Shown one piece after another: positions 1 to 64,000 of a DNA stretch of 64,000 nucleotides; within the stretch, counting starts at the first letter, position 1; the number at the start of each line of letters is the position of its first letter. Both the position numbers and the translations under genes were made by a program. The notes beneath the pieces are model-generated. The model was not told where the DNA came from. It did not search any database and was given only the letters and a program-made list of their open reading frames with translations. The DNA is from Acidimicrobiales bacterium (GTDB lineage: Bacteria > Actinomycetota > Acidimicrobiia > Acidimicrobiales > Aldehydirespiratoraceae), in the NCBI GenBank assembly GCA_033344915.1, contig JAWPML010000001.1, positions 4,358,263 to 4,422,262 on the forward strand, in the 5' to 3' direction.

Positions 1-738
1 ATCAGGAACAAGCTCCTGTTCATCCTCCCCGCCGCGCTGCTCCTCAGCGAGATCGCGCCGACCCTGGTCGAGATCATCCTGCTCGGCGGGGGCACGTTCC
101 TCTGCTACGAGGGCGGCCACAAGATCCTCCACGCGATCAAGGGCGACGACCACGACCACGACGTGCCCGCCGCAGTGCTCGGGCCGGAGGCGGAGGAGGC
201 AACGACCAAGGGGGCGATCCGGACCGACTTCATCCTGTCGGCGGAGATCATGGTGATCTCGCTCAAGGAAGTCATCGACGAGGGGCTGCTGCAGCGGGCG
301 ATCATCCTCGCGGTGGTCGCGGTGTTCATCACGATCGTCGTCTACGGGCTCGTTGCGCTGATCGTGAAGATGGACGACGTCGGCCTCTCGCTCGTCCAGT
401 CGGGATCCGATGCGATGAAGCGGGTCGGCCGAGCTCTGGTGACCGGCATGCCGAAGCTCCTGACGGGTCTGTCGATCGTCGGCACCGCGGCGATGGTCTG
501 GGTCGGCGGACACATCCTGCTCGTGGGCGCCGATGAACTCGGCTGGCACTGGCCCTATGACCTGGTGCACGACGCCGAGCACGCGGTGCACGACACCGGC
601 TCGTTGTCGGGCGTGCTCGAGTGGCTGGTGAACACGGGGATCTCGGCCGTGGTCGGACTGGCGTGGGGCCTCATCGTCGTGACCGTGGTCGCGGCGTTGC
701 CGTTCGGGTCCGACGACGAGGGCGCCGGCGCCCACTGA
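1..738 (+). CDS. DUF808 (YedI-like) membrane protein, 5' truncated by window
   Basis: The frame is open from base 1, so the N-terminus lies outside the window; 245 codons are visible. Several hydrophobic segments (about residues 5-40, 90-125, 155-180 and 215-235 of the visible part) indicate an integral inner-membrane protein. The phrase LCYEGGHKILHA and the following Asp/His cluster (DDHDHD) match the DUF808/YedI family, whose members are usually about 300 residues and have no established biochemical role. The C-terminus has another His/Asp-rich stretch (HDAEHAVHD), suggestive of metal contact, which is an inference. It ends 53 bp before the DUF1330 gene on the same strand. Confidence 0.85.
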   Translation: MRNKLLFILPAALLLSEIAPTLVEIILLGGGTFLCYEGGHKILHAIKGDDHDHDVPAAVLGPEAEEATTKGAIRTDFILSAEIMVISLKEVIDEGLLQRAIILAVVAVFITIVVYGLVALIVKMDDVGLSLVQSGSDAMKRVGRALVTGMPKLLTGLSIVGTAAMVWVGGHILLVGADELGWHWPYDLVHDAEHAVHDTGSLSGVLEWLVNTGISAVVGLAWGLIVVTVVAALPFGSDDEGAGAH

Positions 739-791
739 GTTCGCCGTCGGCGGCCTTGCTACGGTCGCGATCTCGTCCAGGAGGGATCCCG

Positions 792-1208
792 ATGGAAGTC
801 GTGAACGAAGTCATGCCGGCGAGCGCCGAGCGCGTGGAGCAGATGCTCGAGCCCGGCCCCGACGGGCCGATCTTCATGGTGAACCTCCTGAAGTTCAAGG
901 AGAAGGCCGAGTACGAGGACGGACGCGAGACGGACCTGACCGGACGGGAGGCCTACCAGCTCTACGGCCGCGCCGTCTCGCAGCTCATCACGGAGTACGG
1001 CGGCGAGGTCACCTTCGTCGGCGACGTGACCTTCCTCGCGCTGGGGCAGGTCGAGGAGCTCTGGGACGAGATCGCGATCGCCAAGTACCCGACCCGCCGC
1101 GACCTGTTCGACATGTCCTCGTCCGCTGAGTGGCAGGAGGCCGCCGTGCACCGCGCCGCCGGTCTGGCCGGTCAGCTCAACATCGAGACGGTCGGCAACC
1201 CGTTCTGA
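792..1208 (+). CDS. DUF1330 domain protein
   Basis: This 138-residue soluble protein starts at an ATG preceded by a strong ribosome site (AGGAGGG, 7 nt upstream). Residues 20-32 (GPIFMVNLLKFKE) carry the MVNLLKF signature of DUF1330, a dimeric alpha/beta (ferredoxin-like) family. The family has no agreed reaction. The gene ends directly against the stop codon of the convergent acyl-CoA synthetase, with no intergenic base. The ORF is open further upstream, but that part overlaps the DUF808 gene and lacks a ribosome site. Confidence 0.8.
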   Translation: MEVVNEVMPASAERVEQMLEPGPDGPIFMVNLLKFKEKAEYEDGRETDLTGREAYQLYGRAVSQLITEYGGEVTFVGDVTFLALGQVEELWDEIAIAKYPTRRDLFDMSSSAEWQEAAVHRAAGLAGQLNIETVGNPF

Positions 1209-2744
1209 TCAGTCCAGCTCGCGGAACTGCTTGCGGAGCAGGTGGCGGCTGATCTTGCCGGCATCCGTGCGCGGAATCGCGTCGACGAACTCGACGCGAC
1301 GGGGCACCTTGAACGCGGCGAGGCGCTCCCGACAGTGCGCCCGGATCTCGTCGGCCAGACCGTCGCTCGGGGCCACGCCGTCGCGGAGCTCGACCACCGC
1401 GAGCACGCGCTCGCCCCACTCGTCGTCGGGCACGCCGACCACGGAACCGTCGCCGACCGCGGGGTGGGTGAGGAGGACGGCATCGATCTCGGCGGGGTAG
1501 ATGTTCACGCCGCCGGAGATGATCAGGTTCGACGACCGGTCCGTCAGGAACAGGAATCCATCGTCGTCCAGATAGCCGAGGTCGCCGAGCGTGAAGAACC
1601 CGGCCTTGCGGAACGTCGAGGCGGTCTTGTCGGGGTCGCCGTGGTAGGCGAACGCGCCGTCGGGTGCCTGGATGTAGATCAGGCCGATCTGGCCGGTGGG
1701 AAGGGGCTCCCCCTCCTCGGTGCCGATCGACACCGAGCCCGGCGGTGGCTGACCGACCGTGCCCGGGCGGGTGAGCCATGTCGCGCTGTCGACCCGGCTG
1801 CCACCGCCCTCCGTCGAGGCGTAGTACTCGATGATCACCGGCCCGAACCAGTCGATCATGGCGTGCTTCACATGCACCGGACACGGCGCCGCGCCATGGT
1901 GCACGGCCTTCAGTGAGCTGACGTCGGCGCTCGCCCGCACCTCCTCGGGAAGGGCGAGGAGCCGGTGGAACATGGTGGGGACGAAATGGGCGTGGGTGAC
2001 ACTGTGCTCCTCGATCAGGCGGAGCGCCTCGGCCGGGTCCCACGTCGGCATCACGACGACGGGTCCGCCCCACTGCAGCGAGAAGATCAGTCCGAAGGTG
2101 AGTGGCGCCGCGTGGTAGAGCGGTCCGGTGACCAGACATCGGTCGCCGGGCTCGACATTGTTCCCGTTGACCAGGTCGGCGAGCGAGTTCCCCGGTGCCT
2201 TGGCGACGCCTTTCGGATGGCCGGTCGTGCCGGACGTGTAGAGCATGAGCCGGCCGAGATGGGCGTCGACGGGGTCGTCGTCGGCGGCGTCGACGACCCG
2301 GCGGTAGTCGTCGAACCCGGCGATCGGACCGCCGGTCGCGAGGCGGACGAGATGGTCGCCCGCGGCACGATGGGATCCCTCCGCGGCGGCGTCACCGATG
2401 AACGCCTTCGCCTCGCAGTTCTCCACGATGTAGCCGGCTTCCTCGGCGGTCAGGTGCCAGTTGATCGGCGTGAGTCGAAGTCCTCCGCGCATGGCCGCGG
2501 CCCACGCCTCGATGAACTCCACGCGGTTGGTCACCATCATCGCCACCGCCGAGCCCGGGCCGACGCCGCGCTCGGCGAGGGCGCGGACCAGCTGGTTCGC
2601 ACGACGATCGAGCGTGGCGTAGGTGGTCACCTCGTCGTCGATGATCACCGCTGGCATGTCCGGTGCCGTCGCGGCGTAGTACCCGATGGCCTCGCCCCGG
2701 CGGGCGAAGTCCTCACGGTCCAGCGATGGTGTGGCGTCGGCCAT
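1209..2744 (-). CDS. AMP-dependent acyl-CoA synthetase/ligase
   Basis: This 511-residue ANL-superfamily enzyme activates a carboxylic acid to the acyl-AMP and then the CoA thioester. Visible motifs are the P-loop-like YTSGTTGHPKG (169-179), the A5 region EYYASTEGGG, the hinge region LGDLGYLDDDG with the following ISGGVNIYPAE, and the C-terminal GKISRHLLRKQF containing the catalytic lysine of the adenylation step. The ATG has a good ribosome site (GAGGAGGG). The TauD-like dioxygenase lies 25 bp upstream on the same strand, so co-transcription is likely. The chain length and type of substrate cannot be read from the sequence; fatty, aryl or bile-acid-like substrates are all possible. Confidence 0.9.
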   Translation of the reverse strand: MADATPSLDREDFARRGEAIGYYAATAPDMPAVIIDDEVTTYATLDRRANQLVRALAERGVGPGSAVAMMVTNRVEFIEAWAAAMRGGLRLTPINWHLTAEEAGYIVENCEAKAFIGDAAAEGSHRAAGDHLVRLATGGPIAGFDDYRRVVDAADDDPVDAHLGRLMLYTSGTTGHPKGVAKAPGNSLADLVNGNNVEPGDRCLVTGPLYHAAPLTFGLIFSLQWGGPVVVMPTWDPAEALRLIEEHSVTHAHFVPTMFHRLLALPEEVRASADVSSLKAVHHGAAPCPVHVKHAMIDWFGPVIIEYYASTEGGGSRVDSATWLTRPGTVGQPPPGSVSIGTEEGEPLPTGQIGLIYIQAPDGAFAYHGDPDKTASTFRKAGFFTLGDLGYLDDDGFLFLTDRSSNLIISGGVNIYPAEIDAVLLTHPAVGDGSVVGVPDDEWGERVLAVVELRDGVAPSDGLADEIRAHCRERLAAFKVPRRVEFVDAIPRTDAGKISRHLLRKQFRELD

Positions 2745-2769
2745 GTGGCCCTCCTCGTGCGACTGGACG

Positions 2770-3627
2770 TCAGTGGACGGCGAGTTCGGCGTTGTAGCCG
2801 ATCGTCGAGCGGTGCAGGAGCCGCTCGTGACCGTCGTAGCCGCCGGTCGCCTTGTGCAGGACGCAACGGTTGTCCCACATCACGAGCATGTCCGGCTCCC
2901 ACTGGTGCCGGTACTGGAACTCCTCGCGGGTCTGCCAGGCGTGGAGGTCCCCCAGGAGGGCGATCGCGTCGTCGTCGTCCATTCCCTCGATCCCGACGAT
3001 GTAGCCGAGCGTGGAGTAGAGCGTCTCGGCGCCGGTCTCGGCGTGCACCCGGACCAGCGGGTGGACGTGCGTCTCGTAAGCCTCGTCGCTGATCACGATC
3101 CGCATGGCCCGCTCCTCGCCGGCGTCGGCGTCGCCGTAGAGCCCGTCCGGGGAGTAGGCGGTGCGGGCGGAATGGACGGCCATCCGACCGTCGATGCGCT
3201 GGCGGAGTTCGGGTGCCATCGCGTCGAGCGCGGCCTGCTGGTCCGCGTAGAGCGTGTCACCACCGACGGGCGGGACGACCTTCGCGAACAGGCAGGTGCC
3301 GTCGGGTGGATGGACCTGGAAGCTCCAGTCGGTGTGCCAGCTGTCGGCGAAGATCGGTGCGGTCTCGTCGGCGGCACGGGCGATGGCGGCGATGTGGTCG
3401 TGCCCGTCGATCGACTCGAAGAACGGGTCGTGGCCGAACGGCCCGAACCGGAGCGTGAACGCCTCGAGATCGTCGTCGCTGAGGGGCTGGTCGGGGAATG
3501 CGAGCACCTTGTGCTCGAGCCACGCGACCCGGATCTCGGCGACGGTGTCGTCGTCGAGGTCGCGCAGGTCGACACCGCGTACCGTCGCGCCGAGCGGGCG
3601 TCCGCTCGGGGTCACATCGAGGGGCAT
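2770..3627 (-). CDS. TauD/TfdA family Fe(II)/2-oxoglutarate dioxygenase
   Basis: This 285-residue cytosolic dioxygenase has the complete TauD/TfdA facial triad: H98-x-D100 in SWHTDWSF and distal H258 in NRCVLHKA, plus R269 for 2-oxoglutarate binding. The family couples 2-oxoglutarate decarboxylation to hydroxylation of sulfonates, aryloxyacetates and similar acids. The start is supported by GGAGG five bases before the ATG. It sits between the acyl-CoA synthetase and the lipase-like lipoprotein, all on the minus strand. A second paralogue is at 13559-14392. The substrate is unknown. Confidence 0.9.
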   Translation of the reverse strand: MPLDVTPSGRPLGATVRGVDLRDLDDDTVAEIRVAWLEHKVLAFPDQPLSDDDLEAFTLRFGPFGHDPFFESIDGHDHIAAIARAADETAPIFADSWHTDWSFQVHPPDGTCLFAKVVPPVGGDTLYADQQAALDAMAPELRQRIDGRMAVHSARTAYSPDGLYGDADAGEERAMRIVISDEAYETHVHPLVRVHAETGAETLYSTLGYIVGIEGMDDDDAIALLGDLHAWQTREEFQYRHQWEPDMLVMWDNRCVLHKATGGYDGHERLLHRSTIGYNAELAVH

Positions 3628-3640
3628 TGATCCTCCGTGC

Positions 3641-5641
3641 TCACTCGAGGGTCTGGCAGGGCTGTCCGGCGCAGGCGTCGATGATGGCGCCGTCGGGTTC
3701 GATGAACGCGGCCACGATGGCCAGGGCGGCGGGCACGTCGGCGAGCTTGCCGTGCGGGTCCTCGCCGGCGCGGGGTGGGATGTTGTCCGTCGGCGGCGCA
3801 GGGGTGCCGAAGTCCCACATCAGATAGCCGGAGCCCTGGTGGGGCAGCGAGTCGATGGGATCGATGAGGACGAACGGCTCCACGTCGGTCGAACGTCCGT
3901 CGGCGAGCGTCGGCGCGACCCGGCCGATGCCGAGCGTGCGGGCCAGCTTGTCCGTGCTCACGTTGGCCACCTGGTGGTCGCCGAAGGCCGCCAGGATCAG
4001 CACGTTCTTCGCCGGCGCACCGTCGTAGGGGTCCGTGGTCAGGTGCTGCGCCCAACCGGCGTTCTCGCCCCGGTCCCACAGCATCTCCATCATCTCCCGG
4101 GCGAGGCCGCGATCGAGGGGGTCCGGGTAGCTCCCCTCGAAGAGGGGCGAGAACTCGTCGAAGTCGATGCTGCGGGGAAGCAGGAGGTTGTAGCCGAGGC
4201 CGGGCACGGCCAGGATCACCTGCGTCCAGTCGCTGGCCAGCGCCGACGGGGCGCCGGCGAGGATGCCGCCCTGACTGGCGCCGAGGAACGACAGCCGGTC
4301 GTGGGCGATCGTTCCGCCCCCCGTGGCGTCCTGGAACGCCGGGTCGGTGACGAAGCCGTCCTCACCGGCCAGGAGGCGACCGAGCACCAGCCAGGCGAGG
4401 TGGCCCTGCTGCATGCGGTCCGGTTGGCTTCGGAAGGCCGAGAGTTCGCCGAGTGCGTCGATCACCGTGCCGACGTCGGCGGTGCTCATCCCGATCCAGT
4501 CGATGGCGCAGAAGCCGATGCCGGCCGTCGCCCCGACGGATCCGATGCCCAACGCCTCACCCCGGGATCCGAGCAGGCCGTGGCCGTAGAGGACGACCGG
4601 CGCCGGGTTGTCGGCCGATGCGGCGGCGGGCATGGTGCAGACGAACTCGGTGGTGAGCGAGCCGTTGCGGGTGGGGATGCCGTCCGGGTCGCCGTCGTTG
4701 TTCATGACCGAGCCGGTCGATCCGTCTCCGGTCAGATAGTTCGGCGTCTCGAACGTGCCGTTGATGACGATGCCGGAGCCGCTGGCCTCGGTGGAGGTGA
4801 TCTCGAAGGGCACCGCGCCGTCGCCGATCTCCGCGGAGGTCTCCGCCCACATGTGGCGGAGGCGACCTGACAGCGAGTCGGCGCTGGCGACGGTGAACGT
4901 CCAGGCGACTGTCATGTCCTCGGCGTCGAATCCGGCCTCTGCCAGTCCGTCGATCAGTGACGCCGTGATGGTGTCAGGGGCCGCCAGCTGCTCAAGGTAG
5001 CCGGCGACCGCGGCGGGCTCGCCGTCGATCGTGACGAGATCGCGAAGCGCCACGATGTGGCGGTGCCCCTCCGTCAGCGCCACCGCGGGGACGATGAAGA
5101 CCGGCGCTTCCCCGGGCGCGTGGTCGTCCTGGTCGAGCTCGGCCCACGCCGGCACCCGCTCACCGGTGTCGACGTCGAGGAGGACGAGCGTGGAGTCGTC
5201 GTCGAGCGATGCGCCGATGTCGGTCACCGGCGGCAGCGACGATGCGGCGGGGTCGAGGTCCGGGATCACCACCATCGGGATCGCCGCGGGGCTGAACCCG
5301 TCGTTGCGGTTCCACTCGGTCACGTCGATGGGCACGCCATCGGCGTTCGCCGGGCTGGACGGCAGGTCGACCCGGAGCCCGGTCGCGGTGGTGTCGTCGA
5401 TCCTCGTGAACCGGTCGCTCGGCCAGGGGAGCAGGCAGTCGGCCGCGTCCGCGGTGTCACAGGTGCCCGACGCCGGGCGATCGGCGATGACGCCCGTCGT
5501 GGGCGGGGTCGTGGAGGTCGAGGTCGTCGTGGACGTGACCGAAGGATCCGGTTCGGCGGTCGGCGGGTCGTCGGTGTCCCCGCACGCGGTGGCGATGAGG
5601 GCCACGGCCACGGCAACGGCGAGGAAGTGTCTGCGAACCAT
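3641..5641 (-). CDS. Secreted alpha/beta-hydrolase lipoprotein (bacterial lipase N-terminal-like)
   Basis: This is a 666-residue exported protein. The N-terminus has a basic start, a hydrophobic core and a lipobox ending in TACG, giving a lipid-anchored mature protein after a Thr/Ser-rich linker. Residues of about 60-130 (LPWPSDRF followed by NRNDGFSP) resemble the N-terminal domain of bacterial virulence-factor lipases. The catalytic part shows YGHGLLGSRGE and the nucleophile elbow GASQG (Ser near residue 455), with a later AFGDHQV that may give Asp/His. I chose the internal ATG (MVRRHF) because the GTG five codons upstream spoils the signal peptide. The ester substrate is unknown. Confidence 0.75.
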   Translation of the reverse strand: MVRRHFLAVAVAVALIATACGDTDDPPTAEPDPSVTSTTTSTSTTPPTTGVIADRPASGTCDTADAADCLLPWPSDRFTRIDDTTATGLRVDLPSSPANADGVPIDVTEWNRNDGFSPAAIPMVVIPDLDPAASSLPPVTDIGASLDDDSTLVLLDVDTGERVPAWAELDQDDHAPGEAPVFIVPAVALTEGHRHIVALRDLVTIDGEPAAVAGYLEQLAAPDTITASLIDGLAEAGFDAEDMTVAWTFTVASADSLSGRLRHMWAETSAEIGDGAVPFEITSTEASGSGIVINGTFETPNYLTGDGSTGSVMNNDGDPDGIPTRNGSLTTEFVCTMPAAASADNPAPVVLYGHGLLGSRGEALGIGSVGATAGIGFCAIDWIGMSTADVGTVIDALGELSAFRSQPDRMQQGHLAWLVLGRLLAGEDGFVTDPAFQDATGGGTIAHDRLSFLGASQGGILAGAPSALASDWTQVILAVPGLGYNLLLPRSIDFDEFSPLFEGSYPDPLDRGLAREMMEMLWDRGENAGWAQHLTTDPYDGAPAKNVLILAAFGDHQVANVSTDKLARTLGIGRVAPTLADGRSTDVEPFVLIDPIDSLPHQGSGYLMWDFGTPAPPTDNIPPRAGEDPHGKLADVPAALAIVAAFIEPDGAIIDACAGQPCQTLE

Positions 5642-5718
5642 GCTGCATTTGAGCACGGACGACTCGCGGGCGTCAGGTCGACGCGAGCCCGGGTTCGACC
5701 GCCGTGTCAGAGTGAGGC

Positions 5719-6375
5719 ATGGAATTCGACCACGCCCAGACCGACGCGCTCCTCTCCACCACCCGCGCGGTGCGCAAACGCCTCGACTTCGATCGCGACG
5801 TGCCCGACGATGTTCTCCTCGAGTGCCTCCAGCTCGCGGTGCAGGCCCCGACCGGCTCGAACAAACAGGGCTGGCGGTGGATGGTGATCCGCGACGCCGA
5901 GAAGAAGGCCGCGCTCGCCGAGCTGTACCGGCGGGCCGGAGGCGACTATCTCGCCGCGGCGGCGGCCGACACGGAGACCGAGGGCCAGATGGGACGGGTC
6001 ATGAGCTCCGCGGCCTACCTCGCGGCGAACCTGGAGCACGTGCCCGTGCACGTCATCCCGCTGATCATCGGCCGCCTCGACGAGCTTCCCGCCGAGTCGA
6101 TCACCCAATCGGCCGCCGGGTTCATGGGCTCGATCCTTCCCGCGATGTGGAGCTTCCAGCTGGCCCTGCGCAGCCGCGGGCTCGGCACCTGCCTCACGAC
6201 CATCCATCTCGGGTTGGAGAAGGAAGCCGCAGAGCTGCTCGGCATCCCACCGCACATGACGCAGGCCGGACTCCTGCCCGTCGCCTACACGAAGGGCACG
6301 GACTTCAAGGCGGCCGCCCGCCCGCCCGTGCACGAGATCACCTATCTCGACACCTACAAGAACCCGATCCGGTGA
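5719..6375 (+). CDS. Nitroreductase family flavoprotein
   Basis: This 218-residue protein has the nitroreductase fold pattern: an N-terminal TRAVRKRLDFDRDVP with the phosphate-binding Arg pair, then APTGSNKQGWRWMVI, the usual FMN contact, and a C-terminal GLGTCLTT segment. Members use FMN with NAD(P)H to reduce nitro groups, quinones or enones, and some act in steroid or diiodotyrosine metabolism. The stop overlaps the GTG start of the next flavin protein by 4 bp (GTGA), so the two are translationally coupled. The gene is divergent from the lipase-like lipoprotein with a gap of about 77 bp. Confidence 0.85.
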   Translation: MEFDHAQTDALLSTTRAVRKRLDFDRDVPDDVLLECLQLAVQAPTGSNKQGWRWMVIRDAEKKAALAELYRRAGGDYLAAAAADTETEGQMGRVMSSAAYLAANLEHVPVHVIPLIIGRLDELPAESITQSAAGFMGSILPAMWSFQLALRSRGLGTCLTTIHLGLEKEAAELLGIPPHMTQAGLLPVAYTKGTDFKAAARPPVHEITYLDTYKNPIR

Positions 6376-6872
6376 AGAAGATTCCGGCCGACGACCGGCG
6401 GGCCCGGTACCGGGCGAGCGACGAGAGCATCGACCGCGACGGCCTGCGGGACCATCTCGCCGGCAAGCACCAGTGGGTGCTCGCCACCACGCGGACCGAT
6501 GGCCGCCCCCAGATGAGCCTCGTCACCGGTGGTCTCACGGCGGACGGGCGCCTGGCGATCGCCAGCTACCCGAGTCGGGCGAAGGTGAAGAACGCTCGCC
6601 GCAACCCCGACGTCTCCGTCCTCGTGATGGGGGACGGGTTCCAGGGAGCCTGGCTCCAGGTCGACGGCCGGGCGACCGTGCTCGACATGCCGGATCCGGC
6701 CGCGGCGGACGCGCTCGTCGCGTACTTCCGGTGCATCAGTGGTGAGCACGACGACTGGGACGACTACCGCCAGGCGATGGAGGATCAGGGGAAGTCGGCG
6801 ATCATGATCGAACCGACGCGTTGGAGCCCGGTGAGCAAGGGTGGATTCCCGCCGGAGCTGTTCGAGGACTGA
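6372..6872 (+). CDS. PPOX-class flavin-dependent oxidoreductase (F420-type split barrel)
   Basis: This 166-residue split-barrel protein starts at a GTG overlapping the nitroreductase stop. Residues about 35-65 (WVLATTRTDGRPQMSLVTGG) and 70-95 (ASYPSRAKVKNARRNPDVSVLVMG) are typical of the pyridoxamine-phosphate-oxidase-like group that binds FMN or coenzyme F420. Actinobacterial members often act as F420-dependent reductases. Coupling to a nitroreductase suggests a two-enzyme reductive step, but this is inferred from position only. The cofactor, FMN or F420, cannot be decided here. Confidence 0.8.
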   Translation: MKKIPADDRRARYRASDESIDRDGLRDHLAGKHQWVLATTRTDGRPQMSLVTGGLTADGRLAIASYPSRAKVKNARRNPDVSVLVMGDGFQGAWLQVDGRATVLDMPDPAAADALVAYFRCISGEHDDWDDYRQAMEDQGKSAIMIEPTRWSPVSKGGFPPELFED

Positions 6873-6893
6873 CGTCTCCGCCGGAGCGGGCGC

Positions 6894-7691
6894 TCAGGCC
6901 GGCGGATCCTGGTTGAACACCGGGTCGCGCTTCTCCAGGAAGGCCATCATTCCCTCGCGGGCGTCGGCGGTGCCGTTCGTGAGGTGGACGGCGGCCCGTT
7001 CGCCGGCGAGCAGCTCGTCGAGCGTCTTGTGCTCGGCGTCGTGGAGGGCGTCGAGCATCCCCTTCACCGACAGGCGGGGTTGGCGGGCAAGTTCGGCGGC
7101 GAGCGCGATCGCCTGGTCCTTCAACTCCGCGAGCGGCCAGACCTCGCTGACCACACCGAGCTCGAGGGCCTCCGGACCGGTGAGCATCTTCGCCCGCAGG
7201 ATCATGTCGAGCGCCTTCGTGCGGCCGATGAGCTTCGTGAGCCGAGCCGAGCCGCCCCAGGCGGGCGTCGATCCGAGATCCATCTCCGGTAGCCCGATCT
7301 TCGCGCCCTCCTCGGCCGCGAGCCGGAACGTGCAGCCGAGTGGCAGCTCGAGGCCGCCTCCGAGGCAGTAGCCGAACAGGGTCGCAACGGAGGGCTTGCC
7401 CATCGTCTCGATGCGGGAGATCAGGTCGAGCCGTTGGTCGAAGAACGCGTCGACACTGCCGGCCCGCTGGACCCCCTCGGGCAGCTGCTTGAGGTTCATG
7501 CCGACCGAGAAGTTGGTCGTGCCCTCCGCGGTGATCACGAACGCTCGGATCGAGTCGTCCGCCGCGATCTCCTCCACCACCTCGCCGAGGCGGTCGACGT
7601 ACTCCAGCGTCATGCGGTTGAGGGGATCGTCGTTGGTGGAGATCACCGCGACCCCGTCGTCGCGCTTCTCGAACAGGAGCGGTTCGGTCAT
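6894..7691 (-). CDS. Enoyl-CoA hydratase/isomerase family protein
   Basis: This 265-residue crotonase-fold protein starts at the ATG of MTEPLLFEKR; the longer upstream frame only overlaps the aldolase gene. The oxyanion-hole segments (SVGMNLKQL and YCLGGGLELPLGC) and both glutamates used in hydration (Glu in GLELPLGC and in LPEMDLG) are present. The family hydrates or isomerises 2-enoyl-CoA thioesters in beta-oxidation and ring degradation. It lies 19 bp downstream of the HpcH/HpaI aldolase in the same orientation. The acyl substrate is unknown. Confidence 0.85.
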   Translation of the reverse strand: MTEPLLFEKRDDGVAVISTNDDPLNRMTLEYVDRLGEVVEEIAADDSIRAFVITAEGTTNFSVGMNLKQLPEGVQRAGSVDAFFDQRLDLISRIETMGKPSVATLFGYCLGGGLELPLGCTFRLAAEEGAKIGLPEMDLGSTPAWGGSARLTKLIGRTKALDMILRAKMLTGPEALELGVVSEVWPLAELKDQAIALAAELARQPRLSVKGMLDALHDAEHKTLDELLAGERAAVHLTNGTADAREGMMAFLEKRDPVFNQDPPA

Positions 7692-7710
7692 GGCCCGAGG
7701 GTAGCGATGG

Positions 7711-8508
7711 TCAGTAGACGGCGTCGTCGCCGTCGGCCGCGCCGCCCTCGACCGCGCCGCCCTCGACCGCATCGCGTAGCTCGCGCGCCAGCGTCGTCCG
7801 CAGGGCGACGGCGTCGGTGGCGACGGTGACCATCCGGTACCCCTGCTCGCGGCGTCGGGCCGCGAGGGACGCGTTCGCGTGGATGCCCGGGACCACGCCG
7901 GCCGCAGCCGCCGTCGCCGCGATGTGCTCGATGGTCTCGGTGAAGCGGGGCACGTCGTCGTTGTTCCCGGGCGCGAGCCCGAGTGAGAGCGAGAGGTCGG
8001 CCGGGCCGACATAGATCGCGTCGACGCCGTCGACGGCGAGGATGCCGTCGAGGTGTTCGACGGCGTCGATCGTCTCGATCATCGGGATGCAGATCACGCG
8101 ATCGTTGGCCCGCGGGACATAGTCGGGGCCGTGCTGGGCGGCCGCCCGGATCGGTCCGTGGCTGCGGCCGCCCCGCGGCGGATAGCGGCAGGCGTGGGCG
8201 GCGGCCTCGGCGTCGGCGACGGAGTTCACCATCGGGACGATGACGCCGAGCGCACCGCCATCCAGCATGCGGCCGATGATGCCGGGCTCGTTCCACGGCA
8301 CCCGGACGATCGGGGTCGCGTTCCCGAGCTCGAGCACCTGGAGCATCGCGATGGCGTCGGCATAGTCCGCCAGGCCGTGCTGCATGTCCACGCACGCGTA
8401 GTCGAACCCGGCGCGGGCGACCAGCTCGGTCGTGTGGGGACCGGGCAGCGAGACCCAGCAGCCGTGCGCCGTCTCCTGGCGGGCCCATGCATCGCGGAGC
8501 TGATCCAT
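7711..8508 (-). CDS. HpcH/HpaI aldolase family protein
   Basis: This 265-residue class II (metal-dependent) aldolase has a TIM-barrel core with the family signatures GFDYACVDMQHG (catalytic-loop region), PIVRVPWNEP (substrate-carboxylate Arg), IPMIETIDAVEHL (metal Glu) and DAIYVGPADLS (metal Asp). Members cleave 4-hydroxy-2-oxo acids to pyruvate and an aldehyde, or related citramalyl or malyl substrates. The start (MDQLRDAW) is the only Met before the conserved core. The C-terminus ends in a small Gly/Ala/Glu repeat (VEGGAVEGGA). Its neighbour, the enoyl-CoA hydratase, would fit a carboxylic-acid catabolic pair. Confidence 0.85.
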   Translation of the reverse strand: MDQLRDAWARQETAHGCWVSLPGPHTTELVARAGFDYACVDMQHGLADYADAIAMLQVLELGNATPIVRVPWNEPGIIGRMLDGGALGVIVPMVNSVADAEAAAHACRYPPRGGRSHGPIRAAAQHGPDYVPRANDRVICIPMIETIDAVEHLDGILAVDGVDAIYVGPADLSLSLGLAPGNNDDVPRFTETIEHIAATAAAAGVVPGIHANASLAARRREQGYRMVTVATDAVALRTTLARELRDAVEGGAVEGGAADGDDAVY

Positions 8509-8530
8509 GGCGGCATTGAACCACGGCTGA

Positions 8531-9901
8531 TCAGGGCGACGGGACCGACGGTGCCGATGGACGGCTCGACGCGGTGGAGATGACGAGCGCGGTGACGACG
8601 CCGGCGAGGACCACGACCACGAAGACGGGGGTGAAATCGCCTCGGGACGGGCTGTCGCCCAGGAGGGTGATGGCGACCGCGATGGCGAACGCGGAGCCGA
8701 CGTTCTGCAGTGTCTGGTTGATGCCACCGGCGGCCGCGAATCGGGGACCGTCGAAACCTTCGACGGACAGGGTCGGCGCGGCCCCCCAGTACAGCCCGGA
8801 CCCGACGCCGGCGGTCACGAGGAGGGCCAGCCATGCGCCGATGTTGCGTTCCTCGCCGATCGTGATCGCCAGCACGGTGATGACCGACGCCCACACGACG
8901 GTGCCGGTGAGCGCGACCGGGCGGGGACCGAACCGATCGACGAGCCGGCCGGCGAACGGGCCCGTGACCCCGGTGGCGAGGAAGAAGGGCGCGGCGAGCA
9001 GGCCAGCAGCATCGAGCTCGTAGTTCCAGACCTCGGTGAGATAGAGCACCGCGGCGAACGTCATCGAGAAGAAGCTCATGGCGAACAGGAGGAACGACGC
9101 GCTTCCGGCGCGAAAGGTGGGGTGCGTGAAGAGCGTGAGATCCAGGATGGGCCGCGGATGCCGAGCCGACCGGCGGAGCAGGGCGCCGACCAGGGCGAGT
9201 CCGGCCAGCGCACTCAGCGCCGTTCGCCCGTCGACCCATCCCCACGACTTGCTCTGGACGACCGCGAGCACGACGAGGGCGACGCCACTGAGGATCAACA
9301 GCGATCCGAGCGGATCGGGGAGGCGTTGGGTCTTGGCGTCCCGGCTCTCCTCCCAGACGGATGCGCCGATCGCGGCGGCGATGACCCCGATCGGCACCAC
9401 GACGAGGAACGCCCACCGCCATCCGAGGTTGTCGACGATCACGCCGCCGAGCGCCGGGCCCGATCCGGCGGCGAAGGCGCCGCCCATCGTGAAGACCCCG
9501 ATCGCGATGCCACGGCGTTCGAACGGGAACGCATCGAGCACGAGGGCGAGCGACGCCGGACCGAAGGCGGCTGCGCCGAGCGCCTGCACGCAGCGGCCGA
9601 GGATCAGGACGGCGATCCCGGGCGCGGTGCCGGCGATGACGGAGCCGAGCGCGAAGACCAGCGAGCCGGTGACCGCGACCCGCTTGCGTCCGTAGCGGTC
9701 GGCGATCGCGGAGCCGAGTACGACGGTCGACGCGAGCACGATCGAGAAGGCGTTGATCGCCCAGGAGAGTTGGGCGTTGCTCGCGTCGGGGAAGTAGTCG
9801 TCGAGGTCCACGAACACGACGAAGACGACGGAGAGCGTCATGGCGACCTGGAACGTCGCCATGACCACGACGGCGAGGGTCGACCACGGGCGGCGGCGCA
9901 T
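8531..9901 (-). CDS. MFS transporter, DHA2-type drug/metabolite exporter
   Basis: This 456-residue integral membrane protein has about 14 predicted helices and the MFS loop motif GSAIADRYGRKR between helices 2 and 3, plus GRCVQALGAAAFGP as a motif-C-like antiporter segment. The family exports drugs or metabolites using the proton gradient. The ATG at the 3' border of the intergenic region was chosen because upstream sequence in this frame lies antisense to the divergent NTF2-like gene. It is followed by the aldolase gene after 22 bp. No dedicated regulator is adjacent, so the substrate remains open. Confidence 0.85.
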   Translation of the reverse strand: MRRRPWSTLAVVVMATFQVAMTLSVVFVVFVDLDDYFPDASNAQLSWAINAFSIVLASTVVLGSAIADRYGRKRVAVTGSLVFALGSVIAGTAPGIAVLILGRCVQALGAAAFGPASLALVLDAFPFERRGIAIGVFTMGGAFAAGSGPALGGVIVDNLGWRWAFLVVVPIGVIAAAIGASVWEESRDAKTQRLPDPLGSLLILSGVALVVLAVVQSKSWGWVDGRTALSALAGLALVGALLRRSARHPRPILDLTLFTHPTFRAGSASFLLFAMSFFSMTFAAVLYLTEVWNYELDAAGLLAAPFFLATGVTGPFAGRLVDRFGPRPVALTGTVVWASVITVLAITIGEERNIGAWLALLVTAGVGSGLYWGAAPTLSVEGFDGPRFAAAGGINQTLQNVGSAFAIAVAITLLGDSPSRGDFTPVFVVVVLAGVVTALVISTASSRPSAPSVPSP

Positions 9902-9961
9902 CGGCGCACCGTAGGTCCGCGCGGCTGGCTCGGACGAAACGGGGATCGCTACGGTTCGGCC

Positions 9962-10351
9962 ATGACCACCGCCGACGATCTTGTCCACATCCGCGCCCTC
10001 TACGACCGCTACAGCCACGGCATCGACACCGGCGACGGCGAGATGTTCGCCGGGTGCTTCACCGAGGACGGATCGCTCGACACCGGCGGCGGTCCCATGG
10101 TCGGTCACGACGCGATCGCGGCGTTCGGAACCGAGACCCACGCGGGGCTACCCGCCCTGCGCCATCAGGCGAACAACATCGTGGTGGACGTCGACGGCGA
10201 CACGGCGACCGCCGCCGCCTTCATGAGCGCGTATCTGGTGGAACCCGCCTTCTCCGTCATCGTCACCGGTCGCTACGCCGACGAGTTCCGGCGAACCGCC
10301 GATGGCTGGCGCATCAGCAGCCGGGTCTTCACCGCCGACGCGACCGGCTGA
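9962..10351 (+). CDS. SnoaL/NTF2-like protein
   Basis: This 129-residue protein has the cone-shaped NTF2-like fold pattern: an N-terminal helix (LVHIRALYDRYSHGIDTGDGEMFAGCFTEDG), a GHDAI turn and C-terminal strands ending in GWRISSRVF. The family contains polyketide cyclases, dehydratases, ketosteroid isomerases and many uncharacterised small proteins. It is divergent from the DHA2 exporter (60 bp apart) and 42 bp upstream of an SDR gene on the same strand, so a small oxidative or cyclising module is possible. The specific activity cannot be read. Confidence 0.8.
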   Translation: MTTADDLVHIRALYDRYSHGIDTGDGEMFAGCFTEDGSLDTGGGPMVGHDAIAAFGTETHAGLPALRHQANNIVVDVDGDTATAAAFMSAYLVEPAFSVIVTGRYADEFRRTADGWRISSRVFTADATG

Positions 10352-10393
10352 CCTGATCGGGCGGCCGCAGGGCCGACGTGCGATGCTCCGCTC

Positions 10394-11194
10394 ATGAAAC
10401 TCAACGACCTCTTCTCCGTCGACGGCAAGATCGCACTCGTGACCGGCGGGTCACGGGGGATCGGCGAGATGATCGCGGCCGGCTATCTCGCCAACGGGGC
10501 GAAGGTGTACATCTCGTCCCGCAAGGCCGAGGCCTGTGATGCGACCGCCGAGCGGCTGATGGCCGAGTACGGCGGGGAGTGCATTTCGCTGCCCGCCGAC
10601 CTGTCCGGGGTCGAGGGTGCGACGGCGCTGGCCGAGCAGATCGGTGAGCGTGAGAACCATCTCGACATCCTCGTGAACAACGCCGGTGTGTCGTGGGGGG
10701 CGCCGATCGCCGAGTTCCCCGAGAAGGGCTGGGACAAGGTGATGGACACCAACGTGAAGGGCGTGTTCTTCCTGATCCAGCAGTTGCTGCCGTTGCTCGA
10801 GGCGAACGCCACCACCGACGACCCGGCCCGGGTCATCAACATCGGTTCGATCGACGGCATCAAGACACCGACGTTCGAGACGTTCTCCTACGGCCCCTCG
10901 AAGGCTGCCGTGCATGCGCTCACCCGCCAGCTCGGCGGGCAGCTCGCACCCCGCAACATCCTGGTGAACGCGATCGCGCCCGGTCCGTTCCCCACGTGGA
11001 TGTTGAGCACCGGCGTCGGCACCGGTGGCGACGTGGAGGGCACGGACTGGGATGCCGTGGGCCGCACCAACCCCCGCGGTCGGGTCGGCACCCCCGAGGA
11101 CATCGCCGGCCTCGCCATCTTCCTGAGCTCCCGCGCCGGCGCCTTCACCGTCGGCGAAGTCATCACCTGCGACGGCGGCTCCCTCGTCCAATAA
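10394..11194 (+). CDS. Short-chain dehydrogenase/reductase (SDR)
   Basis: This 266-residue classical SDR carries the nucleotide motif TGGSRGIG (residues 17-24), the NNAG motif (NNAGVSWG, near 96) and the catalytic Tyr/Lys in SYGPSKAA (near 163-170), preceded by INIGSIDG with the catalytic Ser. The C-terminus ends in the usual TCDGGSLVQ. Such enzymes interconvert alcohols and ketones with NAD(P)(H). The fold and phrase order fit fabG-like or gluconate/steroid-type reductases; I cannot specify the substrate. The stop lies 16 bp before a long perfect inverted repeat. Confidence 0.9.
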   Translation: MKLNDLFSVDGKIALVTGGSRGIGEMIAAGYLANGAKVYISSRKAEACDATAERLMAEYGGECISLPADLSGVEGATALAEQIGERENHLDILVNNAGVSWGAPIAEFPEKGWDKVMDTNVKGVFFLIQQLLPLLEANATTDDPARVINIGSIDGIKTPTFETFSYGPSKAAVHALTRQLGGQLAPRNILVNAIAPGPFPTWMLSTGVGTGGDVEGTDWDAVGRTNPRGRVGTPEDIAGLAIFLSSRAGAFTVGEVITCDGGSLVQ

Positions 11195-11210
11195 GGATGA
11201 GACGCCGGGG

Positions 11211-11278
11211 GACGGCGGGGTCAGAGTCCCGTCCCACCTCGGCGCGAGAAGATGGGACGGGACTCTGACCCCGCCGTC
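11211..11278. repeat. Perfect 26-bp inverted repeat (REP/REPIN-like hairpin)
   Basis: The arms at 11211-11236 and 11253-11278 are exact reverse complements (26 of 26 bases) around a 16-nt loop. The inner part of the left arm reads GGGGTCAGAGTCCCG. It sits between the convergent SDR and sulfotransferase genes and abuts the latter's stop codon. There is no T-run, so it is not a textbook intrinsic terminator, though it could still terminate in both directions. The GGGGTCAG-type palindrome resembles REP elements that occur as dispersed genomic copies; only one copy is visible here. Confidence 0.85.
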
Positions 11279-12370
11279 TCAACTCGACAGGAAGCGGGTG
11301 CGGTAGGGGGCGAAGGTGCGGGTGACCTCGGTGGGGGTGGTGCCCTGGAGGGTGTAGTCGTGGCTGCCGGTCTCGACCGGGGGGCGGGCGTCGACGGTCG
11401 CGGTCGGGAGGCCGAAGCGCGCCGCGATCTCGTCCAGGGTCGCCTGCGGGTCGGCGATCAGGTCGGCCTGGCGGACGTGAACGACCCGGTCGGGAGCCAC
11501 CACGCCGTCGTCCAGCCACGGGCCGAGCGACGAGAGCGTGCGTCCGTAGAGCTCCAGGTGGTAGCGCCCGGTCGCGGCCTCGTCGACCCGGTCGCTGAAC
11601 GCCCGCCGCAGGTTGGCGACGAGGCTGGTGACCGATCCGAGGACCTCCGCGGGCTCGCGGTGGGTGATCACGATGCGGGCGTCGGGATAGACGGCCATGA
11701 GCGTCGGGAGATTGTTGAGATGGACCGGCGACTTCAGGACCCACCGCCCGGTGCGCTGCCGGCGCTGGAGGACCTGGAGCACGCGCCGATGGGTGTCGTA
11801 CGCCGTCGTCATGTCGGCGGCGGCGAGCCAGTCGACATAGTTCGGAAGGTCGTAGCGGCTGATGAACTCCTCGCTGCGGAACGCGAACGACATCGCGGAC
11901 AGGCATTCCTTGTGCATGCGACCGGCGTAGCGGTGGATCGCGAGCATCGGCTCGCTGATCCGCTGCGGAAAGGTCAACTCCTCGTCGGCCGCGCGGATCC
12001 GGGGATCGTCGTCGGCTTCGTCGCCCGTCGGAGGTGGGAGCGGCGAGAGCAGCTCCCAGCCCTGCGGTGCCCGGACGCCGGGAAGCTGGGCGAGCAGCCC
12101 GTGCAGGTAGGTCGTACCCGTCCGCGGCGCGCCGGCGACGACCACCGGCGCCTCGATCGTTTCGTCGACGACGCCGGGATCCGCGGTCGCCACGTCACGG
12201 AGGTCGGCGTGGCCCCGGAGGAGCCGGAGGAGCCAACGGCGGGTGAAGTCCGCGCCGACGTCGGTGAGCCGGGCCCGGTCGCGCAGATCGTCGACGATGA
12301 TCCGGAACGGTTCGTCCGCCGCCGCGTCGAGGGCCACGCCCGCCTCGTCGAGGAGCTTGTCGGCGTGCAT
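11279..12370 (-). CDS. Sulfotransferase family protein (PAPS-dependent)
   Basis: This 363-residue protein contains the 5'-phosphosulfate-binding loop GAPRTGTTYLHGLL (about residues 79-92) and a 3'-phosphate-binding region near VLKSPVHLNNLPTL and the following strand IVITHREPAEVLGSV. Family members move a sulfuryl group from PAPS to hydroxyl groups of lipids, glycans or small molecules. It lies 2 bp downstream of the DUF1214-like gene, so the pair is co-transcribed. The stop codon touches the 26-bp inverted repeat. The acceptor is unknown. Confidence 0.85.
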   Translation of the reverse strand: MHADKLLDEAGVALDAAADEPFRIIVDDLRDRARLTDVGADFTRRWLLRLLRGHADLRDVATADPGVVDETIEAPVVVAGAPRTGTTYLHGLLAQLPGVRAPQGWELLSPLPPPTGDEADDDPRIRAADEELTFPQRISEPMLAIHRYAGRMHKECLSAMSFAFRSEEFISRYDLPNYVDWLAAADMTTAYDTHRRVLQVLQRRQRTGRWVLKSPVHLNNLPTLMAVYPDARIVITHREPAEVLGSVTSLVANLRRAFSDRVDEAATGRYHLELYGRTLSSLGPWLDDGVVAPDRVVHVRQADLIADPQATLDEIAARFGLPTATVDARPPVETGSHDYTLQGTTPTEVTRTFAPYRTRFLSS

Positions 12371-12372
12371 GG

Positions 12373-13539
12373 TCAGGTGCGGAAGCGCCAGGCGAGATGG
12401 CGGCGCCGGGCCGCCAGCTCAGCCGCTCGCTCGTCACTGCCGATCCGGGGAGTCGCCTCGCCCATGACGGCGTCGAGGTCGGTCGCCCGTACGACCTGCG
12501 TCGAGATCTCGGGGGCCACGTCGTCGTGGGGCCAGAACCAGCGGAACGTGCACAGGCCCGTGGCGCGCCCTCCGGTGTCGAGCCAGTTGGCCGCGCCGAC
12601 GTCGGTGGGTCCGACGACGAGGCGGATGCGGCCGTCGGCCGAGACCGTCGTCTGGCGGTGGTTGCGGGAGCAGACGCGGTCCCACGGGTCGGTGAGCTCG
12701 AACGTTCCCATGCGGTAGAGCTGGAGCGCCCAGTAGTCGGCGTGGGGCACGTCGGCCTCCACGAAGATCGACTCGTCGGGGGCGAGGTCCCAGAAGTTGA
12801 ACGCGTAGCGGGCGGCCGAGAGCCCTTTCGCGACCTCGAGCCCGCTCGCGAAGACGTTGGGTTCGCGCTCGTCGCGGTTCTCGATCAGATAGCGGTTCCA
12901 GTTCCGCACGGAGTCGTCGACCTGCATGAACGCCCGGTCCAGGAGTGGGGCGAGGTCGTCCGCGATCGGAGCGGCCACCGGACCGGGATCGTCCAGGCAT
13001 TCGATCACGAACGTGGCGGGCTCATCGGCGGACCAGTCGTAGTAGTACTCGCGGATCGACACCATGATCGCCCCGTCGGGCAGCTCGACATGGGCGGGGC
13101 CGGTCCCGCCGCTCCCGAGCGTGATCTCGAAGTCGTCGCCGGGCCCGATCCCCAGATCCGAGGCGGTCAGTGTCGCGACGGTGCCCCAGACCTCGTTGTG
13201 CATGAACCCCTTGCGGATGGCGAGCAGCCACTGATCGCAGGAGTGCATACGGCCGGTGATGCGGTACCGGTGCTGCGGGCTGATCCGGGCGTGGCGGTAC
13301 ACGTTGTCGGCGTTGGGGCCGCCCCACTGGCTGACGAGATCGTTGTGGCGGTGAAAGGCCGGACGGGTCGGGTCGGCGTGGAAGACCTCCCACTCCACGA
13401 ATCGCGTCATCTGCTCGAGCAGGTGCTCGATCTGCTCGCCCGGCGCGTCGGGGAACGGCGGACCGACCACGTCCGCGGCGAGCGCAGCGATGCGGTCGGT
13501 GAATCCCCGGACGAGTGCGGTGAGATCGGACATCGGCAT
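12373..13539 (-). CDS. DUF1214-like protein
   Basis: This protein of about 388 residues has no signal peptide. Two starts are possible, MPMSDL (13539) or MSDL (13533), with no clear ribosome site for either. The C-terminal third ([13 protein letters not shown] and [14 protein letters not shown] with a following RWFWP) resembles the DUF1214 domain. The central part has a repeated aromatic/acidic pattern ([13 protein letters not shown]). The function of the domain is not established. Tight linkage with a sulfotransferase suggests both act on the same lipid or secondary metabolite, which is an inference from position. It is divergent from the second TauD-like gene, 19 bp away. Confidence 0.6.
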
Positions 13540-13558
13540 GGAGATTAGGGTCTGCGCG

Positions 13559-14392
13559 ATGCGCGACCTTCGCCTGCGGCCCATTTCCGGCGCACTCGGT
13601 GCCGAGGTGACCGGCATCGATCTCGGCGATCTCGATGCCGACGCCGTCGCCGCGATCCGCGACGCGTTCGTCGACCACCACGTCCTGGTCTTCCGCGACC
13701 AGGACCTCACCCCGGAGGACCAGGTCGCCTTCGGTCGCCACTTCGGCGAGCTCGACACCCATCCGTTCGTGGAGATGAACGAACAGCACGGTGAGATCCT
13801 CGACGTCGTCACGGAGCCGGACGACCGCAGCAACTTCGGCGGCGGGTGGCACACCGACCTGACGTTCCTCGACGAGCCCGATCTCGGGTCGATCCTCTAC
13901 GCGGTCGAGGTGCCGGAGACCGGGGGCGACACCCTCTTCGCCAATCAGCACCTCGCCTACGACGCGCTGAGCGAGACGATGCGAGCCATCCTCGATGATC
14001 TCGAGGCGGTGCACAGCGCGGCCCCCCAGTACGGCGAGGGTGGCCTCTCGACGTACAGCAAGAGCATGGAGACGAAGGACTCCGAGCTCTCCTACAAGAC
14101 GGTCGTGCATCCGGTCGTGCGGACCCATCCGGAGTCCGGTCGCAAGGCGCTCTACGTGAACGGCGCGTTCACGACCGGCATCGTCGGCATGCACGGCGCC
14201 GAGTCCCGCCACCTCCTCGAGTTCCTGCTGAAGCACGCCGTGCGCGAGCGCTTCACCTGTCGCGTTCGATGGGAACCGGGCACGCTGGTGATGTGGGACA
14301 ACCGCAGCGTGCAGCACTACGCGCTCCACGACTACGCCGGGCAGCGCCGCCACATGCGGCGGGTCACGGTCAAGGGCGATCGCCCGGTATGA
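13559..14392 (+). CDS. TauD/TfdA family dioxygenase (second copy)
   Basis: This 277-residue Fe(II)/2-oxoglutarate dioxygenase has HxD in GGWHTDLTF, the GGDTLF segment and the distal His in [12 protein letters not shown] followed by the 2-oxoglutarate Arg in RRHMRR. It is a paralogue of the product at 2770-3627 but clearly divergent. The longer upstream frame would run into the opposite-strand DUF1214-like gene. Its stop codon overlaps the ATG of the following PLP enzyme by 4 bp (ATGA), which argues for a joint pathway. The substrate is unknown. Confidence 0.88.
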
Positions 14393-15375
14393 CCGCACTC
14401 GACGCGCAGCCGCGCGTCACGCTCGGCCACTGGCCCACGCCGCTCGAACCCGCCGATCGGCTGCGGGCGATCCAGGGTGGGCCCCGCGTCTGGCTGAAGC
14501 GCGACGACTGTTCCGGTCTGGCGTTCGGCGGCAACAAGACCCGCAAGCTCGAGTTCCTACTGGGTCGGGCTCTCGCCGACGAGGCGACCGGTGTGGTCAC
14601 GTTCGGTGCGCTCCAGTCGAACCACTGTCGCCAGGCCGCGGCGGCCTGCAACCGGGTCGGTCTGCCGTGCCACCTGATCCTCACGACCGCGGTGGACCGC
14701 GACGACGCCCACTACACCGGGTCCGGCAACCGGATGCTCGACGACGTCCTCGGCGCGACGGTCCACGTCGTGGCCGACAACGACGCGGCGCTCACCCGGT
14801 GCGGCGAGCTGCTCGCCGGCGACCCCGCGCTCGCGGTGATCGGCCCGGGCGGGTCCGACGCCACCGGCACACTCGGCTATGTCGCTGCGGCCCGCGAACT
14901 GGCGGACCAGCTCCACGCCGAGGGGGTCGTGCCGACCGAGGTGGTGGTCGCGGCGTCGACCGGCGGCACTGCGGCGGGTCTCCTGCTCGGCCTCGCCCTG
15001 GCGGGGATGCCCACGCCGGTACGTGCCGTCGCCGTCTACGCCGACGGGGCGACCACGAGCGGCGTCGTCGACCATCTCGTCACCGAGACCGCCGCGCTGC
15101 TCGGTGTCGACCCGCCGTCGCCGGAGCTGCTCCGCGTCGACGACTCCGGCCTCGGCGACGGCTACGGCATCGAAACCGCGGCGTCACACGGGGCGATCGA
15201 CGTCCTCGCCCGGGCCGAGGGCGTGTTGCTCGACCCCGTCTACACGGCCAAGGCGTTCGCCGCGCTCCTCGCCGACCCCGGAGCCGCGGACGACGACGTC
15301 GTCTTCGTGCACACGGGCGGCCAGCCGGGCCTTTTCGCCTACGCAGCGGCGTTCGCGGTGGACGGCGACACCTGA
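14389..15375 (+). CDS. ACC deaminase/D-cysteine desulfhydrase family PLP enzyme
   Basis: This 328-residue fold-type II PLP enzyme shows the PLP lysine in [10 protein letters not shown] (about residue 47), the substrate-carboxylate loop SNHCRQAA, the phosphate-binding glycines in STGGTAAG and the C-terminal [11 protein letters not shown]. This arrangement is that of the ACC deaminase and D-cysteine desulfhydrase group, which open cyclopropane amino acids or eliminate sulfide or ammonia from D-amino acids. It is translationally coupled to the upstream dioxygenase; hydroxylation followed by elimination is a plausible sequence. Desulfhydrase and deaminase activities cannot be told apart here. Confidence 0.82.
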
Positions 15376-15393
15376 GCGGCCCGCGTCGGCCGC
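15376..15393. terminator. Short GC hairpin between convergent genes
   Basis: GCGGCC and GGCCGC are perfect arms around a 6-nt loop, filling the 20-bp gap between the stop codons of the PLP enzyme (plus) and the XRE-cupin regulator (minus). There is no T-run. The position suggests a bidirectional terminator. Confidence 0.45.
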
Positions 15394-15395
15394 CG

Positions 15396-15980
15396 TCACC
15401 CCGGTTCGGACGGGGCCGACTCGTCGTGGGTGTGGGCGCGGTGGCCGTCGCGGTCGAAGATCATGATGACCTCGGCCGGCTCGTCGACCGCGGCGAAGGC
15501 GTGGGGGGTCATCGTGGCGAACTCGGCGGCTTCGCCCCGCTCGACGAGGATCTCGCGGTCGCCGAGCAACAGGCGCACCCGACCCTCGAGCACGAAGAAC
15601 CAATCGTGGCCGGGATGGACCCGCTGCTCCGGTCGGCGTGACGTCGGCTGCAACCGCTGCTTGAGCGCAACCGTCGAACCGGTCGGGCGGCTCAACATCC
15701 AGGTGGTGCGGTCGCCGGACCGGCTGGGTTGTGGGCGGATCACGACGTCCTCGTCGTTGGTGAGGTCGAGGAGCGAGTCGAGGTCGATCTGCAACGCGGT
15801 GGCGAGCGGCAACAAGATGTCGAGGCTGATGGTCCGGTTGCCGGTCTCCACCCGGCTTATCGTCGACGCGCTGAGGTTGGTCCGCTCGGCCAGGGCGTCG
15901 AGCGACAGCCCCATCGACGTCCGGAGGCTGCGCAATCTGCTCCGCACGAGATGCTCGATGTCCTCGAGGCGGGCGGTCAT
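15396..15980 (-). CDS. XRE-family transcriptional regulator with C-terminal cupin
   Basis: This 194-residue regulator has an N-terminal helix-turn-helix (about residues 10-65: LRTSMGLSLDALAERTNLSA, then STISRVETG) and a C-terminal cupin barrel (HPGHDWFFVLEGRVRLLLGD and TMTPHAFAAVDEPAE) with His residues that may bind metal or ligand. Such proteins usually repress genes for small-molecule metabolism and their own gene. It is divergent from the thioredoxin-reductase-like/methyltransferase fusion; two palindromes in the 80-bp gap (15992-16003 and 16004-16020) are candidate operators. The effector is unknown. Confidence 0.88.
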   Translation of the reverse strand: MTARLEDIEHLVRSRLRSLRTSMGLSLDALAERTNLSASTISRVETGNRTISLDILLPLATALQIDLDSLLDLTNDEDVVIRPQPSRSGDRTTWMLSRPTGSTVALKQRLQPTSRRPEQRVHPGHDWFFVLEGRVRLLLGDREILVERGEAAEFATMTPHAFAAVDEPAEVIMIFDRDGHRAHTHDESAPSEPG

Positions 15981-15991
15981 GGCCAAGTTTT

Positions 15992-16020
15992 CCTCGGCCG
16001 AGGCTTGCGAATTCTGCAAG
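15992..16020. promoter_or_regulatory. Paired palindromes in XRE/oxidoreductase divergent region
   Basis: A perfect 12-bp palindrome CCTCGGCCGAGG (15992-16003) lies next to an imperfect 17-bp one with arms CTTGC and GCAAG (16004-16020). They are centred between the divergent starts at 15980 and 16061. Autoregulated XRE-cupin repressors commonly bind such sites; binding here is an inference. Confidence 0.45.
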
Positions 16021-16060
16021 ACACCATCCAGTTCATGGGAAACACCGTACCGTCGTCGGC

Positions 16061-17644
16061 ATGTCCGAACACACACCGCACTCCATCGAACGCCACGGCG
16101 ACGTCCTCGTCGTCGGTGGTTCGGCCGCCGGACTCGCCGCGGCCCTCCAGCTCGGCCGGCAGCGGCGATCGGTGATGGTCGTCGACGCCGGTGAACCCCG
16201 CAACGCGCCCGCGGCGGCGATGCACGGCTTCCTCGGGCGCGACGCAACGCCGCCGTCGGAGCTCATCGGCGTCGGCCGTGAGGAGGTCCGCAGCTATGGC
16301 GGTGAGGTGCTCAGCGGGCGTGTGGTCGAGCTGACCCGACACGACCGCGGCTTTCGGGCCGACCTGGTCGGCGGCCACTCGGTCGTGGCCCGACACGTGG
16401 TGATCGCGACCGGCATCGTCGACGTCCTCCCCGACATCGACGGTGTGGCCGACCAGTGGGGGCGGGGCGTGATCCACTGCCCGTTCTGCCACGGCTACGA
16501 GGTCCGCGACCGCCGGATCGTCCAGATCGTGACCCATCCGATGGGGCTCCACTCCGCGCCGCTCTTCCGGCAGCTGTCCGACCGCTTGACCGTCGTCGTG
16601 CACGAGCCGGCCGATATCGACCGGGCCGACCTCGACGCCCTCGACGCCGCCGGCGTGGAGATCGTGGAGCGGTGGGTCGCCCGGGTCGTCACCGGCCCGA
16701 CGGGCGAGATCTCGGGGGTCGAGCTCGCGTCGGGCGAGGTGCTCGACGCTGACGCGGTCGTGGTCGGGCCTCGCTTCGCCGCGGCGACCGCGCCGTTCGA
16801 GCGCGTGGGTGTCGCCGCTGCGCCTCACCCATCCGGCCTCGGGACGGCGGTCGAGGTCGACGAGCTCGGCGCGACCTCGGTGCCGGGCGTCTGGGCGGCC
16901 GGGAACGTGACCGACCCGAGCCAGCAGGTCATCCAGGCGGCCGCCGCCGGCGCCCGGGTCGGTGCGATGGTCGCGTTCGCGTTGGCGCAAGAGGACCTCG
17001 CCGCCGACGGGCGCCCGTCCTCGAACGAGGTCGACTGGGACCGGCGCTATGCCGGCGATCGTCTCTGGAGCGGCAACCCCAACGGGGCCCTCGTCACCGA
17101 GCTCGACGGGGTTGCGCCGGGGACCGCCCTCGACGTCGGCTCAGGTGAGGGCGGCGACGCGATCTGGCTCGCCGAGCAGGGATGGACGGTCACGGCGTCA
17201 GACATCTCGACGACCGCCCTCGCGGTCGTTGCGGCCGAGGCAGACCGGCGCGGTCTGCCGATCGAATGTCTCCACGCCGACGCCAACGCCATCGATGCCT
17301 ACGGCTCGCGCCGGTTCGACCTCGTCTCCGCGCACTACGCCTCGATTCCCCGGACGGCCGACGATCGTGGGCTGCACAACCTGCTCGACGCCGTCGCTCC
17401 CGGGGGCACCCTGCTCGTGGTCAGCCACGACATCACGCCGATGCGGCACCCGGTCGACACCACCACGGTCAGCCGGGTCTTCGACCCTGACGCCTACCTG
17501 CGGGTCGAGGACGTGGAAGCGGTCGTCCGCAGCTCCCCGTCGTGGACGATCGAGGTCCATGAGACGCGACCCCGGCCCCCCGGAGCCGCGTCCGCCCACC
17601 ATGTCGACGACGTCGTTCTTCGCGCCCGTCGCCACCCGCGTTGA
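16061..17644 (+). CDS. Fusion: thioredoxin-reductase-like FAD oxidoreductase + class I SAM methyltransferase
   Basis: Residues 1-305 form a two-dinucleotide-domain flavoprotein: FAD loop VVGGSAAGLAAALQLG (about 16-31), CPFCHGYEVRDR (about 145-156) at the position of the thioredoxin reductase CxxC, and a C-terminal FAD segment GVWAAGNVTDPSQQV. Residues 320-527 form a Rossmann methyltransferase with the SAM motif ALDVGSGEGGDAIWLAEQG and a following acidic strand. Both halves look intact. The substrate is unknown; thiol methylation or oxidation, or metal/metalloid detoxification, are reasonable ideas. The adjacent XRE-cupin protein is the likely regulator. Fusions of this type are known in Actinobacteria. 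Confidence 0.85.
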   Translation: MSEHTPHSIERHGDVLVVGGSAAGLAAALQLGRQRRSVMVVDAGEPRNAPAAAMHGFLGRDATPPSELIGVGREEVRSYGGEVLSGRVVELTRHDRGFRADLVGGHSVVARHVVIATGIVDVLPDIDGVADQWGRGVIHCPFCHGYEVRDRRIVQIVTHPMGLHSAPLFRQLSDRLTVVVHEPADIDRADLDALDAAGVEIVERWVARVVTGPTGEISGVELASGEVLDADAVVVGPRFAAATAPFERVGVAAAPHPSGLGTAVEVDELGATSVPGVWAAGNVTDPSQQVIQAAAAGARVGAMVAFALAQEDLAADGRPSSNEVDWDRRYAGDRLWSGNPNGALVTELDGVAPGTALDVGSGEGGDAIWLAEQGWTVTASDISTTALAVVAAEADRRGLPIECLHADANAIDAYGSRRFDLVSAHYASIPRTADDRGLHNLLDAVAPGGTLLVVSHDITPMRHPVDTTTVSRVFDPDAYLRVEDVEAVVRSSPSWTIEVHETRPRPPGAASAHHVDDVVLRARRHPR

Positions 17645-17649
17645 TCGGT

Positions 17650-18147
17650 TCAGGTTGCGTGCGTCATCAGCTCGACCAGCTGGTCGAGCACGGTGCCCCA
17701 GCCGTCGTGAAAGCCCATCTCCTCGTGTTGGGCACGGGAGTCGACGTCGTTGTGGACGGCGACCGCCCGGTAGCGGGTACCGCCCGTCGCGGTCGGCTCG
17801 AGTTCGATGATCGCCGTCATCGCCACGTCGCCGGCGGCGGTCGGTCGGGGCCGGTAGTCGGGGCCGAGCACCGAGGTCCACGAGAGCTTCTCGCCGGGGA
17901 CGATCTCGAGATAGCAACCGGTGTTGTCGAACTCGTCGCCCTCCGGTGAGCGCATCACGGTGCGGAACACGCCGCCCGGCCGGAGATCGACCTCGGCGTC
18001 GGGGGTCTCCCACGGCCGGGGCGTGAAGAACTGCTTGAGGAGCTCGGGTTCGGTCCAGGCTCGCCAGACGAGCTCAGGCGGGACGGCGACCTCCCGCTCG
18101 AGCACGAGGTCGAGTTCGGGGTTGACGGGGTAGGGGGTGAAGCTCAC
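17650..18147 (-). CDS. SRPBCC/AHSA1-family protein
   Basis: This 165-residue START-like protein has the AHSA1 phrases VAVPPELVWRAWTEPELLKQFF and GGVFRTVM, with the C-terminal helix GFHDGWGTVLDQLVELM. I chose the GTG of MSFTPYP, 5 bp after the ArsR stop codon, because upstream codons overlap the ArsR gene. Family members bind hydrophobic ligands in a helix-grip cavity, and in bacteria they often sit in an operon with an ArsR regulator, as here. No enzymatic role can be assigned. Confidence 0.82.
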   Translation of the reverse strand: MSFTPYPVNPELDLVLEREVAVPPELVWRAWTEPELLKQFFTPRPWETPDAEVDLRPGGVFRTVMRSPEGDEFDNTGCYLEIVPGEKLSWTSVLGPDYRPRPTAAGDVAMTAIIELEPTATGGTRYRAVAVHNDVDSRAQHEEMGFHDGWGTVLDQLVELMTHAT

Positions 18148-18152
18148 GTGGG

Positions 18153-18503
18153 TTACTTCTCCTCTTCGTGGAGTCGGATGACCAGCTCGTCGAGTTGGTC
18201 GAGCCGTGTCTCCCACCGGAGGCGGTTGTCGTCGAGCCATTCGGCGACGAACTCCAGTCCCGTGGGGTCCAGGGCGTAGGTGCGGACCCGCCCGTTCTTC
18301 GTCGACGTCACCAAACCGACGTCGGACAGCACGCGCAGGTGTTGGAGAAACGACGGCAGGGCCATGTCGAACTCCTCGGCCAGGCTCGTCGTCGACGTCG
18401 GGCCGGCGGCGAGTCGCTCGATCACGCGGCAGCGGGTCGGGTCGGCGAGGGCCTGGAACACCCGGTGCGGCTCTGATCGATCGTTAGGCACGGACCTAAC
18501 CAT
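18153..18503 (-). CDS. ArsR-family transcriptional regulator
   Basis: This 116-residue winged-helix regulator (VFQALADPTRCRVIERLAAG, then LAEEFDMALPSFLQHLRVLS as recognition region and TKNGRVRTYAL as wing) belongs to the ArsR group that partners SRPBCC proteins. No Cys-rich metal site is visible, so it probably does not sense a metal. One TTAGG-N6-CCTAA palindrome covers codons 2-7 and another lies just upstream. If the first is a true operator, the real start may be the GTG at codon 5. It heads the two-gene ArsR-SRPBCC operon. Confidence 0.85.
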   Translation of the reverse strand: MVRSVPNDRSEPHRVFQALADPTRCRVIERLAAGPTSTTSLAEEFDMALPSFLQHLRVLSDVGLVTSTKNGRVRTYALDPTGLEFVAEWLDDNRLRWETRLDQLDELVIRLHEEEK

Positions 18504-18534
18504 ATGCGGTGATGATGGTTAGGTCAACCCCTAA
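18484..18534. promoter_or_regulatory. Two TTAGG-N6-CCTAA palindromes at the ArsR start
   Basis: Identical arms occur at 18484-18499 and 18519-18534, 35 bp apart start to start. They flank the ATG of the ArsR gene and touch its presumed promoter just after the end of the DHA2 transporter. The shared arms and spacing point to a dimer-bound autoregulatory operator pair. Confidence 0.6.
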
Positions 18535-18537
18535 GTG

Positions 18538-20124
18538 TCAGTCGGCGAGCACCGGCGCGGGCGCCACGGCGTCCGCCCGTCGGGGACCGTTGACGGCGAG
18601 ATGCACGATGGCGACGGCCACGAGGCCGACCCCGATCCACATCGACTGGACCCAGCCGTCGACGAAGGCGTCCTTCGCGGCCTCGATGATCGCGGGACCG
18701 TACTCAGGGGTCGTGCTCGCCACGCCGAAGGCGCTCCCGATGCCCTCGCGGGCCGGTTCGGCGAACTGCTCGGGGATGCCCTCGAGGTGGGGGTCGATGC
18801 TCGATTCGTAGCGGGTGGTGAGGATCGAGCCGAGGAGGGCCACGCCGATCGCACCGCCCAGCTCGCGGGTGGTGTCGTTGAGCGCGGACGCCACGCCCTG
18901 TTTGTCCTCGGGCAGGGTCTCGGTGATCGCCGCCGTCGCCGGGGTCATGGTGAGGCCCATGCCGAGGCCGATGATGAGCAGCCCGGGAAGGATCGACCCG
19001 TAGCCGCCGTCGACCGACGCTCGCAGGGCGAGCGTCATGAGGCCGATCCCGGCGGTCGTCGCACCGAGCAGCATCGCGTTGCGGGTACCGAGTCGATCGG
19101 TGACCTTGGGGGAGAGCACGGCCGAGGTGGGCATCATCACGAAGGCCATCGGGAGGAGGGCGACGGCGGAGCGCAGTGCCGACCAGCCGATCACGGCCTG
19201 CATGAAGGGGAAGAGGACGAGGAAGATGCCGAACATCACGGCGAACAGCGCCATCAACGTCACCGCCCCGCCGGAGAGCGCACGGTTGCGGAAGACCCGG
19301 ACGTCGAGCAGCGGATCGACATGACGGCGTTCCCAAGCGACGAAGGCGATGGATCCGATGATGCCGATGGCGATCGACCCGAGGGTGATCGGCGCGGTCC
19401 AGCCCTGTTCGGGTCCCTCATGGATGCCGAGGACGAGGCCGCCGATGGCGAGCATCGAGAACAGCGAGCCGACCACGTCGAACGGGTGCTCGCTGTGCTC
19501 CACCGAGTTCGGGATGTGACGCACCGTCATGTACGCGGAGTAGAGGACGAGCACGGCGGGGATGGCGAAGAGCCAGCGCCAGGTGAGCACGTCGACCATG
19601 AAGGAGGCGGCAAAGAGCCCGACGAGGCCGCCCGAGCCGGCGACGCCCGCCCACACCCCGATGGCCTGGGCCCGGTCCTCGTCGGCGAAGCTCGAGGTGA
19701 TCACCGACAAGGTGACGGGCATGATCATCGCCGCGCCGACGCCGGCGAGGACGCGAGCGGCGATCATCATGGCCGTGGTGGTCGCCAGGCCGGCGGCGAG
19801 GCTGGCGACGACGAACACGGCGAGGCCCGCGAGGAGCACGTGCTTGCGGCCCCAGCGGTCACCGATGGCGCCGACCGGCATCAGTAGCGCGGCGAGCGCG
19901 ACCGTGTAGCCGTTGATGATCCACAGGATCGCGTTCTGGGACGCGCCCAGGTCGATGGCGAGTTCCTGTTGGGCGACGTTCAGCCCGGAGACGGACGCCA
20001 TGACGGCCATGAGGGCGGTGCAGGTGGCGAGGAGGATGTTGCGCTGGCGGCGCTTGTCGGCCACGACGGCGGGTTCGGGCGTCGCGGGATGAGATGATGG
20101 GGGGATCGAGGTGAGGGTGGTCAT
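18538..20124 (-). CDS. MFS transporter, DHA2 family (EmrB/QacA-like)
   Basis: This 528-residue, 14-helix exporter has motif A (MPVGAIGDRWGRKHVLLAG) between helices 2 and 3 and the antiporter motif C-like segment RVLAGVGAAMIMPVTLSVI. The ATG (MTTLTS) was chosen at the edge of the divergent region; upstream the frame is antisense to the TetR gene. It is divergent from a TetR regulator 51 bp away with a palindrome between them, the classical repressor-efflux arrangement. It probably expels a hydrophobic toxic compound; which one is unknown. Confidence 0.88.
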   Translation of the reverse strand: MTTLTSIPPSSHPATPEPAVVADKRRQRNILLATCTALMAVMASVSGLNVAQQELAIDLGASQNAILWIINGYTVALAALLMPVGAIGDRWGRKHVLLAGLAVFVVASLAAGLATTTAMMIAARVLAGVGAAMIMPVTLSVITSSFADEDRAQAIGVWAGVAGSGGLVGLFAASFMVDVLTWRWLFAIPAVLVLYSAYMTVRHIPNSVEHSEHPFDVVGSLFSMLAIGGLVLGIHEGPEQGWTAPITLGSIAIGIIGSIAFVAWERRHVDPLLDVRVFRNRALSGGAVTLMALFAVMFGIFLVLFPFMQAVIGWSALRSAVALLPMAFVMMPTSAVLSPKVTDRLGTRNAMLLGATTAGIGLMTLALRASVDGGYGSILPGLLIIGLGMGLTMTPATAAITETLPEDKQGVASALNDTTRELGGAIGVALLGSILTTRYESSIDPHLEGIPEQFAEPAREGIGSAFGVASTTPEYGPAIIEAAKDAFVDGWVQSMWIGVGLVAVAIVHLAVNGPRRADAVAPAPVLAD

Positions 20125-20136
20125 AACAGAACGAAA

Positions 20137-20155
20137 CGGTATCGTAGTGTTACCG
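20137..20155. promoter_or_regulatory. Candidate TetR operator
   Basis: CGGTA and TACCG form perfect arms around 9 nt in the 51-bp gap between the DHA2 transporter and its divergent TetR-family gene. The location would block both promoters. The assignment is inferred from symmetry and position. Confidence 0.5.
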
Positions 20156-20175
20156 GACGCGGAAGGGTCATTCGC

Positions 20176-20760
20176 ATGACATCCGACACAGCAGCGGGAA
20201 CCGATCCCCGAGTGGCGCGAAGCCGCGAGAAGCTCCTCGACGCGGCGACCGAGCTGCTCGTCGAGTCCGGGGCTCGCGGCGTCACCGTCGATGCCGTGGC
20301 CGAGCGGTCCGGGGTGGCCAAGTCGACCCTCTACCGACACTGGAGCTCGCGCACCGAGCTGCTCACCGACGTGCTGCGCTCCAACGTCCCGGAGATCGAC
20401 GTGCCCGACCTCGAGCTCGGCTTCCAAGGCGCACTCCGGGCGCTCGTCGCCCAGCTCGCCGGGTCGCTCGCCGATCCGCGCCAGGCCTGCATCCTCCCCG
20501 CGATCTTCGCGCTCCGGCAGCAGATCCCCGAGGTCGGTGAGTTGAGCGAGCGGGATCAGGACGAGAAGACCGAGGCGATCCGGGTCGTGCTCGAACTCGG
20601 GGTCGACGAGGGCGTGATCCCGGCCGGGCTCGACCCGACGCTCGTCGGATACCAGTTGCTGGGGCCCCTCGTGCTCGCCGCGCTCACCGGCAACCAGGTC
20701 GACACCGCCGCGTTGGCCGATCAGCTGGTCGATCGGTTCGTCGGCTCGATGGGGGCGTGA
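20176..20760 (+). CDS. TetR/AcrR-family transcriptional regulator
   Basis: This 194-residue regulator has the TetR helix-turn-helix in residues about 15-62 (ATELLVESGARGVTVDAVAE, then RSGVAKSTLYRHWSSRTELL) and a helical ligand-binding domain. The C-terminal part resembles TetR_C domains of multidrug regulators. It is divergently placed against the DHA2 efflux gene and is the likely repressor of it and of itself via the palindrome at 20137-20155. The inducer is unknown, probably a substrate of the pump. Confidence 0.88.
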   Translation: MTSDTAAGTDPRVARSREKLLDAATELLVESGARGVTVDAVAERSGVAKSTLYRHWSSRTELLTDVLRSNVPEIDVPDLELGFQGALRALVAQLAGSLADPRQACILPAIFALRQQIPEVGELSERDQDEKTEAIRVVLELGVDEGVIPAGLDPTLVGYQLLGPLVLAALTGNQVDTAALADQLVDRFVGSMGA

Positions 20761-20815
20761 TCCTCCGCAGGGCACGGGCCACTCAGAATCGGAGGCCGGC
20801 GGTCGACAGAAGTCC

Positions 20816-23032
20816 ATGGCTCTCCCATCTCCTGTCTCGCCCGCGCCGTCCCGCCGTCGTTGCATCACGGGCCGGCTGGCCGTGCTCGCCGTCGCGGCGG
20901 TGTTCGCGCTGGCCGCCTCGGCGGTGGGTGCGGCGCCCGCCGGGCCGTCGCTCGACACCACGTTCTCGGACGACGGACTGCTCGCGTTCGGAAGCCAGTC
21001 CGACGGTGCGGACTCGGTCAAGCCGGTCGGTGTCGTGGTTCTCGACGACGGCAGCCTCGCCACCGTCGAGCACAGCAGCTCGGGGATGATCCGGCTGCGC
21101 CGCGTGTCGACGACCGGTGTGGTGCAAGACACGACCGAGTTCGAGATGATCGACGGGGTCGACGGTGACGAGTGGTCGCTGCCGTTGGCCGTCGGCCTGC
21201 ACCCCGACGGTGACGTGCTGGTCAGCGGCGTGGAGAGCGACAGCGGGTATCACGGCGTTGTCGCGAAGATCGATCCGGACGACGGCAGCTTCGACACCGG
21301 CTTCGGTGGCAACGGCGTGGCTCGGCTTCCGGTCGGTCATTGGGCGTGGTCCGTGGCGGCCGCGTCCGACGGGACCGTCTACGTGGGTGGCGGTGACGGC
21401 ACGAACGCCTTCGTCACGGCCCTCGACTCTTCAGGCTCGGTGGTGACCGGTTTCGACGGTGACGGCACGGTCGTTCTGAGCCACGATGCCGACCTCCAGA
21501 CGAGCGGAACCCTCGACCTCGTGGTCGACGCCGACGACAACGTGTGGGCGTGCGGGACGTCCTTTCTCGGTGCCGCGCGTGGCGGCTTCGTCGACGTGAT
21601 CGACCCGTCCGGCGCGCCGGTCGAGTCGTTCTCGGGCGGTGGGTCGTTCACGTCGACCGCGATGATCCGGGCCTGCGCGCTCGACGCCGGGTCCCACCTC
21701 TGGGTCGGCGGCGGAAGTGCGACGGTCACTGGAATCCCACTGGGTGGCGATGCCGCGGTCGTGGGGCGGATTGCATTGGATGGCACGCTCGACACGTCGA
21801 TCGGCACCGCTGGGTGGGTCACGGTTGCCGACGTCGACACCGTCGATGCGGTGCACGACCTCGCGGTGCGGCGCGACGGTGGCGCTGTCGCGGTGGCCCT
21901 CGCCCACAGCAATGATGATTTCATCGGTGCCGACGGCACCGTCACCCTGAGCCACGTCGGTCCCGAGGGTGGCGTTGGCTCCGTGTCCTGGTCCCAGGAC
22001 ATCGGGTACTCCACGGCCGATGTCGTCGGCCTCGCGTCCGCTCCTGGTGGTCGGGTCCACGCGATGACGAACGTGTTCGACAACTGGATCTACGGCCAGC
22101 TGCGGACCTACCTGATCCCCGACGATCCGGGCGCGCCGACCGGACTGGGGGCCACGGCCGGTGTGGAGTCGGTGGACCTCACCTGGACCGCTCCGGACGA
22201 CCTCGGCGGATCCGCGCTCACGGGGTGGGTCCTCGAGCAACGCACCGGAAGCGATCCGTGGACCGCTGCGACCGACACCGACGGTGATTCGGTCGACACC
22301 GCCGCCACGGTGACCGGACTCACGGCCGACGCGGAGGTCGAGTTCCGCGTCGCGGCCGTGACGAGCCACGGCACCGGCGACGCATCGGCCACCGCGACGG
22401 CGACGCCGACGGCCCCGGAGCCGGAGCCCGAGCCCGAACCGGATCCGGAACCGAGCTGCGCCCGGGCGCTCGCCGGCGGCACGATCGGATGCTGGAACGA
22501 CGACGCGGCCGAGCATCCGTTCGGTGATGTGGTGTCGGGTTGGCAGCGGGTGCCGGTGGGGTGGATGTTCGCGAACGGGATCACGACGGGGACGTCGGCG
22601 TCGACGTATTCGCCCGATGACCCGGTGACCCGCGGCCAGTTGGCGGTGCTGTTGTGGCGTCTGGTCGGTGAGCCCGCGGTGGACTCGTCGCATCCGTTCG
22701 GTGATGTGGTGTCGGGTTGGCAGCAGGTGCCGGTGGCGTGGATGTTCGCGAACGGGATCACGACGGGGACGTCGGCGTCGACGTATTCGCCCGACGACCC
22801 GGTGACCCGCGGCCAGTTGGCAGCGCTGTTGTGGCGTCTGGTCGGTGAGCCCGCGGTGGACTCGTCGCATCCGTTCGGTGATGTGGTGTCGGGTTGGCAG
22901 CAGGTGCCGGTGGCGTGGATGTTCGCGAACGGGATCACGACGGGGACGTCGGCGTCGACGTATTCGCCCGATGACCCGGTGACCCGCGGCCAGGTCGCCG
23001 CCTTCCTGCACCGATTCGCGCAGATGCTCTGA
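20816..23032 (+). CDS. Secreted surface protein: delta-60-type repeats, FN3 domain, three SLH repeats
   Basis: This 738-residue exported protein has a signal peptide (basic RRRC region, hydrophobic LAVLAVAAVFALAAS, cleavage near AVGAAPA). Residues about 45-430 contain several delta-60-like units (LDTTFSDDGLL, FDTGFGGNGVARL and LDTSIGTAGW) expected to form a beta-propeller. An FN3 domain follows (about 437-535), then an acidic proline linker (EPEPEPEPDPEP). The last 173 residues are three SLH-like repeats of 59 residues (FGDVVSGWQ, WMFANGITTGT and YSPDDPVTRGQ) that would anchor it to the cell wall. The repeats are about 97% identical in DNA, indicating recent duplication. Ligand or function is unknown. 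Confidence 0.82.
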   Translation: MALPSPVSPAPSRRRCITGRLAVLAVAAVFALAASAVGAAPAGPSLDTTFSDDGLLAFGSQSDGADSVKPVGVVVLDDGSLATVEHSSSGMIRLRRVSTTGVVQDTTEFEMIDGVDGDEWSLPLAVGLHPDGDVLVSGVESDSGYHGVVAKIDPDDGSFDTGFGGNGVARLPVGHWAWSVAAASDGTVYVGGGDGTNAFVTALDSSGSVVTGFDGDGTVVLSHDADLQTSGTLDLVVDADDNVWACGTSFLGAARGGFVDVIDPSGAPVESFSGGGSFTSTAMIRACALDAGSHLWVGGGSATVTGIPLGGDAAVVGRIALDGTLDTSIGTAGWVTVADVDTVDAVHDLAVRRDGGAVAVALAHSNDDFIGADGTVTLSHVGPEGGVGSVSWSQDIGYSTADVVGLASAPGGRVHAMTNVFDNWIYGQLRTYLIPDDPGAPTGLGATAGVESVDLTWTAPDDLGGSALTGWVLEQRTGSDPWTAATDTDGDSVDTAATVTGLTADAEVEFRVAAVTSHGTGDASATATATPTAPEPEPEPEPDPEPSCARALAGGTIGCWNDDAAEHPFGDVVSGWQRVPVGWMFANGITTGTSASTYSPDDPVTRGQLAVLLWRLVGEPAVDSSHPFGDVVSGWQQVPVAWMFANGITTGTSASTYSPDDPVTRGQLAALLWRLVGEPAVDSSHPFGDVVSGWQQVPVAWMFANGITTGTSASTYSPDDPVTRGQVAAFLHRFAQML
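22514..23015 (+). repeat. Three tandem 177-bp SLH-coding repeats
   Basis: Units start at 22514, 22691 and 22868 with an exact 177-bp period. Units 1 and 2 differ at only about 5 positions; unit 3 matches for about 130 bp and then diverges at its 3' end (GQVAAFLHRF). They encode the wall-anchoring part of the surface protein. Near-identity at synonymous positions suggests recent amplification or gene conversion. Confidence 0.9.
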
Positions 23033-23954
23033 CCCGAGCCGGCACCGGCTGCCAGCCGGGGCGGCGGAAGATGTGGCCGAGCTTGTTGCGCCAGCCCCTG
23101 GCCCGCACGACGTCGCGGGCGATGTCGGCCATCTCGTGGTAGCCGATCCGGATCGGGTTGAACGTCTTGATGTTCTTCGTCAGCCCGTACTTCACCCGAC
23201 GGAGCTCCGGCTCGAAGGTGCCGAAGAGCTTGTCCCACGTGATCAGGATGCCGGCGTAGTTCCGGTCGAGGTACTGCGGGTTGGCGCCGTGGTGGACGCG
23301 ATGGTGCGACGGCGTGTTGAGCACCGACTCGCTCACGGGGTCCAGCCGGTCGATCGCCTCGGTGTGGATCCAGTACTGGTACAGCAGGTTGAGCTGGCCG
23401 GCCCGGGCGGTGCGATGCAGCGGCACCCCGAGCAGCGGCATCGGCAGGAAGACCCAGGACGTGAGATAGCCGGACCACGGCTGACGCAGCGCGGTCGAGA
23501 GGTTGTAGTGCTCGCTCGAGTGATGGGTGACATGGTTCGCCCAGAGGATGCGGCTCTCGTGCTGCCAGCGATGGCTCCAGTAGTAGAGGAAGTCCCACAG
23601 CACCATCGCGGTGATCCAGCCGGCGACCGGGCGGGTGCCGAGCTTGGCGATGCGGTGTTTGTAGAGGAACCGGTGGAGGCGGCCGTAGATCCCCGCGTAG
23701 GCGATGTTCACCGCCACGTTGCCGACGAGCATCGTGAGGCTCGCGGCGGTGTCGCGGCGTTCGTAGCCGACCGGCACGAGCTCGTCGCCCGGGAGTGAGG
23801 GATCGGCGAGCTCCTCCTTGGTCCAGCCGTCCAGATCGCCCATCTCCCGTTGTGGTCGATCCCGCAGGACCTTCGCCTCCCACAGCATCGTCGCGATGAA
23901 GACGGGCCCCGAGACGAGGTCGACCTTGTCGAGCGGGATGTTCGGGCGCTTCAT
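22935..23954 (-). CDS. Sterol desaturase/fatty acid hydroxylase family protein
   Basis: This 339-residue membrane diiron protein shows the three histidine clusters of the family: HRWQHE, HVTHHSSEHYN and HHRVHHG, plus hydrophobic segments. Members hydroxylate or desaturate sterols, fatty acids or carotenoids with O2. I chose the ATG of MKRPNIPLD; a start 7 codons upstream is possible. The last roughly 35 codons run antisense through the third SLH repeat of the convergent gene (98-bp overlap) and encode a low-complexity tail, so the conserved protein effectively ends near GWQPVPA. The tail appears to be a read-through extension. Confidence 0.82.
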   Translation of the reverse strand: MKRPNIPLDKVDLVSGPVFIATMLWEAKVLRDRPQREMGDLDGWTKEELADPSLPGDELVPVGYERRDTAASLTMLVGNVAVNIAYAGIYGRLHRFLYKHRIAKLGTRPVAGWITAMVLWDFLYYWSHRWQHESRILWANHVTHHSSEHYNLSTALRQPWSGYLTSWVFLPMPLLGVPLHRTARAGQLNLLYQYWIHTEAIDRLDPVSESVLNTPSHHRVHHGANPQYLDRNYAGILITWDKLFGTFEPELRRVKYGLTKNIKTFNPIRIGYHEMADIARDVVRARGWRNKLGHIFRRPGWQPVPARVRASARIGAGRRRPGRGSPGHRANTSTPTSPS

Positions 23955-24008
23955 CGGACCAGTGTGGTCCCCCATCGGGGCACTGTCGACGTGGGCAGCC
24001 CTACGCTG

Positions 24009-25487
24009 ATGACGATGCGGCTCCTCGACCGACTGACCCGCCGCGGCGCGGCCGTCGTCGACCCGCTGGTCGCGGACCTCCGGGCAGCGCTCGCGCCCGA
24101 GCGGGTGCGCATGGACGGAGCCGAGCGGGCGCTCATGGCCAAGGACGCGTCGGTGTTCGGCGGCGGCGTCGCCGGACCGACGTGCTTCCCGACGAGCACC
24201 GCCGAGGTGCAGGCCATCATGCGGGTGGCGGCCCGTCACGACTCACCGATCGTTCCCCGCGGCGCCGGTACCGGGCTGGCGGGTGGCGCCATCCCGCTCG
24301 GCGCCCCGGTGGTCGTCTCCCTGCAGAAGATGAACCGCATCCTCGAGATCGACGAAGCGAACCGGATCGCGTGGGTCGAGCCCGGCCTCATCAATCTCGA
24401 TCTGTCCCGCCATCTGCACCCCCACGGGTGGCACTTCGCGCCCGACCCGTCGAGCCAGTCGGTCTGCACGCTGGGCGGCAACGTCGCCAACAATTCGGGC
24501 GGTCCGCACTGTCTGGCCTATGGCGTCACCGATGCCCACATCGTCGCGCTCGAGGTCGTCCTGCCGGACGGCGAGGCGGTCATGCTCGGCGGGCTCGACG
24601 CGGAGCCGGCCGGACTCGACCTGCGGGGTGCCTTCGTCGGGGGCGAGGGCACCCTCGGCATCACGACCCGGATCGCGGTGCGGCTGACGCGCAACCCGCC
24701 CGCCGTGCGCACCCTGCTGCTCTCGTTCTCCTCGGTTCGCGCCGCAGCCCAGACGGTCAGCGACATCATCGCTGCGGGGATCGTGCCGGCTGCCCTCGAG
24801 GTCATGGACCAGCGCATCACCGTGGCCGTCGAGAACTTCGTTTCTGCCGGCTACCCGACCGACGCCGCGGCCGTGCTACTCGCCGAGATCGAGGGCTTGG
24901 AGGCGGGCGTCGACATCGACGCAGCCCGTATCGACGAGATCGGCCGGGCGAACGGGGCCACCGACGTGCGGCGGGCCGGCTCCGATGCGGAGCGCGAGCT
25001 GCTCTGGAAGGGGCGGAAGACCGCCTTCGGCGCCATCGCCCAGCTCGCGCCCGACTACTACCTCCACGACACGGTCGTGCCCCGCTCCGCGCTGGCCGAC
25101 GTGCTCGAAGAGGTCTACGAGATCGCGGACCGCCACGACGTCGTGGTCATGAACGTCTTCCACGCCGGTGACGGCAACCTCCATCCGCTCCTGCTGTTCG
25201 ACGCCCGCGAGGAAGGCACGCTCGAGCGGGTCCACGCCGCGGGAGCCGAGATCCTGCGGGCCTCGTTGGCGGCGGGCGGGGTGCTGTCGGGTGAGCACGG
25301 CATCGGTGTCGAGAAGCAGCGGTTCATGGGCGAGCTGTTCAGCGACGCCGACCTCGAACACCAGAACCGGCTCCGGCGCGCCTTCGATCCCCTGTGTCGG
25401 GCCAACCCCGGCAAGGTGCTGCCCGAGGGGCATTCGTGCGCCGACATCCAGCAACTGCGCGCCGTCCCGACCGGGGTGTGGGGATGA
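24009..25487 (+). CDS. glcD: Glycolate oxidase FAD subunit GlcD
   Basis: This 492-residue FAD-linked oxidase has the VAO-type FAD loop PIVPRGAGTGLAGGAIP (about 80-96), GGNVANNSGGPHC, and the C-terminal GDGNLHPLLLFD and SGEHGIGVEKQRFM motifs typical of GlcD and D-lactate dehydrogenases. It oxidises glycolate (or another 2-hydroxy acid) to the 2-oxo acid, passing electrons through GlcE and GlcF to the respiratory chain. It overlaps glcE by 4 bp (ATGA). The ordered glcD-glcE-glcF trio makes glycolate the best guess, with D-lactate as an alternative. Confidence 0.88.
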   Translation: MTMRLLDRLTRRGAAVVDPLVADLRAALAPERVRMDGAERALMAKDASVFGGGVAGPTCFPTSTAEVQAIMRVAARHDSPIVPRGAGTGLAGGAIPLGAPVVVSLQKMNRILEIDEANRIAWVEPGLINLDLSRHLHPHGWHFAPDPSSQSVCTLGGNVANNSGGPHCLAYGVTDAHIVALEVVLPDGEAVMLGGLDAEPAGLDLRGAFVGGEGTLGITTRIAVRLTRNPPAVRTLLLSFSSVRAAAQTVSDIIAAGIVPAALEVMDQRITVAVENFVSAGYPTDAAAVLLAEIEGLEAGVDIDAARIDEIGRANGATDVRRAGSDAERELLWKGRKTAFGAIAQLAPDYYLHDTVVPRSALADVLEEVYEIADRHDVVVMNVFHAGDGNLHPLLLFDAREEGTLERVHAAGAEILRASLAAGGVLSGEHGIGVEKQRFMGELFSDADLEHQNRLRRAFDPLCRANPGKVLPEGHSCADIQQLRAVPTGVWG

Positions 25488-26401
25488 CCGCCTCCCTCGC
25501 CGTCACCGATCCGGTGCTCCATGACTTCGCCGAGGACGTCGGCGCGGCCGACCCGGTGGCGGTGGCCGGCGGACGCACCCGCTGGGCCGTCGGCGGCGCC
25601 CTCGCCGACGACGCCCGGATCCTCGCCGCGCCCACCGGCATCGTGGCCTACGCCGCCCCGGAGATGACGGTGCAGGTCCGGGCGGGGACGACGGTCGCCG
25701 AACTCGACGCCGCCCTCGCTTCCCACGGCCAGCGGACCGCGTTGCCGGACCGGGGTGGCACGGTCGGCGGGGCGATCGCCGTGGGCGAGAACGCCGTCGA
25801 GACGCTCGGGCGGGGTCGGCTGCGCGACGCCGTTCTCCAGGTCCGCTATGTCAGCGCCGAGGGAGAGCTCGTCACCGGGGGTGGGCCGGTCGTGAAGAAC
25901 GTCACCGGCTACAACCTGCCGAAACTGATGACCGGCTCGCTCGGCACGCTCGGTCTGATCGCCGAGGTGATCCTGCGGACCAACCCGATCCCGGCCGCGC
26001 GACAGTGGCTCGTGGCGTCGGAGGTTGATCCGATGGCGGTCGCCGACGCGGTCCACGCGCCGGGCGCGGTCCTGTTCGACGGCACCTCCACCTGGGTGCT
26101 GCTCGAAGGCCATGCACCGGATCTCGCCGCGGAGACCGCCGCGCTGGGCTCGGTCGGTTCGTTCGCCGAGGCCGACGGCCCGCCGACGCTGCCGCCGCAT
26201 CGCTGGTCGCTGACGCCGGCGGCGGCCGCGGCGTTCCCTGACGGTCGCTTCGTCGCGTCGATCGGCGTGGGCACCGTGTGGGCCGACACGCCGCAACCGG
26301 CCCGGCCGGCCGATACCGGAGCGGCGGCGATCGCCGCACGGATGAAGCACAACTTCGATCCGACCGGGCGCCTCAACCCCGGCCGGCAAGCAGGGGCGTG
26401 A
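25484..26401 (+). CDS. glcE: Glycolate oxidase subunit GlcE (FAD-binding)
   Basis: This 305-residue protein is a shortened VAO-fold subunit. It keeps the FAD region (PEMTVQVRAGTTVAELDAAL, GGTVGGAIAVGEN and VKNVTGYNLPKLMTGSLGTL) and ends with the short MKHNFDPTGRLNPGR seen in GlcE and GlcD proteins. The start ATG overlaps the glcD stop and the stop shares a base with the glcF ATG. It forms part of the membrane-associated GlcDEF complex. The length is close to usual GlcE proteins (about 350). Confidence 0.85.
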   Translation: MTASLAVTDPVLHDFAEDVGAADPVAVAGGRTRWAVGGALADDARILAAPTGIVAYAAPEMTVQVRAGTTVAELDAALASHGQRTALPDRGGTVGGAIAVGENAVETLGRGRLRDAVLQVRYVSAEGELVTGGGPVVKNVTGYNLPKLMTGSLGTLGLIAEVILRTNPIPAARQWLVASEVDPMAVADAVHAPGAVLFDGTSTWVLLEGHAPDLAAETAALGSVGSFAEADGPPTLPPHRWSLTPAAAAAFPDGRFVASIGVGTVWADTPQPARPADTGAAAIAARMKHNFDPTGRLNPGRQAGA

Positions 26402-27555
26402 TGGATCTCCGACTCGACGCCGACGACCTGAACACCTGTGTGCAGTGCGGGCTCTGCCTGCCCCACTGTCCGACGTTTCGCGTCACCGGCGACGAGACCC
26501 GCTCACCGCGGGGCCGGATCCAGCTCATGCGCGAGGTGCAGGAGGGTGCACCCGTCACCCTCGAGGTGCGCGAGTCGTTCGACACCTGCGTGCAGTGCCG
26601 TGCGTGCGAGCCGGCCTGCCCGAGCAGCGTGCCCTACGGCCATCTGATGGAGCGGACGCGCGAGACGCTGACCGCCGAGGGTGAGGGCACGCCGTGGTGG
26701 CAGCGGCTGGCGTTCCGGCCCCTCGCGATGCCGCGGCTGCTGAGGGTCGGCAGCTCGCTGCTCGCGATCGCGGCGCGGGCCCGGCTCGTCCCGAAGCGCT
26801 TCGGGGTGCCCCGGGATCTGCCGGTGCGTCGGGCGCCCCACACCACCTCGGGGTCGGACGTCTACCTGTTCACCGGCTGCGTGATGGACGCGTGGCAGCG
26901 AGACGTCCACCAGGCCGGCCAGCGGGTGATCGAGGCTGCCGGCTTCGGGGTCACGCCGACGGGCGACGCGGCGCCGTGCTGTGGCGCGCTCCAGGCCCAC
27001 GCGGGCATCACCGACCAGACCCGTGCGCTCGCCGAGCAGATGATGCGGGCGCTGAGCGACGACGACCGCCCGATCCTCGTCGACTCCGCCGGGTGCGGTG
27101 CCGCGATGAAGGACTACGGCCACCTGCTCGGCACGCCCGAGGCGGCGGCCTTCGCCGCCCGGGTGTTCGACATCCAGGAATGGCTCGCCCGCCACGTCGA
27201 CCGTCTTCCGTCGGTGCCGCCGCTGGACGTGCGCGTCGCCGTGCAGGACCCGTGCCATCTCCGCCACGTGCAGCGGGTCCATGCGGCCACCCGCACCGTG
27301 CTCGCGCCGTTCGTACGGGACCTCGTCGAGCTCGACGACGACGGGCTGTGTTGCGGCGCCGGCGGCGCCTACTCGGTGCTCCAACCCGACCTCGCCGGTG
27401 ACATCCGGGACCGCAAGGTCGCGGCGATCGACCGGGCGACGCCCGACGTCGTGGCCAGCGCGAACCCGGGCTGCTCGATGCACCTCGCGGCCGCCGGCGT
27501 GCCGACCGAACACCCGATGACCCTCGTCGCCCGGGCCCTCGCTCAGCCGTCGTAG
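26401..27555 (+). CDS. glcF: Glycolate oxidase iron-sulfur subunit GlcF
   Basis: This 384-residue protein has two N-terminal [4Fe-4S] ferredoxin motifs (CVQCGLCLPHCPT near residue 14 and CVQCRACEPACPS near 62) and two C-terminal CCG-type domains (CCGAL and CCGAGGAY with flanking Cys). Electrons from GlcD pass through these clusters to a quinone. The 3' end overlaps the convergent deacetylase gene by 13 bp. It completes the glcDEF operon. Confidence 0.88.
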   Translation: MDLRLDADDLNTCVQCGLCLPHCPTFRVTGDETRSPRGRIQLMREVQEGAPVTLEVRESFDTCVQCRACEPACPSSVPYGHLMERTRETLTAEGEGTPWWQRLAFRPLAMPRLLRVGSSLLAIAARARLVPKRFGVPRDLPVRRAPHTTSGSDVYLFTGCVMDAWQRDVHQAGQRVIEAAGFGVTPTGDAAPCCGALQAHAGITDQTRALAEQMMRALSDDDRPILVDSAGCGAAMKDYGHLLGTPEAAAFAARVFDIQEWLARHVDRLPSVPPLDVRVAVQDPCHLRHVQRVHAATRTVLAPFVRDLVELDDDGLCCGAGGAYSVLQPDLAGDIRDRKVAAIDRATPDVVASANPGCSMHLAAAGVPTEHPMTLVARALAQPS

Positions 27556-28571
27556 GCGGTGAGCACGCGACGGATGTTGTCGCCGAGTTCGTCGGTCGCG
27601 TAGCCCCCCTCCATCACGAACACGGTCGGCGTGGCGAGGTCGCGTAAGCGGGCGCCGAGTCGGTCGAAGTCGTCGGCCGTGAGCCGGAAGCGGCTGATCG
27701 GGTCGCGGATGAAGGTATCCACCCCGAGCGACACCACGTTGGCGGTGACGCCGTGTCCGTCCAGCCAGCCGAGCGCGTGATCGAGCGCCGTGAACCATGT
27801 GTCGGCGTCGGTGTCGTGCGGGAGGGGCAGATTCTTCGTGAAGCCCTCGCCGGGGCCGTCGCCGGTCTCGTCGGCGTGACCGAGGAAGTACGGGAACTCG
27901 ACCAGCGGATCGGCGTGGATCGAAGCGAAGGCCACGTCGTCGCGGCGCCAGAAGATGTCCTGGGTGCCGTTGCCGTGGTGGTAATCGACGTCGAGCACGC
28001 CGACCCGGTCGTGGCCGCCGTCGCGGAGCCGCTGAGCGGCGATCGCCGCGTTGTTGAGGTAGCAGTAGCCGCCGAACTGGTCGCGAGAGGCGTGGTGGCC
28101 CGGCGGGCGGCAGCGGGCGAAGGCCGCTGCGGCACCGTCGAGCACGAGGTCGGCGGCGGTCTGGGCTGTGGCCGCGCTCGCCTCCACCGCCGGCCAGGTA
28201 CCGGCCGTGATCGAGCAGTCGGCGGCGAAGGAGTACCAACCGAGCTGCGCCTCGATGGCGTCGGGCCGCCCGCCGGCCATCCGCCGGACGGGCCAGGCGT
28301 ATGCCATCGCCGACGTCGCGTCGTGTCCGGCGGCCTCCCACCTGGTCCATGCGTTCTCGAGGAACGCGACGTAGTCGGGCGCGTGGATGCGCTCGACGAG
28401 CGCCTGATCGAGTGCATGCGGCTCGATCGTCGGGAAGCCGGCTTCGTCCAGCGCGGCGTCGACGATGTCGGCCCGACCGGGGTGTTCCCAGGACGGGATC
28501 AGCTCGGTGTCGTCGAGCTCGAGGCAGTGGTGGGACCGGTGAGCATCGGAACGAACGACGGTGAATGGCAC
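27543..28571 (-). CDS. Histone-deacetylase-like (acetylpolyamine) amidohydrolase
   Basis: This 342-residue arginase-fold hydrolase has the HDAC catalytic segments RPPGHHA, GGYCYLNNAAIA, DVDYHHGNGTQ with the Zn ligands Asp/His, a second Zn Asp in the LGVDTF region and the closing MEGGYA. Bacterial members deacetylate polyamines, acetoin-related proteins or lysine residues. The substrate loop cannot identify the substrate. It is convergent with glcF and 18 bp upstream of the GH3 glycosidase stop on the same strand. Confidence 0.85.
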   Translation of the reverse strand: MPFTVVRSDAHRSHHCLELDDTELIPSWEHPGRADIVDAALDEAGFPTIEPHALDQALVERIHAPDYVAFLENAWTRWEAAGHDATSAMAYAWPVRRMAGGRPDAIEAQLGWYSFAADCSITAGTWPAVEASAATAQTAADLVLDGAAAAFARCRPPGHHASRDQFGGYCYLNNAAIAAQRLRDGGHDRVGVLDVDYHHGNGTQDIFWRRDDVAFASIHADPLVEFPYFLGHADETGDGPGEGFTKNLPLPHDTDADTWFTALDHALGWLDGHGVTANVVSLGVDTFIRDPISRFRLTADDFDRLGARLRDLATPTVFVMEGGYATDELGDNIRRVLTAYDG

Positions 28572-28589
28572 GGGGAATGCTGACCCTGT

Positions 28590-30932
28590 CTAGGCGATGG
28601 TGCTTGTCGTCGCGACGATGGAATCTCGTCGGTACTCGGTGATCTCGCCGCCGATCTCGACCTGCGCGGTGCGGGCATCGGGGTCCATGGACGATCGACC
28701 GACATGGATGGTGAACGTGCCGGGCTCGGTCGCGAGCCGCAGGTCGAGCCCGTGGAACGCGAGTCGGCTCGCGTCGACGGTGAACGTGACGGTGCGGGTT
28801 TCGGCGGCCGGGATCGAGACCCGGCGGAACCCGACCAGTTCGCGGATCGGCCGGGCCACCGAGGCGACGTCGTCGGTGATGGAGAGCTGCACGACCTCGT
28901 CGCCGTCGCGGTCGCCCGAGTTGGTGACATCGACCGCGACCGTGGTGGGCGAGGTGGTGGAGCCCGCATCGATGCGGAGCTCGCTGTAGTCGAAGGTCGT
29001 GTAGGACAGGCCGTGGCCGAACCAGAAGCGGGCCTGCACGTCGCTGTCGACATAGTTGGCGTAGAACTCCGCCCGATCCCCGCGCCGGCGGCTGTCCGGA
29101 TGCAACGGGATCTGGCCGACGTTCTTGGGCATCGTGACCGGCAGTCGTCCCGCAGGGTTGACCGCACCGGTGAGCACGTCGGCGATCGCCGCGCCGCCCT
29201 CCTCGCCCGGGAGAATCGACCAGAGCGCGGCATTGGTGTTCTCGACCTCGGCATCGAGGGTGTGGACCCGTCCGCTCACGACCACCACGACGGTCGGCGT
29301 GCCGGTGGCGGCGACGGCGGCCACGAGCTCGGACTGCACGCCGGGAAGATCGAGGCTCGTGGCGTCGCGGGCCTCGCCGACCGTCGCGTCGGGGATCAGA
29401 CCCGAGCGGGCACCGACGAACACGATCGCGACCTCGGCCGCCTCGGCGGCCGCGACGGCGTCGTCGAAGCCGGACCGGTCGTCGCCCGTGTCGGCGCCGC
29501 CCGGGGCGAAGGTGATCTCGGTCGTCGGCAGCGCCTCGCGCAGCCCGGCGAGTGGTGTCACGTGGGGTGTGTAGTACGGGCCGGGCTCGAAGGCGCCCCC
29601 CGATTCCGGCAGCTGATCGACGTGCTCGTCGACGCCGGCCCGCTTGAAGATGATCTCGAGATGGGCCGGGTAGTGGTAGTCGCCCTGGAGGAGACGGGGG
29701 TCATCTGCGTGGGGGCCGATGACGGCCAGCGAGGATGGCGACTGGAGCGGCAGCACGCCGTCGTTGGTCAGCAGCACGACGCTCTCGGCGGCGGCGGTGC
29801 GGGCCAGCGCCCGCTGGTCGGGCGTGTCGAAGACGGCCAGTGCGGCGTCGGCATCCACGTAGGGGTTCTCGAACAGCCCGAGTTGGATCTTCTGGGCGAG
29901 GACCCTCTCGCAGGACACGTCCACGAGGGCCTCGTCGATCTGCCCGGCAGCGATCGCGTCGGGGATGAACTGGTAGCAGTCCAGCGACGGCAACTCGATG
30001 TCGAGTCCGGCCCGCAGCGACTGCACGCCGGACTCCTGCGGACCGGTCGACGTGTGATGGGCCTGATGCAGCTGCATGACGGCGAAGTAGTCGGCCACGA
30101 CCGTGCCGTCGAAGCCGAGCTCACCGCGAAGGAGGTCGGTCAGGACAGCACGGCTCGCCGCGACGGGTTCGCCGTCGATGGACGAGTAGCTGTTCATGAT
30201 CGACGCGAGACCTGCCTCGCGGATCGCGGCGGCGAACGGCTCGGCGTAGACCTCGCGGAGTTCGCGGTAGCCGAGCTGGACCGGTGCCTGGTTGCGACCC
30301 CCCTGCGACAGCGCGTAGCCGAGGAAGTGCTTGCCCGTGCAGACGACGCCGTTGGTGAGATCGTCGGTCCGCATGCCGGCCACGTAGGCGACCCCCATGC
30401 GGGCACACAGTTCGGGCGACTCGCCGTAGGTCTCCTCGACCCGACCCCAGCGCGGGTCGCGGGCGACGTCGAGCACGGGCGAGAGATTGTGGCGGGCGCC
30501 GACGGCGAGCATCTGCACGCGGATGACGTCGGCGACCTGGCGCATGAGCTCCGGGTTCCAGGTGGCGGCGAGGCCGAGGCCCTGCGGGAAGACGGTGGCG
30601 CCGCGGGACAGGAAGCCACCGCACCCTTCTTCGTGGATGACGGTCGGAATGCCGAGGCGAGTCCGTTCGACGAGCACCCGCTGGATGTCGTTCCCGAGCT
30701 TGGCGGACTGATTCGCGAGCAGGCCGGTCGAGGCGCCGATGCGGGTGACATGGCCGATGCCGTTCTTCAGCGCTTCGGCCACGGCGTCCTCGTCGAGGGT
30801 CTCCTCCTTCACCAGCGCGGTGAGCCAGATCGAGCCGAGCTGGGCGACCTTCTCGTCGAGCGTCATGCGCCCGAGGAGGTCGCTCACCCGCTCGCCGATC
30901 CCGGCGGTGGCGTCCTGGTAGAGATCGGTCAC
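28590..30932 (-). CDS. Glycoside hydrolase family 3 beta-glycosidase (I)
   Basis: This 780-residue three-domain GH3 enzyme lacks a signal peptide. Its TIM barrel has LSPVLDVARDPRWGRVEETYGE, the substrate pair KHFLGY, and the nucleophile Asp in GTVVADYFAV. The alpha/beta sandwich carries the acid/base candidate Glu in VGEARDATSLDLPG. A C-terminal fibronectin-like domain follows. The DPRWGR and ADYF pattern resembles xylosidase/glucosidase subgroups acting on plant or algal oligosaccharides. The start is a GTG with AAGGAG upstream. It is divergent from the second GH3 gene; both are probably cytoplasmic, so the sugars must be imported. Confidence 0.88.
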   Translation of the reverse strand: MTDLYQDATAGIGERVSDLLGRMTLDEKVAQLGSIWLTALVKEETLDEDAVAEALKNGIGHVTRIGASTGLLANQSAKLGNDIQRVLVERTRLGIPTVIHEEGCGGFLSRGATVFPQGLGLAATWNPELMRQVADVIRVQMLAVGARHNLSPVLDVARDPRWGRVEETYGESPELCARMGVAYVAGMRTDDLTNGVVCTGKHFLGYALSQGGRNQAPVQLGYRELREVYAEPFAAAIREAGLASIMNSYSSIDGEPVAASRAVLTDLLRGELGFDGTVVADYFAVMQLHQAHHTSTGPQESGVQSLRAGLDIELPSLDCYQFIPDAIAAGQIDEALVDVSCERVLAQKIQLGLFENPYVDADAALAVFDTPDQRALARTAAAESVVLLTNDGVLPLQSPSSLAVIGPHADDPRLLQGDYHYPAHLEIIFKRAGVDEHVDQLPESGGAFEPGPYYTPHVTPLAGLREALPTTEITFAPGGADTGDDRSGFDDAVAAAEAAEVAIVFVGARSGLIPDATVGEARDATSLDLPGVQSELVAAVAATGTPTVVVVVSGRVHTLDAEVENTNAALWSILPGEEGGAAIADVLTGAVNPAGRLPVTMPKNVGQIPLHPDSRRRGDRAEFYANYVDSDVQARFWFGHGLSYTTFDYSELRIDAGSTTSPTTVAVDVTNSGDRDGDEVVQLSITDDVASVARPIRELVGFRRVSIPAAETRTVTFTVDASRLAFHGLDLRLATEPGTFTIHVGRSSMDPDARTAQVEIGGEITEYRRDSIVATTSTIA

Positions 30933-31066
30933 TTGCGGCTCCTTCGCTGCACACTGCGGCCCCGAACATACGGGGTACGACGCAGCGACGGCGATCTGCC
31001 ACGCTCTGGCGGGGCCGGCGCAGGACGGGCAGTGGGATAGGTTCGCCCGACGAAAAGGGGGAACGC
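30933..31066. promoter_or_regulatory. Divergent GH3 promoter region with a 16-bp palindrome
   Basis: The 134-bp gap holds both promoters. CCCCG-N6-CGGGG at 30960-30975 is a perfect-armed palindrome. A possible minus-strand -10 (TATGTT) overlaps it. LacI-type sugar regulators bind similar sites, but none is visible in the window. Confidence 0.35.
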
Positions 31067-33478
31067 ATGAACGCGACCGGTCAGCACGACGTGGAGGCTC
31101 TCGTCGGTCAGCTCACGTTGGAAGAGAAGTGCCGGATGGTTGTCGGGGAAGGCGCCTGGATCATCCCGGGCTGTGATCGGCTGGGCATTCCGGACTGGTG
31201 TGTGAGCGACGGGCCCGTCGGGGTGCGGGGGCGATCCCAGGGCCCCGGCATGGTGTTCCCGGGTCCGAGTGCGCTGGCCGCGACCTGGGACCCGGACCTC
31301 GTCCGATCCGTCGGCCGCGCGATCGGCGAGGAGTGCATCGATCGCAAGGTCGACATGCTCCTCGCGCCGACTGTGAACCTCCACCGCTCACCTCGCGGCG
31401 GCCGCCACTTCGAGTCGTACAGCGAGGACCCGGAGCTCAGCTCGCGGATCTGTGTCGGGTACATCGAGGGCGTGCAGTCGCACGGCGTCGGCGCCTGCGT
31501 GAAGCACTACATCGCCAACGACCAGGAGTTCGAGCGCCACACCATCGACGTGGACGTCGACGAGCGCAGCCTCCGCGAGATCTACATGCCGCCGTTCGAA
31601 GCGGCCGTGAAGGAGGCGAACGTCCAATCGGTCATGGGCGCCTACAACTTCGTCAACGGCGATCACGCGTGCGCCCACGAGGAACTGCTCATCGATGTGT
31701 TGAAGCGCGAATGGGGCTTCGACGGCTTCGTCGTGTCCGACTGGGGCGCAATCAAGGAGACGGTCGCGCCGGCGAAGTACGGGTTGGATCTCGAGATGCC
31801 CGGACCCGGGAAGTTCTGGGGCGAGGGACAGCTCCGGGCCGCCGTCGAGCGCGGCGACGTCGACGAGGCCGTGATCGACGACAAGGTTCGTCGGATCGTC
31901 GGTTTCCTCGCGTGGGCGGGCCGGCTCGGTACGGCGACGGACCACGAGGAAGCGTCGATCGAGCGCGACGAGCACCGCGCGATCGCTCGGCGGGCTGCTG
32001 CGTCGTCGATGGTGCTCGTGCGCAACGACGGAGGACTACCGCTGGCCGACACGTCCACGGTCGCCCTCATCGGCCCGGGCGGGGCGGAGACGGCGATTCT
32101 GGGGGGCGGGTCCGCGTCGCTCGTACCCCACCGGGCGTCGATGCTGGCGACGGCGCTGGCGGATCGAATCGGCGAGCGGTTGGTCGGCGTCGCCGAAGGC
32201 GTGGACATGCGCCGCCGGGCCGCGTCGGTCACCGCGGAGGAGACCGGCGATGACGGCGCGACGTTCGAGCTGTTCGACGGCATCGGCTTCGATGGTGAGG
32301 TCTTCGACACCGTGTCTCGCGGCACGCCGTTCAACATCTGGTTCGGCGACAGCTGGCCGAAGGGTCGCCAGGCGATGTCGGTGCGGGTCACCTTCCGCTA
32401 CACCGCATCGGCGAGCGGACGCCATCGGCTCTGCGCACTGGGCTTCGCCCACGCCGAACTGTTCGTCGACGACGAGTTCGTGTGCGACAACCGCGACGGA
32501 TTCAGCGCGGGGCTCGGACTCCACGGCGGCGACGGCTACCTCGATCTGGAAGCGGGCCGCACCTACGACGTCCGACTCGAACATCGTCCGCGCGAAATGG
32601 GGCAGTGGTTGTGCCTGGTCGACGTCGGCATCGAGCCGGCCGTGGACACGCGCGAAGCCGGCATCGCGGCCGCGGTGGAACTCGCGGCGCGAGCCGACAC
32701 CGCCGTCGTCGTCGTCGGCTCCACGTCCGAGTGGGAGTCCGAGGGCGGCGACCGCGAGTCGATCGACCTGCCCAACGGCCAGAACGAGCTCGTCGAGCGG
32801 GTGGTCGCCGCAAACCCGAACACGATCGTCGTCCTCAATTGCGGTGCCCCGATGAACCTGCCGTGGTTCGACGACGTGAAGGCCACGCTGCTCGCCTGGT
32901 ACCCGGGCCAGGAGGGCGGCGACGCGATCGCCGATGTACTGCTCGGCGACGCGGAGCCGAGCGGCCGGATGCCGACGACGTGGGCGATCGACGAGCGCGA
33001 CACGCCGTCGTTCCTCAACTATCCGGGCGAGGCCGGGACGGTCCGCTACGGCGAAGGCGTCTTCGTCGGCTACCGCGGCTTCGACGCGCGGGGCGTGACA
33101 CCGCGGATCCCGTTCGGTCATGGCGGCAGCTACACGAGTTTCGACTGGGGTCCGCCGACCGTGGCGGGTTCCGGCACCGAGCTGACCGTCGAGGTGCCTG
33201 TGACCAACACCGGCGAGCGCGCCGGCGCCGAGGTCGTGCAGGTCTATGTCGCGGCCGACGAGCATCTCGTGCCGCGGCCGGAGAAGGAGCTGGCGGGGTT
33301 CGCCAAGGCGGAGCTCGGGCCGGGGGAGTCGGGCGTCGCCCGGGTCACGCTGCGGGAGCGGGCCTTCTCTCGGTGGGATCTCGCATCGTCGGCCTGGGTG
33401 GTCGACCCCGGTCGGTACCGGCTCCTGGTCGGCGCGTCCGCGGGCGACATCCGCGCGACGGTCTCGGTCGAGCTCTGA
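31067..33478 (+). CDS. Glycoside hydrolase family 3 beta-glucosidase (II) with PA14-like insert
   Basis: This 803-residue GH3 enzyme starts at an ATG after AGGGGGA. The barrel contains APTVNLHRSPRGGRHFESYSED, KHYIANDQE and the nucleophile Asp in GFVVSDWGA. An inserted PA14-like beta domain (about residues 405-530) separates the two halves of the sandwich domain, whose EWESEGGDRESIDLP bears the acid/base Glu. A fibronectin-like domain ends the protein. This architecture is that of beta-glucosidases in which PA14 shapes the active site. No signal peptide is present. It is divergent from GH3 (I), suggesting joint induction by one oligosaccharide. Confidence 0.88.
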   Translation: MNATGQHDVEALVGQLTLEEKCRMVVGEGAWIIPGCDRLGIPDWCVSDGPVGVRGRSQGPGMVFPGPSALAATWDPDLVRSVGRAIGEECIDRKVDMLLAPTVNLHRSPRGGRHFESYSEDPELSSRICVGYIEGVQSHGVGACVKHYIANDQEFERHTIDVDVDERSLREIYMPPFEAAVKEANVQSVMGAYNFVNGDHACAHEELLIDVLKREWGFDGFVVSDWGAIKETVAPAKYGLDLEMPGPGKFWGEGQLRAAVERGDVDEAVIDDKVRRIVGFLAWAGRLGTATDHEEASIERDEHRAIARRAAASSMVLVRNDGGLPLADTSTVALIGPGGAETAILGGGSASLVPHRASMLATALADRIGERLVGVAEGVDMRRRAASVTAEETGDDGATFELFDGIGFDGEVFDTVSRGTPFNIWFGDSWPKGRQAMSVRVTFRYTASASGRHRLCALGFAHAELFVDDEFVCDNRDGFSAGLGLHGGDGYLDLEAGRTYDVRLEHRPREMGQWLCLVDVGIEPAVDTREAGIAAAVELAARADTAVVVVGSTSEWESEGGDRESIDLPNGQNELVERVVAANPNTIVVLNCGAPMNLPWFDDVKATLLAWYPGQEGGDAIADVLLGDAEPSGRMPTTWAIDERDTPSFLNYPGEAGTVRYGEGVFVGYRGFDARGVTPRIPFGHGGSYTSFDWGPPTVAGSGTELTVEVPVTNTGERAGAEVVQVYVAADEHLVPRPEKELAGFAKAELGPGESGVARVTLRERAFSRWDLASSAWVVDPGRYRLLVGASAGDIRATVSVEL

Positions 33479-33482
33479 GGGG

Positions 33483-34148
33483 TCAGGTCGCGGCCGCGAG
33501 CCACAGGAGCACGGCCTTCACCCGGCGGTGCACGGCCGGCTCCTCGCTCAGTTGCAGCTTCGAGAAGATGGCGTTGATGTGCTTCGCGACCGCCCCCTCG
33601 CTCAGGACGAGCCGCGCCGCGATGGACGCGTTGTTGTCGCCCTCGGCGATGAGGCTCAGGACCTCCCGTTCACGCGGTGACAGCTCGTCGATCGCGGACG
33701 GCGCGGACTGGCGGCTCGCGACCAGGACCGACACGACCGCCGGGTCGATCGACGACCCACCAGCGGCGACGGCCCGCAGGGCTCGCTCGACCTCGGCGAG
33801 GTCCGACACGTTCTCCTTGAGGAGATAGCCAACGCCCTCCGATCCGCCTTCGAGCACGGAGAGGACGTACTCGGGCTCCGCGTGCTGGCTCAGCACCACG
33901 ACCCCGGTCGTCGGGTGGTCCTGGCGGATTCGGCGGGCGGCCTGAATGCCCTCGTCGGTCTGGCTCGGCGGCATCCGCACGTCGGTGATGACGACGTCCG
34001 GACGTTGCTCGTCGACGACCTCGAGGAGCTCCGACAGGTTGCCCGCCTGGCCGACGAGCTCGATGTCGTCGAGCGCGTCGATGACCGCGACGATGCCGGC
34101 TCGGACGAGGAGATCGTCGTCGGCGACGACGGCGCGCAGCGAAGGCAT
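33483..34148 (-). CDS. NarL/FixJ-type response regulator (REC-LuxR)
   Basis: This 221-residue two-domain regulator has a receiver domain with the acidic pair ADDD, the phospho-acceptor Asp in VVITDVRMPP (about residue 55) and the conserved Lys in YLLKEN. A LuxR-type helix-turn-helix follows (ELSPREREVLSLIAEGDNNA and VLSEGAVAKHINAIF). Phosphorylation would trigger dimer binding. It is 9 bp downstream of a receiver-only protein in the same direction. No histidine kinase gene is near, so its partner must be elsewhere. Confidence 0.9.
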   Translation of the reverse strand: MPSLRAVVADDDLLVRAGIVAVIDALDDIELVGQAGNLSELLEVVDEQRPDVVITDVRMPPSQTDEGIQAARRIRQDHPTTGVVVLSQHAEPEYVLSVLEGGSEGVGYLLKENVSDLAEVERALRAVAAGGSSIDPAVVSVLVASRQSAPSAIDELSPREREVLSLIAEGDNNASIAARLVLSEGAVAKHINAIFSKLQLSEEPAVHRRVKAVLLWLAAAT

Positions 34149-34157
34149 CGCCTTCTC

Positions 34158-34565
34158 CTAGCGCCTGCGATCGGGACCGACAACCCCGGTCCACGCCTCG
34201 CGAAGCGAATCCGTGGACAACTCGGCTTTCGGGAGAAAGGCGTGCAGCGGCGGGCGGAGGGCGCCGTCCGGCAGCGCATCGCGGTCGGCGGTCGACATGA
34301 GTACGAGCACGGCGTCGGTGCCGCCGGCCGCGAGCGCACGGGCCGTCTCCAGCCCGTCGCAACCCGGCATGTGCAGGTCGATGAGGATCAGGTCCGGGTC
34401 CGGGCCGTCGTCCGCGCCGATCAGCTCGATCGCGGTCTCGCCGTCCGGAGCGGCCCCCACGTCGCGAAATCCCTCACAGGCGGCGACCACCAGCGCGACG
34501 CTCGCGAGCACGTGGGGATGGTCGTCGATGGCGAAGACCCGGATCTCGTCGGTGGCGGGGGACAT
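34158..34565 (-). CDS. Receiver-only response regulator
   Basis: This 135-residue stand-alone receiver domain carries AIDDHPHVL, phospho-acceptor Asp in LILIDLHMPG, a Ser/Thr in LVLMST and the conserved Lys in FLPKAE. No output domain follows. Such CheY-like proteins act as phosphate relays or by protein contact. It is the first gene of a pair with the REC-LuxR regulator, which suggests competition for or relay from the same kinase. Phosphorylation capability looks intact. Confidence 0.85.
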   Translation of the reverse strand: MSPATDEIRVFAIDDHPHVLASVALVVAACEGFRDVGAAPDGETAIELIGADDGPDPDLILIDLHMPGCDGLETARALAAGGTDAVLVLMSTADRDALPDGALRPPLHAFLPKAELSTDSLREAWTGVVGPDRRR

Positions 34566-34621
34566 ACCCTCAGGGTCGCGCCCGGGCGAGCCACGGGGCC
34601 AGGGTGCAACCGGGTGTCCGC

Positions 34622-34641
34622 GGGTGGTGCTGACACCACCC
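34622..34641. terminator. Perfect 8-bp hairpin after sulfatase-like gene
   Basis: GGGTGGTG and CACCACCC pair around a CTGA tetraloop, 4 bp beyond the stop codon of the sulfatase-like gene (minus strand). No U-run follows. It probably terminates that transcript before the response-regulator genes. Confidence 0.55.
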
Positions 34642-34645
34642 TCGA

Positions 34646-36970
34646 TCAGCAGTGGCGGATCTCGTGGAGTTCGCCGTCGATGATCTCGTGGAGCGCGATG
34701 TCCGCCGGGTCCGCACCGGCGAACACGGTCGGGTCGCCGAGGGCGAAGACGCGGTGCGGCACCTCGTGGTGCAGGGTCGTGGAGGTGCCCGCCAGCACGT
34801 CGCCGACCGTGAGGGCGAGCGGAATGAAGACCGTGCGGTTGCTGACGACCTCGCCGAAGACGTAGCCGATCGCCCCGTCCTCCTCCGGAATCGCGGTCGG
34901 TTGATCCATGACCCAGCAGAGTCCGTTCCGGCCGACCATGAGATCGCTAACGTCGGTCGCGATGCGGTCGTGCAGGCCGGCCCGCCCGTAGAGGTTGCCG
35001 TCCGTGCCGGCGCCGAAGAGAGCGAGGATCTCGTCGGTCACCTCGTCGCGGGCCGCGGGGAACGGATCGGGGATCGTGATCCTGAACGGATGCAGCACCT
35101 CGCGGAAGCGGTCGACCTCGGGGCCGTGGAGGTCGTGCCCGTCGACCGGCCACGGCAGTTCGATGTCGAGCAGGGCCGCGATCGTCGGGACGATGTCGAT
35201 CGTCTCCACCGCGTGGTCGAACGACGATCCGTCGGTCTGGCCGACCCGCTTCACGAAGATCGGGACGCCCGCGATGCCGCCTCCCGCGCCGCCCACCGAG
35301 CGGGCCTGCTCGCCGGGCACGAAGCCGATGCCGTGGTCGGCGGTGACGATCACAATGCTGTTCTCGAACGCCCCGGTCTCGACGAGCCGGTCGAGATACT
35401 CACCGATCAGCGCGTCGGTGTACTGGAGCTGGAGGAGGTGGCGCTGCAGCCCGGCCTCGGCGATCTGCGGATCGTTGTCCCATCGGTTGAAGTACCCGGG
35501 AAGTCGGACGTCGTCATAGATCTGGCCGTTCGGATGGAGCCGCCAGGGCACGTGGGGGAGCAGGGCGTGGATCACGCTGAGGCGCGGTGTGCCGGTCGGG
35601 CCGAGCGTGGTCAGGTCGCGCCGGAAGTCGGCGACGCGCGTGTCGGTGTCGACGAGGCTGTCGAGGAACTCGCGGTTGGCGGCGGCGATCGCCTCGGCAT
35701 CCACCTCGCCGCCGCCGACGGCCGGTTCGCCCAGCGTCACGTCCAGCGCGGCGGTCGTCGTCGTGTCGTCCGGTGCGGTCGTGGACGTCGTGGTGGCTGT
35801 CGGGTCGGCGGTTGAGTCGGGCGTGCGGTCGGGCGCCAGATCGCTGCCGAAGTCGCCCCACGTGGCGCCGATCTCGGGAAGGCCGAGGTCGAGCCCGTCG
35901 GGCGCAACGAGGTGCCCGAAGACGATCCGGCTGTCGCGCAGCAGCTGGCCGAAGGAGCCGGATTCGTCGTCGGCCGCCGGCTGGGTCGTCGTCGTGGTGG
36001 TCGGACGCGTCGTCGTGGTCGTGGTGTCGGTCTCGTCGGCGGCCAGGAGCGCGACGATCTCGGCGGGGGGCTCACCGTTGCAGATCGAATCGGGGCACAG
36101 ATCGACCAGCGGGTCCGACTCGGACGCGTCGTAAATGCTGCCGAGAAGGGTGAAGAGGTTCTCGGGATAGGTCGAGAAGACGGGCGCCGGATTGCTCTCG
36201 TAGCGGCCGGTGAGGATCGCAGGAACCGCTCGCTCGGTCGTGAAGCCCACGGTGGTTGCGTTGGTGAACAGGTCGGCGGTGTCGGCGAGGCGGGCGAGGT
36301 TCGGGAAGCGGGCCCGATCGACGGCGCCGGTCCCGTCGAGAATCGACGCGATCGGCAGCTCGTCCAGGATCAGCACATGGACGTCGGGGAAGCGATCGGC
36401 GAGACGCTCGGCCGTCGACAGAGGGGTGGCCTCCGTCGAGTCGGTGTCGTCCGTGAGTTCCCCGGCGTCGAACAGCTCGTCGAGTTCCACCGCGTCGACG
36501 TCGGCCGCGAACACGAGATCGCTCGTCGGCGAGAGGAAGAGGAAGGACGCCACGAAGAGAGCAGGCGCGATGGCGAGCACGGACGTGGCGCTGCGGACCG
36601 CGGGCTGGATCCGGTACGCGTGCACCAGACCGACCGCACCGCCGAGGGCGAGCAGCGTGGGAACGGGCCACGGGCCGGGCACCAGATCCACGACCTGGAT
36701 GAGGAAGACGAACGCGAGCGCGCCCATGACGATCAGGTGGATCCGCCTCCCGGCCGTGGTGCCGATCGCCGCGGCGCCGGCGACGACGCCGGCCAGCACG
36801 AGTGATGGTCCGAGGGCGACGACGAGCGCGAACCACACGATCTCGGCGGGCGAGCTGCCGTGGGCGGTGAAGAAGGTCGGGTTGTCGCCGAGCAGGCTCA
36901 GCAGCGGCTGCGTGATCGCCAGCGCCGTCGCCGCGAGCAGGTGAAGAAGTCTCCATTGCAGCCCCGGCAT
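34646..36970 (-). CDS. Membrane-anchored sulfatase-fold (alkaline-phosphatase superfamily) protein
   Basis: This 774-residue protein has about five N-terminal transmembrane helices (residues 7-150) followed by an extracytoplasmic sulfatase-fold domain: metal Asp in VHVLILDELP, FPNLARLADTADLFTNATT with nearby Thr candidates for the nucleophile, HALLPHVPW, and the Asp/His metal pair in TADHGIGF. The architecture recalls lipoteichoic-acid synthase or phosphoethanolamine transferase enzymes. Two Thr-rich low-complexity inserts (TTTTTTRPTTTTTT and a similar stretch about 50 residues later) interrupt the fold, which is odd. A reaction on cell-envelope phosphate or sulfate esters is likely but not provable. 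Confidence 0.75.
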   Translation of the reverse strand: MPGLQWRLLHLLAATALAITQPLLSLLGDNPTFFTAHGSSPAEIVWFALVVALGPSLVLAGVVAGAAAIGTTAGRRIHLIVMGALAFVFLIQVVDLVPGPWPVPTLLALGGAVGLVHAYRIQPAVRSATSVLAIAPALFVASFLFLSPTSDLVFAADVDAVELDELFDAGELTDDTDSTEATPLSTAERLADRFPDVHVLILDELPIASILDGTGAVDRARFPNLARLADTADLFTNATTVGFTTERAVPAILTGRYESNPAPVFSTYPENLFTLLGSIYDASESDPLVDLCPDSICNGEPPAEIVALLAADETDTTTTTTRPTTTTTTQPAADDESGSFGQLLRDSRIVFGHLVAPDGLDLGLPEIGATWGDFGSDLAPDRTPDSTADPTATTTSTTAPDDTTTTAALDVTLGEPAVGGGEVDAEAIAAANREFLDSLVDTDTRVADFRRDLTTLGPTGTPRLSVIHALLPHVPWRLHPNGQIYDDVRLPGYFNRWDNDPQIAEAGLQRHLLQLQYTDALIGEYLDRLVETGAFENSIVIVTADHGIGFVPGEQARSVGGAGGGIAGVPIFVKRVGQTDGSSFDHAVETIDIVPTIAALLDIELPWPVDGHDLHGPEVDRFREVLHPFRITIPDPFPAARDEVTDEILALFGAGTDGNLYGRAGLHDRIATDVSDLMVGRNGLCWVMDQPTAIPEEDGAIGYVFGEVVSNRTVFIPLALTVGDVLAGTSTTLHHEVPHRVFALGDPTVFAGADPADIALHEIIDGELHEIRHC

Positions 36971-37024
36971 CGCCGGAGTCTGTCACGAGTCGCATCGGCG
37001 GGGCACCTGCGTCAGGATGCCGGG

Positions 37025-37480
37025 ATGACGGAATGGGACGCCGAGAGACTCACGCAGGGCAACTGGGACACGATCCCGTTCCTGAAACGCACGGGCGTGG
37101 TGGTGGACCACGCAGAGCGGGGGTTCGTGCGGCTGCGGATGCCGTTCGAGCCGAACGTCAACCATGTCGGGATGATGTACGCGGGCGCGCTCTTCACCCT
37201 CGCCGAGGTGCCGGGCGGCACGATCTTCATCACCACCTTCGACCCCAAGCGCTACTACCCGATCGTGAAGGACCTGAAGATCCGGTTCCGGCGACCGGCC
37301 ACGACGGACATCACCGTCGAGGTCCGCATCAGCGACGAGGAGGCACAGCGGGTGATGGACGAGGCCGACGCCAACGGCAAGGCCGACTACTCGTGGGAGT
37401 GCGAGCTGAAGGACGCCACCGGCGAGGTCGTCGCCATCACCCAGAACGAGTATCAGCTGCGGGCCCACGACCTGGGCTGA
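37025..37480 (+). CDS. Thioesterase-like hot-dog protein (YiiD C-terminal domain type)
   Basis: This 151-residue protein has a hot-dog fold pattern: GVVVDHAERGFVRLRMPF, NHVGMMYAGALFTLAEVPGG, and KDLKIRFRRPATTDI. It matches the putative thioesterase domain at the C-terminus of YiiD and related actinobacterial proteins. The Asn/His-containing NHVG loop is the expected active region. It starts at an ATG near the end of the opposite-strand sulfatase-like gene. Its 3' end overlaps the convergent guanine deaminase by 44 bp. Confidence 0.78.
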   Translation: MTEWDAERLTQGNWDTIPFLKRTGVVVDHAERGFVRLRMPFEPNVNHVGMMYAGALFTLAEVPGGTIFITTFDPKRYYPIVKDLKIRFRRPATTDITVEVRISDEEAQRVMDEADANGKADYSWECELKDATGEVVAITQNEYQLRAHDLG

Positions 37481-38729
37481 CGGCGACGCCGTCGACCCAC
37501 ACGTCGGTGATCGCGTCGGCGCCCCGCCGCACGATCTTCTCGAACACGCGGGCGTCGTCGTCCACCTCGGGCCAGACGCCGACCGCGTCGAGATCGATCG
37601 CCACGGCGTCGAAGTGGCGCCCCGGTTCGAGGACACCGGCGGGGATCCCGAGCAGCTCCGCCCCGCCCGCGGTCGCCATCCAGAACGCCCGGACGATGTC
37701 GATCGGGTCGCCGAGGTGACGGCTGCTCGTGACGGCGTGGGCGCACTGGGCGACGAGGGACGCCTCGGCGCCGCCGGCGATGTCGGTGCCGAGCCCCACG
37801 CGGAGACCCGCGTCGATCGCGGCCCGGGCGGGGAAGACGCGCTGCGAGAAGTAGGCGTTGCTCAACGGACAGTGGGCGACACCGGCGCCCCGGCCGATCA
37901 GTCGGGCGCGATCGTCGTCGGTGAGATGCGTTGCGTGGGCGAGCACCGTGTGGTCGGCGATCAAACCGAAGCGATCGAGTGCGGCGGCGTCCGTCATGCC
38001 GTGACGATCGAGCACGTAGGCGTGCTCCCAGTCGCTCTCGGAGCAGTGGGTCTGGATGCGGGTGGCCGTGGTCGCGGCGAGCTCGCCGAGGCCTTCCAGC
38101 GCGGCGTCGGTGCACGCGGGGATGAAGCGGGGCGTGACGATCGGCTCGACGAGGCCGGACCGCCCGCCCAGCCTTCGGATCGCCTCGATCGAGCGGGCAC
38201 TCGCCGCCACGGCCTCGGTGGCGGTGGCGTCGCGATACCACTCGGGCGTGCCCTCCGGGTGGTCCATCGCGACCCGGCCGACGAAGGCGCGTTGGCCGTG
38301 TCGGTGACACGCTTCGGCCAACGCCGTGGTGGCCGGCTCGTGGATACTGGCGTGGTACACGGCGGTGGTCGTGCCGAGCCCGAGGAGCGTGGGCACCATC
38401 GACTCCCAGACCTGCTCGGCGAAGGCCGGGTCGGCGCAACGGGCCTCGAGCGGGAAGGTGTGGTCGAACAGCCATTCCTCGAGGGGTCGGTCGAGGGCGG
38501 TGCCGAGTTGGGGCCACTGGGGCGCGTGGATGTGGGTGTCGATCAGGCCGGGGAGGAGCACGCTCGTGGCCGGCAGCTCGACGTCTTCCGTGTCGTCCTC
38601 GGTGGCGGGCCGGATCGACTCGATACGGCCCGCCGCGTCGACGGCGATCACCTGGTCGCGTCGAACCGTGTGCGTGTCCGGGTGCGGCGTCTGGTGGATC
38701 GTCGCCCGGACCGTGAACGCCCCGCTCAT
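37437..38729 (-). CDS. guaD: Guanine deaminase
   Basis: This 430-residue amidohydrolase converts guanine to xanthine plus ammonia. The signature PGLIDTHIHAPQWPQLGTAL and DRPLEEWLFDHTFPLEA, the second metal His in IQTHCSES, and the late GTDIAGG metal Asp all match bacterial guanine deaminases (EC 3.5.4.3). The ATG of MSGAFTVR overlaps the methyltransferase stop by 4 bp, so those two genes form one operon. It belongs to the purine-breakdown region that continues to 55.5 kb. It overlaps the thioesterase gene by 44 bp at the 3' side. Confidence 0.88.
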   Translation of the reverse strand: MSGAFTVRATIHQTPHPDTHTVRRDQVIAVDAAGRIESIRPATEDDTEDVELPATSVLLPGLIDTHIHAPQWPQLGTALDRPLEEWLFDHTFPLEARCADPAFAEQVWESMVPTLLGLGTTTAVYHASIHEPATTALAEACHRHGQRAFVGRVAMDHPEGTPEWYRDATATEAVAASARSIEAIRRLGGRSGLVEPIVTPRFIPACTDAALEGLGELAATTATRIQTHCSESDWEHAYVLDRHGMTDAAALDRFGLIADHTVLAHATHLTDDDRARLIGRGAGVAHCPLSNAYFSQRVFPARAAIDAGLRVGLGTDIAGGAEASLVAQCAHAVTSSRHLGDPIDIVRAFWMATAGGAELLGIPAGVLEPGRHFDAVAIDLDAVGVWPEVDDDARVFEKIVRRGADAITDVWVDGVAVSPGRGPAADTRSG

Positions 38730-39520
38730 GCGACGGCGACGATCTCGACGTGGGGGCAGAGGAAGAAGCCGTCGGGCCGGGTGGCCCAGTCCCGCCACGC
38801 GGCGGCGATCTCGTCGAGCTCGGGGCGCGTCGCCAGCCCGTCGCGCACGGCGATGTCGCCATAGCTCGACTGGAGGACGCGGTCGGCCCACACGCCGGAC
38901 CACCACCCGCGGCTGTCGGGGTCGGCGAACTCCCAGGTGGACGAGCTGACGGTGATGTCGGTGAAGCCCGCCTGCTGCGCCCACCCGAGCAGATGACGAC
39001 CGGCGTTGGCATCGTGATCCAGATCCGCGGTCATGCGCTGGTACAGGTCCATCCAGCGGTCCATGCCCTCGTTCGCCGGCGCCCACGTCATCGCGCCGTA
39101 GTCGGCGTCGCGGGCGGCGACGATCCCACCCGGGGTCGTGACCCGACGCATCTCGCGCAGTGCCTCGATCGGCCGGTCGAGATGCTGGAGCACCTGGTGG
39201 GCATGGACGAGATCGAAGCCGTCGTCGGGGTAGTCGAGCGCGTACACGTCGCCGAGCGCGAACGACGCCGCCTCGCCGTGGTCCCGCGCGGCCTCGGCCA
39301 CGATCGTGTCCGACGCGTCGATCCCGATCACCTCGCCCGGCGCGACACGGCCGGCGATCTCGGCCGTGAGGTTGCCGGGGCCGCAGCCGACATCGAGCAC
39401 CCGCATGCCCGGCTGGAGACGGGCGGCCACGTACGCCGCCGAGTTCGCGATCGTGCGGCTCTTGTGCGAGCGCAGCACCGACGCATGGTGGCCGTGGACG
39501 TACTCGGGCTCCGCCGTCAT
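38726..39520 (-). CDS. Class I SAM-dependent methyltransferase
   Basis: This 264-residue UbiE-like methyltransferase has the SAM loop VLDVGCGPGNLTAEIAG (about residues 42-58), the acidic VIGIDAS, and the post-motif LVHAHQVLQHLDRP. Its stop codon overlaps the guanine deaminase start. The acceptor is unknown; clustering with purine genes could mean methylation of a purine or of a regulator, but this is speculation. The frame is open far upstream, yet the Met followed by TAEPEYVHGHH fits the family start. Confidence 0.85.
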   Translation of the reverse strand: MTAEPEYVHGHHASVLRSHKSRTIANSAAYVAARLQPGMRVLDVGCGPGNLTAEIAGRVAPGEVIGIDASDTIVAEAARDHGEAASFALGDVYALDYPDDGFDLVHAHQVLQHLDRPIEALREMRRVTTPGGIVAARDADYGAMTWAPANEGMDRWMDLYQRMTADLDHDANAGRHLLGWAQQAGFTDITVSSSTWEFADPDSRGWWSGVWADRVLQSSYGDIAVRDGLATRPELDEIAAAWRDWATRPDGFFLCPHVEIVAVA

Positions 39521-39575
39521 CGTCGGGACCCTAGTGCGTCCCCCTACTTCTCGAACTGGGGGAACGGGGTGGGGG

Positions 39576-40940
39576 TCAGATCGGCTGGAAGCGTCGGCTG
39601 GCGACGCGGTGGGCGGCGAGGTTGCCGCCGAGGTCGGGGGACACGAGGTGTCCGTCGCGCACGACGGCGCGGCCGTGGACGATCGTGTCGCGCGCGGCGG
39701 TCGGGCCACAGCGCAGCCAGCCTTCGATCGGATCGTCGAGCACGCCGGCGAACACGGGGCCGCTGAGGTCCCAGATGGCGACGTCGCCGACCGCGCCGAC
39801 CGAGAGTTCGCCGATCTCGCCCGTGCGGCCGAGGCAGCCGGCACCACCGCGGGTGGCGACCTCGAGGGCGATGCGGGCGGTCATCGCGTCGGCACCGGAC
39901 ACGAGCTTGCCCTGGAGCATCGAGAGTCGGGCCTCCTGCCACAGCGATGCCGAGTCGGCCGACGAGGAGCCGTCGCAGCCGAGGCCGACGGGACAGCCGG
40001 CGTGGCGCAGGTCGATCACCGGGGCGATGCCGGACGACAGGATCATGTTGGAGCTCGGGCAGTGGGCGATGCCGACGCCGGCCGCACCGAGCCGGGCGAC
40101 CTCGTCGGGATCCGGGCGGACCACGTGGGCGCCCCAGCTGCGATCGCTCATCCAGCCGACGTCCTCGTAGAGATCGACGGGGCGCATCCCGAAGGTCGCC
40201 AACGCGAACTCGTCGTCCTCGGCGTTCTCGGCGAGGTGGGTGTGGAGGCGGACGTCGAGCCGCTCGGCCAGCTCGGCGGTGCGCCGCATCAGGTCCGGGG
40301 TGACGGAGAACGGCGAACACGGCGCGAGCGCGATCCGCACCATGGCCCCGTGGGCCGGGTCGTGCCAGCGGGACACGTGGCGCTCGGACTCGGCGAGGAT
40401 GTCGTCCTCGTCGCGGACTGCGTCGTCGGGCGGGAGGCCACCGTCCTTCTCCGACAGCGACATCGACCCGTAGGTCGGATGGAAGCGCAGGCCGAGATCG
40501 ACGGCCGCCTCGATTTCGGCGCCGAGGAGATCGCCGGCTCGCGGCGGGTGGAGGTAGTGGTGATCGCTGGAGGTCGTGCAGCCCGAGAGCGCGAGCTCGG
40601 CGAGCCCCACCCACGCCGCCAGGTACTCGGACTCCTCGTCGATGGCCGCGGTCCACAGCGGGTAGAGCGACTGGAGCCAGCCGAAGAGCGGCGCCGCGGT
40701 CATGGGCGTGTAGGCCCGGGTCAGGTTCTGGAAGAGGTGGTGGTGGGTGTTGACGAGCCCCGGGGTGACGAGGCAGCCCTCGGCGGAGATGCGTTCGGTG
40801 GCCGACGGCGGTGCATCGTCCGGTCCGCCCACCCCGGACACGAGGCCGTCCGTGATCGCGACCCAGCCGCCGTCGAACTCGCGGCGGGTTGCGTCGACCG
40901 TCGCGACGGTCCAGGCGTCGTGGATGAGGAGGTCAGCCAT
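39576..40940 (-). CDS. 8-oxoguanine deaminase (amidohydrolase)
   Basis: This 454-residue enzyme matches 8-oxoguanine deaminases (EC 3.5.4.32): VNTHHHLFQNLTRAYTP, the segment SGCTTSSDHHYLHP, the metal His in HTHLAEN, and GCDGSSSADSASLWQEAR. It converts 8-oxoguanine to urate, so it would give the same intermediate as xanthine hydroxylation. It overlaps the upstream regulator by 8 bp, forming a regulator-deaminase operon. Hydroxyatrazine- or ammeline-type deaminases are close relatives, but the DHHYLHP signature favours 8-oxoguanine. Confidence 0.85.
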   Translation of the reverse strand: MADLLIHDAWTVATVDATRREFDGGWVAITDGLVSGVGGPDDAPPSATERISAEGCLVTPGLVNTHHHLFQNLTRAYTPMTAAPLFGWLQSLYPLWTAAIDEESEYLAAWVGLAELALSGCTTSSDHHYLHPPRAGDLLGAEIEAAVDLGLRFHPTYGSMSLSEKDGGLPPDDAVRDEDDILAESERHVSRWHDPAHGAMVRIALAPCSPFSVTPDLMRRTAELAERLDVRLHTHLAENAEDDEFALATFGMRPVDLYEDVGWMSDRSWGAHVVRPDPDEVARLGAAGVGIAHCPSSNMILSSGIAPVIDLRHAGCPVGLGCDGSSSADSASLWQEARLSMLQGKLVSGADAMTARIALEVATRGGAGCLGRTGEIGELSVGAVGDVAIWDLSGPVFAGVLDDPIEGWLRCGPTAARDTIVHGRAVVRDGHLVSPDLGGNLAAHRVASRRFQPI

Positions 40941-41430
40941 CCGTGTCCGCCTCGATCGCGTTCAGATAGTTGTAGATCGTGATGCGGGACACACCCATGA
41001 TCCGGGCGATGTCGTCCACCGCGCCGCGCAGCAGGAACGCGCCGCGCTCCTCGAGCATGCGCACGACTCGCTGCTTCTGATCGCGGTCCCATTCGGACGC
41101 CACCGTGCCGATCTCGCGCTCGGCCATGCGCAGGATGTCGTCGAGCGCATCGCGCAGGGTCGGGACCGGGATCTCCTCGGCCGTGGCCGCCACCCGCAGC
41201 TGGACCGAGGTCGCCCCGTTGGACATCGCGGCTCGGATCATCTCGGCGATCGCGTCGGCCATGGCGTCGACATCGCCTGCGGCGGACGAGGCGAACGGAC
41301 CGAGCTCGACGTCGATCTCGTGAGCTGCGAACGCGTCGACCGCGGCGGTCACGTGGGCGCCGGGGGAGCCTTCGACGAACGGCTCAACGAGGAACTCTGC
41401 AGCGATGTCGCCCGGGTCCGTCGCGGCCAT
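40933..41430 (-). CDS. Regulator: thiamine-binding (YkoF/MTH1187-like) domain + HTH_22 DNA-binding domain
   Basis: This 165-residue protein has two parts. Residues about 12-80 (FLVEPFVEGSPGAHVTAA, then VELGPFASSAAGD and SVQLRV) resemble the thiamine/hydroxymethylpyrimidine-binding domain family (PF01910). Residues 118-163 (VRMLEERGAFLLRGAVDDIA and MGVSRITIYNYLNAI) match the HTH_22 (DauR/YheO-like) domain. It is therefore a one-component sensor. It is divergent from the purine operon and overlaps the 8-oxoguanine deaminase gene, so it most likely controls both in response to a small nitrogen heterocycle. The ligand is inferred; the combination is uncommon. Confidence 0.75.
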   Translation of the reverse strand: MAATDPGDIAAEFLVEPFVEGSPGAHVTAAVDAFAAHEIDVELGPFASSAAGDVDAMADAIAEMIRAAMSNGATSVQLRVAATAEEIPVPTLRDALDDILRMAEREIGTVASEWDRDQKQRVVRMLEERGAFLLRGAVDDIARIMGVSRITIYNYLNAIEADTDG

Positions 41431-41464
41431 GGATGCGAGCGTACCCCACGACCCCAGCGACTTG

Positions 41465-41475
41465 TACATTTTGTA
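41465..41475. promoter_or_regulatory. AT-rich palindrome in the purine divergent promoter
   Basis: TACA-TTT-TGTA is a perfect-armed 11-bp palindrome inside an AT-rich stretch (CTTGTACATTTTGTAAAG, 41461-41478) that stands out from the GC-rich surroundings. It lies between the regulator start (41430) and the M20 start (41500) and is the best operator candidate for the HTH_22 regulator. Confidence 0.5.
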
Positions 41476-41499
41476 AAGGCCGTCTGGTACCGTCGTGTG

Positions 41500-42765
41500 A
41501 TGCCCGCGCCCACCGCCGACCTCCGCGTCGACATCGACCGCCTCGTCGGTCGCCTGGCCGCGCTCGCGGAGATCGGCGCGATCGAGGGCACCGAGGGCTG
41601 CGCCCGGCTCGCCCTCACCGACGAGGACAAGGCCGGCCGCGACCTCGTCGTCACCTGGATGCGCGACCTGGGCCTCGATGTCGCGGTCGACGGCATCGGC
41701 AACGTGGTCGCCACCATGGCCGGCGCAACCGACGGCCCTCCCGTGATGTGCGGCTCCCACATCGACACGGTGCGCACGGGAGGCCGCTACGACGGCAACC
41801 TCGGCGTGCTCGCCGGGCTGGAGGTGATCGAGACCGTGCAGGCCGCCGGGATCACGCCTCAGCGCCCCCTCGCCGTCGCGTTCTTCACCGACGAGGAAGG
41901 CGCCCGCTTCCCGCCGGACATGCTCGGCAGCCTCGTCTACGTCGGCGGGATGCCGCTCGAGGAGGCACTCGACATCGAAGGCATCGACGGCGCGCAGGTC
42001 GGGGCCGAGCTCGAGCGGATCGGCTACGCCGGCGCCGCGCCGCTGCCGGGTCGCGCGCCGCATGCGTTCGTGGAGCTGCACGTGGAGCAGGGTCCGGTGC
42101 TCGAGGCCGAGGGCATCACCATCGGCGCGGTCGAGAGCGTGCAGGGCATCAGCTGGCAGGAGCTGACCATCACCGGCCAGTCGAACCATGCGGGCACCAC
42201 CCCGATCGCGTTGCGTCGCGACCCCGGGCTCGTCGCCGCCCGCGTCGTCGCCTTCGCCCGCGAACTCGCCGACCGTTTCGGGCATCCCCAGGTGGCCACC
42301 GTGGGTGCCCTCGACTTCGCGCCCAACCTCGTGAACGTGGTGCCGGCGTCGGCCACGCTCACCGTCGATCTGCGCAACACCGACGAGGGCGTTCTCCAGA
42401 AGGCCGAGGCCGAACTGGCCGCGTTCGTCGCCGAGGCCGCGGCGGCGGAGCACTGCACCGTGGAGACCCGCACGCTCGCCCGCTTCGGGCCGGTCATCTT
42501 CGAGCCGACCGTCGTGGACCTGGTGGCGCGGGCGGCGTCGTCGCTCGGTCACACCGTTCGTCGCATGCCGTCGGGCGCAGGGCACGACGCCCAGATGCTC
42601 GCCCGCGTGTGCCCGACCGCGATGATCTTCACGCCGAGCAAGGACGGGCTGAGTCACAACCCCGCCGAGTACACCAGCCCCGCGGACCTCGAGGCGGGCG
42701 CGGACGTCCTCCTCCATGTGATGCTCTCGCTCGCGAGCGCCGACGAAGGGAACGCCGATGGCTGA
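41500..42765 (+). CDS. M20-family Zn-dependent amidohydrolase (N-carbamoyl-amino acid/allantoate type)
   Basis: This 421-residue enzyme is of the N-carbamoyl-L-amino-acid hydrolase/allantoate amidohydrolase group: metal ligands in GSHIDTVRTGGRYDG (H87, D98), the catalytic Glu in TDEEGARF (near 132-133), EQGPVLEAEG, SNHAGTTPIALRRD, and the closing GHDAQMLA and SHNPAEYT. It removes carbamoyl groups from ureido acids. It opens the nine-gene operon and overlaps ygfK by 8 bp. Its counterpart in gut purine clusters may be the YgeY peptidase, though the sequence type differs. The exact ureido substrate is unknown. Confidence 0.85.
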   Translation: MPAPTADLRVDIDRLVGRLAALAEIGAIEGTEGCARLALTDEDKAGRDLVVTWMRDLGLDVAVDGIGNVVATMAGATDGPPVMCGSHIDTVRTGGRYDGNLGVLAGLEVIETVQAAGITPQRPLAVAFFTDEEGARFPPDMLGSLVYVGGMPLEEALDIEGIDGAQVGAELERIGYAGAAPLPGRAPHAFVELHVEQGPVLEAEGITIGAVESVQGISWQELTITGQSNHAGTTPIALRRDPGLVAARVVAFARELADRFGHPQVATVGALDFAPNLVNVVPASATLTVDLRNTDEGVLQKAEAELAAFVAEAAAAEHCTVETRTLARFGPVIFEPTVVDLVARAASSLGHTVRRMPSGAGHDAQMLARVCPTAMIFTPSKDGLSHNPAEYTSPADLEAGADVLLHVMLSLASADEGNADG

Positions 42766-44515
42766 GGCAACGCCCCCACTCACCCCGATGTCGCTCGCCG
42801 CCCTGCTGGGCCGCATCGAGCACGAGTGGGCGAGCCGCAAGAAGATCTTCGACCTCCCGAACGCCCGGATCTGGCGCCCCGATCCCGACATCGACCTGTC
42901 GTTCGAGTTCCTCGGCCGCCGGTGCGAGTCGCCGATCGGTCCCGCCGCCGGTCCCCACAGTCAGATGGCGCAGAACATCGTCCTCGCGTGGCTCGGCGGC
43001 GGCCGACTGTTCGAGCTGAAGACGGTGCAGGTGATGGACGACCTGGAGATCGGTCGGCCCTGCATCGACATGCAGACCATCGGCTACAACATCGAGTGGA
43101 GCCAGGAACTCGAGGTGCCGGCGAGCCTCGAGGAGTACGTGAAGGCGTGGGTGACGCTGGAGATGCTGCGCCGCTGGGAGCCGCTGCGGGAGTTCGTCGG
43201 CGATCCCGGCGCCCACGTGTTCGACATGTCGGTCGGCTACGACCTCGCCGGCATCACGACCGAGAAGGTCGCCGCGTTCATCCGGGGCATGCACGACGCG
43301 TCGGCGGCGATCGAGGCGCTCCGGCCCCAGATCCAGGGCTCGTTCGCCGAGTTCCGCGACCTCGACTTCGACCCCGTCATCTCGGACACGCTCACCCTGT
43401 CGACGTTCCACGGCTGCCCGCCCGAGGAGATCGAGTCGATCACGAAGCACCTGATCGACGAGCACGGGCTCGACGTGATCGTGAAGCTCAATCCCACGCT
43501 GCTGGGCTACGAGACGGTCGCCGGCATCGTGAACGACGAACTCGGTTACGACACGGTGAGCGTGAAGGAATCCGCCTTCGCCGAGGACCTCCAGTTCGAG
43601 CGGGGCATCGAGCTCATCGGCGAACTCAACCAGTACGCCAAGGACCGCGGGCGCACGTTCGGCATCAAGCTGACCAACACGCTGGTCGTCGACAACACCC
43701 GTGGCTTCATGCCGGACGACACGATGTACCTCTCCGGCGCGCCGCTCCACGTCATCTCCACGAGCCTGCTCGACCGGCTGGCGGCGGCGCTGCCCCACAC
43801 GTTCATGATCCCGGGTCACGACGGCGACGTGATGGTGTCGTTCAGCGCCGGCGTCACCAAGGACAACCTCGCCGACACGCTGGCCACCGGTCTCAACCCG
43901 GCGACGATCTGCTCGGACCTGCTCAAGCCCGGCGGTTACGGGCGCATGGCCCCGATGCTGAAGGTGCTCACCGCCGCGGTCGCGGACGCCGGCGCCACGG
44001 ATCTCGCCACCTATCGGGCCGGGCGGCAGGCCGCGGCCGAGGCGGCGGGCCACGGCTCCGTCATCCGCGAGTACGTTGCGTCGCTGCGCGGTGAGGGACG
44101 CGAGCCGTACCACTTCACCAGCAACGAGAAGCTGCCCCGCGCCGTCGACCACGAGCTCGAGATGTGGGGCTGTGTCGCCTGCAACTTCTGCATCACGGTG
44201 TGTCCCAACGACGCGTTCTTCAACATCAAGAGCCTCGAGGGGATGCCGGACCGTCAGCAGTACCTCGTGCTCGCCGAGCTGTGCAACGAGTGCGGCAACT
44301 GCATGGTCTTCTGCCCCGAGGAGGGTGACCCGGCCCAGATCAAGCCGAAGCTCTACACCGACCCGGCGGTGTTCGCCGGTCGTGACGGCCAGGGCTTCCT
44401 GCTCGACGAGCGGGGCACGGTGGTCGACGCCCGCGCCGACGACGAGACCGTCTCGCTCGTGCAGCAACTCCTCGCCAGCGAACAGGGGCTGCCGCTCCAG
44501 GAGGTCACCGAGTGA
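42758..44515 (+). CDS. ygfK: YgfK-like protein lacking the NAD(P)H/FAD module
   Basis: This 585-residue protein matches the N-terminal half of YgfK: PIGPAAGPHSQMAQNIVLAW, FELKTVQ, FDMSVGYDLAGI, TLSTFHGCPPEEIE, VKLNPTLLGYE, GIKLTNTL and DLLKPGGYGRM. The C-terminus keeps two [4Fe-4S] motifs (CVACNFCITVCPN and CNECGNCMVFCPEEGDP) and the final GQGFLLDE. YgfK of E. coli is about 1030 residues with a GltD-like NADPH/FAD domain in between; that module is absent here. It should therefore take electrons from another protein. Members are tied to selenium-dependent molybdenum hydroxylase and purine loci. Confidence 0.85.
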   Translation: MAEATPPLTPMSLAALLGRIEHEWASRKKIFDLPNARIWRPDPDIDLSFEFLGRRCESPIGPAAGPHSQMAQNIVLAWLGGGRLFELKTVQVMDDLEIGRPCIDMQTIGYNIEWSQELEVPASLEEYVKAWVTLEMLRRWEPLREFVGDPGAHVFDMSVGYDLAGITTEKVAAFIRGMHDASAAIEALRPQIQGSFAEFRDLDFDPVISDTLTLSTFHGCPPEEIESITKHLIDEHGLDVIVKLNPTLLGYETVAGIVNDELGYDTVSVKESAFAEDLQFERGIELIGELNQYAKDRGRTFGIKLTNTLVVDNTRGFMPDDTMYLSGAPLHVISTSLLDRLAAALPHTFMIPGHDGDVMVSFSAGVTKDNLADTLATGLNPATICSDLLKPGGYGRMAPMLKVLTAAVADAGATDLATYRAGRQAAAEAAGHGSVIREYVASLRGEGREPYHFTSNEKLPRAVDHELEMWGCVACNFCITVCPNDAFFNIKSLEGMPDRQQYLVLAELCNECGNCMVFCPEEGDPAQIKPKLYTDPAVFAGRDGQGFLLDERGTVVDARADDETVSLVQQLLASEQGLPLQEVTE

Positions 44516-45498
44516 CGGACGTCGAGAGGGCCGCCGACGGCCCGCTGGTCGAGAACGAAGGCCGGATTCTCCGCGTGGCCGCGGCCCAGGTCGGCCCGGT
44601 GGGGCGCCACGAACCGCGGGCGGCCGTGGTCGACCGACTGATCGCGCTGCTCGAACAGGCCGCGACCGGCGGCGTCGATCTCGTTGTCTACCCCGAGCTC
44701 GCGCTCACCACGTTCTTCCCCCGCTGGTACGTCGAGGACGAGGACGACCTCGAGCTCGACGACTTCTACGAGACCGAGATGCCCGGGCCCGAGACCCAGC
44801 GGCTCTTCGACGTCGCGGCCGAGCGCGGCGTCGGCTTCTGCCTCGGCTACGCCGAGCTCACGCCGGACGGCCATCGCTACAACACGCAGATCCTCGTCGA
44901 ACGCGACGGTTCGATCGTGGGCAAGTACCGCAAGGTCCACCTCCCGGGCCATGCCGAGCACGAGCCCTGGCGTGAGTTCCAGCACCTCGAGCGGCGCTAC
45001 TTCGAGGCGGGAGACGACTTCCCGACCTGGCGGGCGTTCGGTGGCGTCGTCGGCATGGCGATCTGCAACGATCGCCGTTGGCCGGAGACCTATCGCTGCC
45101 TGGCCCTGGGCGGCGCCGAGCTGATCCTGATCGGCTACAACACGCCGATGCACTATGCCCCCGACCCGAGTCAGGACATGCTGCAGTCGTTCCACAGCCA
45201 CCTCGTGATGCAGGCGGGCGCCTATCAGAACGGCTGCTTCGTGGTCGGGGTCGCCAAGGGCGGCAACGAGGAGGGGGTCGAGTCGCTGGCCGACAGCTGC
45301 ATCATCGCGCCGACCGGCCGCGTCATCGCGCTGACCGCGCACAACGGCGACGAGCTCGCCGTGGCCGACATCGACCTGGACCTCACCCGGAACTACAAGG
45401 AAACCCTGTTCCAGTTCGAGCGCTACCGCCGACCCGAGACCTACACCGCCATCACCACGCAGCGCGGGCCCGTCCCGCCCCCCGAGGAGTCGCCATGA
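44512..45498 (+). CDS. N-carbamoyl-D-amino-acid hydrolase-like nitrilase
   Basis: This 328-residue nitrilase-fold enzyme has the Glu-Lys-Cys triad E62 (VVYPELALTTFFPRWY), K141 (GKYRKVHLPGH) and C185 (MAICNDRRWPETYRC). The long matches FYETEMPGPETQRLF, LGYAELTPDG, QHLERRYFEAGD and YNTPMHY follow Agrobacterium DCase (EC 3.5.1.77) closely. It would hydrolyse a carbamoyl amino acid or similar ureido compound to amine, CO2 and ammonia. It overlaps the ygfK and xdh genes by 4 bp each (GTGA and ATGA). Its place in the operon argues for a ureido intermediate from purine breakdown rather than for hydantoin use. Confidence 0.88.
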   Translation: MTDVERAADGPLVENEGRILRVAAAQVGPVGRHEPRAAVVDRLIALLEQAATGGVDLVVYPELALTTFFPRWYVEDEDDLELDDFYETEMPGPETQRLFDVAAERGVGFCLGYAELTPDGHRYNTQILVERDGSIVGKYRKVHLPGHAEHEPWREFQHLERRYFEAGDDFPTWRAFGGVVGMAICNDRRWPETYRCLALGGAELILIGYNTPMHYAPDPSQDMLQSFHSHLVMQAGAYQNGCFVVGVAKGGNEEGVESLADSCIIAPTGRVIALTAHNGDELAVADIDLDLTRNYKETLFQFERYRRPETYTAITTQRGPVPPPEESP

Positions 45499-48155
45499 CC
45501 ACGTTCAACCTCAACGGCGCGGCAACCGAAGCTTCCGCCGACCACGAGCACCTGCTCGCCGCGTTGCGTGACGAGCTGGGTGTGCTGTCGCCCAAGGACG
45601 GTTGTTCGCCCTCGGGCCAGTGCGGTTGCTGCACGGTGCTGGTCGACGGCAAGGCCCGCGTGTCGTGTCAGACGTCGATGGAGAAGACCGAGGGCGCCGA
45701 GGTCGTCACCCTGGAGGGCATCGACGCCGGCGAACGGGACCGGATGGCTGCCGCGTTCGCCGCCCACGGCGCGCTCCAGTGCGGCTTCTGCACGCCGGGC
45801 ATCGTCGTCCGCACGAAGGCGATGCTCGACAAGAAGGGCAGTGAACTCACCCGCGACGGCGCGGCCCGCCTCCTGGGCGCCCACCTGTGTCGGTGCACCG
45901 GCTACACGAAGATCCTCGACGCGGTCGAGGCGCTCGCGGCCGACGAGATCCCCGTGGCGATCGCCCCGAAGGGCGTCGGCAGTCGCGGCGTGAAGTACGA
46001 GGCCGCCGAACTGTCGATGGGGGATCGCCCCTTCATCGACGACATGCAGCCGTCGGGCCTCCTCCATGGCGCGGTGCGTCTCACCGACCATGCCCGAGCC
46101 GACATCCTCGCGATCGACACCAGCGCGGCCGAAGCGGTGCCGGGCGTCGAGGCGGTCTTCACCGGCGCCGACGTGCCCGGTGAGCTCCGCGCCGGTCTGA
46201 TCCACAAGGACTGGCCGGTCTTCATCCCCGTCGGCGGCCGCACCAGCTATCTCGGCGACGTCCTCGCCGTGGTGGTCGCGGCGGATCGGCCGACCGCGCG
46301 TCGCGCCGCCCAGCTGATCGACGTGCGGTACGACGTCCGCCCGCCGATCGTGAACCCAATCGAAGCCATCGCGCCCGGCGCGGAGGACGCGGTCTGGGAG
46401 CTGGACGGCAACATCCTCTCCACCTCCACCTACAACCGGGGAGACGCCGACGCCGCACTGGACTCGGCCGCCCACGTCGTGCGCGAGACCTTCCAGACCC
46501 AGCGCATCGACCACGCGTTCCTCGAACCGGAGTCCACCCTCGCCGTGCCGGTCCCCGCGGGTGAGCCGTTGCCCCTGACCGCCGGCGGCACCAACGGTGA
46601 GCCCGTCGACTTCGACCGGCTCATGGTCTTCTCCGGCGGACAGGGCATCTGGGACGACCGCAACGACATCGCCCGCATGCTCGACGTCTCGACCGACCGG
46701 ATCGTCACCGAGCTGGTCAGCAACGGTGGCGCGTTCGGCGGCAAGGAGGACATGTCGAATCAGGCCCAGACGGCGCTCGCCGCGTGGCTCCTCGGACGGC
46801 CGGTGAAGATCACGTTCTCGCGTGAGGAGTCCTTCCTCGTCCACACCAAGCGCCACCCGATCCGGATGCACTACGAGGCGGGCTGCGACGACGAGGGTCG
46901 GTTGACGGCGCTGCGGATCCGCATGGTCGGCGACTCGGGCCCGTACGCGTCGGTCGGCATGAAGGTGCTGGAGCGGGCGGCGGGCCACGCCAGCGGCCCC
47001 TACGTCGTGCCGAACATCGACTGCGAAGCCATCGCGGCCCGCACGAACAACTCGGTGTGTGGCGCCTTCCGCGGGTTCGGGGCCAACCAGGCGCAGTTCG
47101 CCATGGAGGGCGTGATGGACCGGCTGGCCGAAAAGGTCGGCATCTCGGGTTGGGAGATCCGCAATCGCAACGTCATCTCACCCGGTGTCGTGTGGGGGCC
47201 CGGCCAGATCATGGACGACGGTTGCCTCGGCGCGCAGGCGTGTCTCGACGCGGTGAAGGTGCCGTACGAGGAGGCCGTGGCGGCCGGCAAGGCGGTCGGG
47301 GTCGGCCTCGGGCTCAAGAACTCGGGTCTCGGCAACGGCTTCAAGGAGATCGCCAGGGCGGTCGTGCACTTCCGGCCCGACGGCCCCGATGGAAGGAACA
47401 TCGTCGAGGTGCGGCACTGCTGGACGGAGATGGGCCAGGGCGTCCACACCGTCGCGCTCCAGGTCGCGGTCGAGGAACTCGGCGTCGCCGCCGAGGACGT
47501 CGTGGTCATCGTCGACTCGACCCGCGAGCTCGGCGCCGGGCAGACCACCGGCAGTCGCGGCACGCTGATGGGTGCCGGATCGGTCGCCGATGCGTGTCGC
47601 ATCGCGATGGCCGACGGCTGCAAGGTCGGCGTCGACTACGAGGGCGAGTACCGGGTCGACTGGACCAACTCGATGAACGACGGGGTCGAGAACCCGATCA
47701 TCCACTCGACCTTCGGCTACGCCGCGCAGCTCGTGGTGATGGATCCCGAGACGGGTGTGGTCGAGAACGTGGTCGCCGCCCACGATGTCGGTCGCGCCGT
47801 CAACCCGTTGCTGTGCGAGGGCCAGATCGAGGGGGCGGTGCACATGGGCCTCGGCTATGCGCTGAGCGAGGGGTTCCCCTGCGACGACGACGGTCGGCCG
47901 AGGAACGACACCCTGCGCAGCCTCGACATCATCCGGCCGAAGGACATGCCGCCCGTGGACGTCATCCTCGTCGAGGCGCCCCAGCCGAACGCGCCCTACG
48001 GCATCAAGGGAGTCGGCGAGATCGGTCTCGTCCCCACCGCCGGCGCGGTGGCCGCGGCGATGCACGCACGGGACGGGGAGTGGCGCAACGAACTCCCACT
48101 CGTCAACGAGGCGAACCGGGAGAACGCCGCCTCATGGGTGGGGTCGTGGAGCTGA
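45495..48155 (+). CDS. Selenium-dependent-XDH-type molybdenum hydroxylase ([2Fe-2S]+MoCo fusion)
   Basis: This 886-residue protein begins with two [2Fe-2S] domains (CSPSGQCGCCTVLVDG near 38-53; QCGFCTPG and CRCTGY near 100-140). The long molybdopterin part follows: RIDHAFLEPES, GGAFGGKEDMSNQAQ, GAFRGFGANQAQFAME, GAGQTTGSRGTLMGAG, and the catalytic Glu in KGVGEIGLVP. It matches the Se-dependent xanthine dehydrogenase group. No FAD domain is present, so electrons may pass to YgfK or to the FAD fusion at 51770. No selD, yqeB or yqeC homologue is seen in the window. It would hydroxylate xanthine or a related purine. Confidence 0.85.
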   Translation: MTTFNLNGAATEASADHEHLLAALRDELGVLSPKDGCSPSGQCGCCTVLVDGKARVSCQTSMEKTEGAEVVTLEGIDAGERDRMAAAFAAHGALQCGFCTPGIVVRTKAMLDKKGSELTRDGAARLLGAHLCRCTGYTKILDAVEALAADEIPVAIAPKGVGSRGVKYEAAELSMGDRPFIDDMQPSGLLHGAVRLTDHARADILAIDTSAAEAVPGVEAVFTGADVPGELRAGLIHKDWPVFIPVGGRTSYLGDVLAVVVAADRPTARRAAQLIDVRYDVRPPIVNPIEAIAPGAEDAVWELDGNILSTSTYNRGDADAALDSAAHVVRETFQTQRIDHAFLEPESTLAVPVPAGEPLPLTAGGTNGEPVDFDRLMVFSGGQGIWDDRNDIARMLDVSTDRIVTELVSNGGAFGGKEDMSNQAQTALAAWLLGRPVKITFSREESFLVHTKRHPIRMHYEAGCDDEGRLTALRIRMVGDSGPYASVGMKVLERAAGHASGPYVVPNIDCEAIAARTNNSVCGAFRGFGANQAQFAMEGVMDRLAEKVGISGWEIRNRNVISPGVVWGPGQIMDDGCLGAQACLDAVKVPYEEAVAAGKAVGVGLGLKNSGLGNGFKEIARAVVHFRPDGPDGRNIVEVRHCWTEMGQGVHTVALQVAVEELGVAAEDVVVIVDSTRELGAGQTTGSRGTLMGAGSVADACRIAMADGCKVGVDYEGEYRVDWTNSMNDGVENPIIHSTFGYAAQLVVMDPETGVVENVVAAHDVGRAVNPLLCEGQIEGAVHMGLGYALSEGFPCDDDGRPRNDTLRSLDIIRPKDMPPVDVILVEAPQPNAPYGIKGVGEIGLVPTAGAVAAAMHARDGEWRNELPLVNEANRENAASWVGSWS

Positions 48156-49173
48156 ACCAGACGCCCGGCCTCGTCTGCGCGCATCACCACCTCTACTCCG
48201 CCCTGGCGAGGGGGATGCCCGCCCCGCCCCGCACGCCCACCGGGTTCCTCGAGATCCTCGAGCTGGTGTGGTGGCGTCTCGATCGTGCGCTCGACCTCGA
48301 CACGATCGAGTGGTCGGCCAGGCTCGGCGCGCTCGAAGCACTCGAGCGGGGCTGCACGGCGATCATCGACCACCACGAGTCGCCGAACGCGATCGACGGC
48401 TCGCTGAGCGTCATCGCCGACGCGTGCGCCGAGCTCGGGGTGCGCGTGAACACGGCATACGGCGTGACCGACCGCCACGGCGCCGCCGGCGCGGCCGCGG
48501 GGCTCGCCGAGAACGACCGGTTCCTGGCCGCCGGTGGTCGGGGCATGGTCGGCCTCCACGCCGCGTTCACCTGCGAGGACGACACCCTCGCGGCCGCGGC
48601 CGAGATCGCCCTCCGTCACGGCGTGGGTGTCCACGTCCACGTGGCCGAGGGCGACCGCGACACCTGGGAGCGGTTGCGGCCCCATGCCCGCGACGACTGG
48701 TGGCTCGTCCACGGCGTCCACCTGCCGGACGACCACGGGCTGCCCGGAACGATCGTGCACAACCCGCGATCCAACATGAACAACGCGGTCGGCTATGCCC
48801 GCCCGACCCGGTTCGCGAACCCGACCGGCCTCGGCACCGACGGCATCGGGGCCGACATGCTCGACGAGTTCCGCGTCGCCTTCGTCAAGGCCCGCGAGCA
48901 CGACGTCACCACCACGCCCGACGACGTCTGGGCGTGGCTGGAGCCGGGCTGGTCGCTGATGCCCGAGGCCCGCGACGACCGGGTCACCTGGAACTACGAG
49001 CCCATGGATCCCTGGCGCCTGGCCTACAGCCCGGGGGTGTCGCCGACACGCGTCGAGATCGACGGTGAGGTGGTGTTCGCCGACGGCGCCGCCACCCGTG
49101 TCGACGGCGCGGAGATCCGGGCCAAGGCGGCGGAGGCCGCACAACGTCTCTTCACGAAACTGGAGCAACTCTG

Positions 49174-49174
<1 letters not shown>
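48134..49174 (+). CDS. ssnA: SsnA-like amidohydrolase, N-terminally shortened
   Basis: This 346-residue protein matches SsnA: PGLVCAHHHLYSALARGM, WWRLDRALDLDT, IIDHHESPNAIDGSLS, HVHVAEGD, VHNPRSNMNNAVGY and GLGTDGIGADML. E. coli SsnA has 442 residues. Here the first roughly 55 residues (beta-sandwich start) are missing, the region before the C-terminus is shortened, and the start overlaps the xdh stop by 22 bp. Metal ligands (HHH, H and D) remain. It may be a compact active variant or need a partner. A longer N-terminus would have to lie inside the xdh gene and has no start or motif support. Confidence 0.8.
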
Positions 49175-50670
<1,496 letters not shown>

Positions 50671-50682
50671 CGCCGCGCCGTC

Positions 50683-51765
50683 ATGTCGGACAATCCGTTC
50701 CTCCGCTACCGCGACCGGCTCGACAGCCATGGCGCCGCGCTCGCCGGCGGGCTGAGCGACGGGTGGTTCGTCGAGACGGTCGAACGGCTCGATGCCGCGG
50801 TCGCCGAGGTCGACGGCCACGGGTTCCGGGTCACCCCGACGGAGGCGATGCCCGCGCTCGCGGCGGCAGCCGGGCTCGACGTCGACCTCCACGTGAAGAT
50901 CGAGGTCGACAATGTCGGCGGCTCGCACAAGGCGCGGCACCTGTTCGGCGTCGCGCTCCGCATGCTGGTGGACGAGGCGCTCGGCGCGCCGCCGCCCGAG
51001 CGGCTGGCGATCGCGAGCTGCGGCAACGCGGCGCTCGGCGCGTCGGTCATCGCCCGGGCAATGGGCCGCGAGCTCGCCGTGTTCGTGCCGACGTGGGCCG
51101 ATCCGCCGGTGGTCGAGACGCTCGCCGCGCAGGGGGCGGACCTGCGGGTCTGTGAGCGCCGGGAAGGCGAGGCGGGCGATCCGTGCTATCTCCGCTTCGG
51201 CGAGGAGGTCGCCGCGGGGGCCCGCCCGTTCAGCGTGCAGGGCACCGACACGCCATCGACCTTCGACGGCGGCCGCACCATCGGGTGGGAGCTGGCCGAC
51301 CAGGTCGACGGTCTCGAAGGGATCTACGTGCAGGTCGGTGGCGGAGCGCTGGCCACCGCGACGTCGCTCGGTCTCGGCGCGGTCCCGCTCCATCCGGTGC
51401 AGGCGGCCGGATGCGCGCCGTTGCGGCGGGCGTGGGATCGGCTCGCTCCCGAGTTCGACTTCGACGCGGCCGCGGCGGCGCCGGAGGCGTTCATGTGGCC
51501 GTGGGCCGATCCCGCCAGTGAGGCATCCGGGATCCTCGACGACATCACCTATGACTGGCTGCCGCTACTGCGCCGCACCGTGGAGACGGGGGGCGAGCCG
51601 ATCGTCGCCGACGAGGCGACCGTGATGCGGGCCCACGAGCTCGGTCTGGCCGCCGGCGTGCGCGTGTCGGCCACCGGGACGGCCGGCCTGGCGGGCCTCA
51701 TGACATCGCCGCCGCCCCCGGGAACGAGGGTGGCTGTCCTGTTCACCGGAGTGGAGCGAGAATAG
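50683..51765 (+). CDS. PLP-dependent enzyme, threonine dehydratase/synthase-like
   Basis: This 360-residue fold-type II PLP enzyme carries the PLP Lys in NVGGSHKARHLFG (about 85), SCGNAALGAS (substrate loop), a VQVGGGALAT phosphate loop and a C-terminal SATGTAGLAG. It fits the threonine dehydratase/synthase and diaminopropionate ammonia-lyase region. In uric-acid clusters of gut bacteria the corresponding gene is ygeX (diaminopropionate ammonia-lyase), but this protein is not a close YgeX match by eye. It is 12 bp after the previous PLP gene and 4 bp before the next, so it is co-transcribed. Confidence 0.75.
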   Translation: MSDNPFLRYRDRLDSHGAALAGGLSDGWFVETVERLDAAVAEVDGHGFRVTPTEAMPALAAAAGLDVDLHVKIEVDNVGGSHKARHLFGVALRMLVDEALGAPPPERLAIASCGNAALGASVIARAMGRELAVFVPTWADPPVVETLAAQGADLRVCERREGEAGDPCYLRFGEEVAAGARPFSVQGTDTPSTFDGGRTIGWELADQVDGLEGIYVQVGGGALATATSLGLGAVPLHPVQAAGCAPLRRAWDRLAPEFDFDAAAAAPEAFMWPWADPASEASGILDDITYDWLPLLRRTVETGGEPIVADEATVMRAHELGLAAGVRVSATGTAGLAGLMTSPPPPGTRVAVLFTGVERE

Positions 51766-51769
51766 GGCG

Positions 51770-53227
51770 ATGACGGTCATCGGCGAGCTCCACCACGTGC
51801 AACGGCCCGGGGCCCGCATCGAGCGCGTCCTCCGTCCCGTCGACTGGCCCGCCGCGCTGGCGGCGCTGCGCGACAACCCCGGGGCTCGCCCGGTCGCGGG
51901 CGGTACCGATCTCGTGCTGGACCTGGCCCGCACGCCGGGCCCCGCGGTCACGCTCGTCGACCTCAGCGCCGTCGCCGACGCCCACGACATCGCCGAGACC
52001 GACACCGCGTTCGTGCTCGGCGGTGGCGTCACCCACAATCAGATCGTCGGCGATCCCCGGTTCGTTCGCCATGCTCTGCCGCTCGCGCAGGCCTGCCTCG
52101 AGATCGGGTCGCCGCAGCTCCGGAATCGGGCGACGATCGCCGGGAACCTCGCCACGGCGAGTCCCGCGAACGACTCGATCAGCGCGCTGATGGCGCTCGA
52201 TGCATCCGTGGTGCTCTCCCGGCTCGCCCGTGACGCCGTGGCCGAGCGCGAGGTGGCGGTCGCCGACTTCTTCACCGGGTTCCGCTCGACGGTCTGCGAA
52301 CCCGGCGAGCTGATCACGGCGATCCACGTGCCCAAACTCACCGCCGACCAGACCGGGATCTGGGTCAAGCTCGGGCTCCGTAAGGCGCAGGCGATCTCTG
52401 TCGTGCACGCGGCCATGGTCGTCACCCGCGACGGTGGGACGGTGACGCAGGCGCGGCTCGCGCTCGGGTCGGTGGCGCCGACGGTCGTGCTGAGCGATGC
52501 CTTCCGCGACACCCTCGTCGGCACGCGGCTGGACTCCGCCGCCATCGCCGCCGCAGCCGCCGCGGTGGCGGCCGGGATCGAGCCGATCGACGACGTGCGG
52601 GCGACGGCCGACTACCGACGAGCCGTCACCGAGACGCTGATCGCACGCGCCCTGGCGGCGATCGCCGGCGGACAGGCCGGGGCCCACTGGCCGCCGGATC
52701 CACCGCTGCTCGGTGCCCGCACGCCGGTCACCTCGCCCCTCCGTGATGAAGTCACCGACGGCACGCCGATCGAAGTCCTCGTCGACGGTCGGCTCGCGGT
52801 CGGGGCGGGCGCAGCCGGCACCACGCTGCTCGACTGGCTGCGCGACGAACTGTCGCCGCCCGTACGCGGGGCCAAGGAAGGCTGCGCCGAGGGCGAGTGC
52901 GGTGCCTGCACCGTGCGCATGGACGGCGCCGCGGTGATGAGCTGCCTCGTCCCCGCCGCGCAGGCGGACGGCAGCGACGTGCGCACGGTCGAGGATCTCG
53001 CCGAGGGCGAGCGGCTCTCGGCGCTCCAGTCGGCGTTCGTCGACGAGTTCGCGGTCCAGTGCGGGTTCTGCATCCCCGGGTTCCTCGTCGCGGGATCGGC
53101 GCTACTGGACGAGGTCGCGGCGCCCACCGACGAGCAGATCGAGCTCGGGCTCGCCGGCAACCTCTGCCGGTGTACCGGCTACTACCCGATCGCCACCGCC
53201 GTGCGCGTGGCCGGAAGGTCCTCGTGA
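51770..53227 (+). CDS. FAD-binding + [2Fe-2S] fusion subunit of molybdenum hydroxylase
   Basis: This 485-residue protein has an N-terminal CO-dehydrogenase medium-type FAD domain (ARPVAGGTDLVLD, GGGVTHNQIV, RNRATIAGNLATASPANDS) and a C-terminal [2Fe-2S] domain (GCAEGECGACTVRMDG; QCGFCIPG; CRCTGYYP). The order FAD then FeS is the reverse of XdhA. Cys ligands for both clusters are present. It partners the MoCo subunit (4-bp GTGA overlap) and could also serve the FAD-less hydroxylase upstream. It passes electrons to NAD+ or a quinone; the acceptor is unknown. Confidence 0.85.
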   Translation: MTVIGELHHVQRPGARIERVLRPVDWPAALAALRDNPGARPVAGGTDLVLDLARTPGPAVTLVDLSAVADAHDIAETDTAFVLGGGVTHNQIVGDPRFVRHALPLAQACLEIGSPQLRNRATIAGNLATASPANDSISALMALDASVVLSRLARDAVAEREVAVADFFTGFRSTVCEPGELITAIHVPKLTADQTGIWVKLGLRKAQAISVVHAAMVVTRDGGTVTQARLALGSVAPTVVLSDAFRDTLVGTRLDSAAIAAAAAAVAAGIEPIDDVRATADYRRAVTETLIARALAAIAGGQAGAHWPPDPPLLGARTPVTSPLRDEVTDGTPIEVLVDGRLAVGAGAAGTTLLDWLRDELSPPVRGAKEGCAEGECGACTVRMDGAAVMSCLVPAAQADGSDVRTVEDLAEGERLSALQSAFVDEFAVQCGFCIPGFLVAGSALLDEVAAPTDEQIELGLAGNLCRCTGYYPIATAVRVAGRSS

Positions 53228-55464
53228 GCGCGGGCGGCGTCGGCGAATCGTCGGTCCGTTTCGACGCGGCGTCCAAGGTCACCGGCGCGGCGACCTACCC
53301 GGCGGATCGGGTGCCGCCCGACGCCCTGCACGCGGTCGTCGTGTTCACGAATCAGCCCCACGCCCGGCTCGTGGCGCTGGACGTGTCGGCGGCGGAGGCG
53401 ACCGAAGGTGTCGTGGCGGTGGTGACGGCCGCGGACGTGCCGGTGAACGAGTACGGGCTCACCATGTTCGACCAGCCGGTGCTCATCGGTGTCGACCACA
53501 CGGGCCGTTCGGACGTGCCCTGCGACGTGAGCCGGTGGGAGGCGGACCATCTCGCGGTGGTCGTCGCGGAGACCCGGGCGGCGGCCGACGCAGGCGCGGC
53601 GGCGATCCGGGCCGAGTGGGACGAGCTGCCCCTCGCCCCCGACGTCGAATCCGCCCGCACGGACGAGGTCCTCGTCCACGACGGTCGGGTGCCGTCGAAC
53701 GTCTACTACGAACTGCCCATCCGCAAGGGCGACATCGAGGCGGGATGGGCCGCCGCGGACGTCATCGTCGAGGGCACCTACGGGCTGCCCCACCAGGAAC
53801 ACGCCTACCTCCAGGTCGAGGCCGCGACCGGGTGGGTCGACGACGAGGGACGCATCACCGTCGAGACCTCCGGCCAATGGACCCACGAGGACCGCGAGCA
53901 GATCGCCCACGCCCTCGACGTGCCCGACGACCGGGTCCGGGTCATCTACGCCGCGATCGGCGGCGCCTTCGGCGGCAAGGAGGACATGAGCCTCCAGATC
54001 GTGATCGCCCTCGCCGTGCGCAAGCTCCGATCGCTCGGCATCGACCGGCCGGTGCACTGTTCCTGGTCCCGTGAGGAGTCGATCGTCGGCCATCACAAGC
54101 GCCATCGTGCGGTGATCGAAGCGCGGCTCGGCGCCACGAACGACGGCCGCATCACCGCGGTCGAGGCGGACGTCTGGCTCGACGCCGGGGCCTACAACTA
54201 CACGTCCAACAAGGTGCTCGGGAACGCCCACCTCTCCGTGGCGGGCGCCTACGTCGTGCCGAACGCGCGCATCAACAGTCGTGCCGTCTACACCACCTCG
54301 GTGCCGGGCGGTGCGTTCCGGGGATTCGGTGGACCCCAGGGTGCGTTCGTCGCGGAGACCCAGATGAACAAGCTCGCCGCGATCCTCGACATGGACCCGA
54401 TCGAACTGCGGCGCCGCAACATGCTCCGCGAAGGCGACATCGGGATCACCCAGGTGCCGCTGCCGGCCGGCGTCGGACTGCCCGACGTGATCGAGGCGTG
54501 CGCGGCGCGGGCACCGAGTGATGGTCCGCCGGTCGAGGCCGCGCCGCTGCGGTCGGTCGCGTCACTCCCGGCGCCCGGGACCGCCATCCGGCGCGGTCGG
54601 GGATTCGCCGTCGGCATGAAGAACGTCGGCTTCTCGTTCGGCTTCCCGGAGCGGTGCGAGGCCGAGGTGCACTTCCACGGCGATGCGGAGGACGAGCGGC
54701 CCGCGACGGTCGACGTGTTCCACGGAGGTGCCGAGGTCGGCCAGGGCAACCACCAGGCGATCCTGCAGATGACCGCCGACGCATCCGGCGTGGACCTGGA
54801 ACAGGTGCGCGGCCACTTCTCGGACACGGCGACCTCGGGCGACGCCGGCTCGGCGTCCGCGAGTCGGCTCACCTTCATGGCGGGGAACTCCGTCCTCGGC
54901 GCGGTCGAGGAGGCGGAGAAGGCATGGCAGGACGGTGAGCGGCCTGCGGTCGGGCGGTTCCGCTACACGCCGCCCCCGACGGAGACCCTCGATCCGGTCA
55001 CCGGCGAGGGCCAGCCCAACTTCTCGTACGGCTACATGGCGATGTCGGCCGACGTGTCCGTGGACACCGGGACCGGTCACATCCGGGTCGACCGGGTGGT
55101 CTCCGCGCACGACGTCGGCCGGGTCATCAATCCGGCGCTGCTGCGCGGCCAGATCGAGGGGGCCGTCGTGCAGGCCCACGGCTACGTGATCAGCGAGAAC
55201 CTCGTCGTCACCGACGGCCGGATCCGCAATCCTCGGCTGTCCCAGTACCTGATCCCCGGCATCGGCGACATCCCGACCGAGGTCGAAGCGGTGATCCTCG
55301 AGCTCGGCGACCCGGTTGGCCCCTGGGGCGCCCGCGGCGTCGCCGAGATGCCCTACATCACCTATGCCCCGGCCGTGATCGCCGCCGTCCACGACGCCAC
55401 CGGCGTCTGGTTCGACACCTTCCCGCTCACCCCCTCCCGCGTCCTCGCCGCCCTCCGCCCCTGA
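53224..55464 (+). CDS. Molybdenum hydroxylase large (MoCo) subunit, second copy
   Basis: This 746-residue subunit starts at a GTG overlapping the previous stop. It has GIDRPVHCSWSREESIVGHHKRH-type segments (split: GIDRPVHCSW, then EESIVGHHKRH), GGAFGGKEDMSLQIVIALA, GGAFRGFGGPQGAFVAE, VGQGNHQA, TSGDAGSASASRL and the closing GARGVAEMPYITY with the catalytic Glu. It belongs to the xanthine dehydrogenase family and is shorter than XdhD types. It forms a complete hydroxylase with the preceding FAD/FeS protein. It ends the 14-kb operon, 22 bp before the first repeat of the DUF559 unit. Confidence 0.85.
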   Translation: MSAGGVGESSVRFDAASKVTGAATYPADRVPPDALHAVVVFTNQPHARLVALDVSAAEATEGVVAVVTAADVPVNEYGLTMFDQPVLIGVDHTGRSDVPCDVSRWEADHLAVVVAETRAAADAGAAAIRAEWDELPLAPDVESARTDEVLVHDGRVPSNVYYELPIRKGDIEAGWAAADVIVEGTYGLPHQEHAYLQVEAATGWVDDEGRITVETSGQWTHEDREQIAHALDVPDDRVRVIYAAIGGAFGGKEDMSLQIVIALAVRKLRSLGIDRPVHCSWSREESIVGHHKRHRAVIEARLGATNDGRITAVEADVWLDAGAYNYTSNKVLGNAHLSVAGAYVVPNARINSRAVYTTSVPGGAFRGFGGPQGAFVAETQMNKLAAILDMDPIELRRRNMLREGDIGITQVPLPAGVGLPDVIEACAARAPSDGPPVEAAPLRSVASLPAPGTAIRRGRGFAVGMKNVGFSFGFPERCEAEVHFHGDAEDERPATVDVFHGGAEVGQGNHQAILQMTADASGVDLEQVRGHFSDTATSGDAGSASASRLTFMAGNSVLGAVEEAEKAWQDGERPAVGRFRYTPPPTETLDPVTGEGQPNFSYGYMAMSADVSVDTGTGHIRVDRVVSAHDVGRVINPALLRGQIEGAVVQAHGYVISENLVVTDGRIRNPRLSQYLIPGIGDIPTEVEAVILELGDPVGPWGARGVAEMPYITYAPAVIAAVHDATGVWFDTFPLTPSRVLAALRP

Positions 55465-55486
55465 CCCTCCGCGGGCACAACGAGGG

Positions 55487-55510
55487 AATCTCTGGTCACG
55501 AAAGGGTCGC
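55487..55510 (+). repeat. Repeat L1 of DUF559 unit (24 nt)
   Basis: The unit begins AATCTCTGGTCACGAAAGGG and ends TCGC. It is the outer left copy, in plus orientation, 22 bp after the MoCo gene. L2 starts 29 nt after it. Confidence 0.9.
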
Positions 55511-55539
55511 TCCGGGCCGGGAATTCGGCCCCCGGAAGC
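55511..55539. repeat. Spacer between L1 and L2 with an imperfect palindrome
   Basis: The 29-nt spacer contains a 26-nt imperfect palindrome (55511-55536) with arms TCCGGG and CCCGGA and a GAATTC-type centre; nine of 13 pairs match. The right spacer has no such symmetry. Confidence 0.7.
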
Positions 55540-55563
55540 GATCTCTGGTCAGGAAAGGGTCGC
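55540..55563 (+). repeat. Repeat L2 of DUF559 unit (24 nt)
   Basis: The unit begins GATCTCTGGTCAGGAAAGGG and ends TCGC. It differs from L1 at two positions. The gene's GTG/ATG region begins 20-29 nt later, so L2 could also sit in the promoter. Confidence 0.9.
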
Positions 55564-55592
55564 TGTCACACCCGATTCATAGGGTGCAGTAC

Positions 55593-56507
55593 ATGCGAGA
55601 CCATGACCGTCTCGTTCGGATGGCCACGAGTCATGAAGGCCTCCTCACAACCCAGCACCTCGAGACGCTCGGCGTCACGAAGGCCGCACGACGAACCCTG
55701 GTTCGAAACGGGGATCTCGTGCCCCTCCACCGGGGCGTCTTCGCCGTCGGCTCCGACCCCTTGTCGTGGGAGCAGATGGTGCGAGCCGCGCTGCTCGCTC
55801 CGGGAGCGCGTCGGGTGGCCACCCATCGCAGCGCGCTCCGCCTCCACGGCATGCGCTCTGTCGACGACGAGATCGAGGTTGCCGTCCGCCACCCCGCACG
55901 ATCACGCCTCGACGGCGTCATCGTGCACCGGAGTGTGGATCTGATCGAGCGCGACATCATGGTCGTGCGCGGCATGGAGGTGACGACACCGGCGCGGTCC
56001 CTCGTCGATGCCGGCCTCGTCCTCGGGTCGGCTGAAGTGTCGCGCCTCGTCGACCACGCGCTCGCGATCGAGCAGGTCACGCGAGCCGAGCTGCAGGGGA
56101 TCCGACGGCGGGTCGGCGAGCACGGCCGCACGGGAGTCGGAAGCCTCGATGCCGCGTTGGAGAGCTTGCCGACCGATGCCGAAGCCGCCGAATCGGGCCC
56201 GGAGATCGACCTCCTTCGGCTGATCCATCAGGCCGGGCTCCCGCTCCCGGTCTGCCAGTATCCGGTGCGGACCAGAGCCGGCCGCCAGCGGCGCATCGAC
56301 ATGGCCTATCCGCGGGAGATGCTCGCGCTCGAGTACGACGGACTCGAGCCGCACACGACGCCGGAGGCGTTTCGTGGTGATCGTGTGCGCCAGAACGAGC
56401 TCGTCGAGCTCGGCTGGCGGGTCCTCCGTTTCACATGGCACGACCTCAAGCACACGCCATGGGCGGTCACGGGTCAGATCCGCCGGATGCTCGTTTCGGT
56501 CGCGTGA
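55593..56507 (+). CDS. AbiEi-like HTH + DUF559 (Vsr-like) nuclease-domain protein
   Basis: This 304-residue protein has an AbiEi-type N-terminal winged-helix (HEGLLTTQHLETLGVTKAAR and LVPLHRGVFAVG) and a middle domain with VTTPARSLVDA. The C-terminal DUF559/PD-(D/E)XK-like core has E204 (SGPEIDLL), D236 (RRIDMAYP), E247-x-D249 (LALEYDG) and Q267/N268 (RVRQNELVELGWRVLRFTW). AGGGTG lies 6 nt before the chosen ATG; a GTG 9 bp upstream is an alternative. No toxin or partner gene is adjacent. The stop codon lies inside repeat R1. Putative DNA cleavage is inferred from the fold only. Confidence 0.8.
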   Translation: MRDHDRLVRMATSHEGLLTTQHLETLGVTKAARRTLVRNGDLVPLHRGVFAVGSDPLSWEQMVRAALLAPGARRVATHRSALRLHGMRSVDDEIEVAVRHPARSRLDGVIVHRSVDLIERDIMVVRGMEVTTPARSLVDAGLVLGSAEVSRLVDHALAIEQVTRAELQGIRRRVGEHGRTGVGSLDAALESLPTDAEAAESGPEIDLLRLIHQAGLPLPVCQYPVRTRAGRQRRIDMAYPREMLALEYDGLEPHTTPEAFRGDRVRQNELVELGWRVLRFTWHDLKHTPWAVTGQIRRMLVSVA

Positions 56508-56527
56508 CCCTTTGGTGACCAGAGATT
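56504..56527 (-). repeat. Repeat R1 of DUF559 unit (inverted, contains the stop codon)
   Basis: On the plus strand it reads GTGACCCTTTGGTGACCAGA and ends GATT, the reverse complement of the left unit with two differences. Bases 56505-56507 are the TGA stop of the gene, so gene and repeat are physically joined. Confidence 0.9.
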
Positions 56528-56556
56528 GCTGGTGGTGGCCGATTCGGTGCGTCTGG

Positions 56557-56580
56557 GCGACCCTTTTGTGACCAGAGATT
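56557..56580 (-). repeat. Repeat R2 of DUF559 unit (inverted, outer copy)
   Basis: On the plus strand it reads GCGACCCTTTTGTGACCAGA and ends GATT, one base different from the reverse complement of L1. It lies 29 nt after R1, the same spacing as L1 to L2. It is 24 bp before the stop of the next (minus-strand) gene. Confidence 0.9.
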
Positions 56581-56604
56581 TCTCTTCCGTGTGGCTGGGC
56601 GGGG

Positions 56605-57840
56605 TCAGCGCTGGTCGAAGGCCACCTTCACCGCGCCCGAGGCGGCCTGGTCGGCGAGCAGGCCGAAGGCGTCGCGCCAGGCCTCGAGCGGCCGGGTGTG
56701 GGTGAGCATCGGGCGCAGGTCGACGCGTCCCTCGGCGGTCAGGCGGAGGTAGTGGTCGATCGCGTGGGCCCGCTCGCCGTCGACCTCCTCGACGCCGAAG
56801 GCGTTGGACCCCACCCAGGCGAGCTCCTTGAAGTAGAGCGGCGTCCACTCCCAGGGGGTGTGACCGTGCACGCCGGACTTCACGATGGTGCCGCGGGCGC
56901 GCAGCACGCGGCTGGCCACCTCGAGGCTCTCGCGGCGACTGATGGTGTCGTAGACGACGTCGACACCGCCGGGGTGCGCCATCGGGAGTTCGTGGTCGCC
57001 GTGCAGCACGCCGCCGGACCACTCGGCGATCTCCTCGATGAGCGGCCCGAGCGGTTCGTGGGCGAACACCCGGTGCGCGCCGAGGCGGCGGGCGAGGTCG
57101 GCCTGCGCCTCGAAGCGGGCGACGACGCCGATCTCGGTGTTCGGGAACAGCGCCCGGAGCGCCACGATCGCGCTTGACCCCAGGGCGCCGGCGCCGTAGA
57201 CGAGCGCCCGTCCGTTCTCCGGTGGCGGGTGGCGGGTGACGGAGTGCAGCGACACCGAGAAGGGGTCGGCAAGGACCGCGTGCTCGTCCGACACCGTGTC
57301 GGGTACCGGGTGCAGCATCGACGGGTGCGCGGGCATCAGCTCGGCGAAGCCGCCGCTCGCGTCGGACGACGTGCCGCTGTGGATACCCGGGGCGATCGGC
57401 CCGACCCGGAAGTTCCAGCACAGGGCGTTGTCGCCCGCCACGCAGGCCGGACACGGCTCGGCGACCCCGCGGGGAATGCATCCGAGCCAGGGGTCGAGGA
57501 CCACCCGGTCGCCGACCTCCACGCCGGTCGCGTCCGGCCCCAGCGCCACGACGTCGGCCACCACCTCGTGGCCGAGCACATGGGGGAACGAGGTGAAGTC
57601 GATCATCGGGTTGTCGGCGCTCATGTCGCCCCAGTCCATGAAGACCTGCTTCGCGTCGGACCCGCAGATGCCGGTCAGCCGGGGTCGGATCACCGCCCAG
57701 TCGGGGCGCAGGAACGCGGGATCGGGCAGGTCGACCAGGTCCATCGGCGTCGATGCCAGCGCGACCTCCAGCGGGCTGGCCCCGGGCAGGGCGCGAGCCG
57801 GCTCCGGCGTCGTGCCGAACAGCAGGGCCCGCATCGTCAT
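56605..57840 (-). CDS. Zinc-dependent medium-chain alcohol/sugar dehydrogenase
   Basis: This 411-residue MDR protein has the catalytic Zn Cys in TGICGSDAKQVF, the Zn His/Glu in HVLGHEVVADVV, a structural Zn cluster of Cys residues (EPCPACVAGDNALC) and a Rossmann segment VYGAGALGSSAIVALRA. It oxidises an alcohol or polyol with NAD(P)+. The insert before the structural Cys cluster and a length above 380 fit glutathione- or threonine-dehydrogenase-like subgroups. The substrate is not assignable. It starts 33 bp before the end of the rhodanese lipoprotein gene on the same strand. Confidence 0.85.
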   Translation of the reverse strand: MTMRALLFGTTPEPARALPGASPLEVALASTPMDLVDLPDPAFLRPDWAVIRPRLTGICGSDAKQVFMDWGDMSADNPMIDFTSFPHVLGHEVVADVVALGPDATGVEVGDRVVLDPWLGCIPRGVAEPCPACVAGDNALCWNFRVGPIAPGIHSGTSSDASGGFAELMPAHPSMLHPVPDTVSDEHAVLADPFSVSLHSVTRHPPPENGRALVYGAGALGSSAIVALRALFPNTEIGVVARFEAQADLARRLGAHRVFAHEPLGPLIEEIAEWSGGVLHGDHELPMAHPGGVDVVYDTISRRESLEVASRVLRARGTIVKSGVHGHTPWEWTPLYFKELAWVGSNAFGVEEVDGERAHAIDHYLRLTAEGRVDLRPMLTHTRPLEAWRDAFGLLADQAASGAVKVAFDQR

Positions 57841-57873
57841 GCCGGCCCGTCGAGGACGAGGACGTTCATGCGT

Positions 57874-58839
57874 TCACCCTTCCACGTCGACGCCCGGCGT
57901 GTTCCCGTACTCCTGCCACGACCCGTCGTAGAGCGCCACCGACGGGTAGCCGAGGATCTCGGAGAGGACGAACCAGCTGTGGGCGGCCCGCGCGCCGACC
58001 AGGCAATAGGTGACCACGGGGTCGTCGGGTCCGAGGCCCGCCGCGTCGTAGATCGCCCGGAGCTCGTCCTCGGATCGGAACCGGCCGTCGTCGCCGATCG
58101 TCGTGAGGTAGTCGACGTTCGCCGCACCGGGGAGATGGCCGTTCTGGTCGGCGAGCTCGATCGAGCCGTCGAACTCGCCGGGCGAGCGAGCATCGGCAAA
58201 GGACACGAGCCCGCCGGCGAGAGCTTCGGTGACGTCGGGAAGCTCGAGCCGGAGCTCGGTGCGCTCCGTGGTGATCTCGTATGTCGTCGTCTCGATCGGG
58301 TCGGCCGGACCGGTCGCGATCTCACGGCCGTCGGCGGCCCAGACCGTCAGCCCGCCGTCCAGGATCCGGAGGTCGTCATGTCCGTAGTAGGTGAGCGCCC
58401 AGTAGACCCGCGCCGCGTAGAGGCTGCCGTCGGCGTCGTAGAGGACCAGCGTGTCGTCGGGCGTGATGCCGGCCGCGCCGAGCGCGGCACTGACCGTGTC
58501 GGCATCGCCGAGCTGGTAGGGCACGTCTCCGCCAGGGCGATTGAGGGCGGTTGCGGACAGGTTCCGAGCGCCCTCGATGTGGCCGGTCTCGAACTCCGCG
58601 GCGGTTCGGGTGTCGATCAGGACGTGGTCGTTTGCCCCGCCATCGAGCCACGCGAGGCCGACCAGCGGGTCGGGCGCTACCTCCGACGTGGTGGCGCCGG
58701 TCGTCGTGGGTTCCAGGGTGGAGGTCGGCGAGCCGGTCGAGGTGGTCGTGGCGTCCTGGCCCTCCGGTCCGGCATCGTCACCACACGCCGTGGCGAGCAG
58801 CGCGAGGCTGGTGACGAGGGCGACGAGTCGGCGGGCCAT
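57874..58839 (-). CDS. Secreted lipoprotein with two rhodanese domains
   Basis: This 321-residue exported lipoprotein (signal LVALVTSLALLATACG with lipobox, then a Thr/Ser-rich linker) carries tandem rhodanese domains. The first has LIDTRTAAEFETGHI, but its active loop reads LYDADGS without the Cys. The second has TYCLVGARAAHSWF with the catalytic Cys. This is the usual inactive/active pair of thiosulfate sulfurtransferase-type enzymes, which move sulfane sulfur to cyanide or thiols. Its surface location suggests sulfur or cyanide handling outside the membrane. The ATG of MARRLV fits the signal peptide. Confidence 0.85.
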   Translation of the reverse strand: MARRLVALVTSLALLATACGDDAGPEGQDATTTSTGSPTSTLEPTTTGATTSEVAPDPLVGLAWLDGGANDHVLIDTRTAAEFETGHIEGARNLSATALNRPGGDVPYQLGDADTVSAALGAAGITPDDTLVLYDADGSLYAARVYWALTYYGHDDLRILDGGLTVWAADGREIATGPADPIETTTYEITTERTELRLELPDVTEALAGGLVSFADARSPGEFDGSIELADQNGHLPGAANVDYLTTIGDDGRFRSEDELRAIYDAAGLGPDDPVVTYCLVGARAAHSWFVLSEILGYPSVALYDGSWQEYGNTPGVDVEG

Positions 58840-58850
58840 GGGAGGCGACG

Positions 58851-60170
58851 TTAGAGCGACGGTCGTCCGAGTGCCGACCGCGCTGCCACGCCGGAGACCG
58901 CACCGAGGAGGAGCCACGTGAGCCATGTCGTCGTGAAGTCTGCGGTGATGAACATCGACGCGGCGAAGCCGCCGACCAGTGCGGTGGCGAGCGCGAACCA
59001 GATGACCGGCGCGTCCGCTCCGCCCAACCCGCGGCGGACCGCGAGGGCGACCGCGGCCCCGAGCGCGACGAGCTGTGCGAACGCGGCCGGGATGCCTGAC
59101 CCCTGCGCGGTCGCGAGCACGATGTTGTGCGGGCTCTCGACGCGGAAAACGCGCAGCCGCCGGGCCGAGGACTCGGAGAGCACGTCGTCGCGATGATCGC
59201 CGAACACCACGGGGTAGGTGTCCGGACCGGTGCCGACGATCGGCTGGTCGGCGATGATGTGCCCGGCGACGATCCAGAGATCCAGGTGGTTGCGGATCGA
59301 ACCGGTCGACCATTCGTCCTCGTGGGTCGCCCGGTCGATCACCCGACTCGACACATCGTCGACGCCGGGAAGCAGGACGGCGGCGATTCCCGCGGCCATC
59401 GTGGCGGCGATGGCAACCGCCGCAGCCCCCTGCCACCGCCACCCGCGGTGGAGCAGCACGAAGAGCCCGAGCATGAGCGTGGCGATGACGAGGGCGAGGT
59501 ACGCGCCCCGGCTCAGCGTCAGGCCGAGAGCGACGAGCTCCACGACGGCGGCCACCGCGTGGATCCGGGGGAGCACCCCGCCCGCCAGCGCCAGGCCGAC
59601 CGAGAGGGGCAGCACGAGTGCGAGGGCCGCACCGAGGGAGTTCGTCTGGCCCACCGTGGAGAACACGCGATCGGCCGGGATGTCGTCCCAGATCGGGTCG
59701 GCGCCGAGTCGTTGGACGATCGCGTAGAGTCCGACGAGGAGACCGGCGAACGATGCGGCCCGCAGGACGAGCAGCACCCGGGTGGTGGTCACGAGTGCGG
59801 TGCGGGCGACGGCGAACGTGGCGCCGTAGACCAGCGCGGCGAACACGCCCTGCCGGTTGAATCGCTCGCCCCACCAGCTCTGCGACTGGTCGACGGACCC
59901 GAGGAAGCTGACGAGCACCAGCACGAGCCACGCCCCGACGGCGAGATCGATCGTGGTGGCTGACGAGTGACGCAGCGTCGCCCAGCCGGAGCGCCCCAAC
60001 CGGACGGCGGCGATGAGCGCGGCGATCGATGCGGCCACGAGCTTCGGTGCGATGAACGACTCGTCGGTACCGATCCAGAAGATCAGGGGAACGACGAACG
60101 CGCCGGCCGCGAGCGTTCCCGCAGGCGACGGCGGCGCGAGCGTGGGATCAGGCGGTCGACTCGTGGTCAT
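58851..60170 (-). CDS. O-antigen ligase-like polytopic membrane protein
   Basis: This 439-residue protein has about 11-12 hydrophobic segments and a long extracytoplasmic loop (about 275-345) with EDEWSTGSIRNHLDLWIVAG and VGTGPDTYPVVFGDHR. These match the Wzy_C/O-antigen ligase family, which joins or polymerises surface glycans. The charged GSGIPAAF loop near the end also fits. I chose the ATG of MTTSRPPDP near the divergent gnd gene. No glycosyltransferases are adjacent, so its glycan is unknown. Confidence 0.78.
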   Translation of the reverse strand: MTTSRPPDPTLAPPSPAGTLAAGAFVVPLIFWIGTDESFIAPKLVAASIAALIAAVRLGRSGWATLRHSSATTIDLAVGAWLVLVLVSFLGSVDQSQSWWGERFNRQGVFAALVYGATFAVARTALVTTTRVLLVLRAASFAGLLVGLYAIVQRLGADPIWDDIPADRVFSTVGQTNSLGAALALVLPLSVGLALAGGVLPRIHAVAAVVELVALGLTLSRGAYLALVIATLMLGLFVLLHRGWRWQGAAAVAIAATMAAGIAAVLLPGVDDVSSRVIDRATHEDEWSTGSIRNHLDLWIVAGHIIADQPIVGTGPDTYPVVFGDHRDDVLSESSARRLRVFRVESPHNIVLATAQGSGIPAAFAQLVALGAAVALAVRRGLGGADAPVIWFALATALVGGFAASMFITADFTTTWLTWLLLGAVSGVAARSALGRPSL

Positions 60171-60267
60171 CCCTGCGAGTCTCGCTGCCGAGCGACACCG
60201 ACGCGGAATTCGGTCGGACGAGAACGATCGCATCCCGCAGCGGACGGTGGGCTGCAAGGATGAGCCG

Positions 60268-61290
60268 ATGCGCATCGGAATGGTCGGGCTGGGACGAATG
60301 GGCGGCGATCTCTCGCGTCGTCTGATGGCGGGGGGACACGAGGTCGTGGTCAACGACCTCGACGCGGCGGCCATCGCCGATCTCGCCGACGAGGGCGCGA
60401 TCGCGGCGCCGAGCCTCGGCGCGCTCGCGGCCGCGCTCGGCGGGCCGCGTGTGGTGTGGATCATGGTGCCCGCCGCGGTGACGGGGGCGGTCGTCGATGC
60501 TGTCGCCGCCGTGCTCGACGAAGGCGACGTCATCATCGACGGCGGCAACTCGAACTGGAACGACGATCTCACCCGTTCGGCCGCCCTCGCCGCGCGCGGC
60601 ATCGCGTACGTCGACATCGGTACGAGCGGTGGCGTGCACGGTCTCGAACGCGGCTACTGCCTGATGGTCGGCGGCACCGACGAGGCGGTGGCGCTTCTCA
60701 CCCCGATCCTCGACACGATCTCGCCGGGCCCGGAGGCGGCGCCGCGGACGCCGGGGCGAACGGGAGCCCCGGTCCCCGCCGAGAAGGGGTGGCTCCACTG
60801 CGGGCCGAGCGGCGCCGGCCACTTCGTGAAGATGGTCCACAACGGGATCGAGTACGGGATGATGGCGGCGATCGCCGAGGGGTTGAACCTGCTCGACCAT
60901 GCCGACCTCGGCCGCGAGGACCGAGAGGTGGATGCCGAGACTGCGCCGCTGCGCAATCCGACCGCGTACCGCTACGAGTTCGACCTCGGGGCGATCGCCG
61001 AGGTGTGGCGCCGAGGTTCGGTCATCGGCTCGTGGCTCCTCGATCTCACGGCGGGGGCGTTGGCCCGCGACCCGCAGCTCGACGCCTACGAGGGACACGT
61101 GAGCGACTCCGGGGAGGGGCGCTGGACGGCGCAGGCGGCGATCGACGTCGGCGTGCCCGCCTCCGTGCTCACCGCGGCGGTCCACCAGCGCTTCGCCAGT
61201 CGCGGGAACGACGAGACCGCGGGCAAGGTGCTGTCGGCCATGCGGCATGCGTTCGGCGGTCACCTCGAGAAGTCCGGCGGGGACGACTGA
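60268..61290 (+). CDS. gnd: 6-phosphogluconate dehydrogenase (decarboxylating), short form
   Basis: This 340-residue enzyme has the NAD(P) motif VGLGRMGGDL (6-15), DGGNSNW (91-97) and the catalytic block GPSGAGHFVKMVHNGIEY (179-196, Lys188 acting in catalysis). It is about 130 residues shorter than E. coli Gnd (468) and resembles the 300-340 residue GndA-type, often NAD-linked form. It gives ribulose 5-phosphate and CO2. It shares the TGATG junction with zwf, so both make the oxidative pentose phosphate pair. The cofactor preference is not tested here. Confidence 0.9.
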   Translation: MRIGMVGLGRMGGDLSRRLMAGGHEVVVNDLDAAAIADLADEGAIAAPSLGALAAALGGPRVVWIMVPAAVTGAVVDAVAAVLDEGDVIIDGGNSNWNDDLTRSAALAARGIAYVDIGTSGGVHGLERGYCLMVGGTDEAVALLTPILDTISPGPEAAPRTPGRTGAPVPAEKGWLHCGPSGAGHFVKMVHNGIEYGMMAAIAEGLNLLDHADLGREDREVDAETAPLRNPTAYRYEFDLGAIAEVWRRGSVIGSWLLDLTAGALARDPQLDAYEGHVSDSGEGRWTAQAAIDVGVPASVLTAAVHQRFASRGNDETAGKVLSAMRHAFGGHLEKSGGDD

Positions 61291-62666
61291 TGGCGTCGCC
61301 CGGTGATGTCCTCGTCCTCTTCGGTGCGAGCGGTGACCTGTCGCGGCGCAAGCTCTTCCCCGCGCTGTACCAACTCGAGAAGGGCGGACGCCTCGACGTG
61401 CCCGTCGTCGGCGTCGGTCGCACGGACTTCGACGACGAGGGCTTCCGCGAGCACGGCCGCGCCGCGCTCGCCGAGTTCGGCGGCGAGGTGGACTCGGCGA
61501 TCGTCGATCGGCTGCTCGCCCGGCTGCGTTTCGTCAGCGGCGACTATCGCGACGACGATCTGTTCGCCCGGCTCGCCGCGTCGCTCGACGGTGCCGAACG
61601 ACCCGTGGCCTACCTCGCGATCCCGCCATCACTGTTCGACGATGTCGCCCGCGGGCTCGCCACGGTCGGCCTCAACCACGGTGGCCGGATCGTGGTGGAG
61701 AAGCCCTTCGGTCGCGACCAGGCATCGGCGATGGAGCTGAACGAGATCCTGCACCGTCATTTCGACGAGTCCCAGGTCTTCCGCATCGATCACTTCCTCG
61801 GGAAGGAGCCGGTGCAGAACCTCATGGTGTTCCGCTTCGCGAACGCGATCATGGAGCCGGTGTGGAACCGGAACCACATCGCGTCGGTCCAGGTCACGAT
61901 GGCGGAGGCGTTCGGCATCGAGGGACGTGGCGGGTTCTACGACGACGTCGGGGCGCTGCGCGACGTCGTGCAGAACCACCTCCTGCAGATCGTCTCGTTG
62001 CTGGCCATGGAGCCGCCGGTGTCCGGCCATCCCGATGCGCTGCGCGACGAGAAGGTCAAGGTCATGCGGGCGACCCGGGCGTTGACCGCCGATGACATCG
62101 TCCGCGGCCAGTACGACGGCTATCTCGAGGAGGACGGCGTTGCCGAAGGCTCCGACACGGAGACCTTCGTGTGCGTCCGCTTGCACATCGACAACTGGCG
62201 CTGGGCCGGCGTCCCGTTCGTGATCCGCGCCGGCAAGGGCATGGCCAAGACTGTCACGGAGGCGGTCATCGAGTTCGAGGAGCCGCCGAGTGCGATCTTC
62301 GACGATGGTGGCGAGCCCAGCGCGAACCTCCTCCGTTTCCGGATGAAGCCCGACGAGATGATCAGCCTGACCATGCAGGCCAAGGTGCCCGGTCTCGGGA
62401 TGATGGCTCGACCCGTGGACCTCGAGGTCGACTACGAGGAGGCGCTCGGCGGCGACGGAGCGGAGGCCTACGAGCGGCTGCTCGGCGACGCGCTCGCCGG
62501 CGATGCCCGCCTGTTCGCCCGCCAGGACGGCGTGGAGGAATCGTGGCGCGTGGTGGAGCCCGTCCTCACCGGTGCGCCGCCCGTCGCCACCTATCCCCGT
62601 GACTCCTGGGGCCCTGACGAAGCCGATCGACTCCTGCCCGATGGGGCATGCTGGTACGACTGCTGA
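61290..62666 (+). CDS. zwf: Glucose-6-phosphate dehydrogenase
   Basis: This 458-residue enzyme has the coenzyme loop LFGASGDLSRRKLFP (10-24), EKPFGRD (137-143) and the active-site RIDHFLGKE (165-173). It oxidises glucose 6-phosphate to 6-phosphogluconolactone, normally with NADP+. It follows gnd with a one-base overlap. A gluconolactonase (pgl) is not seen beside it. The size is typical of bacterial Zwf (about 460-500). It is followed by the DUF6027 gene on the same strand. Confidence 0.93.
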   Translation: MASPGDVLVLFGASGDLSRRKLFPALYQLEKGGRLDVPVVGVGRTDFDDEGFREHGRAALAEFGGEVDSAIVDRLLARLRFVSGDYRDDDLFARLAASLDGAERPVAYLAIPPSLFDDVARGLATVGLNHGGRIVVEKPFGRDQASAMELNEILHRHFDESQVFRIDHFLGKEPVQNLMVFRFANAIMEPVWNRNHIASVQVTMAEAFGIEGRGGFYDDVGALRDVVQNHLLQIVSLLAMEPPVSGHPDALRDEKVKVMRATRALTADDIVRGQYDGYLEEDGVAEGSDTETFVCVRLHIDNWRWAGVPFVIRAGKGMAKTVTEAVIEFEEPPSAIFDDGGEPSANLLRFRMKPDEMISLTMQAKVPGLGMMARPVDLEVDYEEALGGDGAEAYERLLGDALAGDARLFARQDGVEESWRVVEPVLTGAPPVATYPRDSWGPDEADRLLPDGACWYDC

Positions 62667-62685
62667 AACCCGGCCCGGAGGGCGT

Positions 62686-63066
62686 GTGAGCGAGGATCGC
62701 GACGAGAACCTGCTTCGGCTCGAGGGGTGGACCGGCCCGTGGCCCGACGACGATCCGGACGCCAACTTCAAGGCGGACATCGCGGCATATGCGCATCTCG
62801 ACCCGCTGCACACGATCCGGAACCTGAGCAACGCGATCGATGTCCCGGTGGGCGCCGTCGTGCACTACATCCTCGCCAAGTGGGCGAGCGAGGGGAGTGG
62901 TGGCCTGCTCGAGCTGGGTCCTCGCATGGCGAGGCGGCTGCGCGAGCCGTTCGTCGCGGCCGAGCAGGCCGACACCGCCGACGCGCGCGCCGAGGCATAC
63001 GAGACCGTCCGCCAGATGGTGGAGTGGCTCAACGTCCCGCTCGACGACCCCGAGGTGTACCCGTAG
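62686..63066 (+). CDS. DUF6027 family protein
   Basis: This 126-residue protein starts at a GTG 19 bp after zwf. The pattern DPLHTIRNLSNAIDVPVGAVVHYILAKWASEGS (split here: IRNLSNAIDVPVGAVVHYI and LAKWASEGSGGLLE) and the C-terminal VRQMVEWLNVPLDDPEVYP fit DUF6027, a small family seen mostly in Actinobacteria. A helical protein without signal peptide is expected. Its function is unknown; linkage to zwf suggests co-expression only. Confidence 0.8.
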   Translation: MSEDRDENLLRLEGWTGPWPDDDPDANFKADIAAYAHLDPLHTIRNLSNAIDVPVGAVVHYILAKWASEGSGGLLELGPRMARRLREPFVAAEQADTADARAEAYETVRQMVEWLNVPLDDPEVYP

Positions 63067-63084
63067 CGCGGTGCGGTCCGGCGG

Positions 63085-64000
63085 TCAGCCGAAGATGTCG
63101 ACGAGATCGTCGAGCGGCACGGCCTGGCCGTCGCCCGCGGTGCTGTCGTACGCCGCGAGGGCGAACATGTCGTCCGCGAACAGCTTGTCCGGACCGAGCG
63201 ATGCGTTCGGCGAGCCCGGGAACGAGAAGTCCGTGAGCGACTCCGCCCCGGCGACGAAGGTCTCCGGGGTGAGGTCCTCACCGGCGGCCTCCGCGATGTC
63301 GACGAACAGATGGATCAGCCGACAGCCGTAGCGGATGCCGTTGAAGAGGTTCTCCTCCTCCTCGGCGTAGTCCAGCGGCGGACGGATGTCGGCGTCGGGA
63401 AGCGCAGCCGCGACGACATCACTGCACTCGGACTGATAGGCGGGGTCTTCCCAGATGAAGGTGTCGGTCGGACCGGAGACGGTGATGACCCCGTCGGCGA
63501 CGGAGTTGTCGATGATCGTCTCACCGAGGTTGTTCAGACCGGACGGGTTGTTCGTCCAGATGTTCAGCTCGGTGTTGAGGCCGGCGTTGGCCAGTCCGCG
63601 GATGCTCGACGACGGGTTGCCGTGGATGTAGACGGCGGTGGCGCCGAGCTCCTTGATCCGCTCGGTCATGATGCCGAGTTCGGTGTCCTGGGCGGCGGTG
63701 TCGCCGTCGGGGGCGACGATGATGCCGTCACCGACCACCTCGACGCCGCGGTCCTGGAGCTGCTGGATCACCGAGTCGTGGCTCGCCTCGTCGGCGAGGC
63801 CGGCCATGACGAACACCGTCTGGCCGTCGAGGCGGCCGTCCTGCTCGAGCAGGTTGAGCAGGATCACGTTGGAGGCGTTGGCCGCCTGACCCGGCTGGTA
63901 CCACGGGGCGTTCGACGCCTCGAGCTCGTCGTCGGTCTGGTCGCCGCCGACGAGGATCGTGTTGTTGAGACCGGTGATGCACGGATCGACGGTGCCGGCG
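63085..64000 (-). CDS. ABC transporter substrate-binding protein (Peripla_BP_6-like), partial
   Basis: The frame stays open to base 64000; the N-terminus is outside the window. About 305 C-terminal residues are visible. The periplasmic-binding fold is seen in VFVMAGLADEASHDSVIQQLQ, ATAVYIHGNPSSSIRGLANAG, and LIHLFVDIAEAAG. This resembles Leu/Ile/Val- or amide-type binding proteins. The tail contains AESLTDFSFPGSPNASL. It probably delivers an amino acid or related solute to an ABC permease encoded beyond the window. No cysteine bridge or ligand motif identifies the substrate. Confidence 0.8.
   Translation of the reverse strand, partial: AGTVDPCITGLNNTILVGGDQTDDELEASNAPWYQPGQAANASNVILLNLLEQDGRLDGQTVFVMAGLADEASHDSVIQQLQDRGVEVVGDGIIVAPDGDTAAQDTELGIMTERIKELGATAVYIHGNPSSSIRGLANAGLNTELNIWTNNPSGLNNLGETIIDNSVADGVITVSGPTDTFIWEDPAYQSECSDVVAAALPDADIRPPLDYAEEEENLFNGIRYGCRLIHLFVDIAEAAGEDLTPETFVAGAESLTDFSFPGSPNASLGPDKLFADDMFALAAYDSTAGDGQAVPLDDLVDIFG

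What the first reader, a model, noticed from the sequence alone, without database searches (positions are those of the whole stretch)
37437..55464. Compact actinobacterial version of the ygfK/ssnA/xdhD purine-degradation locus
Guanine deaminase, 8-oxoguanine deaminase, a regulator and a nine-gene operon (M20 hydrolase, YgfK, DCase-like nitrilase, Se-XDH-type hydroxylase, SsnA, two PLP enzymes, FAD/FeS and MoCo subunits) lie together. YgfK, SsnA and XdhD-type proteins are known markers of anaerobic uric-acid/purine breakdown in gut bacteria. Here the set has other partners (DCase, a large PLP enzyme) and lacks the usual carbamoyltransferase and dihydropyrimidinase. It may be a different route from urate to amino acid and ammonia.
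Basis: partly seen in the sequence, partly recalled or inferred. Interest (0 to 1): 0.75.

Follow-up and report, generated by a model that had tools for sequence, protein, structure and literature searches.

The report
Reductive urate-breakdown operon in Acidimicrobiia
An actinobacterium in which no uricase gene could be found carries a tight operon that probably breaks uric acid down by the oxygen-independent "reductive" route known from gut bacteria, but with several enzymes swapped for unrelated ones.

Summary
The locus is real: a nine-gene operon (41500-55464) plus a divergent arm (37437-41430). Best reading: a rebuilt form of the reductive urate ("yanthine") pathway described in 2025 for E. 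coli and C. difficile. The YgfK is short: it matches both ends of E. coli YgfK but lacks the middle, and its model is a DHODH/DPD-type barrel. SsnA and a FAD-less Mo-hydroxylase are present. By sequence, an N-carbamoyl-D-amino-acid hydrolase (DCase) and an AllC/hydantoinase-type M20 stand in for YgeW/UacY and YgeY, and two unusual PLP enzymes for YgeX. No hydantoinase lies in the operon; two are elsewhere in the genome. No uricase or OHCU decarboxylase was found; haem-copper oxidases were.

In 119 genomes (own plus relatives) 70 have SsnA: 25 with short YgfK, 43 with an F420-type reductase, 0 both, 2 neither. All 70 have PALP1 or a diaminopropionate ammonia-lyase; the 7 without PALP1 have the latter. 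Uricase occurs in 1 of 119. In some relatives that ammonia-lyase sits in this very cluster, pointing to diaminopropionate. No activity was measured. The 2025 papers tie this route to anaerobes, though one already lists SsnA in Actinomycetota. New variant of a known kind.

The parts
37437..38729 (-). guanine-deaminase-like amidohydrolase (guanine to xanthine, inferred)
   Evidence: TIGR02967 350 bits, cut-off 375; Amidohydro_1 186 bits
38726..39520 (-). SAM-dependent methyltransferase, role unknown
   Evidence: Methyltransf_31 81 bits; start
39576..40940 (-). 8-oxoguanine deaminase (to urate, inferred)
   Evidence: PRK08203 572.7 bits, cut-off 532
40933..41430 (-). regulator: C-terminal HTH_22, weak N-terminal thiamine-binding-like domain
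   Evidence: HTH_22 65 bits (cut-off 29.6), Thiamine_BP 19.6 bits (below its cut-off of 24.9)
41462..41478 (.). candidate operator, TTGTACATTTTGTAAAG, between regulator and operon
   Evidence: matches palindrome CTTTACAnnnTGTAAAG at 12 of 14; 26 of 28 Reg-operon gaps of up to 400 bases score 11 or more, shuffle mean 7.6
41500..42765 (+). M20 amidohydrolase, hydantoinase/carbamoylase (AllC-like) type; 3-ureido cleavage proposed
   Evidence: TIGR01879 398 bits over 204; PRK09290.1-5 414 over 399; 23% identity to YgeY over 368
42758..44515 (+). short YgfK (585 aa): DHODH/DPD-type barrel plus two 4Fe-4S motifs, no NAD(P)H/FAD part; yanthine reductase proposed
   Evidence: matches E. coli YgfK 5-464 and 898-980; model like DPD 529-933, Z 23.7, rmsd 2.8, 289 aligned
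44512..45498 (+). N-carbamoyl-D-amino-acid hydrolase (DCase) by sequence; 2-ureido cleavage proposed
   Evidence: best 11 PDB sequences are DCases, 336-364 bits; the next match is 73 bits
45495..48155 (+). 2Fe2S+MoCo hydroxylase of the Se-XDH type without FAD domain; urate to yanthine proposed
   Evidence: TIGR03311 761 bits, cut-off 830; 2Fe2S and MoCo domains
48134..49174 (+). SsnA-like aminohydrolase, 346 aa as I place its start, lacking the N-terminal ~50 residues; ring opening proposed
   Evidence: PRK07203 260 bits, cut-off 444; 37% identity to E. coli SsnA over 341
49174..50670 (+). PALP1, 498-aa PLP enzyme of cysteine-synthase fold; diaminopropionate lyase role proposed
   Evidence: PALP 49 bits; model Z 28.7 to O-acetylserine sulfhydrylase 3spx, rmsd 3.2, 313 aligned; co-occurrence
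50683..51765 (+). PALP2, 360-aa PLP enzyme; racemase or second lyase proposed
   Evidence: PALP 106 bits; only PDB sequence matches at E 0.001 are serine racemase and threonine deaminase, weak
51770..53227 (+). XDH FAD subunit fused to 2Fe2S subunit
   Evidence: FAD_binding_5, CO_deh_flav_C, Fer2_2
53224..55464 (+). XDH molybdopterin subunit (xanthine to urate proposed)
   Evidence: TIGR03196 489 bits, below its cut-off of 784; MoCoBD_1 246 bits

Best explanation
The locus turns purines into urate and takes urate apart by the reductive route. Guanine deaminase, 8-oxoguanine deaminase and the FAD-containing XDH make urate. The FAD-less Se-XDH-like enzyme removes the 6-oxo group to give yanthine (2,8-dioxopurine). 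Short YgfK reduces the ring, taking electrons from ferredoxin or a similar carrier, since it lacks the NAD(P)H module. SsnA opens the pyrimidine ring, and a hydantoinase encoded elsewhere opens the hydantoin, giving (R)-2,3-diureidopropionate. DCase removes the 2-ureido group and the M20 enzyme the 3-ureido group. PALP1 with PALP2 turns diaminopropionate into pyruvate and ammonia. An HTH_22 regulator acts on the palindrome at 41462-41478. Shown here: gene content, conservation, co-occurrence, predicted folds. Inferred: every reaction, the electron donor, the hydantoinase in trans, the order of ureido cleavage, the regulation.
For: YgfK, SsnA and an XDH homologue are signature steps of the published route (PMC12507026). 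Short YgfK matches both ends of E. coli YgfK and lacks the middle; its model is the DHODH/DPD barrel. Of 80 short-YgfK loci, 51 hold the Se-XDH-like gene, 48 DCase, 42 SsnA, 33 M20 and 11 a relative of a DAP ammonia-lyase (matches of at least 33% identity, many loci cut by contig ends); the one scanned scores 319 over a cut-off of 276. In G074 that lyase lies between SsnA and YgfKs, after SsnA as PALP1/PALP2 do in the window. Among 119 genomes: SsnA 70; of these 25 have short YgfK, 43 the F420-type reductase, 0 both; 35 of the 43 lie within 200 bases of SsnA. All 70 have PALP1 or DAPAL. Uricase in 1 of 119, none found in this genome, nor OHCU decarboxylase. Two D-hydantoinase-family genes in the genome (541 and 496 bits over 393); in G052 one 60% identical to the first lies by DAPAL, the Se-XDH-like gene and SsnA. 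ABC transporters with a PnrA-like binding protein (one scanned) accompany about 20 of the 80 loci.
Against: No reaction was measured. No hydantoinase is in the operon or showed in any of the 80 loci. The XdhD glutamate proposed to direct yanthine formation (Glu606) falls in a gap for our enzyme, in a poorly aligned stretch. YgfK, Se-XDH and SsnA all score below the curated cut-offs. PALP1 and DAPAL occur together in 9 genomes, G074 among them, so PALP1 may not simply replace DAPAL. Two SsnA genomes (G028, G042) have neither reductase; one genome (G025) has short YgfK but no SsnA match. Where a genome gave many candidates only the first 15-18 were scored, so absences are not absolute. The related genomes are not independent samples.
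Confidence: 0.7

Rival explanations
1. The operon degrades another oxidised purine (8-oxoguanine, or xanthine directly) with the same ring-opening logic, and urate is not the main substrate.
For: An 8-oxoguanine deaminase sits at the operon; its relatives occur in 18 of 80 short-YgfK loci; two Mo-hydroxylases of untested specificity.
Against: 8-oxoguanine deaminase yields urate (recalled), which feeds the same route; the gene set follows the published urate pathway apart from the replaced parts and the missing hydantoinase.
Confidence: 0.15
2. The genes degrade hydantoins or N-carbamoyl-D-amino acids (a D-amino-acid scavenging route), and YgfK and SsnA are coincidental neighbours.
For: DCase and the M20 hydantoinase/carbamoylase family are the classic hydantoin-process enzymes (the process is recalled).
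Against: No hydantoinase in the cluster; of 80 short-YgfK loci 48 hold DCase, 51 the Mo-hydroxylase and 42 SsnA; SsnA occurs with one of two reductases in 68 of 70 genomes.
Confidence: 0.07
3. Urate is broken down by an oxidative route through an unrelated urate hydroxylase (for example a FAD-dependent HpxO type), and this operon acts on other compounds.
For: HpxO-type enzymes were not searched for; the M20 scores as AllC-like.
Against: No uricase and no OHCU decarboxylase found; uricase in 1 of 119 genomes.
Confidence: 0.05

Closest known systems
Reductive urate degradation cluster of E. coli (xdhD-ygfM-ygfK-ssnA-hyuA-ygeW-yqeA-ygeY-ygeX), Li et al. 2025, PMC12507026
   Same: Mo-hydroxylase, YgfK-family reductase and SsnA together; urate-producing genes (guanine deaminase, XDH) close by. 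Li et al. already list Actinomycetota among the phyla with SsnA
   Different: Short YgfK without NAD(P)H module, no YgfM-like FAD subunit next to the Se-XDH-like gene, DCase and AllC-like M20 instead of YgeW/YqeA and YgeY, PALP1/PALP2 instead of YgeX, hydantoinase not in the operon
C. difficile variant (XdhD without YgfM, UacX, UacY), described in the same paper
   Same: Neither reductive enzyme carries a FAD/NAD(P)H part, which those authors read as ferredoxin use; hydrolytic rather than phosphorolytic ureido cleavage
   Different: The reductase here is YgfK-family (282 bits to E. coli YgfK) with no significant match to E. coli PreA, used as a PydA-type control (best E 0.033); DCase instead of the D-aminoacylase-like UacY
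Chloroflexota variant with a putative F420-dependent yanthine reductase, same paper
   Same: 43 of the 119 genomes carry an F420-type luciferase-like enzyme, next to SsnA in 35 of 43
   Different: The window's own genus (7 of 7 genomes) has short YgfK instead; the two are never found together in the 119 genomes
D-hydantoinase / D-carbamoylase process (recalled)
   Same: A DCase by sequence and D-hydantoinase-family genes in the genome
   Different: Set here among purine-ring reduction and opening genes

Membership tests
E. coli-type reductive urate gene cluster | YgfK-family reductase present (full length) | tested here: not met
   TIGR03315 454 bits against 835; matches E. coli YgfK 5-464 and 898-980, middle absent
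E. coli-type reductive urate gene cluster | SsnA homologue | tested here: met
   37% identity over 341 to E. coli SsnA; best NCBIfam match is SsnA, though below its cut-off, 260 against 444
E. coli-type reductive urate gene cluster | Mo-hydroxylase that reduces urate to yanthine | not testable with these tools
   27% identity to E. coli XdhD; Glu606 falls in a gap of a poorly aligned stretch
E. coli-type reductive urate gene cluster | HyuA-type hydantoinase in the cluster | tested here: not met
   none in the operon nor in 80 relatives' loci; two elsewhere in the genome
E. coli-type reductive urate gene cluster | YgeW/YqeA or UacY in the cluster | tested here: not met
   none among the operon's genes; the rest of the genome was not searched for them
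E. coli-type reductive urate gene cluster | YgeY-type M20 | tested here: not met
   the operon's M20 is of the TIGR01879 type, 23% identity to YgeY; the rest of the genome was not searched for YgeY
E. coli-type reductive urate gene cluster | YgeX (diaminopropionate ammonia-lyase) | tested here: not met
   no match at E 1e-40 in this genome to a relative's DAPAL (15 of 19 candidates scored); PALP1 and PALP2 are 22% and 23% identical to YgeX
N-carbamoyl-D-amino-acid hydrolase (DCase) | closest to solved DCases, with catalytic motifs | tested here: met
   364 bits to 8i99; next family 73 bits; PEL, RKVH and CNDRRW motifs present (that these hold the Glu-Lys-Cys triad is recalled)
Selenium-dependent molybdenum hydroxylase | yqeB (TIGR03309) with selD in the genome | tested here: not met
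   selD yes, yqeB no; marker logic from passages of PMC2276186
DHODH/DPD-type barrel | fold match over the barrel | tested here: met
   Z 22.7-24.3 for the 50 rows shown; pig DPD 1gt8 Z 23.7, rmsd 2.8, 289 aligned. FMN binding itself was not tested

The most novel reading that the evidence does not exclude
The reductive urate route is not an anaerobe or gut speciality. It is the usual way of urate breakdown in a large group of oxygen-respiring, environmental Acidimicrobiia, which have lost or never had uricase and have rebuilt the pathway with a ferredoxin-type YgfK or an F420 reductase, a D-carbamoylase, and a two-enzyme PLP module (racemase plus lyase) in place of YgeX.
Probability: 0.5. Interest if true: 0.78.

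Novelty: new variant of a known kind. Interest (0 to 1): 0.62.

Why it matters
Li et al. (PMC12507026) assign the oxidative route to aerobes, and the 2025 commentary (PMC12990295) calls the reductive route restricted to obligate or facultative anaerobes and leans to a gut-driven origin. Li et al. do list Actinomycetota among SsnA-bearing phyla; in the parts I read they name no aerobic user. An actinobacterial order with SsnA in 70 of 119 genomes and uricase in 1, and with haem-copper oxidases in the one genome tested for them, weighs against both views. The variant also bears on an open question named in that commentary, which ureido group leaves first: a DCase should act on the 2-ureido group of the R isomer, so its product identifies the intermediate. 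New parts for uricolytic probiotics (short reductase, hydrolytic DCase) follow if the roles hold.

Tried and rejected
Selenium dependence: selD was found but not yqeB, so I do not call the hydroxylase selenium-dependent. XdhD Glu606 as a specificity test: inconclusive, the region aligns badly. PydA/UacX identity of the reductase: not supported against E. coli PreA (best E 0.033), although the fold class is the same; C. difficile UacX itself was not at hand. In the structure searches no DAP ammonia-lyase is among the 50 rows shown for PALP1; such absence proves nothing. Hydantoinase within the gaps of split clusters: looked for, not found. Use of carbamoyltransferases to settle the ureido order: L157 has two carbamoyltransferases (one over the aspartate-carbamoyltransferase cut-off, 244 against 237; one ornithine-type, weakly YgeW-like, 149 against 453), a carbamate-kinase relative, DCase and a beta-ureidopropionase-like gene side by side, so it does not decide. 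Viral contigs: 50 pattern matches, none encoding a relative. Paper searches: Ilumatobacter with purine and uric acid (2 unrelated listings), uric acid with D-carbamoylase or diaminopropionate (the two known papers and one unrelated), Acidimicrobiia with F420-dependent and purine (0), yanthine (the two known papers); no listing reports this variant. Most subscription papers are not held, and Liu et al. 2025 is known to me only through PMC12990295. A search for the structure paper of diaminopropionate ammonia-lyase found nothing of use. HpxO-type urate hydroxylases, allantoicase, and YgeW/YqeA, YgeY and UacY elsewhere in the genome were not searched.


Full report
WHAT IS THERE. The window lies at C1:4358263-4422262 of a 4.48-Mb single-contig genome. 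Reading-frame composition, Pfam and NCBIfam give a nine-gene plus-strand operon at 41500-55464 with overlaps of 1-22 bases or gaps of at most 12, and a divergent arm: regulator, 8-oxoguanine deaminase, methyltransferase, guanine-deaminase-like. Three details differ: the methyltransferase was not named, the YgfK is short, and selenium use is not supported.

RELATIVES. A scan of genome contigs found 344 relatives of the short YgfK; the best 80 were kept, and only these were seen: 78 have actinobacterial titles, mostly Acidimicrobiales, Acidimicrobiia or Ilumatobacter, and two other titles (L103 Acidobacteria, L159 Armatimonadetes), which may be binning errors. Genes near it in these 80 loci: Se-XDH-like 51, DCase 48, SsnA 42, M20 33, regulator 30, PALP1 27, PALP2 20, ABC transporter 18-22, 8-oxoguanine deaminase 18, XDH FAD/FeS 13, DAPAL 11; hydantoinase 0 (BLAST relatives at 33% identity or more; loci are often cut by contig ends). 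The transporter's binding protein, scanned in one relative, is PnrA-like (PF02608, 125 bits); that PnrA binds purine nucleosides is recalled.

SHORT YGFK. BLAST to E. coli YgfK gives residues 8-482 on 5-464 (35%, 282 bits) and 472-551 on 898-980 (38%), so about 430 residues in the middle are missing. In the long YgfK of G031 (93% identical in G021) the middle matches GltD-like NAD(P)-binding families. Two CxxCxxCxxxC motifs are at 472 and 509. The AlphaFold model (mean pLDDT 80.8) has the DHODH/DPD barrel: pig DPD 529-933, Z 23.7, rmsd 2.8, 289 aligned. Li et al. (PMC12507026; parts 1-3 of 7, the Discussion and passages seen) reason that C. difficile enzymes lacking FAD parts take electrons from ferredoxin; the same inference fits here, for the Se-XDH-like enzyme too.

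CO-OCCURRENCE. In 119 genomes (own included): short YgfK 26, SsnA 70, DAPAL 16, PALP1 64, uricase 1, F420-type luciferase-like reductase at 65% identity or more 43. Among the 70 with SsnA: 25 short YgfK, 43 F420-type, 0 both, 2 neither (G028, G042); among the 49 without SsnA, 1 short YgfK (G025) and 48 neither. The F420-type gene lies within 200 bases of SsnA in 35 of 43; in the other 8 it is 12 kb away or on another contig. It matches F420 families but below their cut-offs, so F420 use is likely, not shown. All 70 SsnA genomes have PALP1 (63) or DAPAL; the 7 without PALP1 all have DAPAL; 9 have both; PALP1 occurs once without SsnA (G112). Fisher values ignore relatedness and should be read as descriptive, and in genomes with many candidates only the first 15-18 were scored. 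Genus g3 holds both reductase types (G023, G033, G038 short YgfK; G008, G017, G036, G040 F420-type) and both genomes with neither, so at least one swap happened within a genus. Li et al. report the F420-type neighbour for Chloroflexota and SsnA in Actinomycetota; the split within one actinobacterial order is, in the parts I read, not described there.

THE LATER STEPS. DCase is clear by sequence: the eleven best PDB sequences are N-carbamoyl-D-amino-acid hydrolases (336-364 bits), then 73 bits. Li et al. report a D-stereospecific HyuA and give YgeW/UacY the 2-ureido group; the commentary (PMC12990295, read whole) says Liu et al. give YgeW the 3-ureido group. In this order the pairs vary: DCase with M20 (window); DCase with a beta-ureidopropionase-like gene (L159, L161, L163); in G098 a YgeY (431 bits over 321) with an Amidohydro_3 protein beside the Se-XDH-like gene, SsnA and the F420-type gene, without DCase in the stretches taken. 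These pairings suggest DCase takes the 2-ureido group and the partner the 3-ureido group; they do not settle which job YgeW does.

THE PLP PAIR. PALP1 has the cysteine-synthase fold (Z 28.7 to 3spx, rmsd 3.2, 313 aligned; model pLDDT 80.0). Where E. coli YgeX and DAPAL have Asp-Gly-Asn, PALP1 has Thr-Gly-Asn (invariant in 22) and PALP2 Cys-Gly-Asn. That this Asp handles the D isomer in YgeX is recalled, not checked. With PALP2's weak serine-racemase match this suggests racemase plus L-lyase, as a guess. PALP2 stands next to PALP1 in 8 of 9 PALP1 stretches taken from genomes with no short-YgfK match; the exception, G098, has DAPAL. In G074, whose cluster holds DAPAL, PALP1 is also present on another contig.

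REGULATION. A palindrome CTTTACAnnnTGTAAAG is matched at 11 or more of 14 positions in 26 of 28 regulator-operon gaps of up to 400 bases, mean 11.7 against 7.6 in shuffles (longer gaps dropped). The consensus was drawn from such gaps. A stricter pattern without mismatches hit 16 of 36.

AEROBIC SETTING. Three COX1-family matches in the window's genome (530, 486 and 114 bits) indicate oxygen respiration. Relatives were not tested for it, and whether the route runs in air is unknown.

VERDICT. A new variant of the reductive urate pathway, likely at 0.7; the boldest claim, that it is the standard route in an aerobic environmental lineage, at 0.5.

Noticed in passing
own genome C1:2930802-2935503 (L070:1803-6504): An F420-type luciferase-like gene (40% to the SsnA-linked one), a D-hydantoinase-family gene, a CN_hydrolase and an aminotransferase lie together: it looks like a reductive pyrimidine pathway with an F420-type reductase in place of dihydropyrimidine dehydrogenase.
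   Followed up: partly
own genome C1:2921842-2926871 (L069:7843-12872): A second cassette of CN_hydrolase, aminotransferase and D-hydantoinase, followed by a likely aldehyde dehydrogenase (the last judged by eye).
   Followed up: partly
L042 (G031) and L045 (G021): Two relatives carry a long YgfK next to SsnA (1189 aa; 866 bits over 835 in G031, 93% identical in G021) as well as a short YgfK next to DAPAL elsewhere.
   Followed up: partly
L036, L037, L046: In three relatives short YgfK lies at or near a POR-domain gene (POR plus DUF6537 in L036; the other two cluster with it), which may be a ferredoxin-reducing 2-oxoacid oxidoreductase and a possible electron source.
   Followed up: no
own genome C1:1225971-1226897: The selD match contains an in-frame TGA, perhaps a selenocysteine codon.
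   Followed up: no
window 28590-33478: Two divergent GH3 glycosidases, with a sulfatase at 34646-36970.
   Followed up: no
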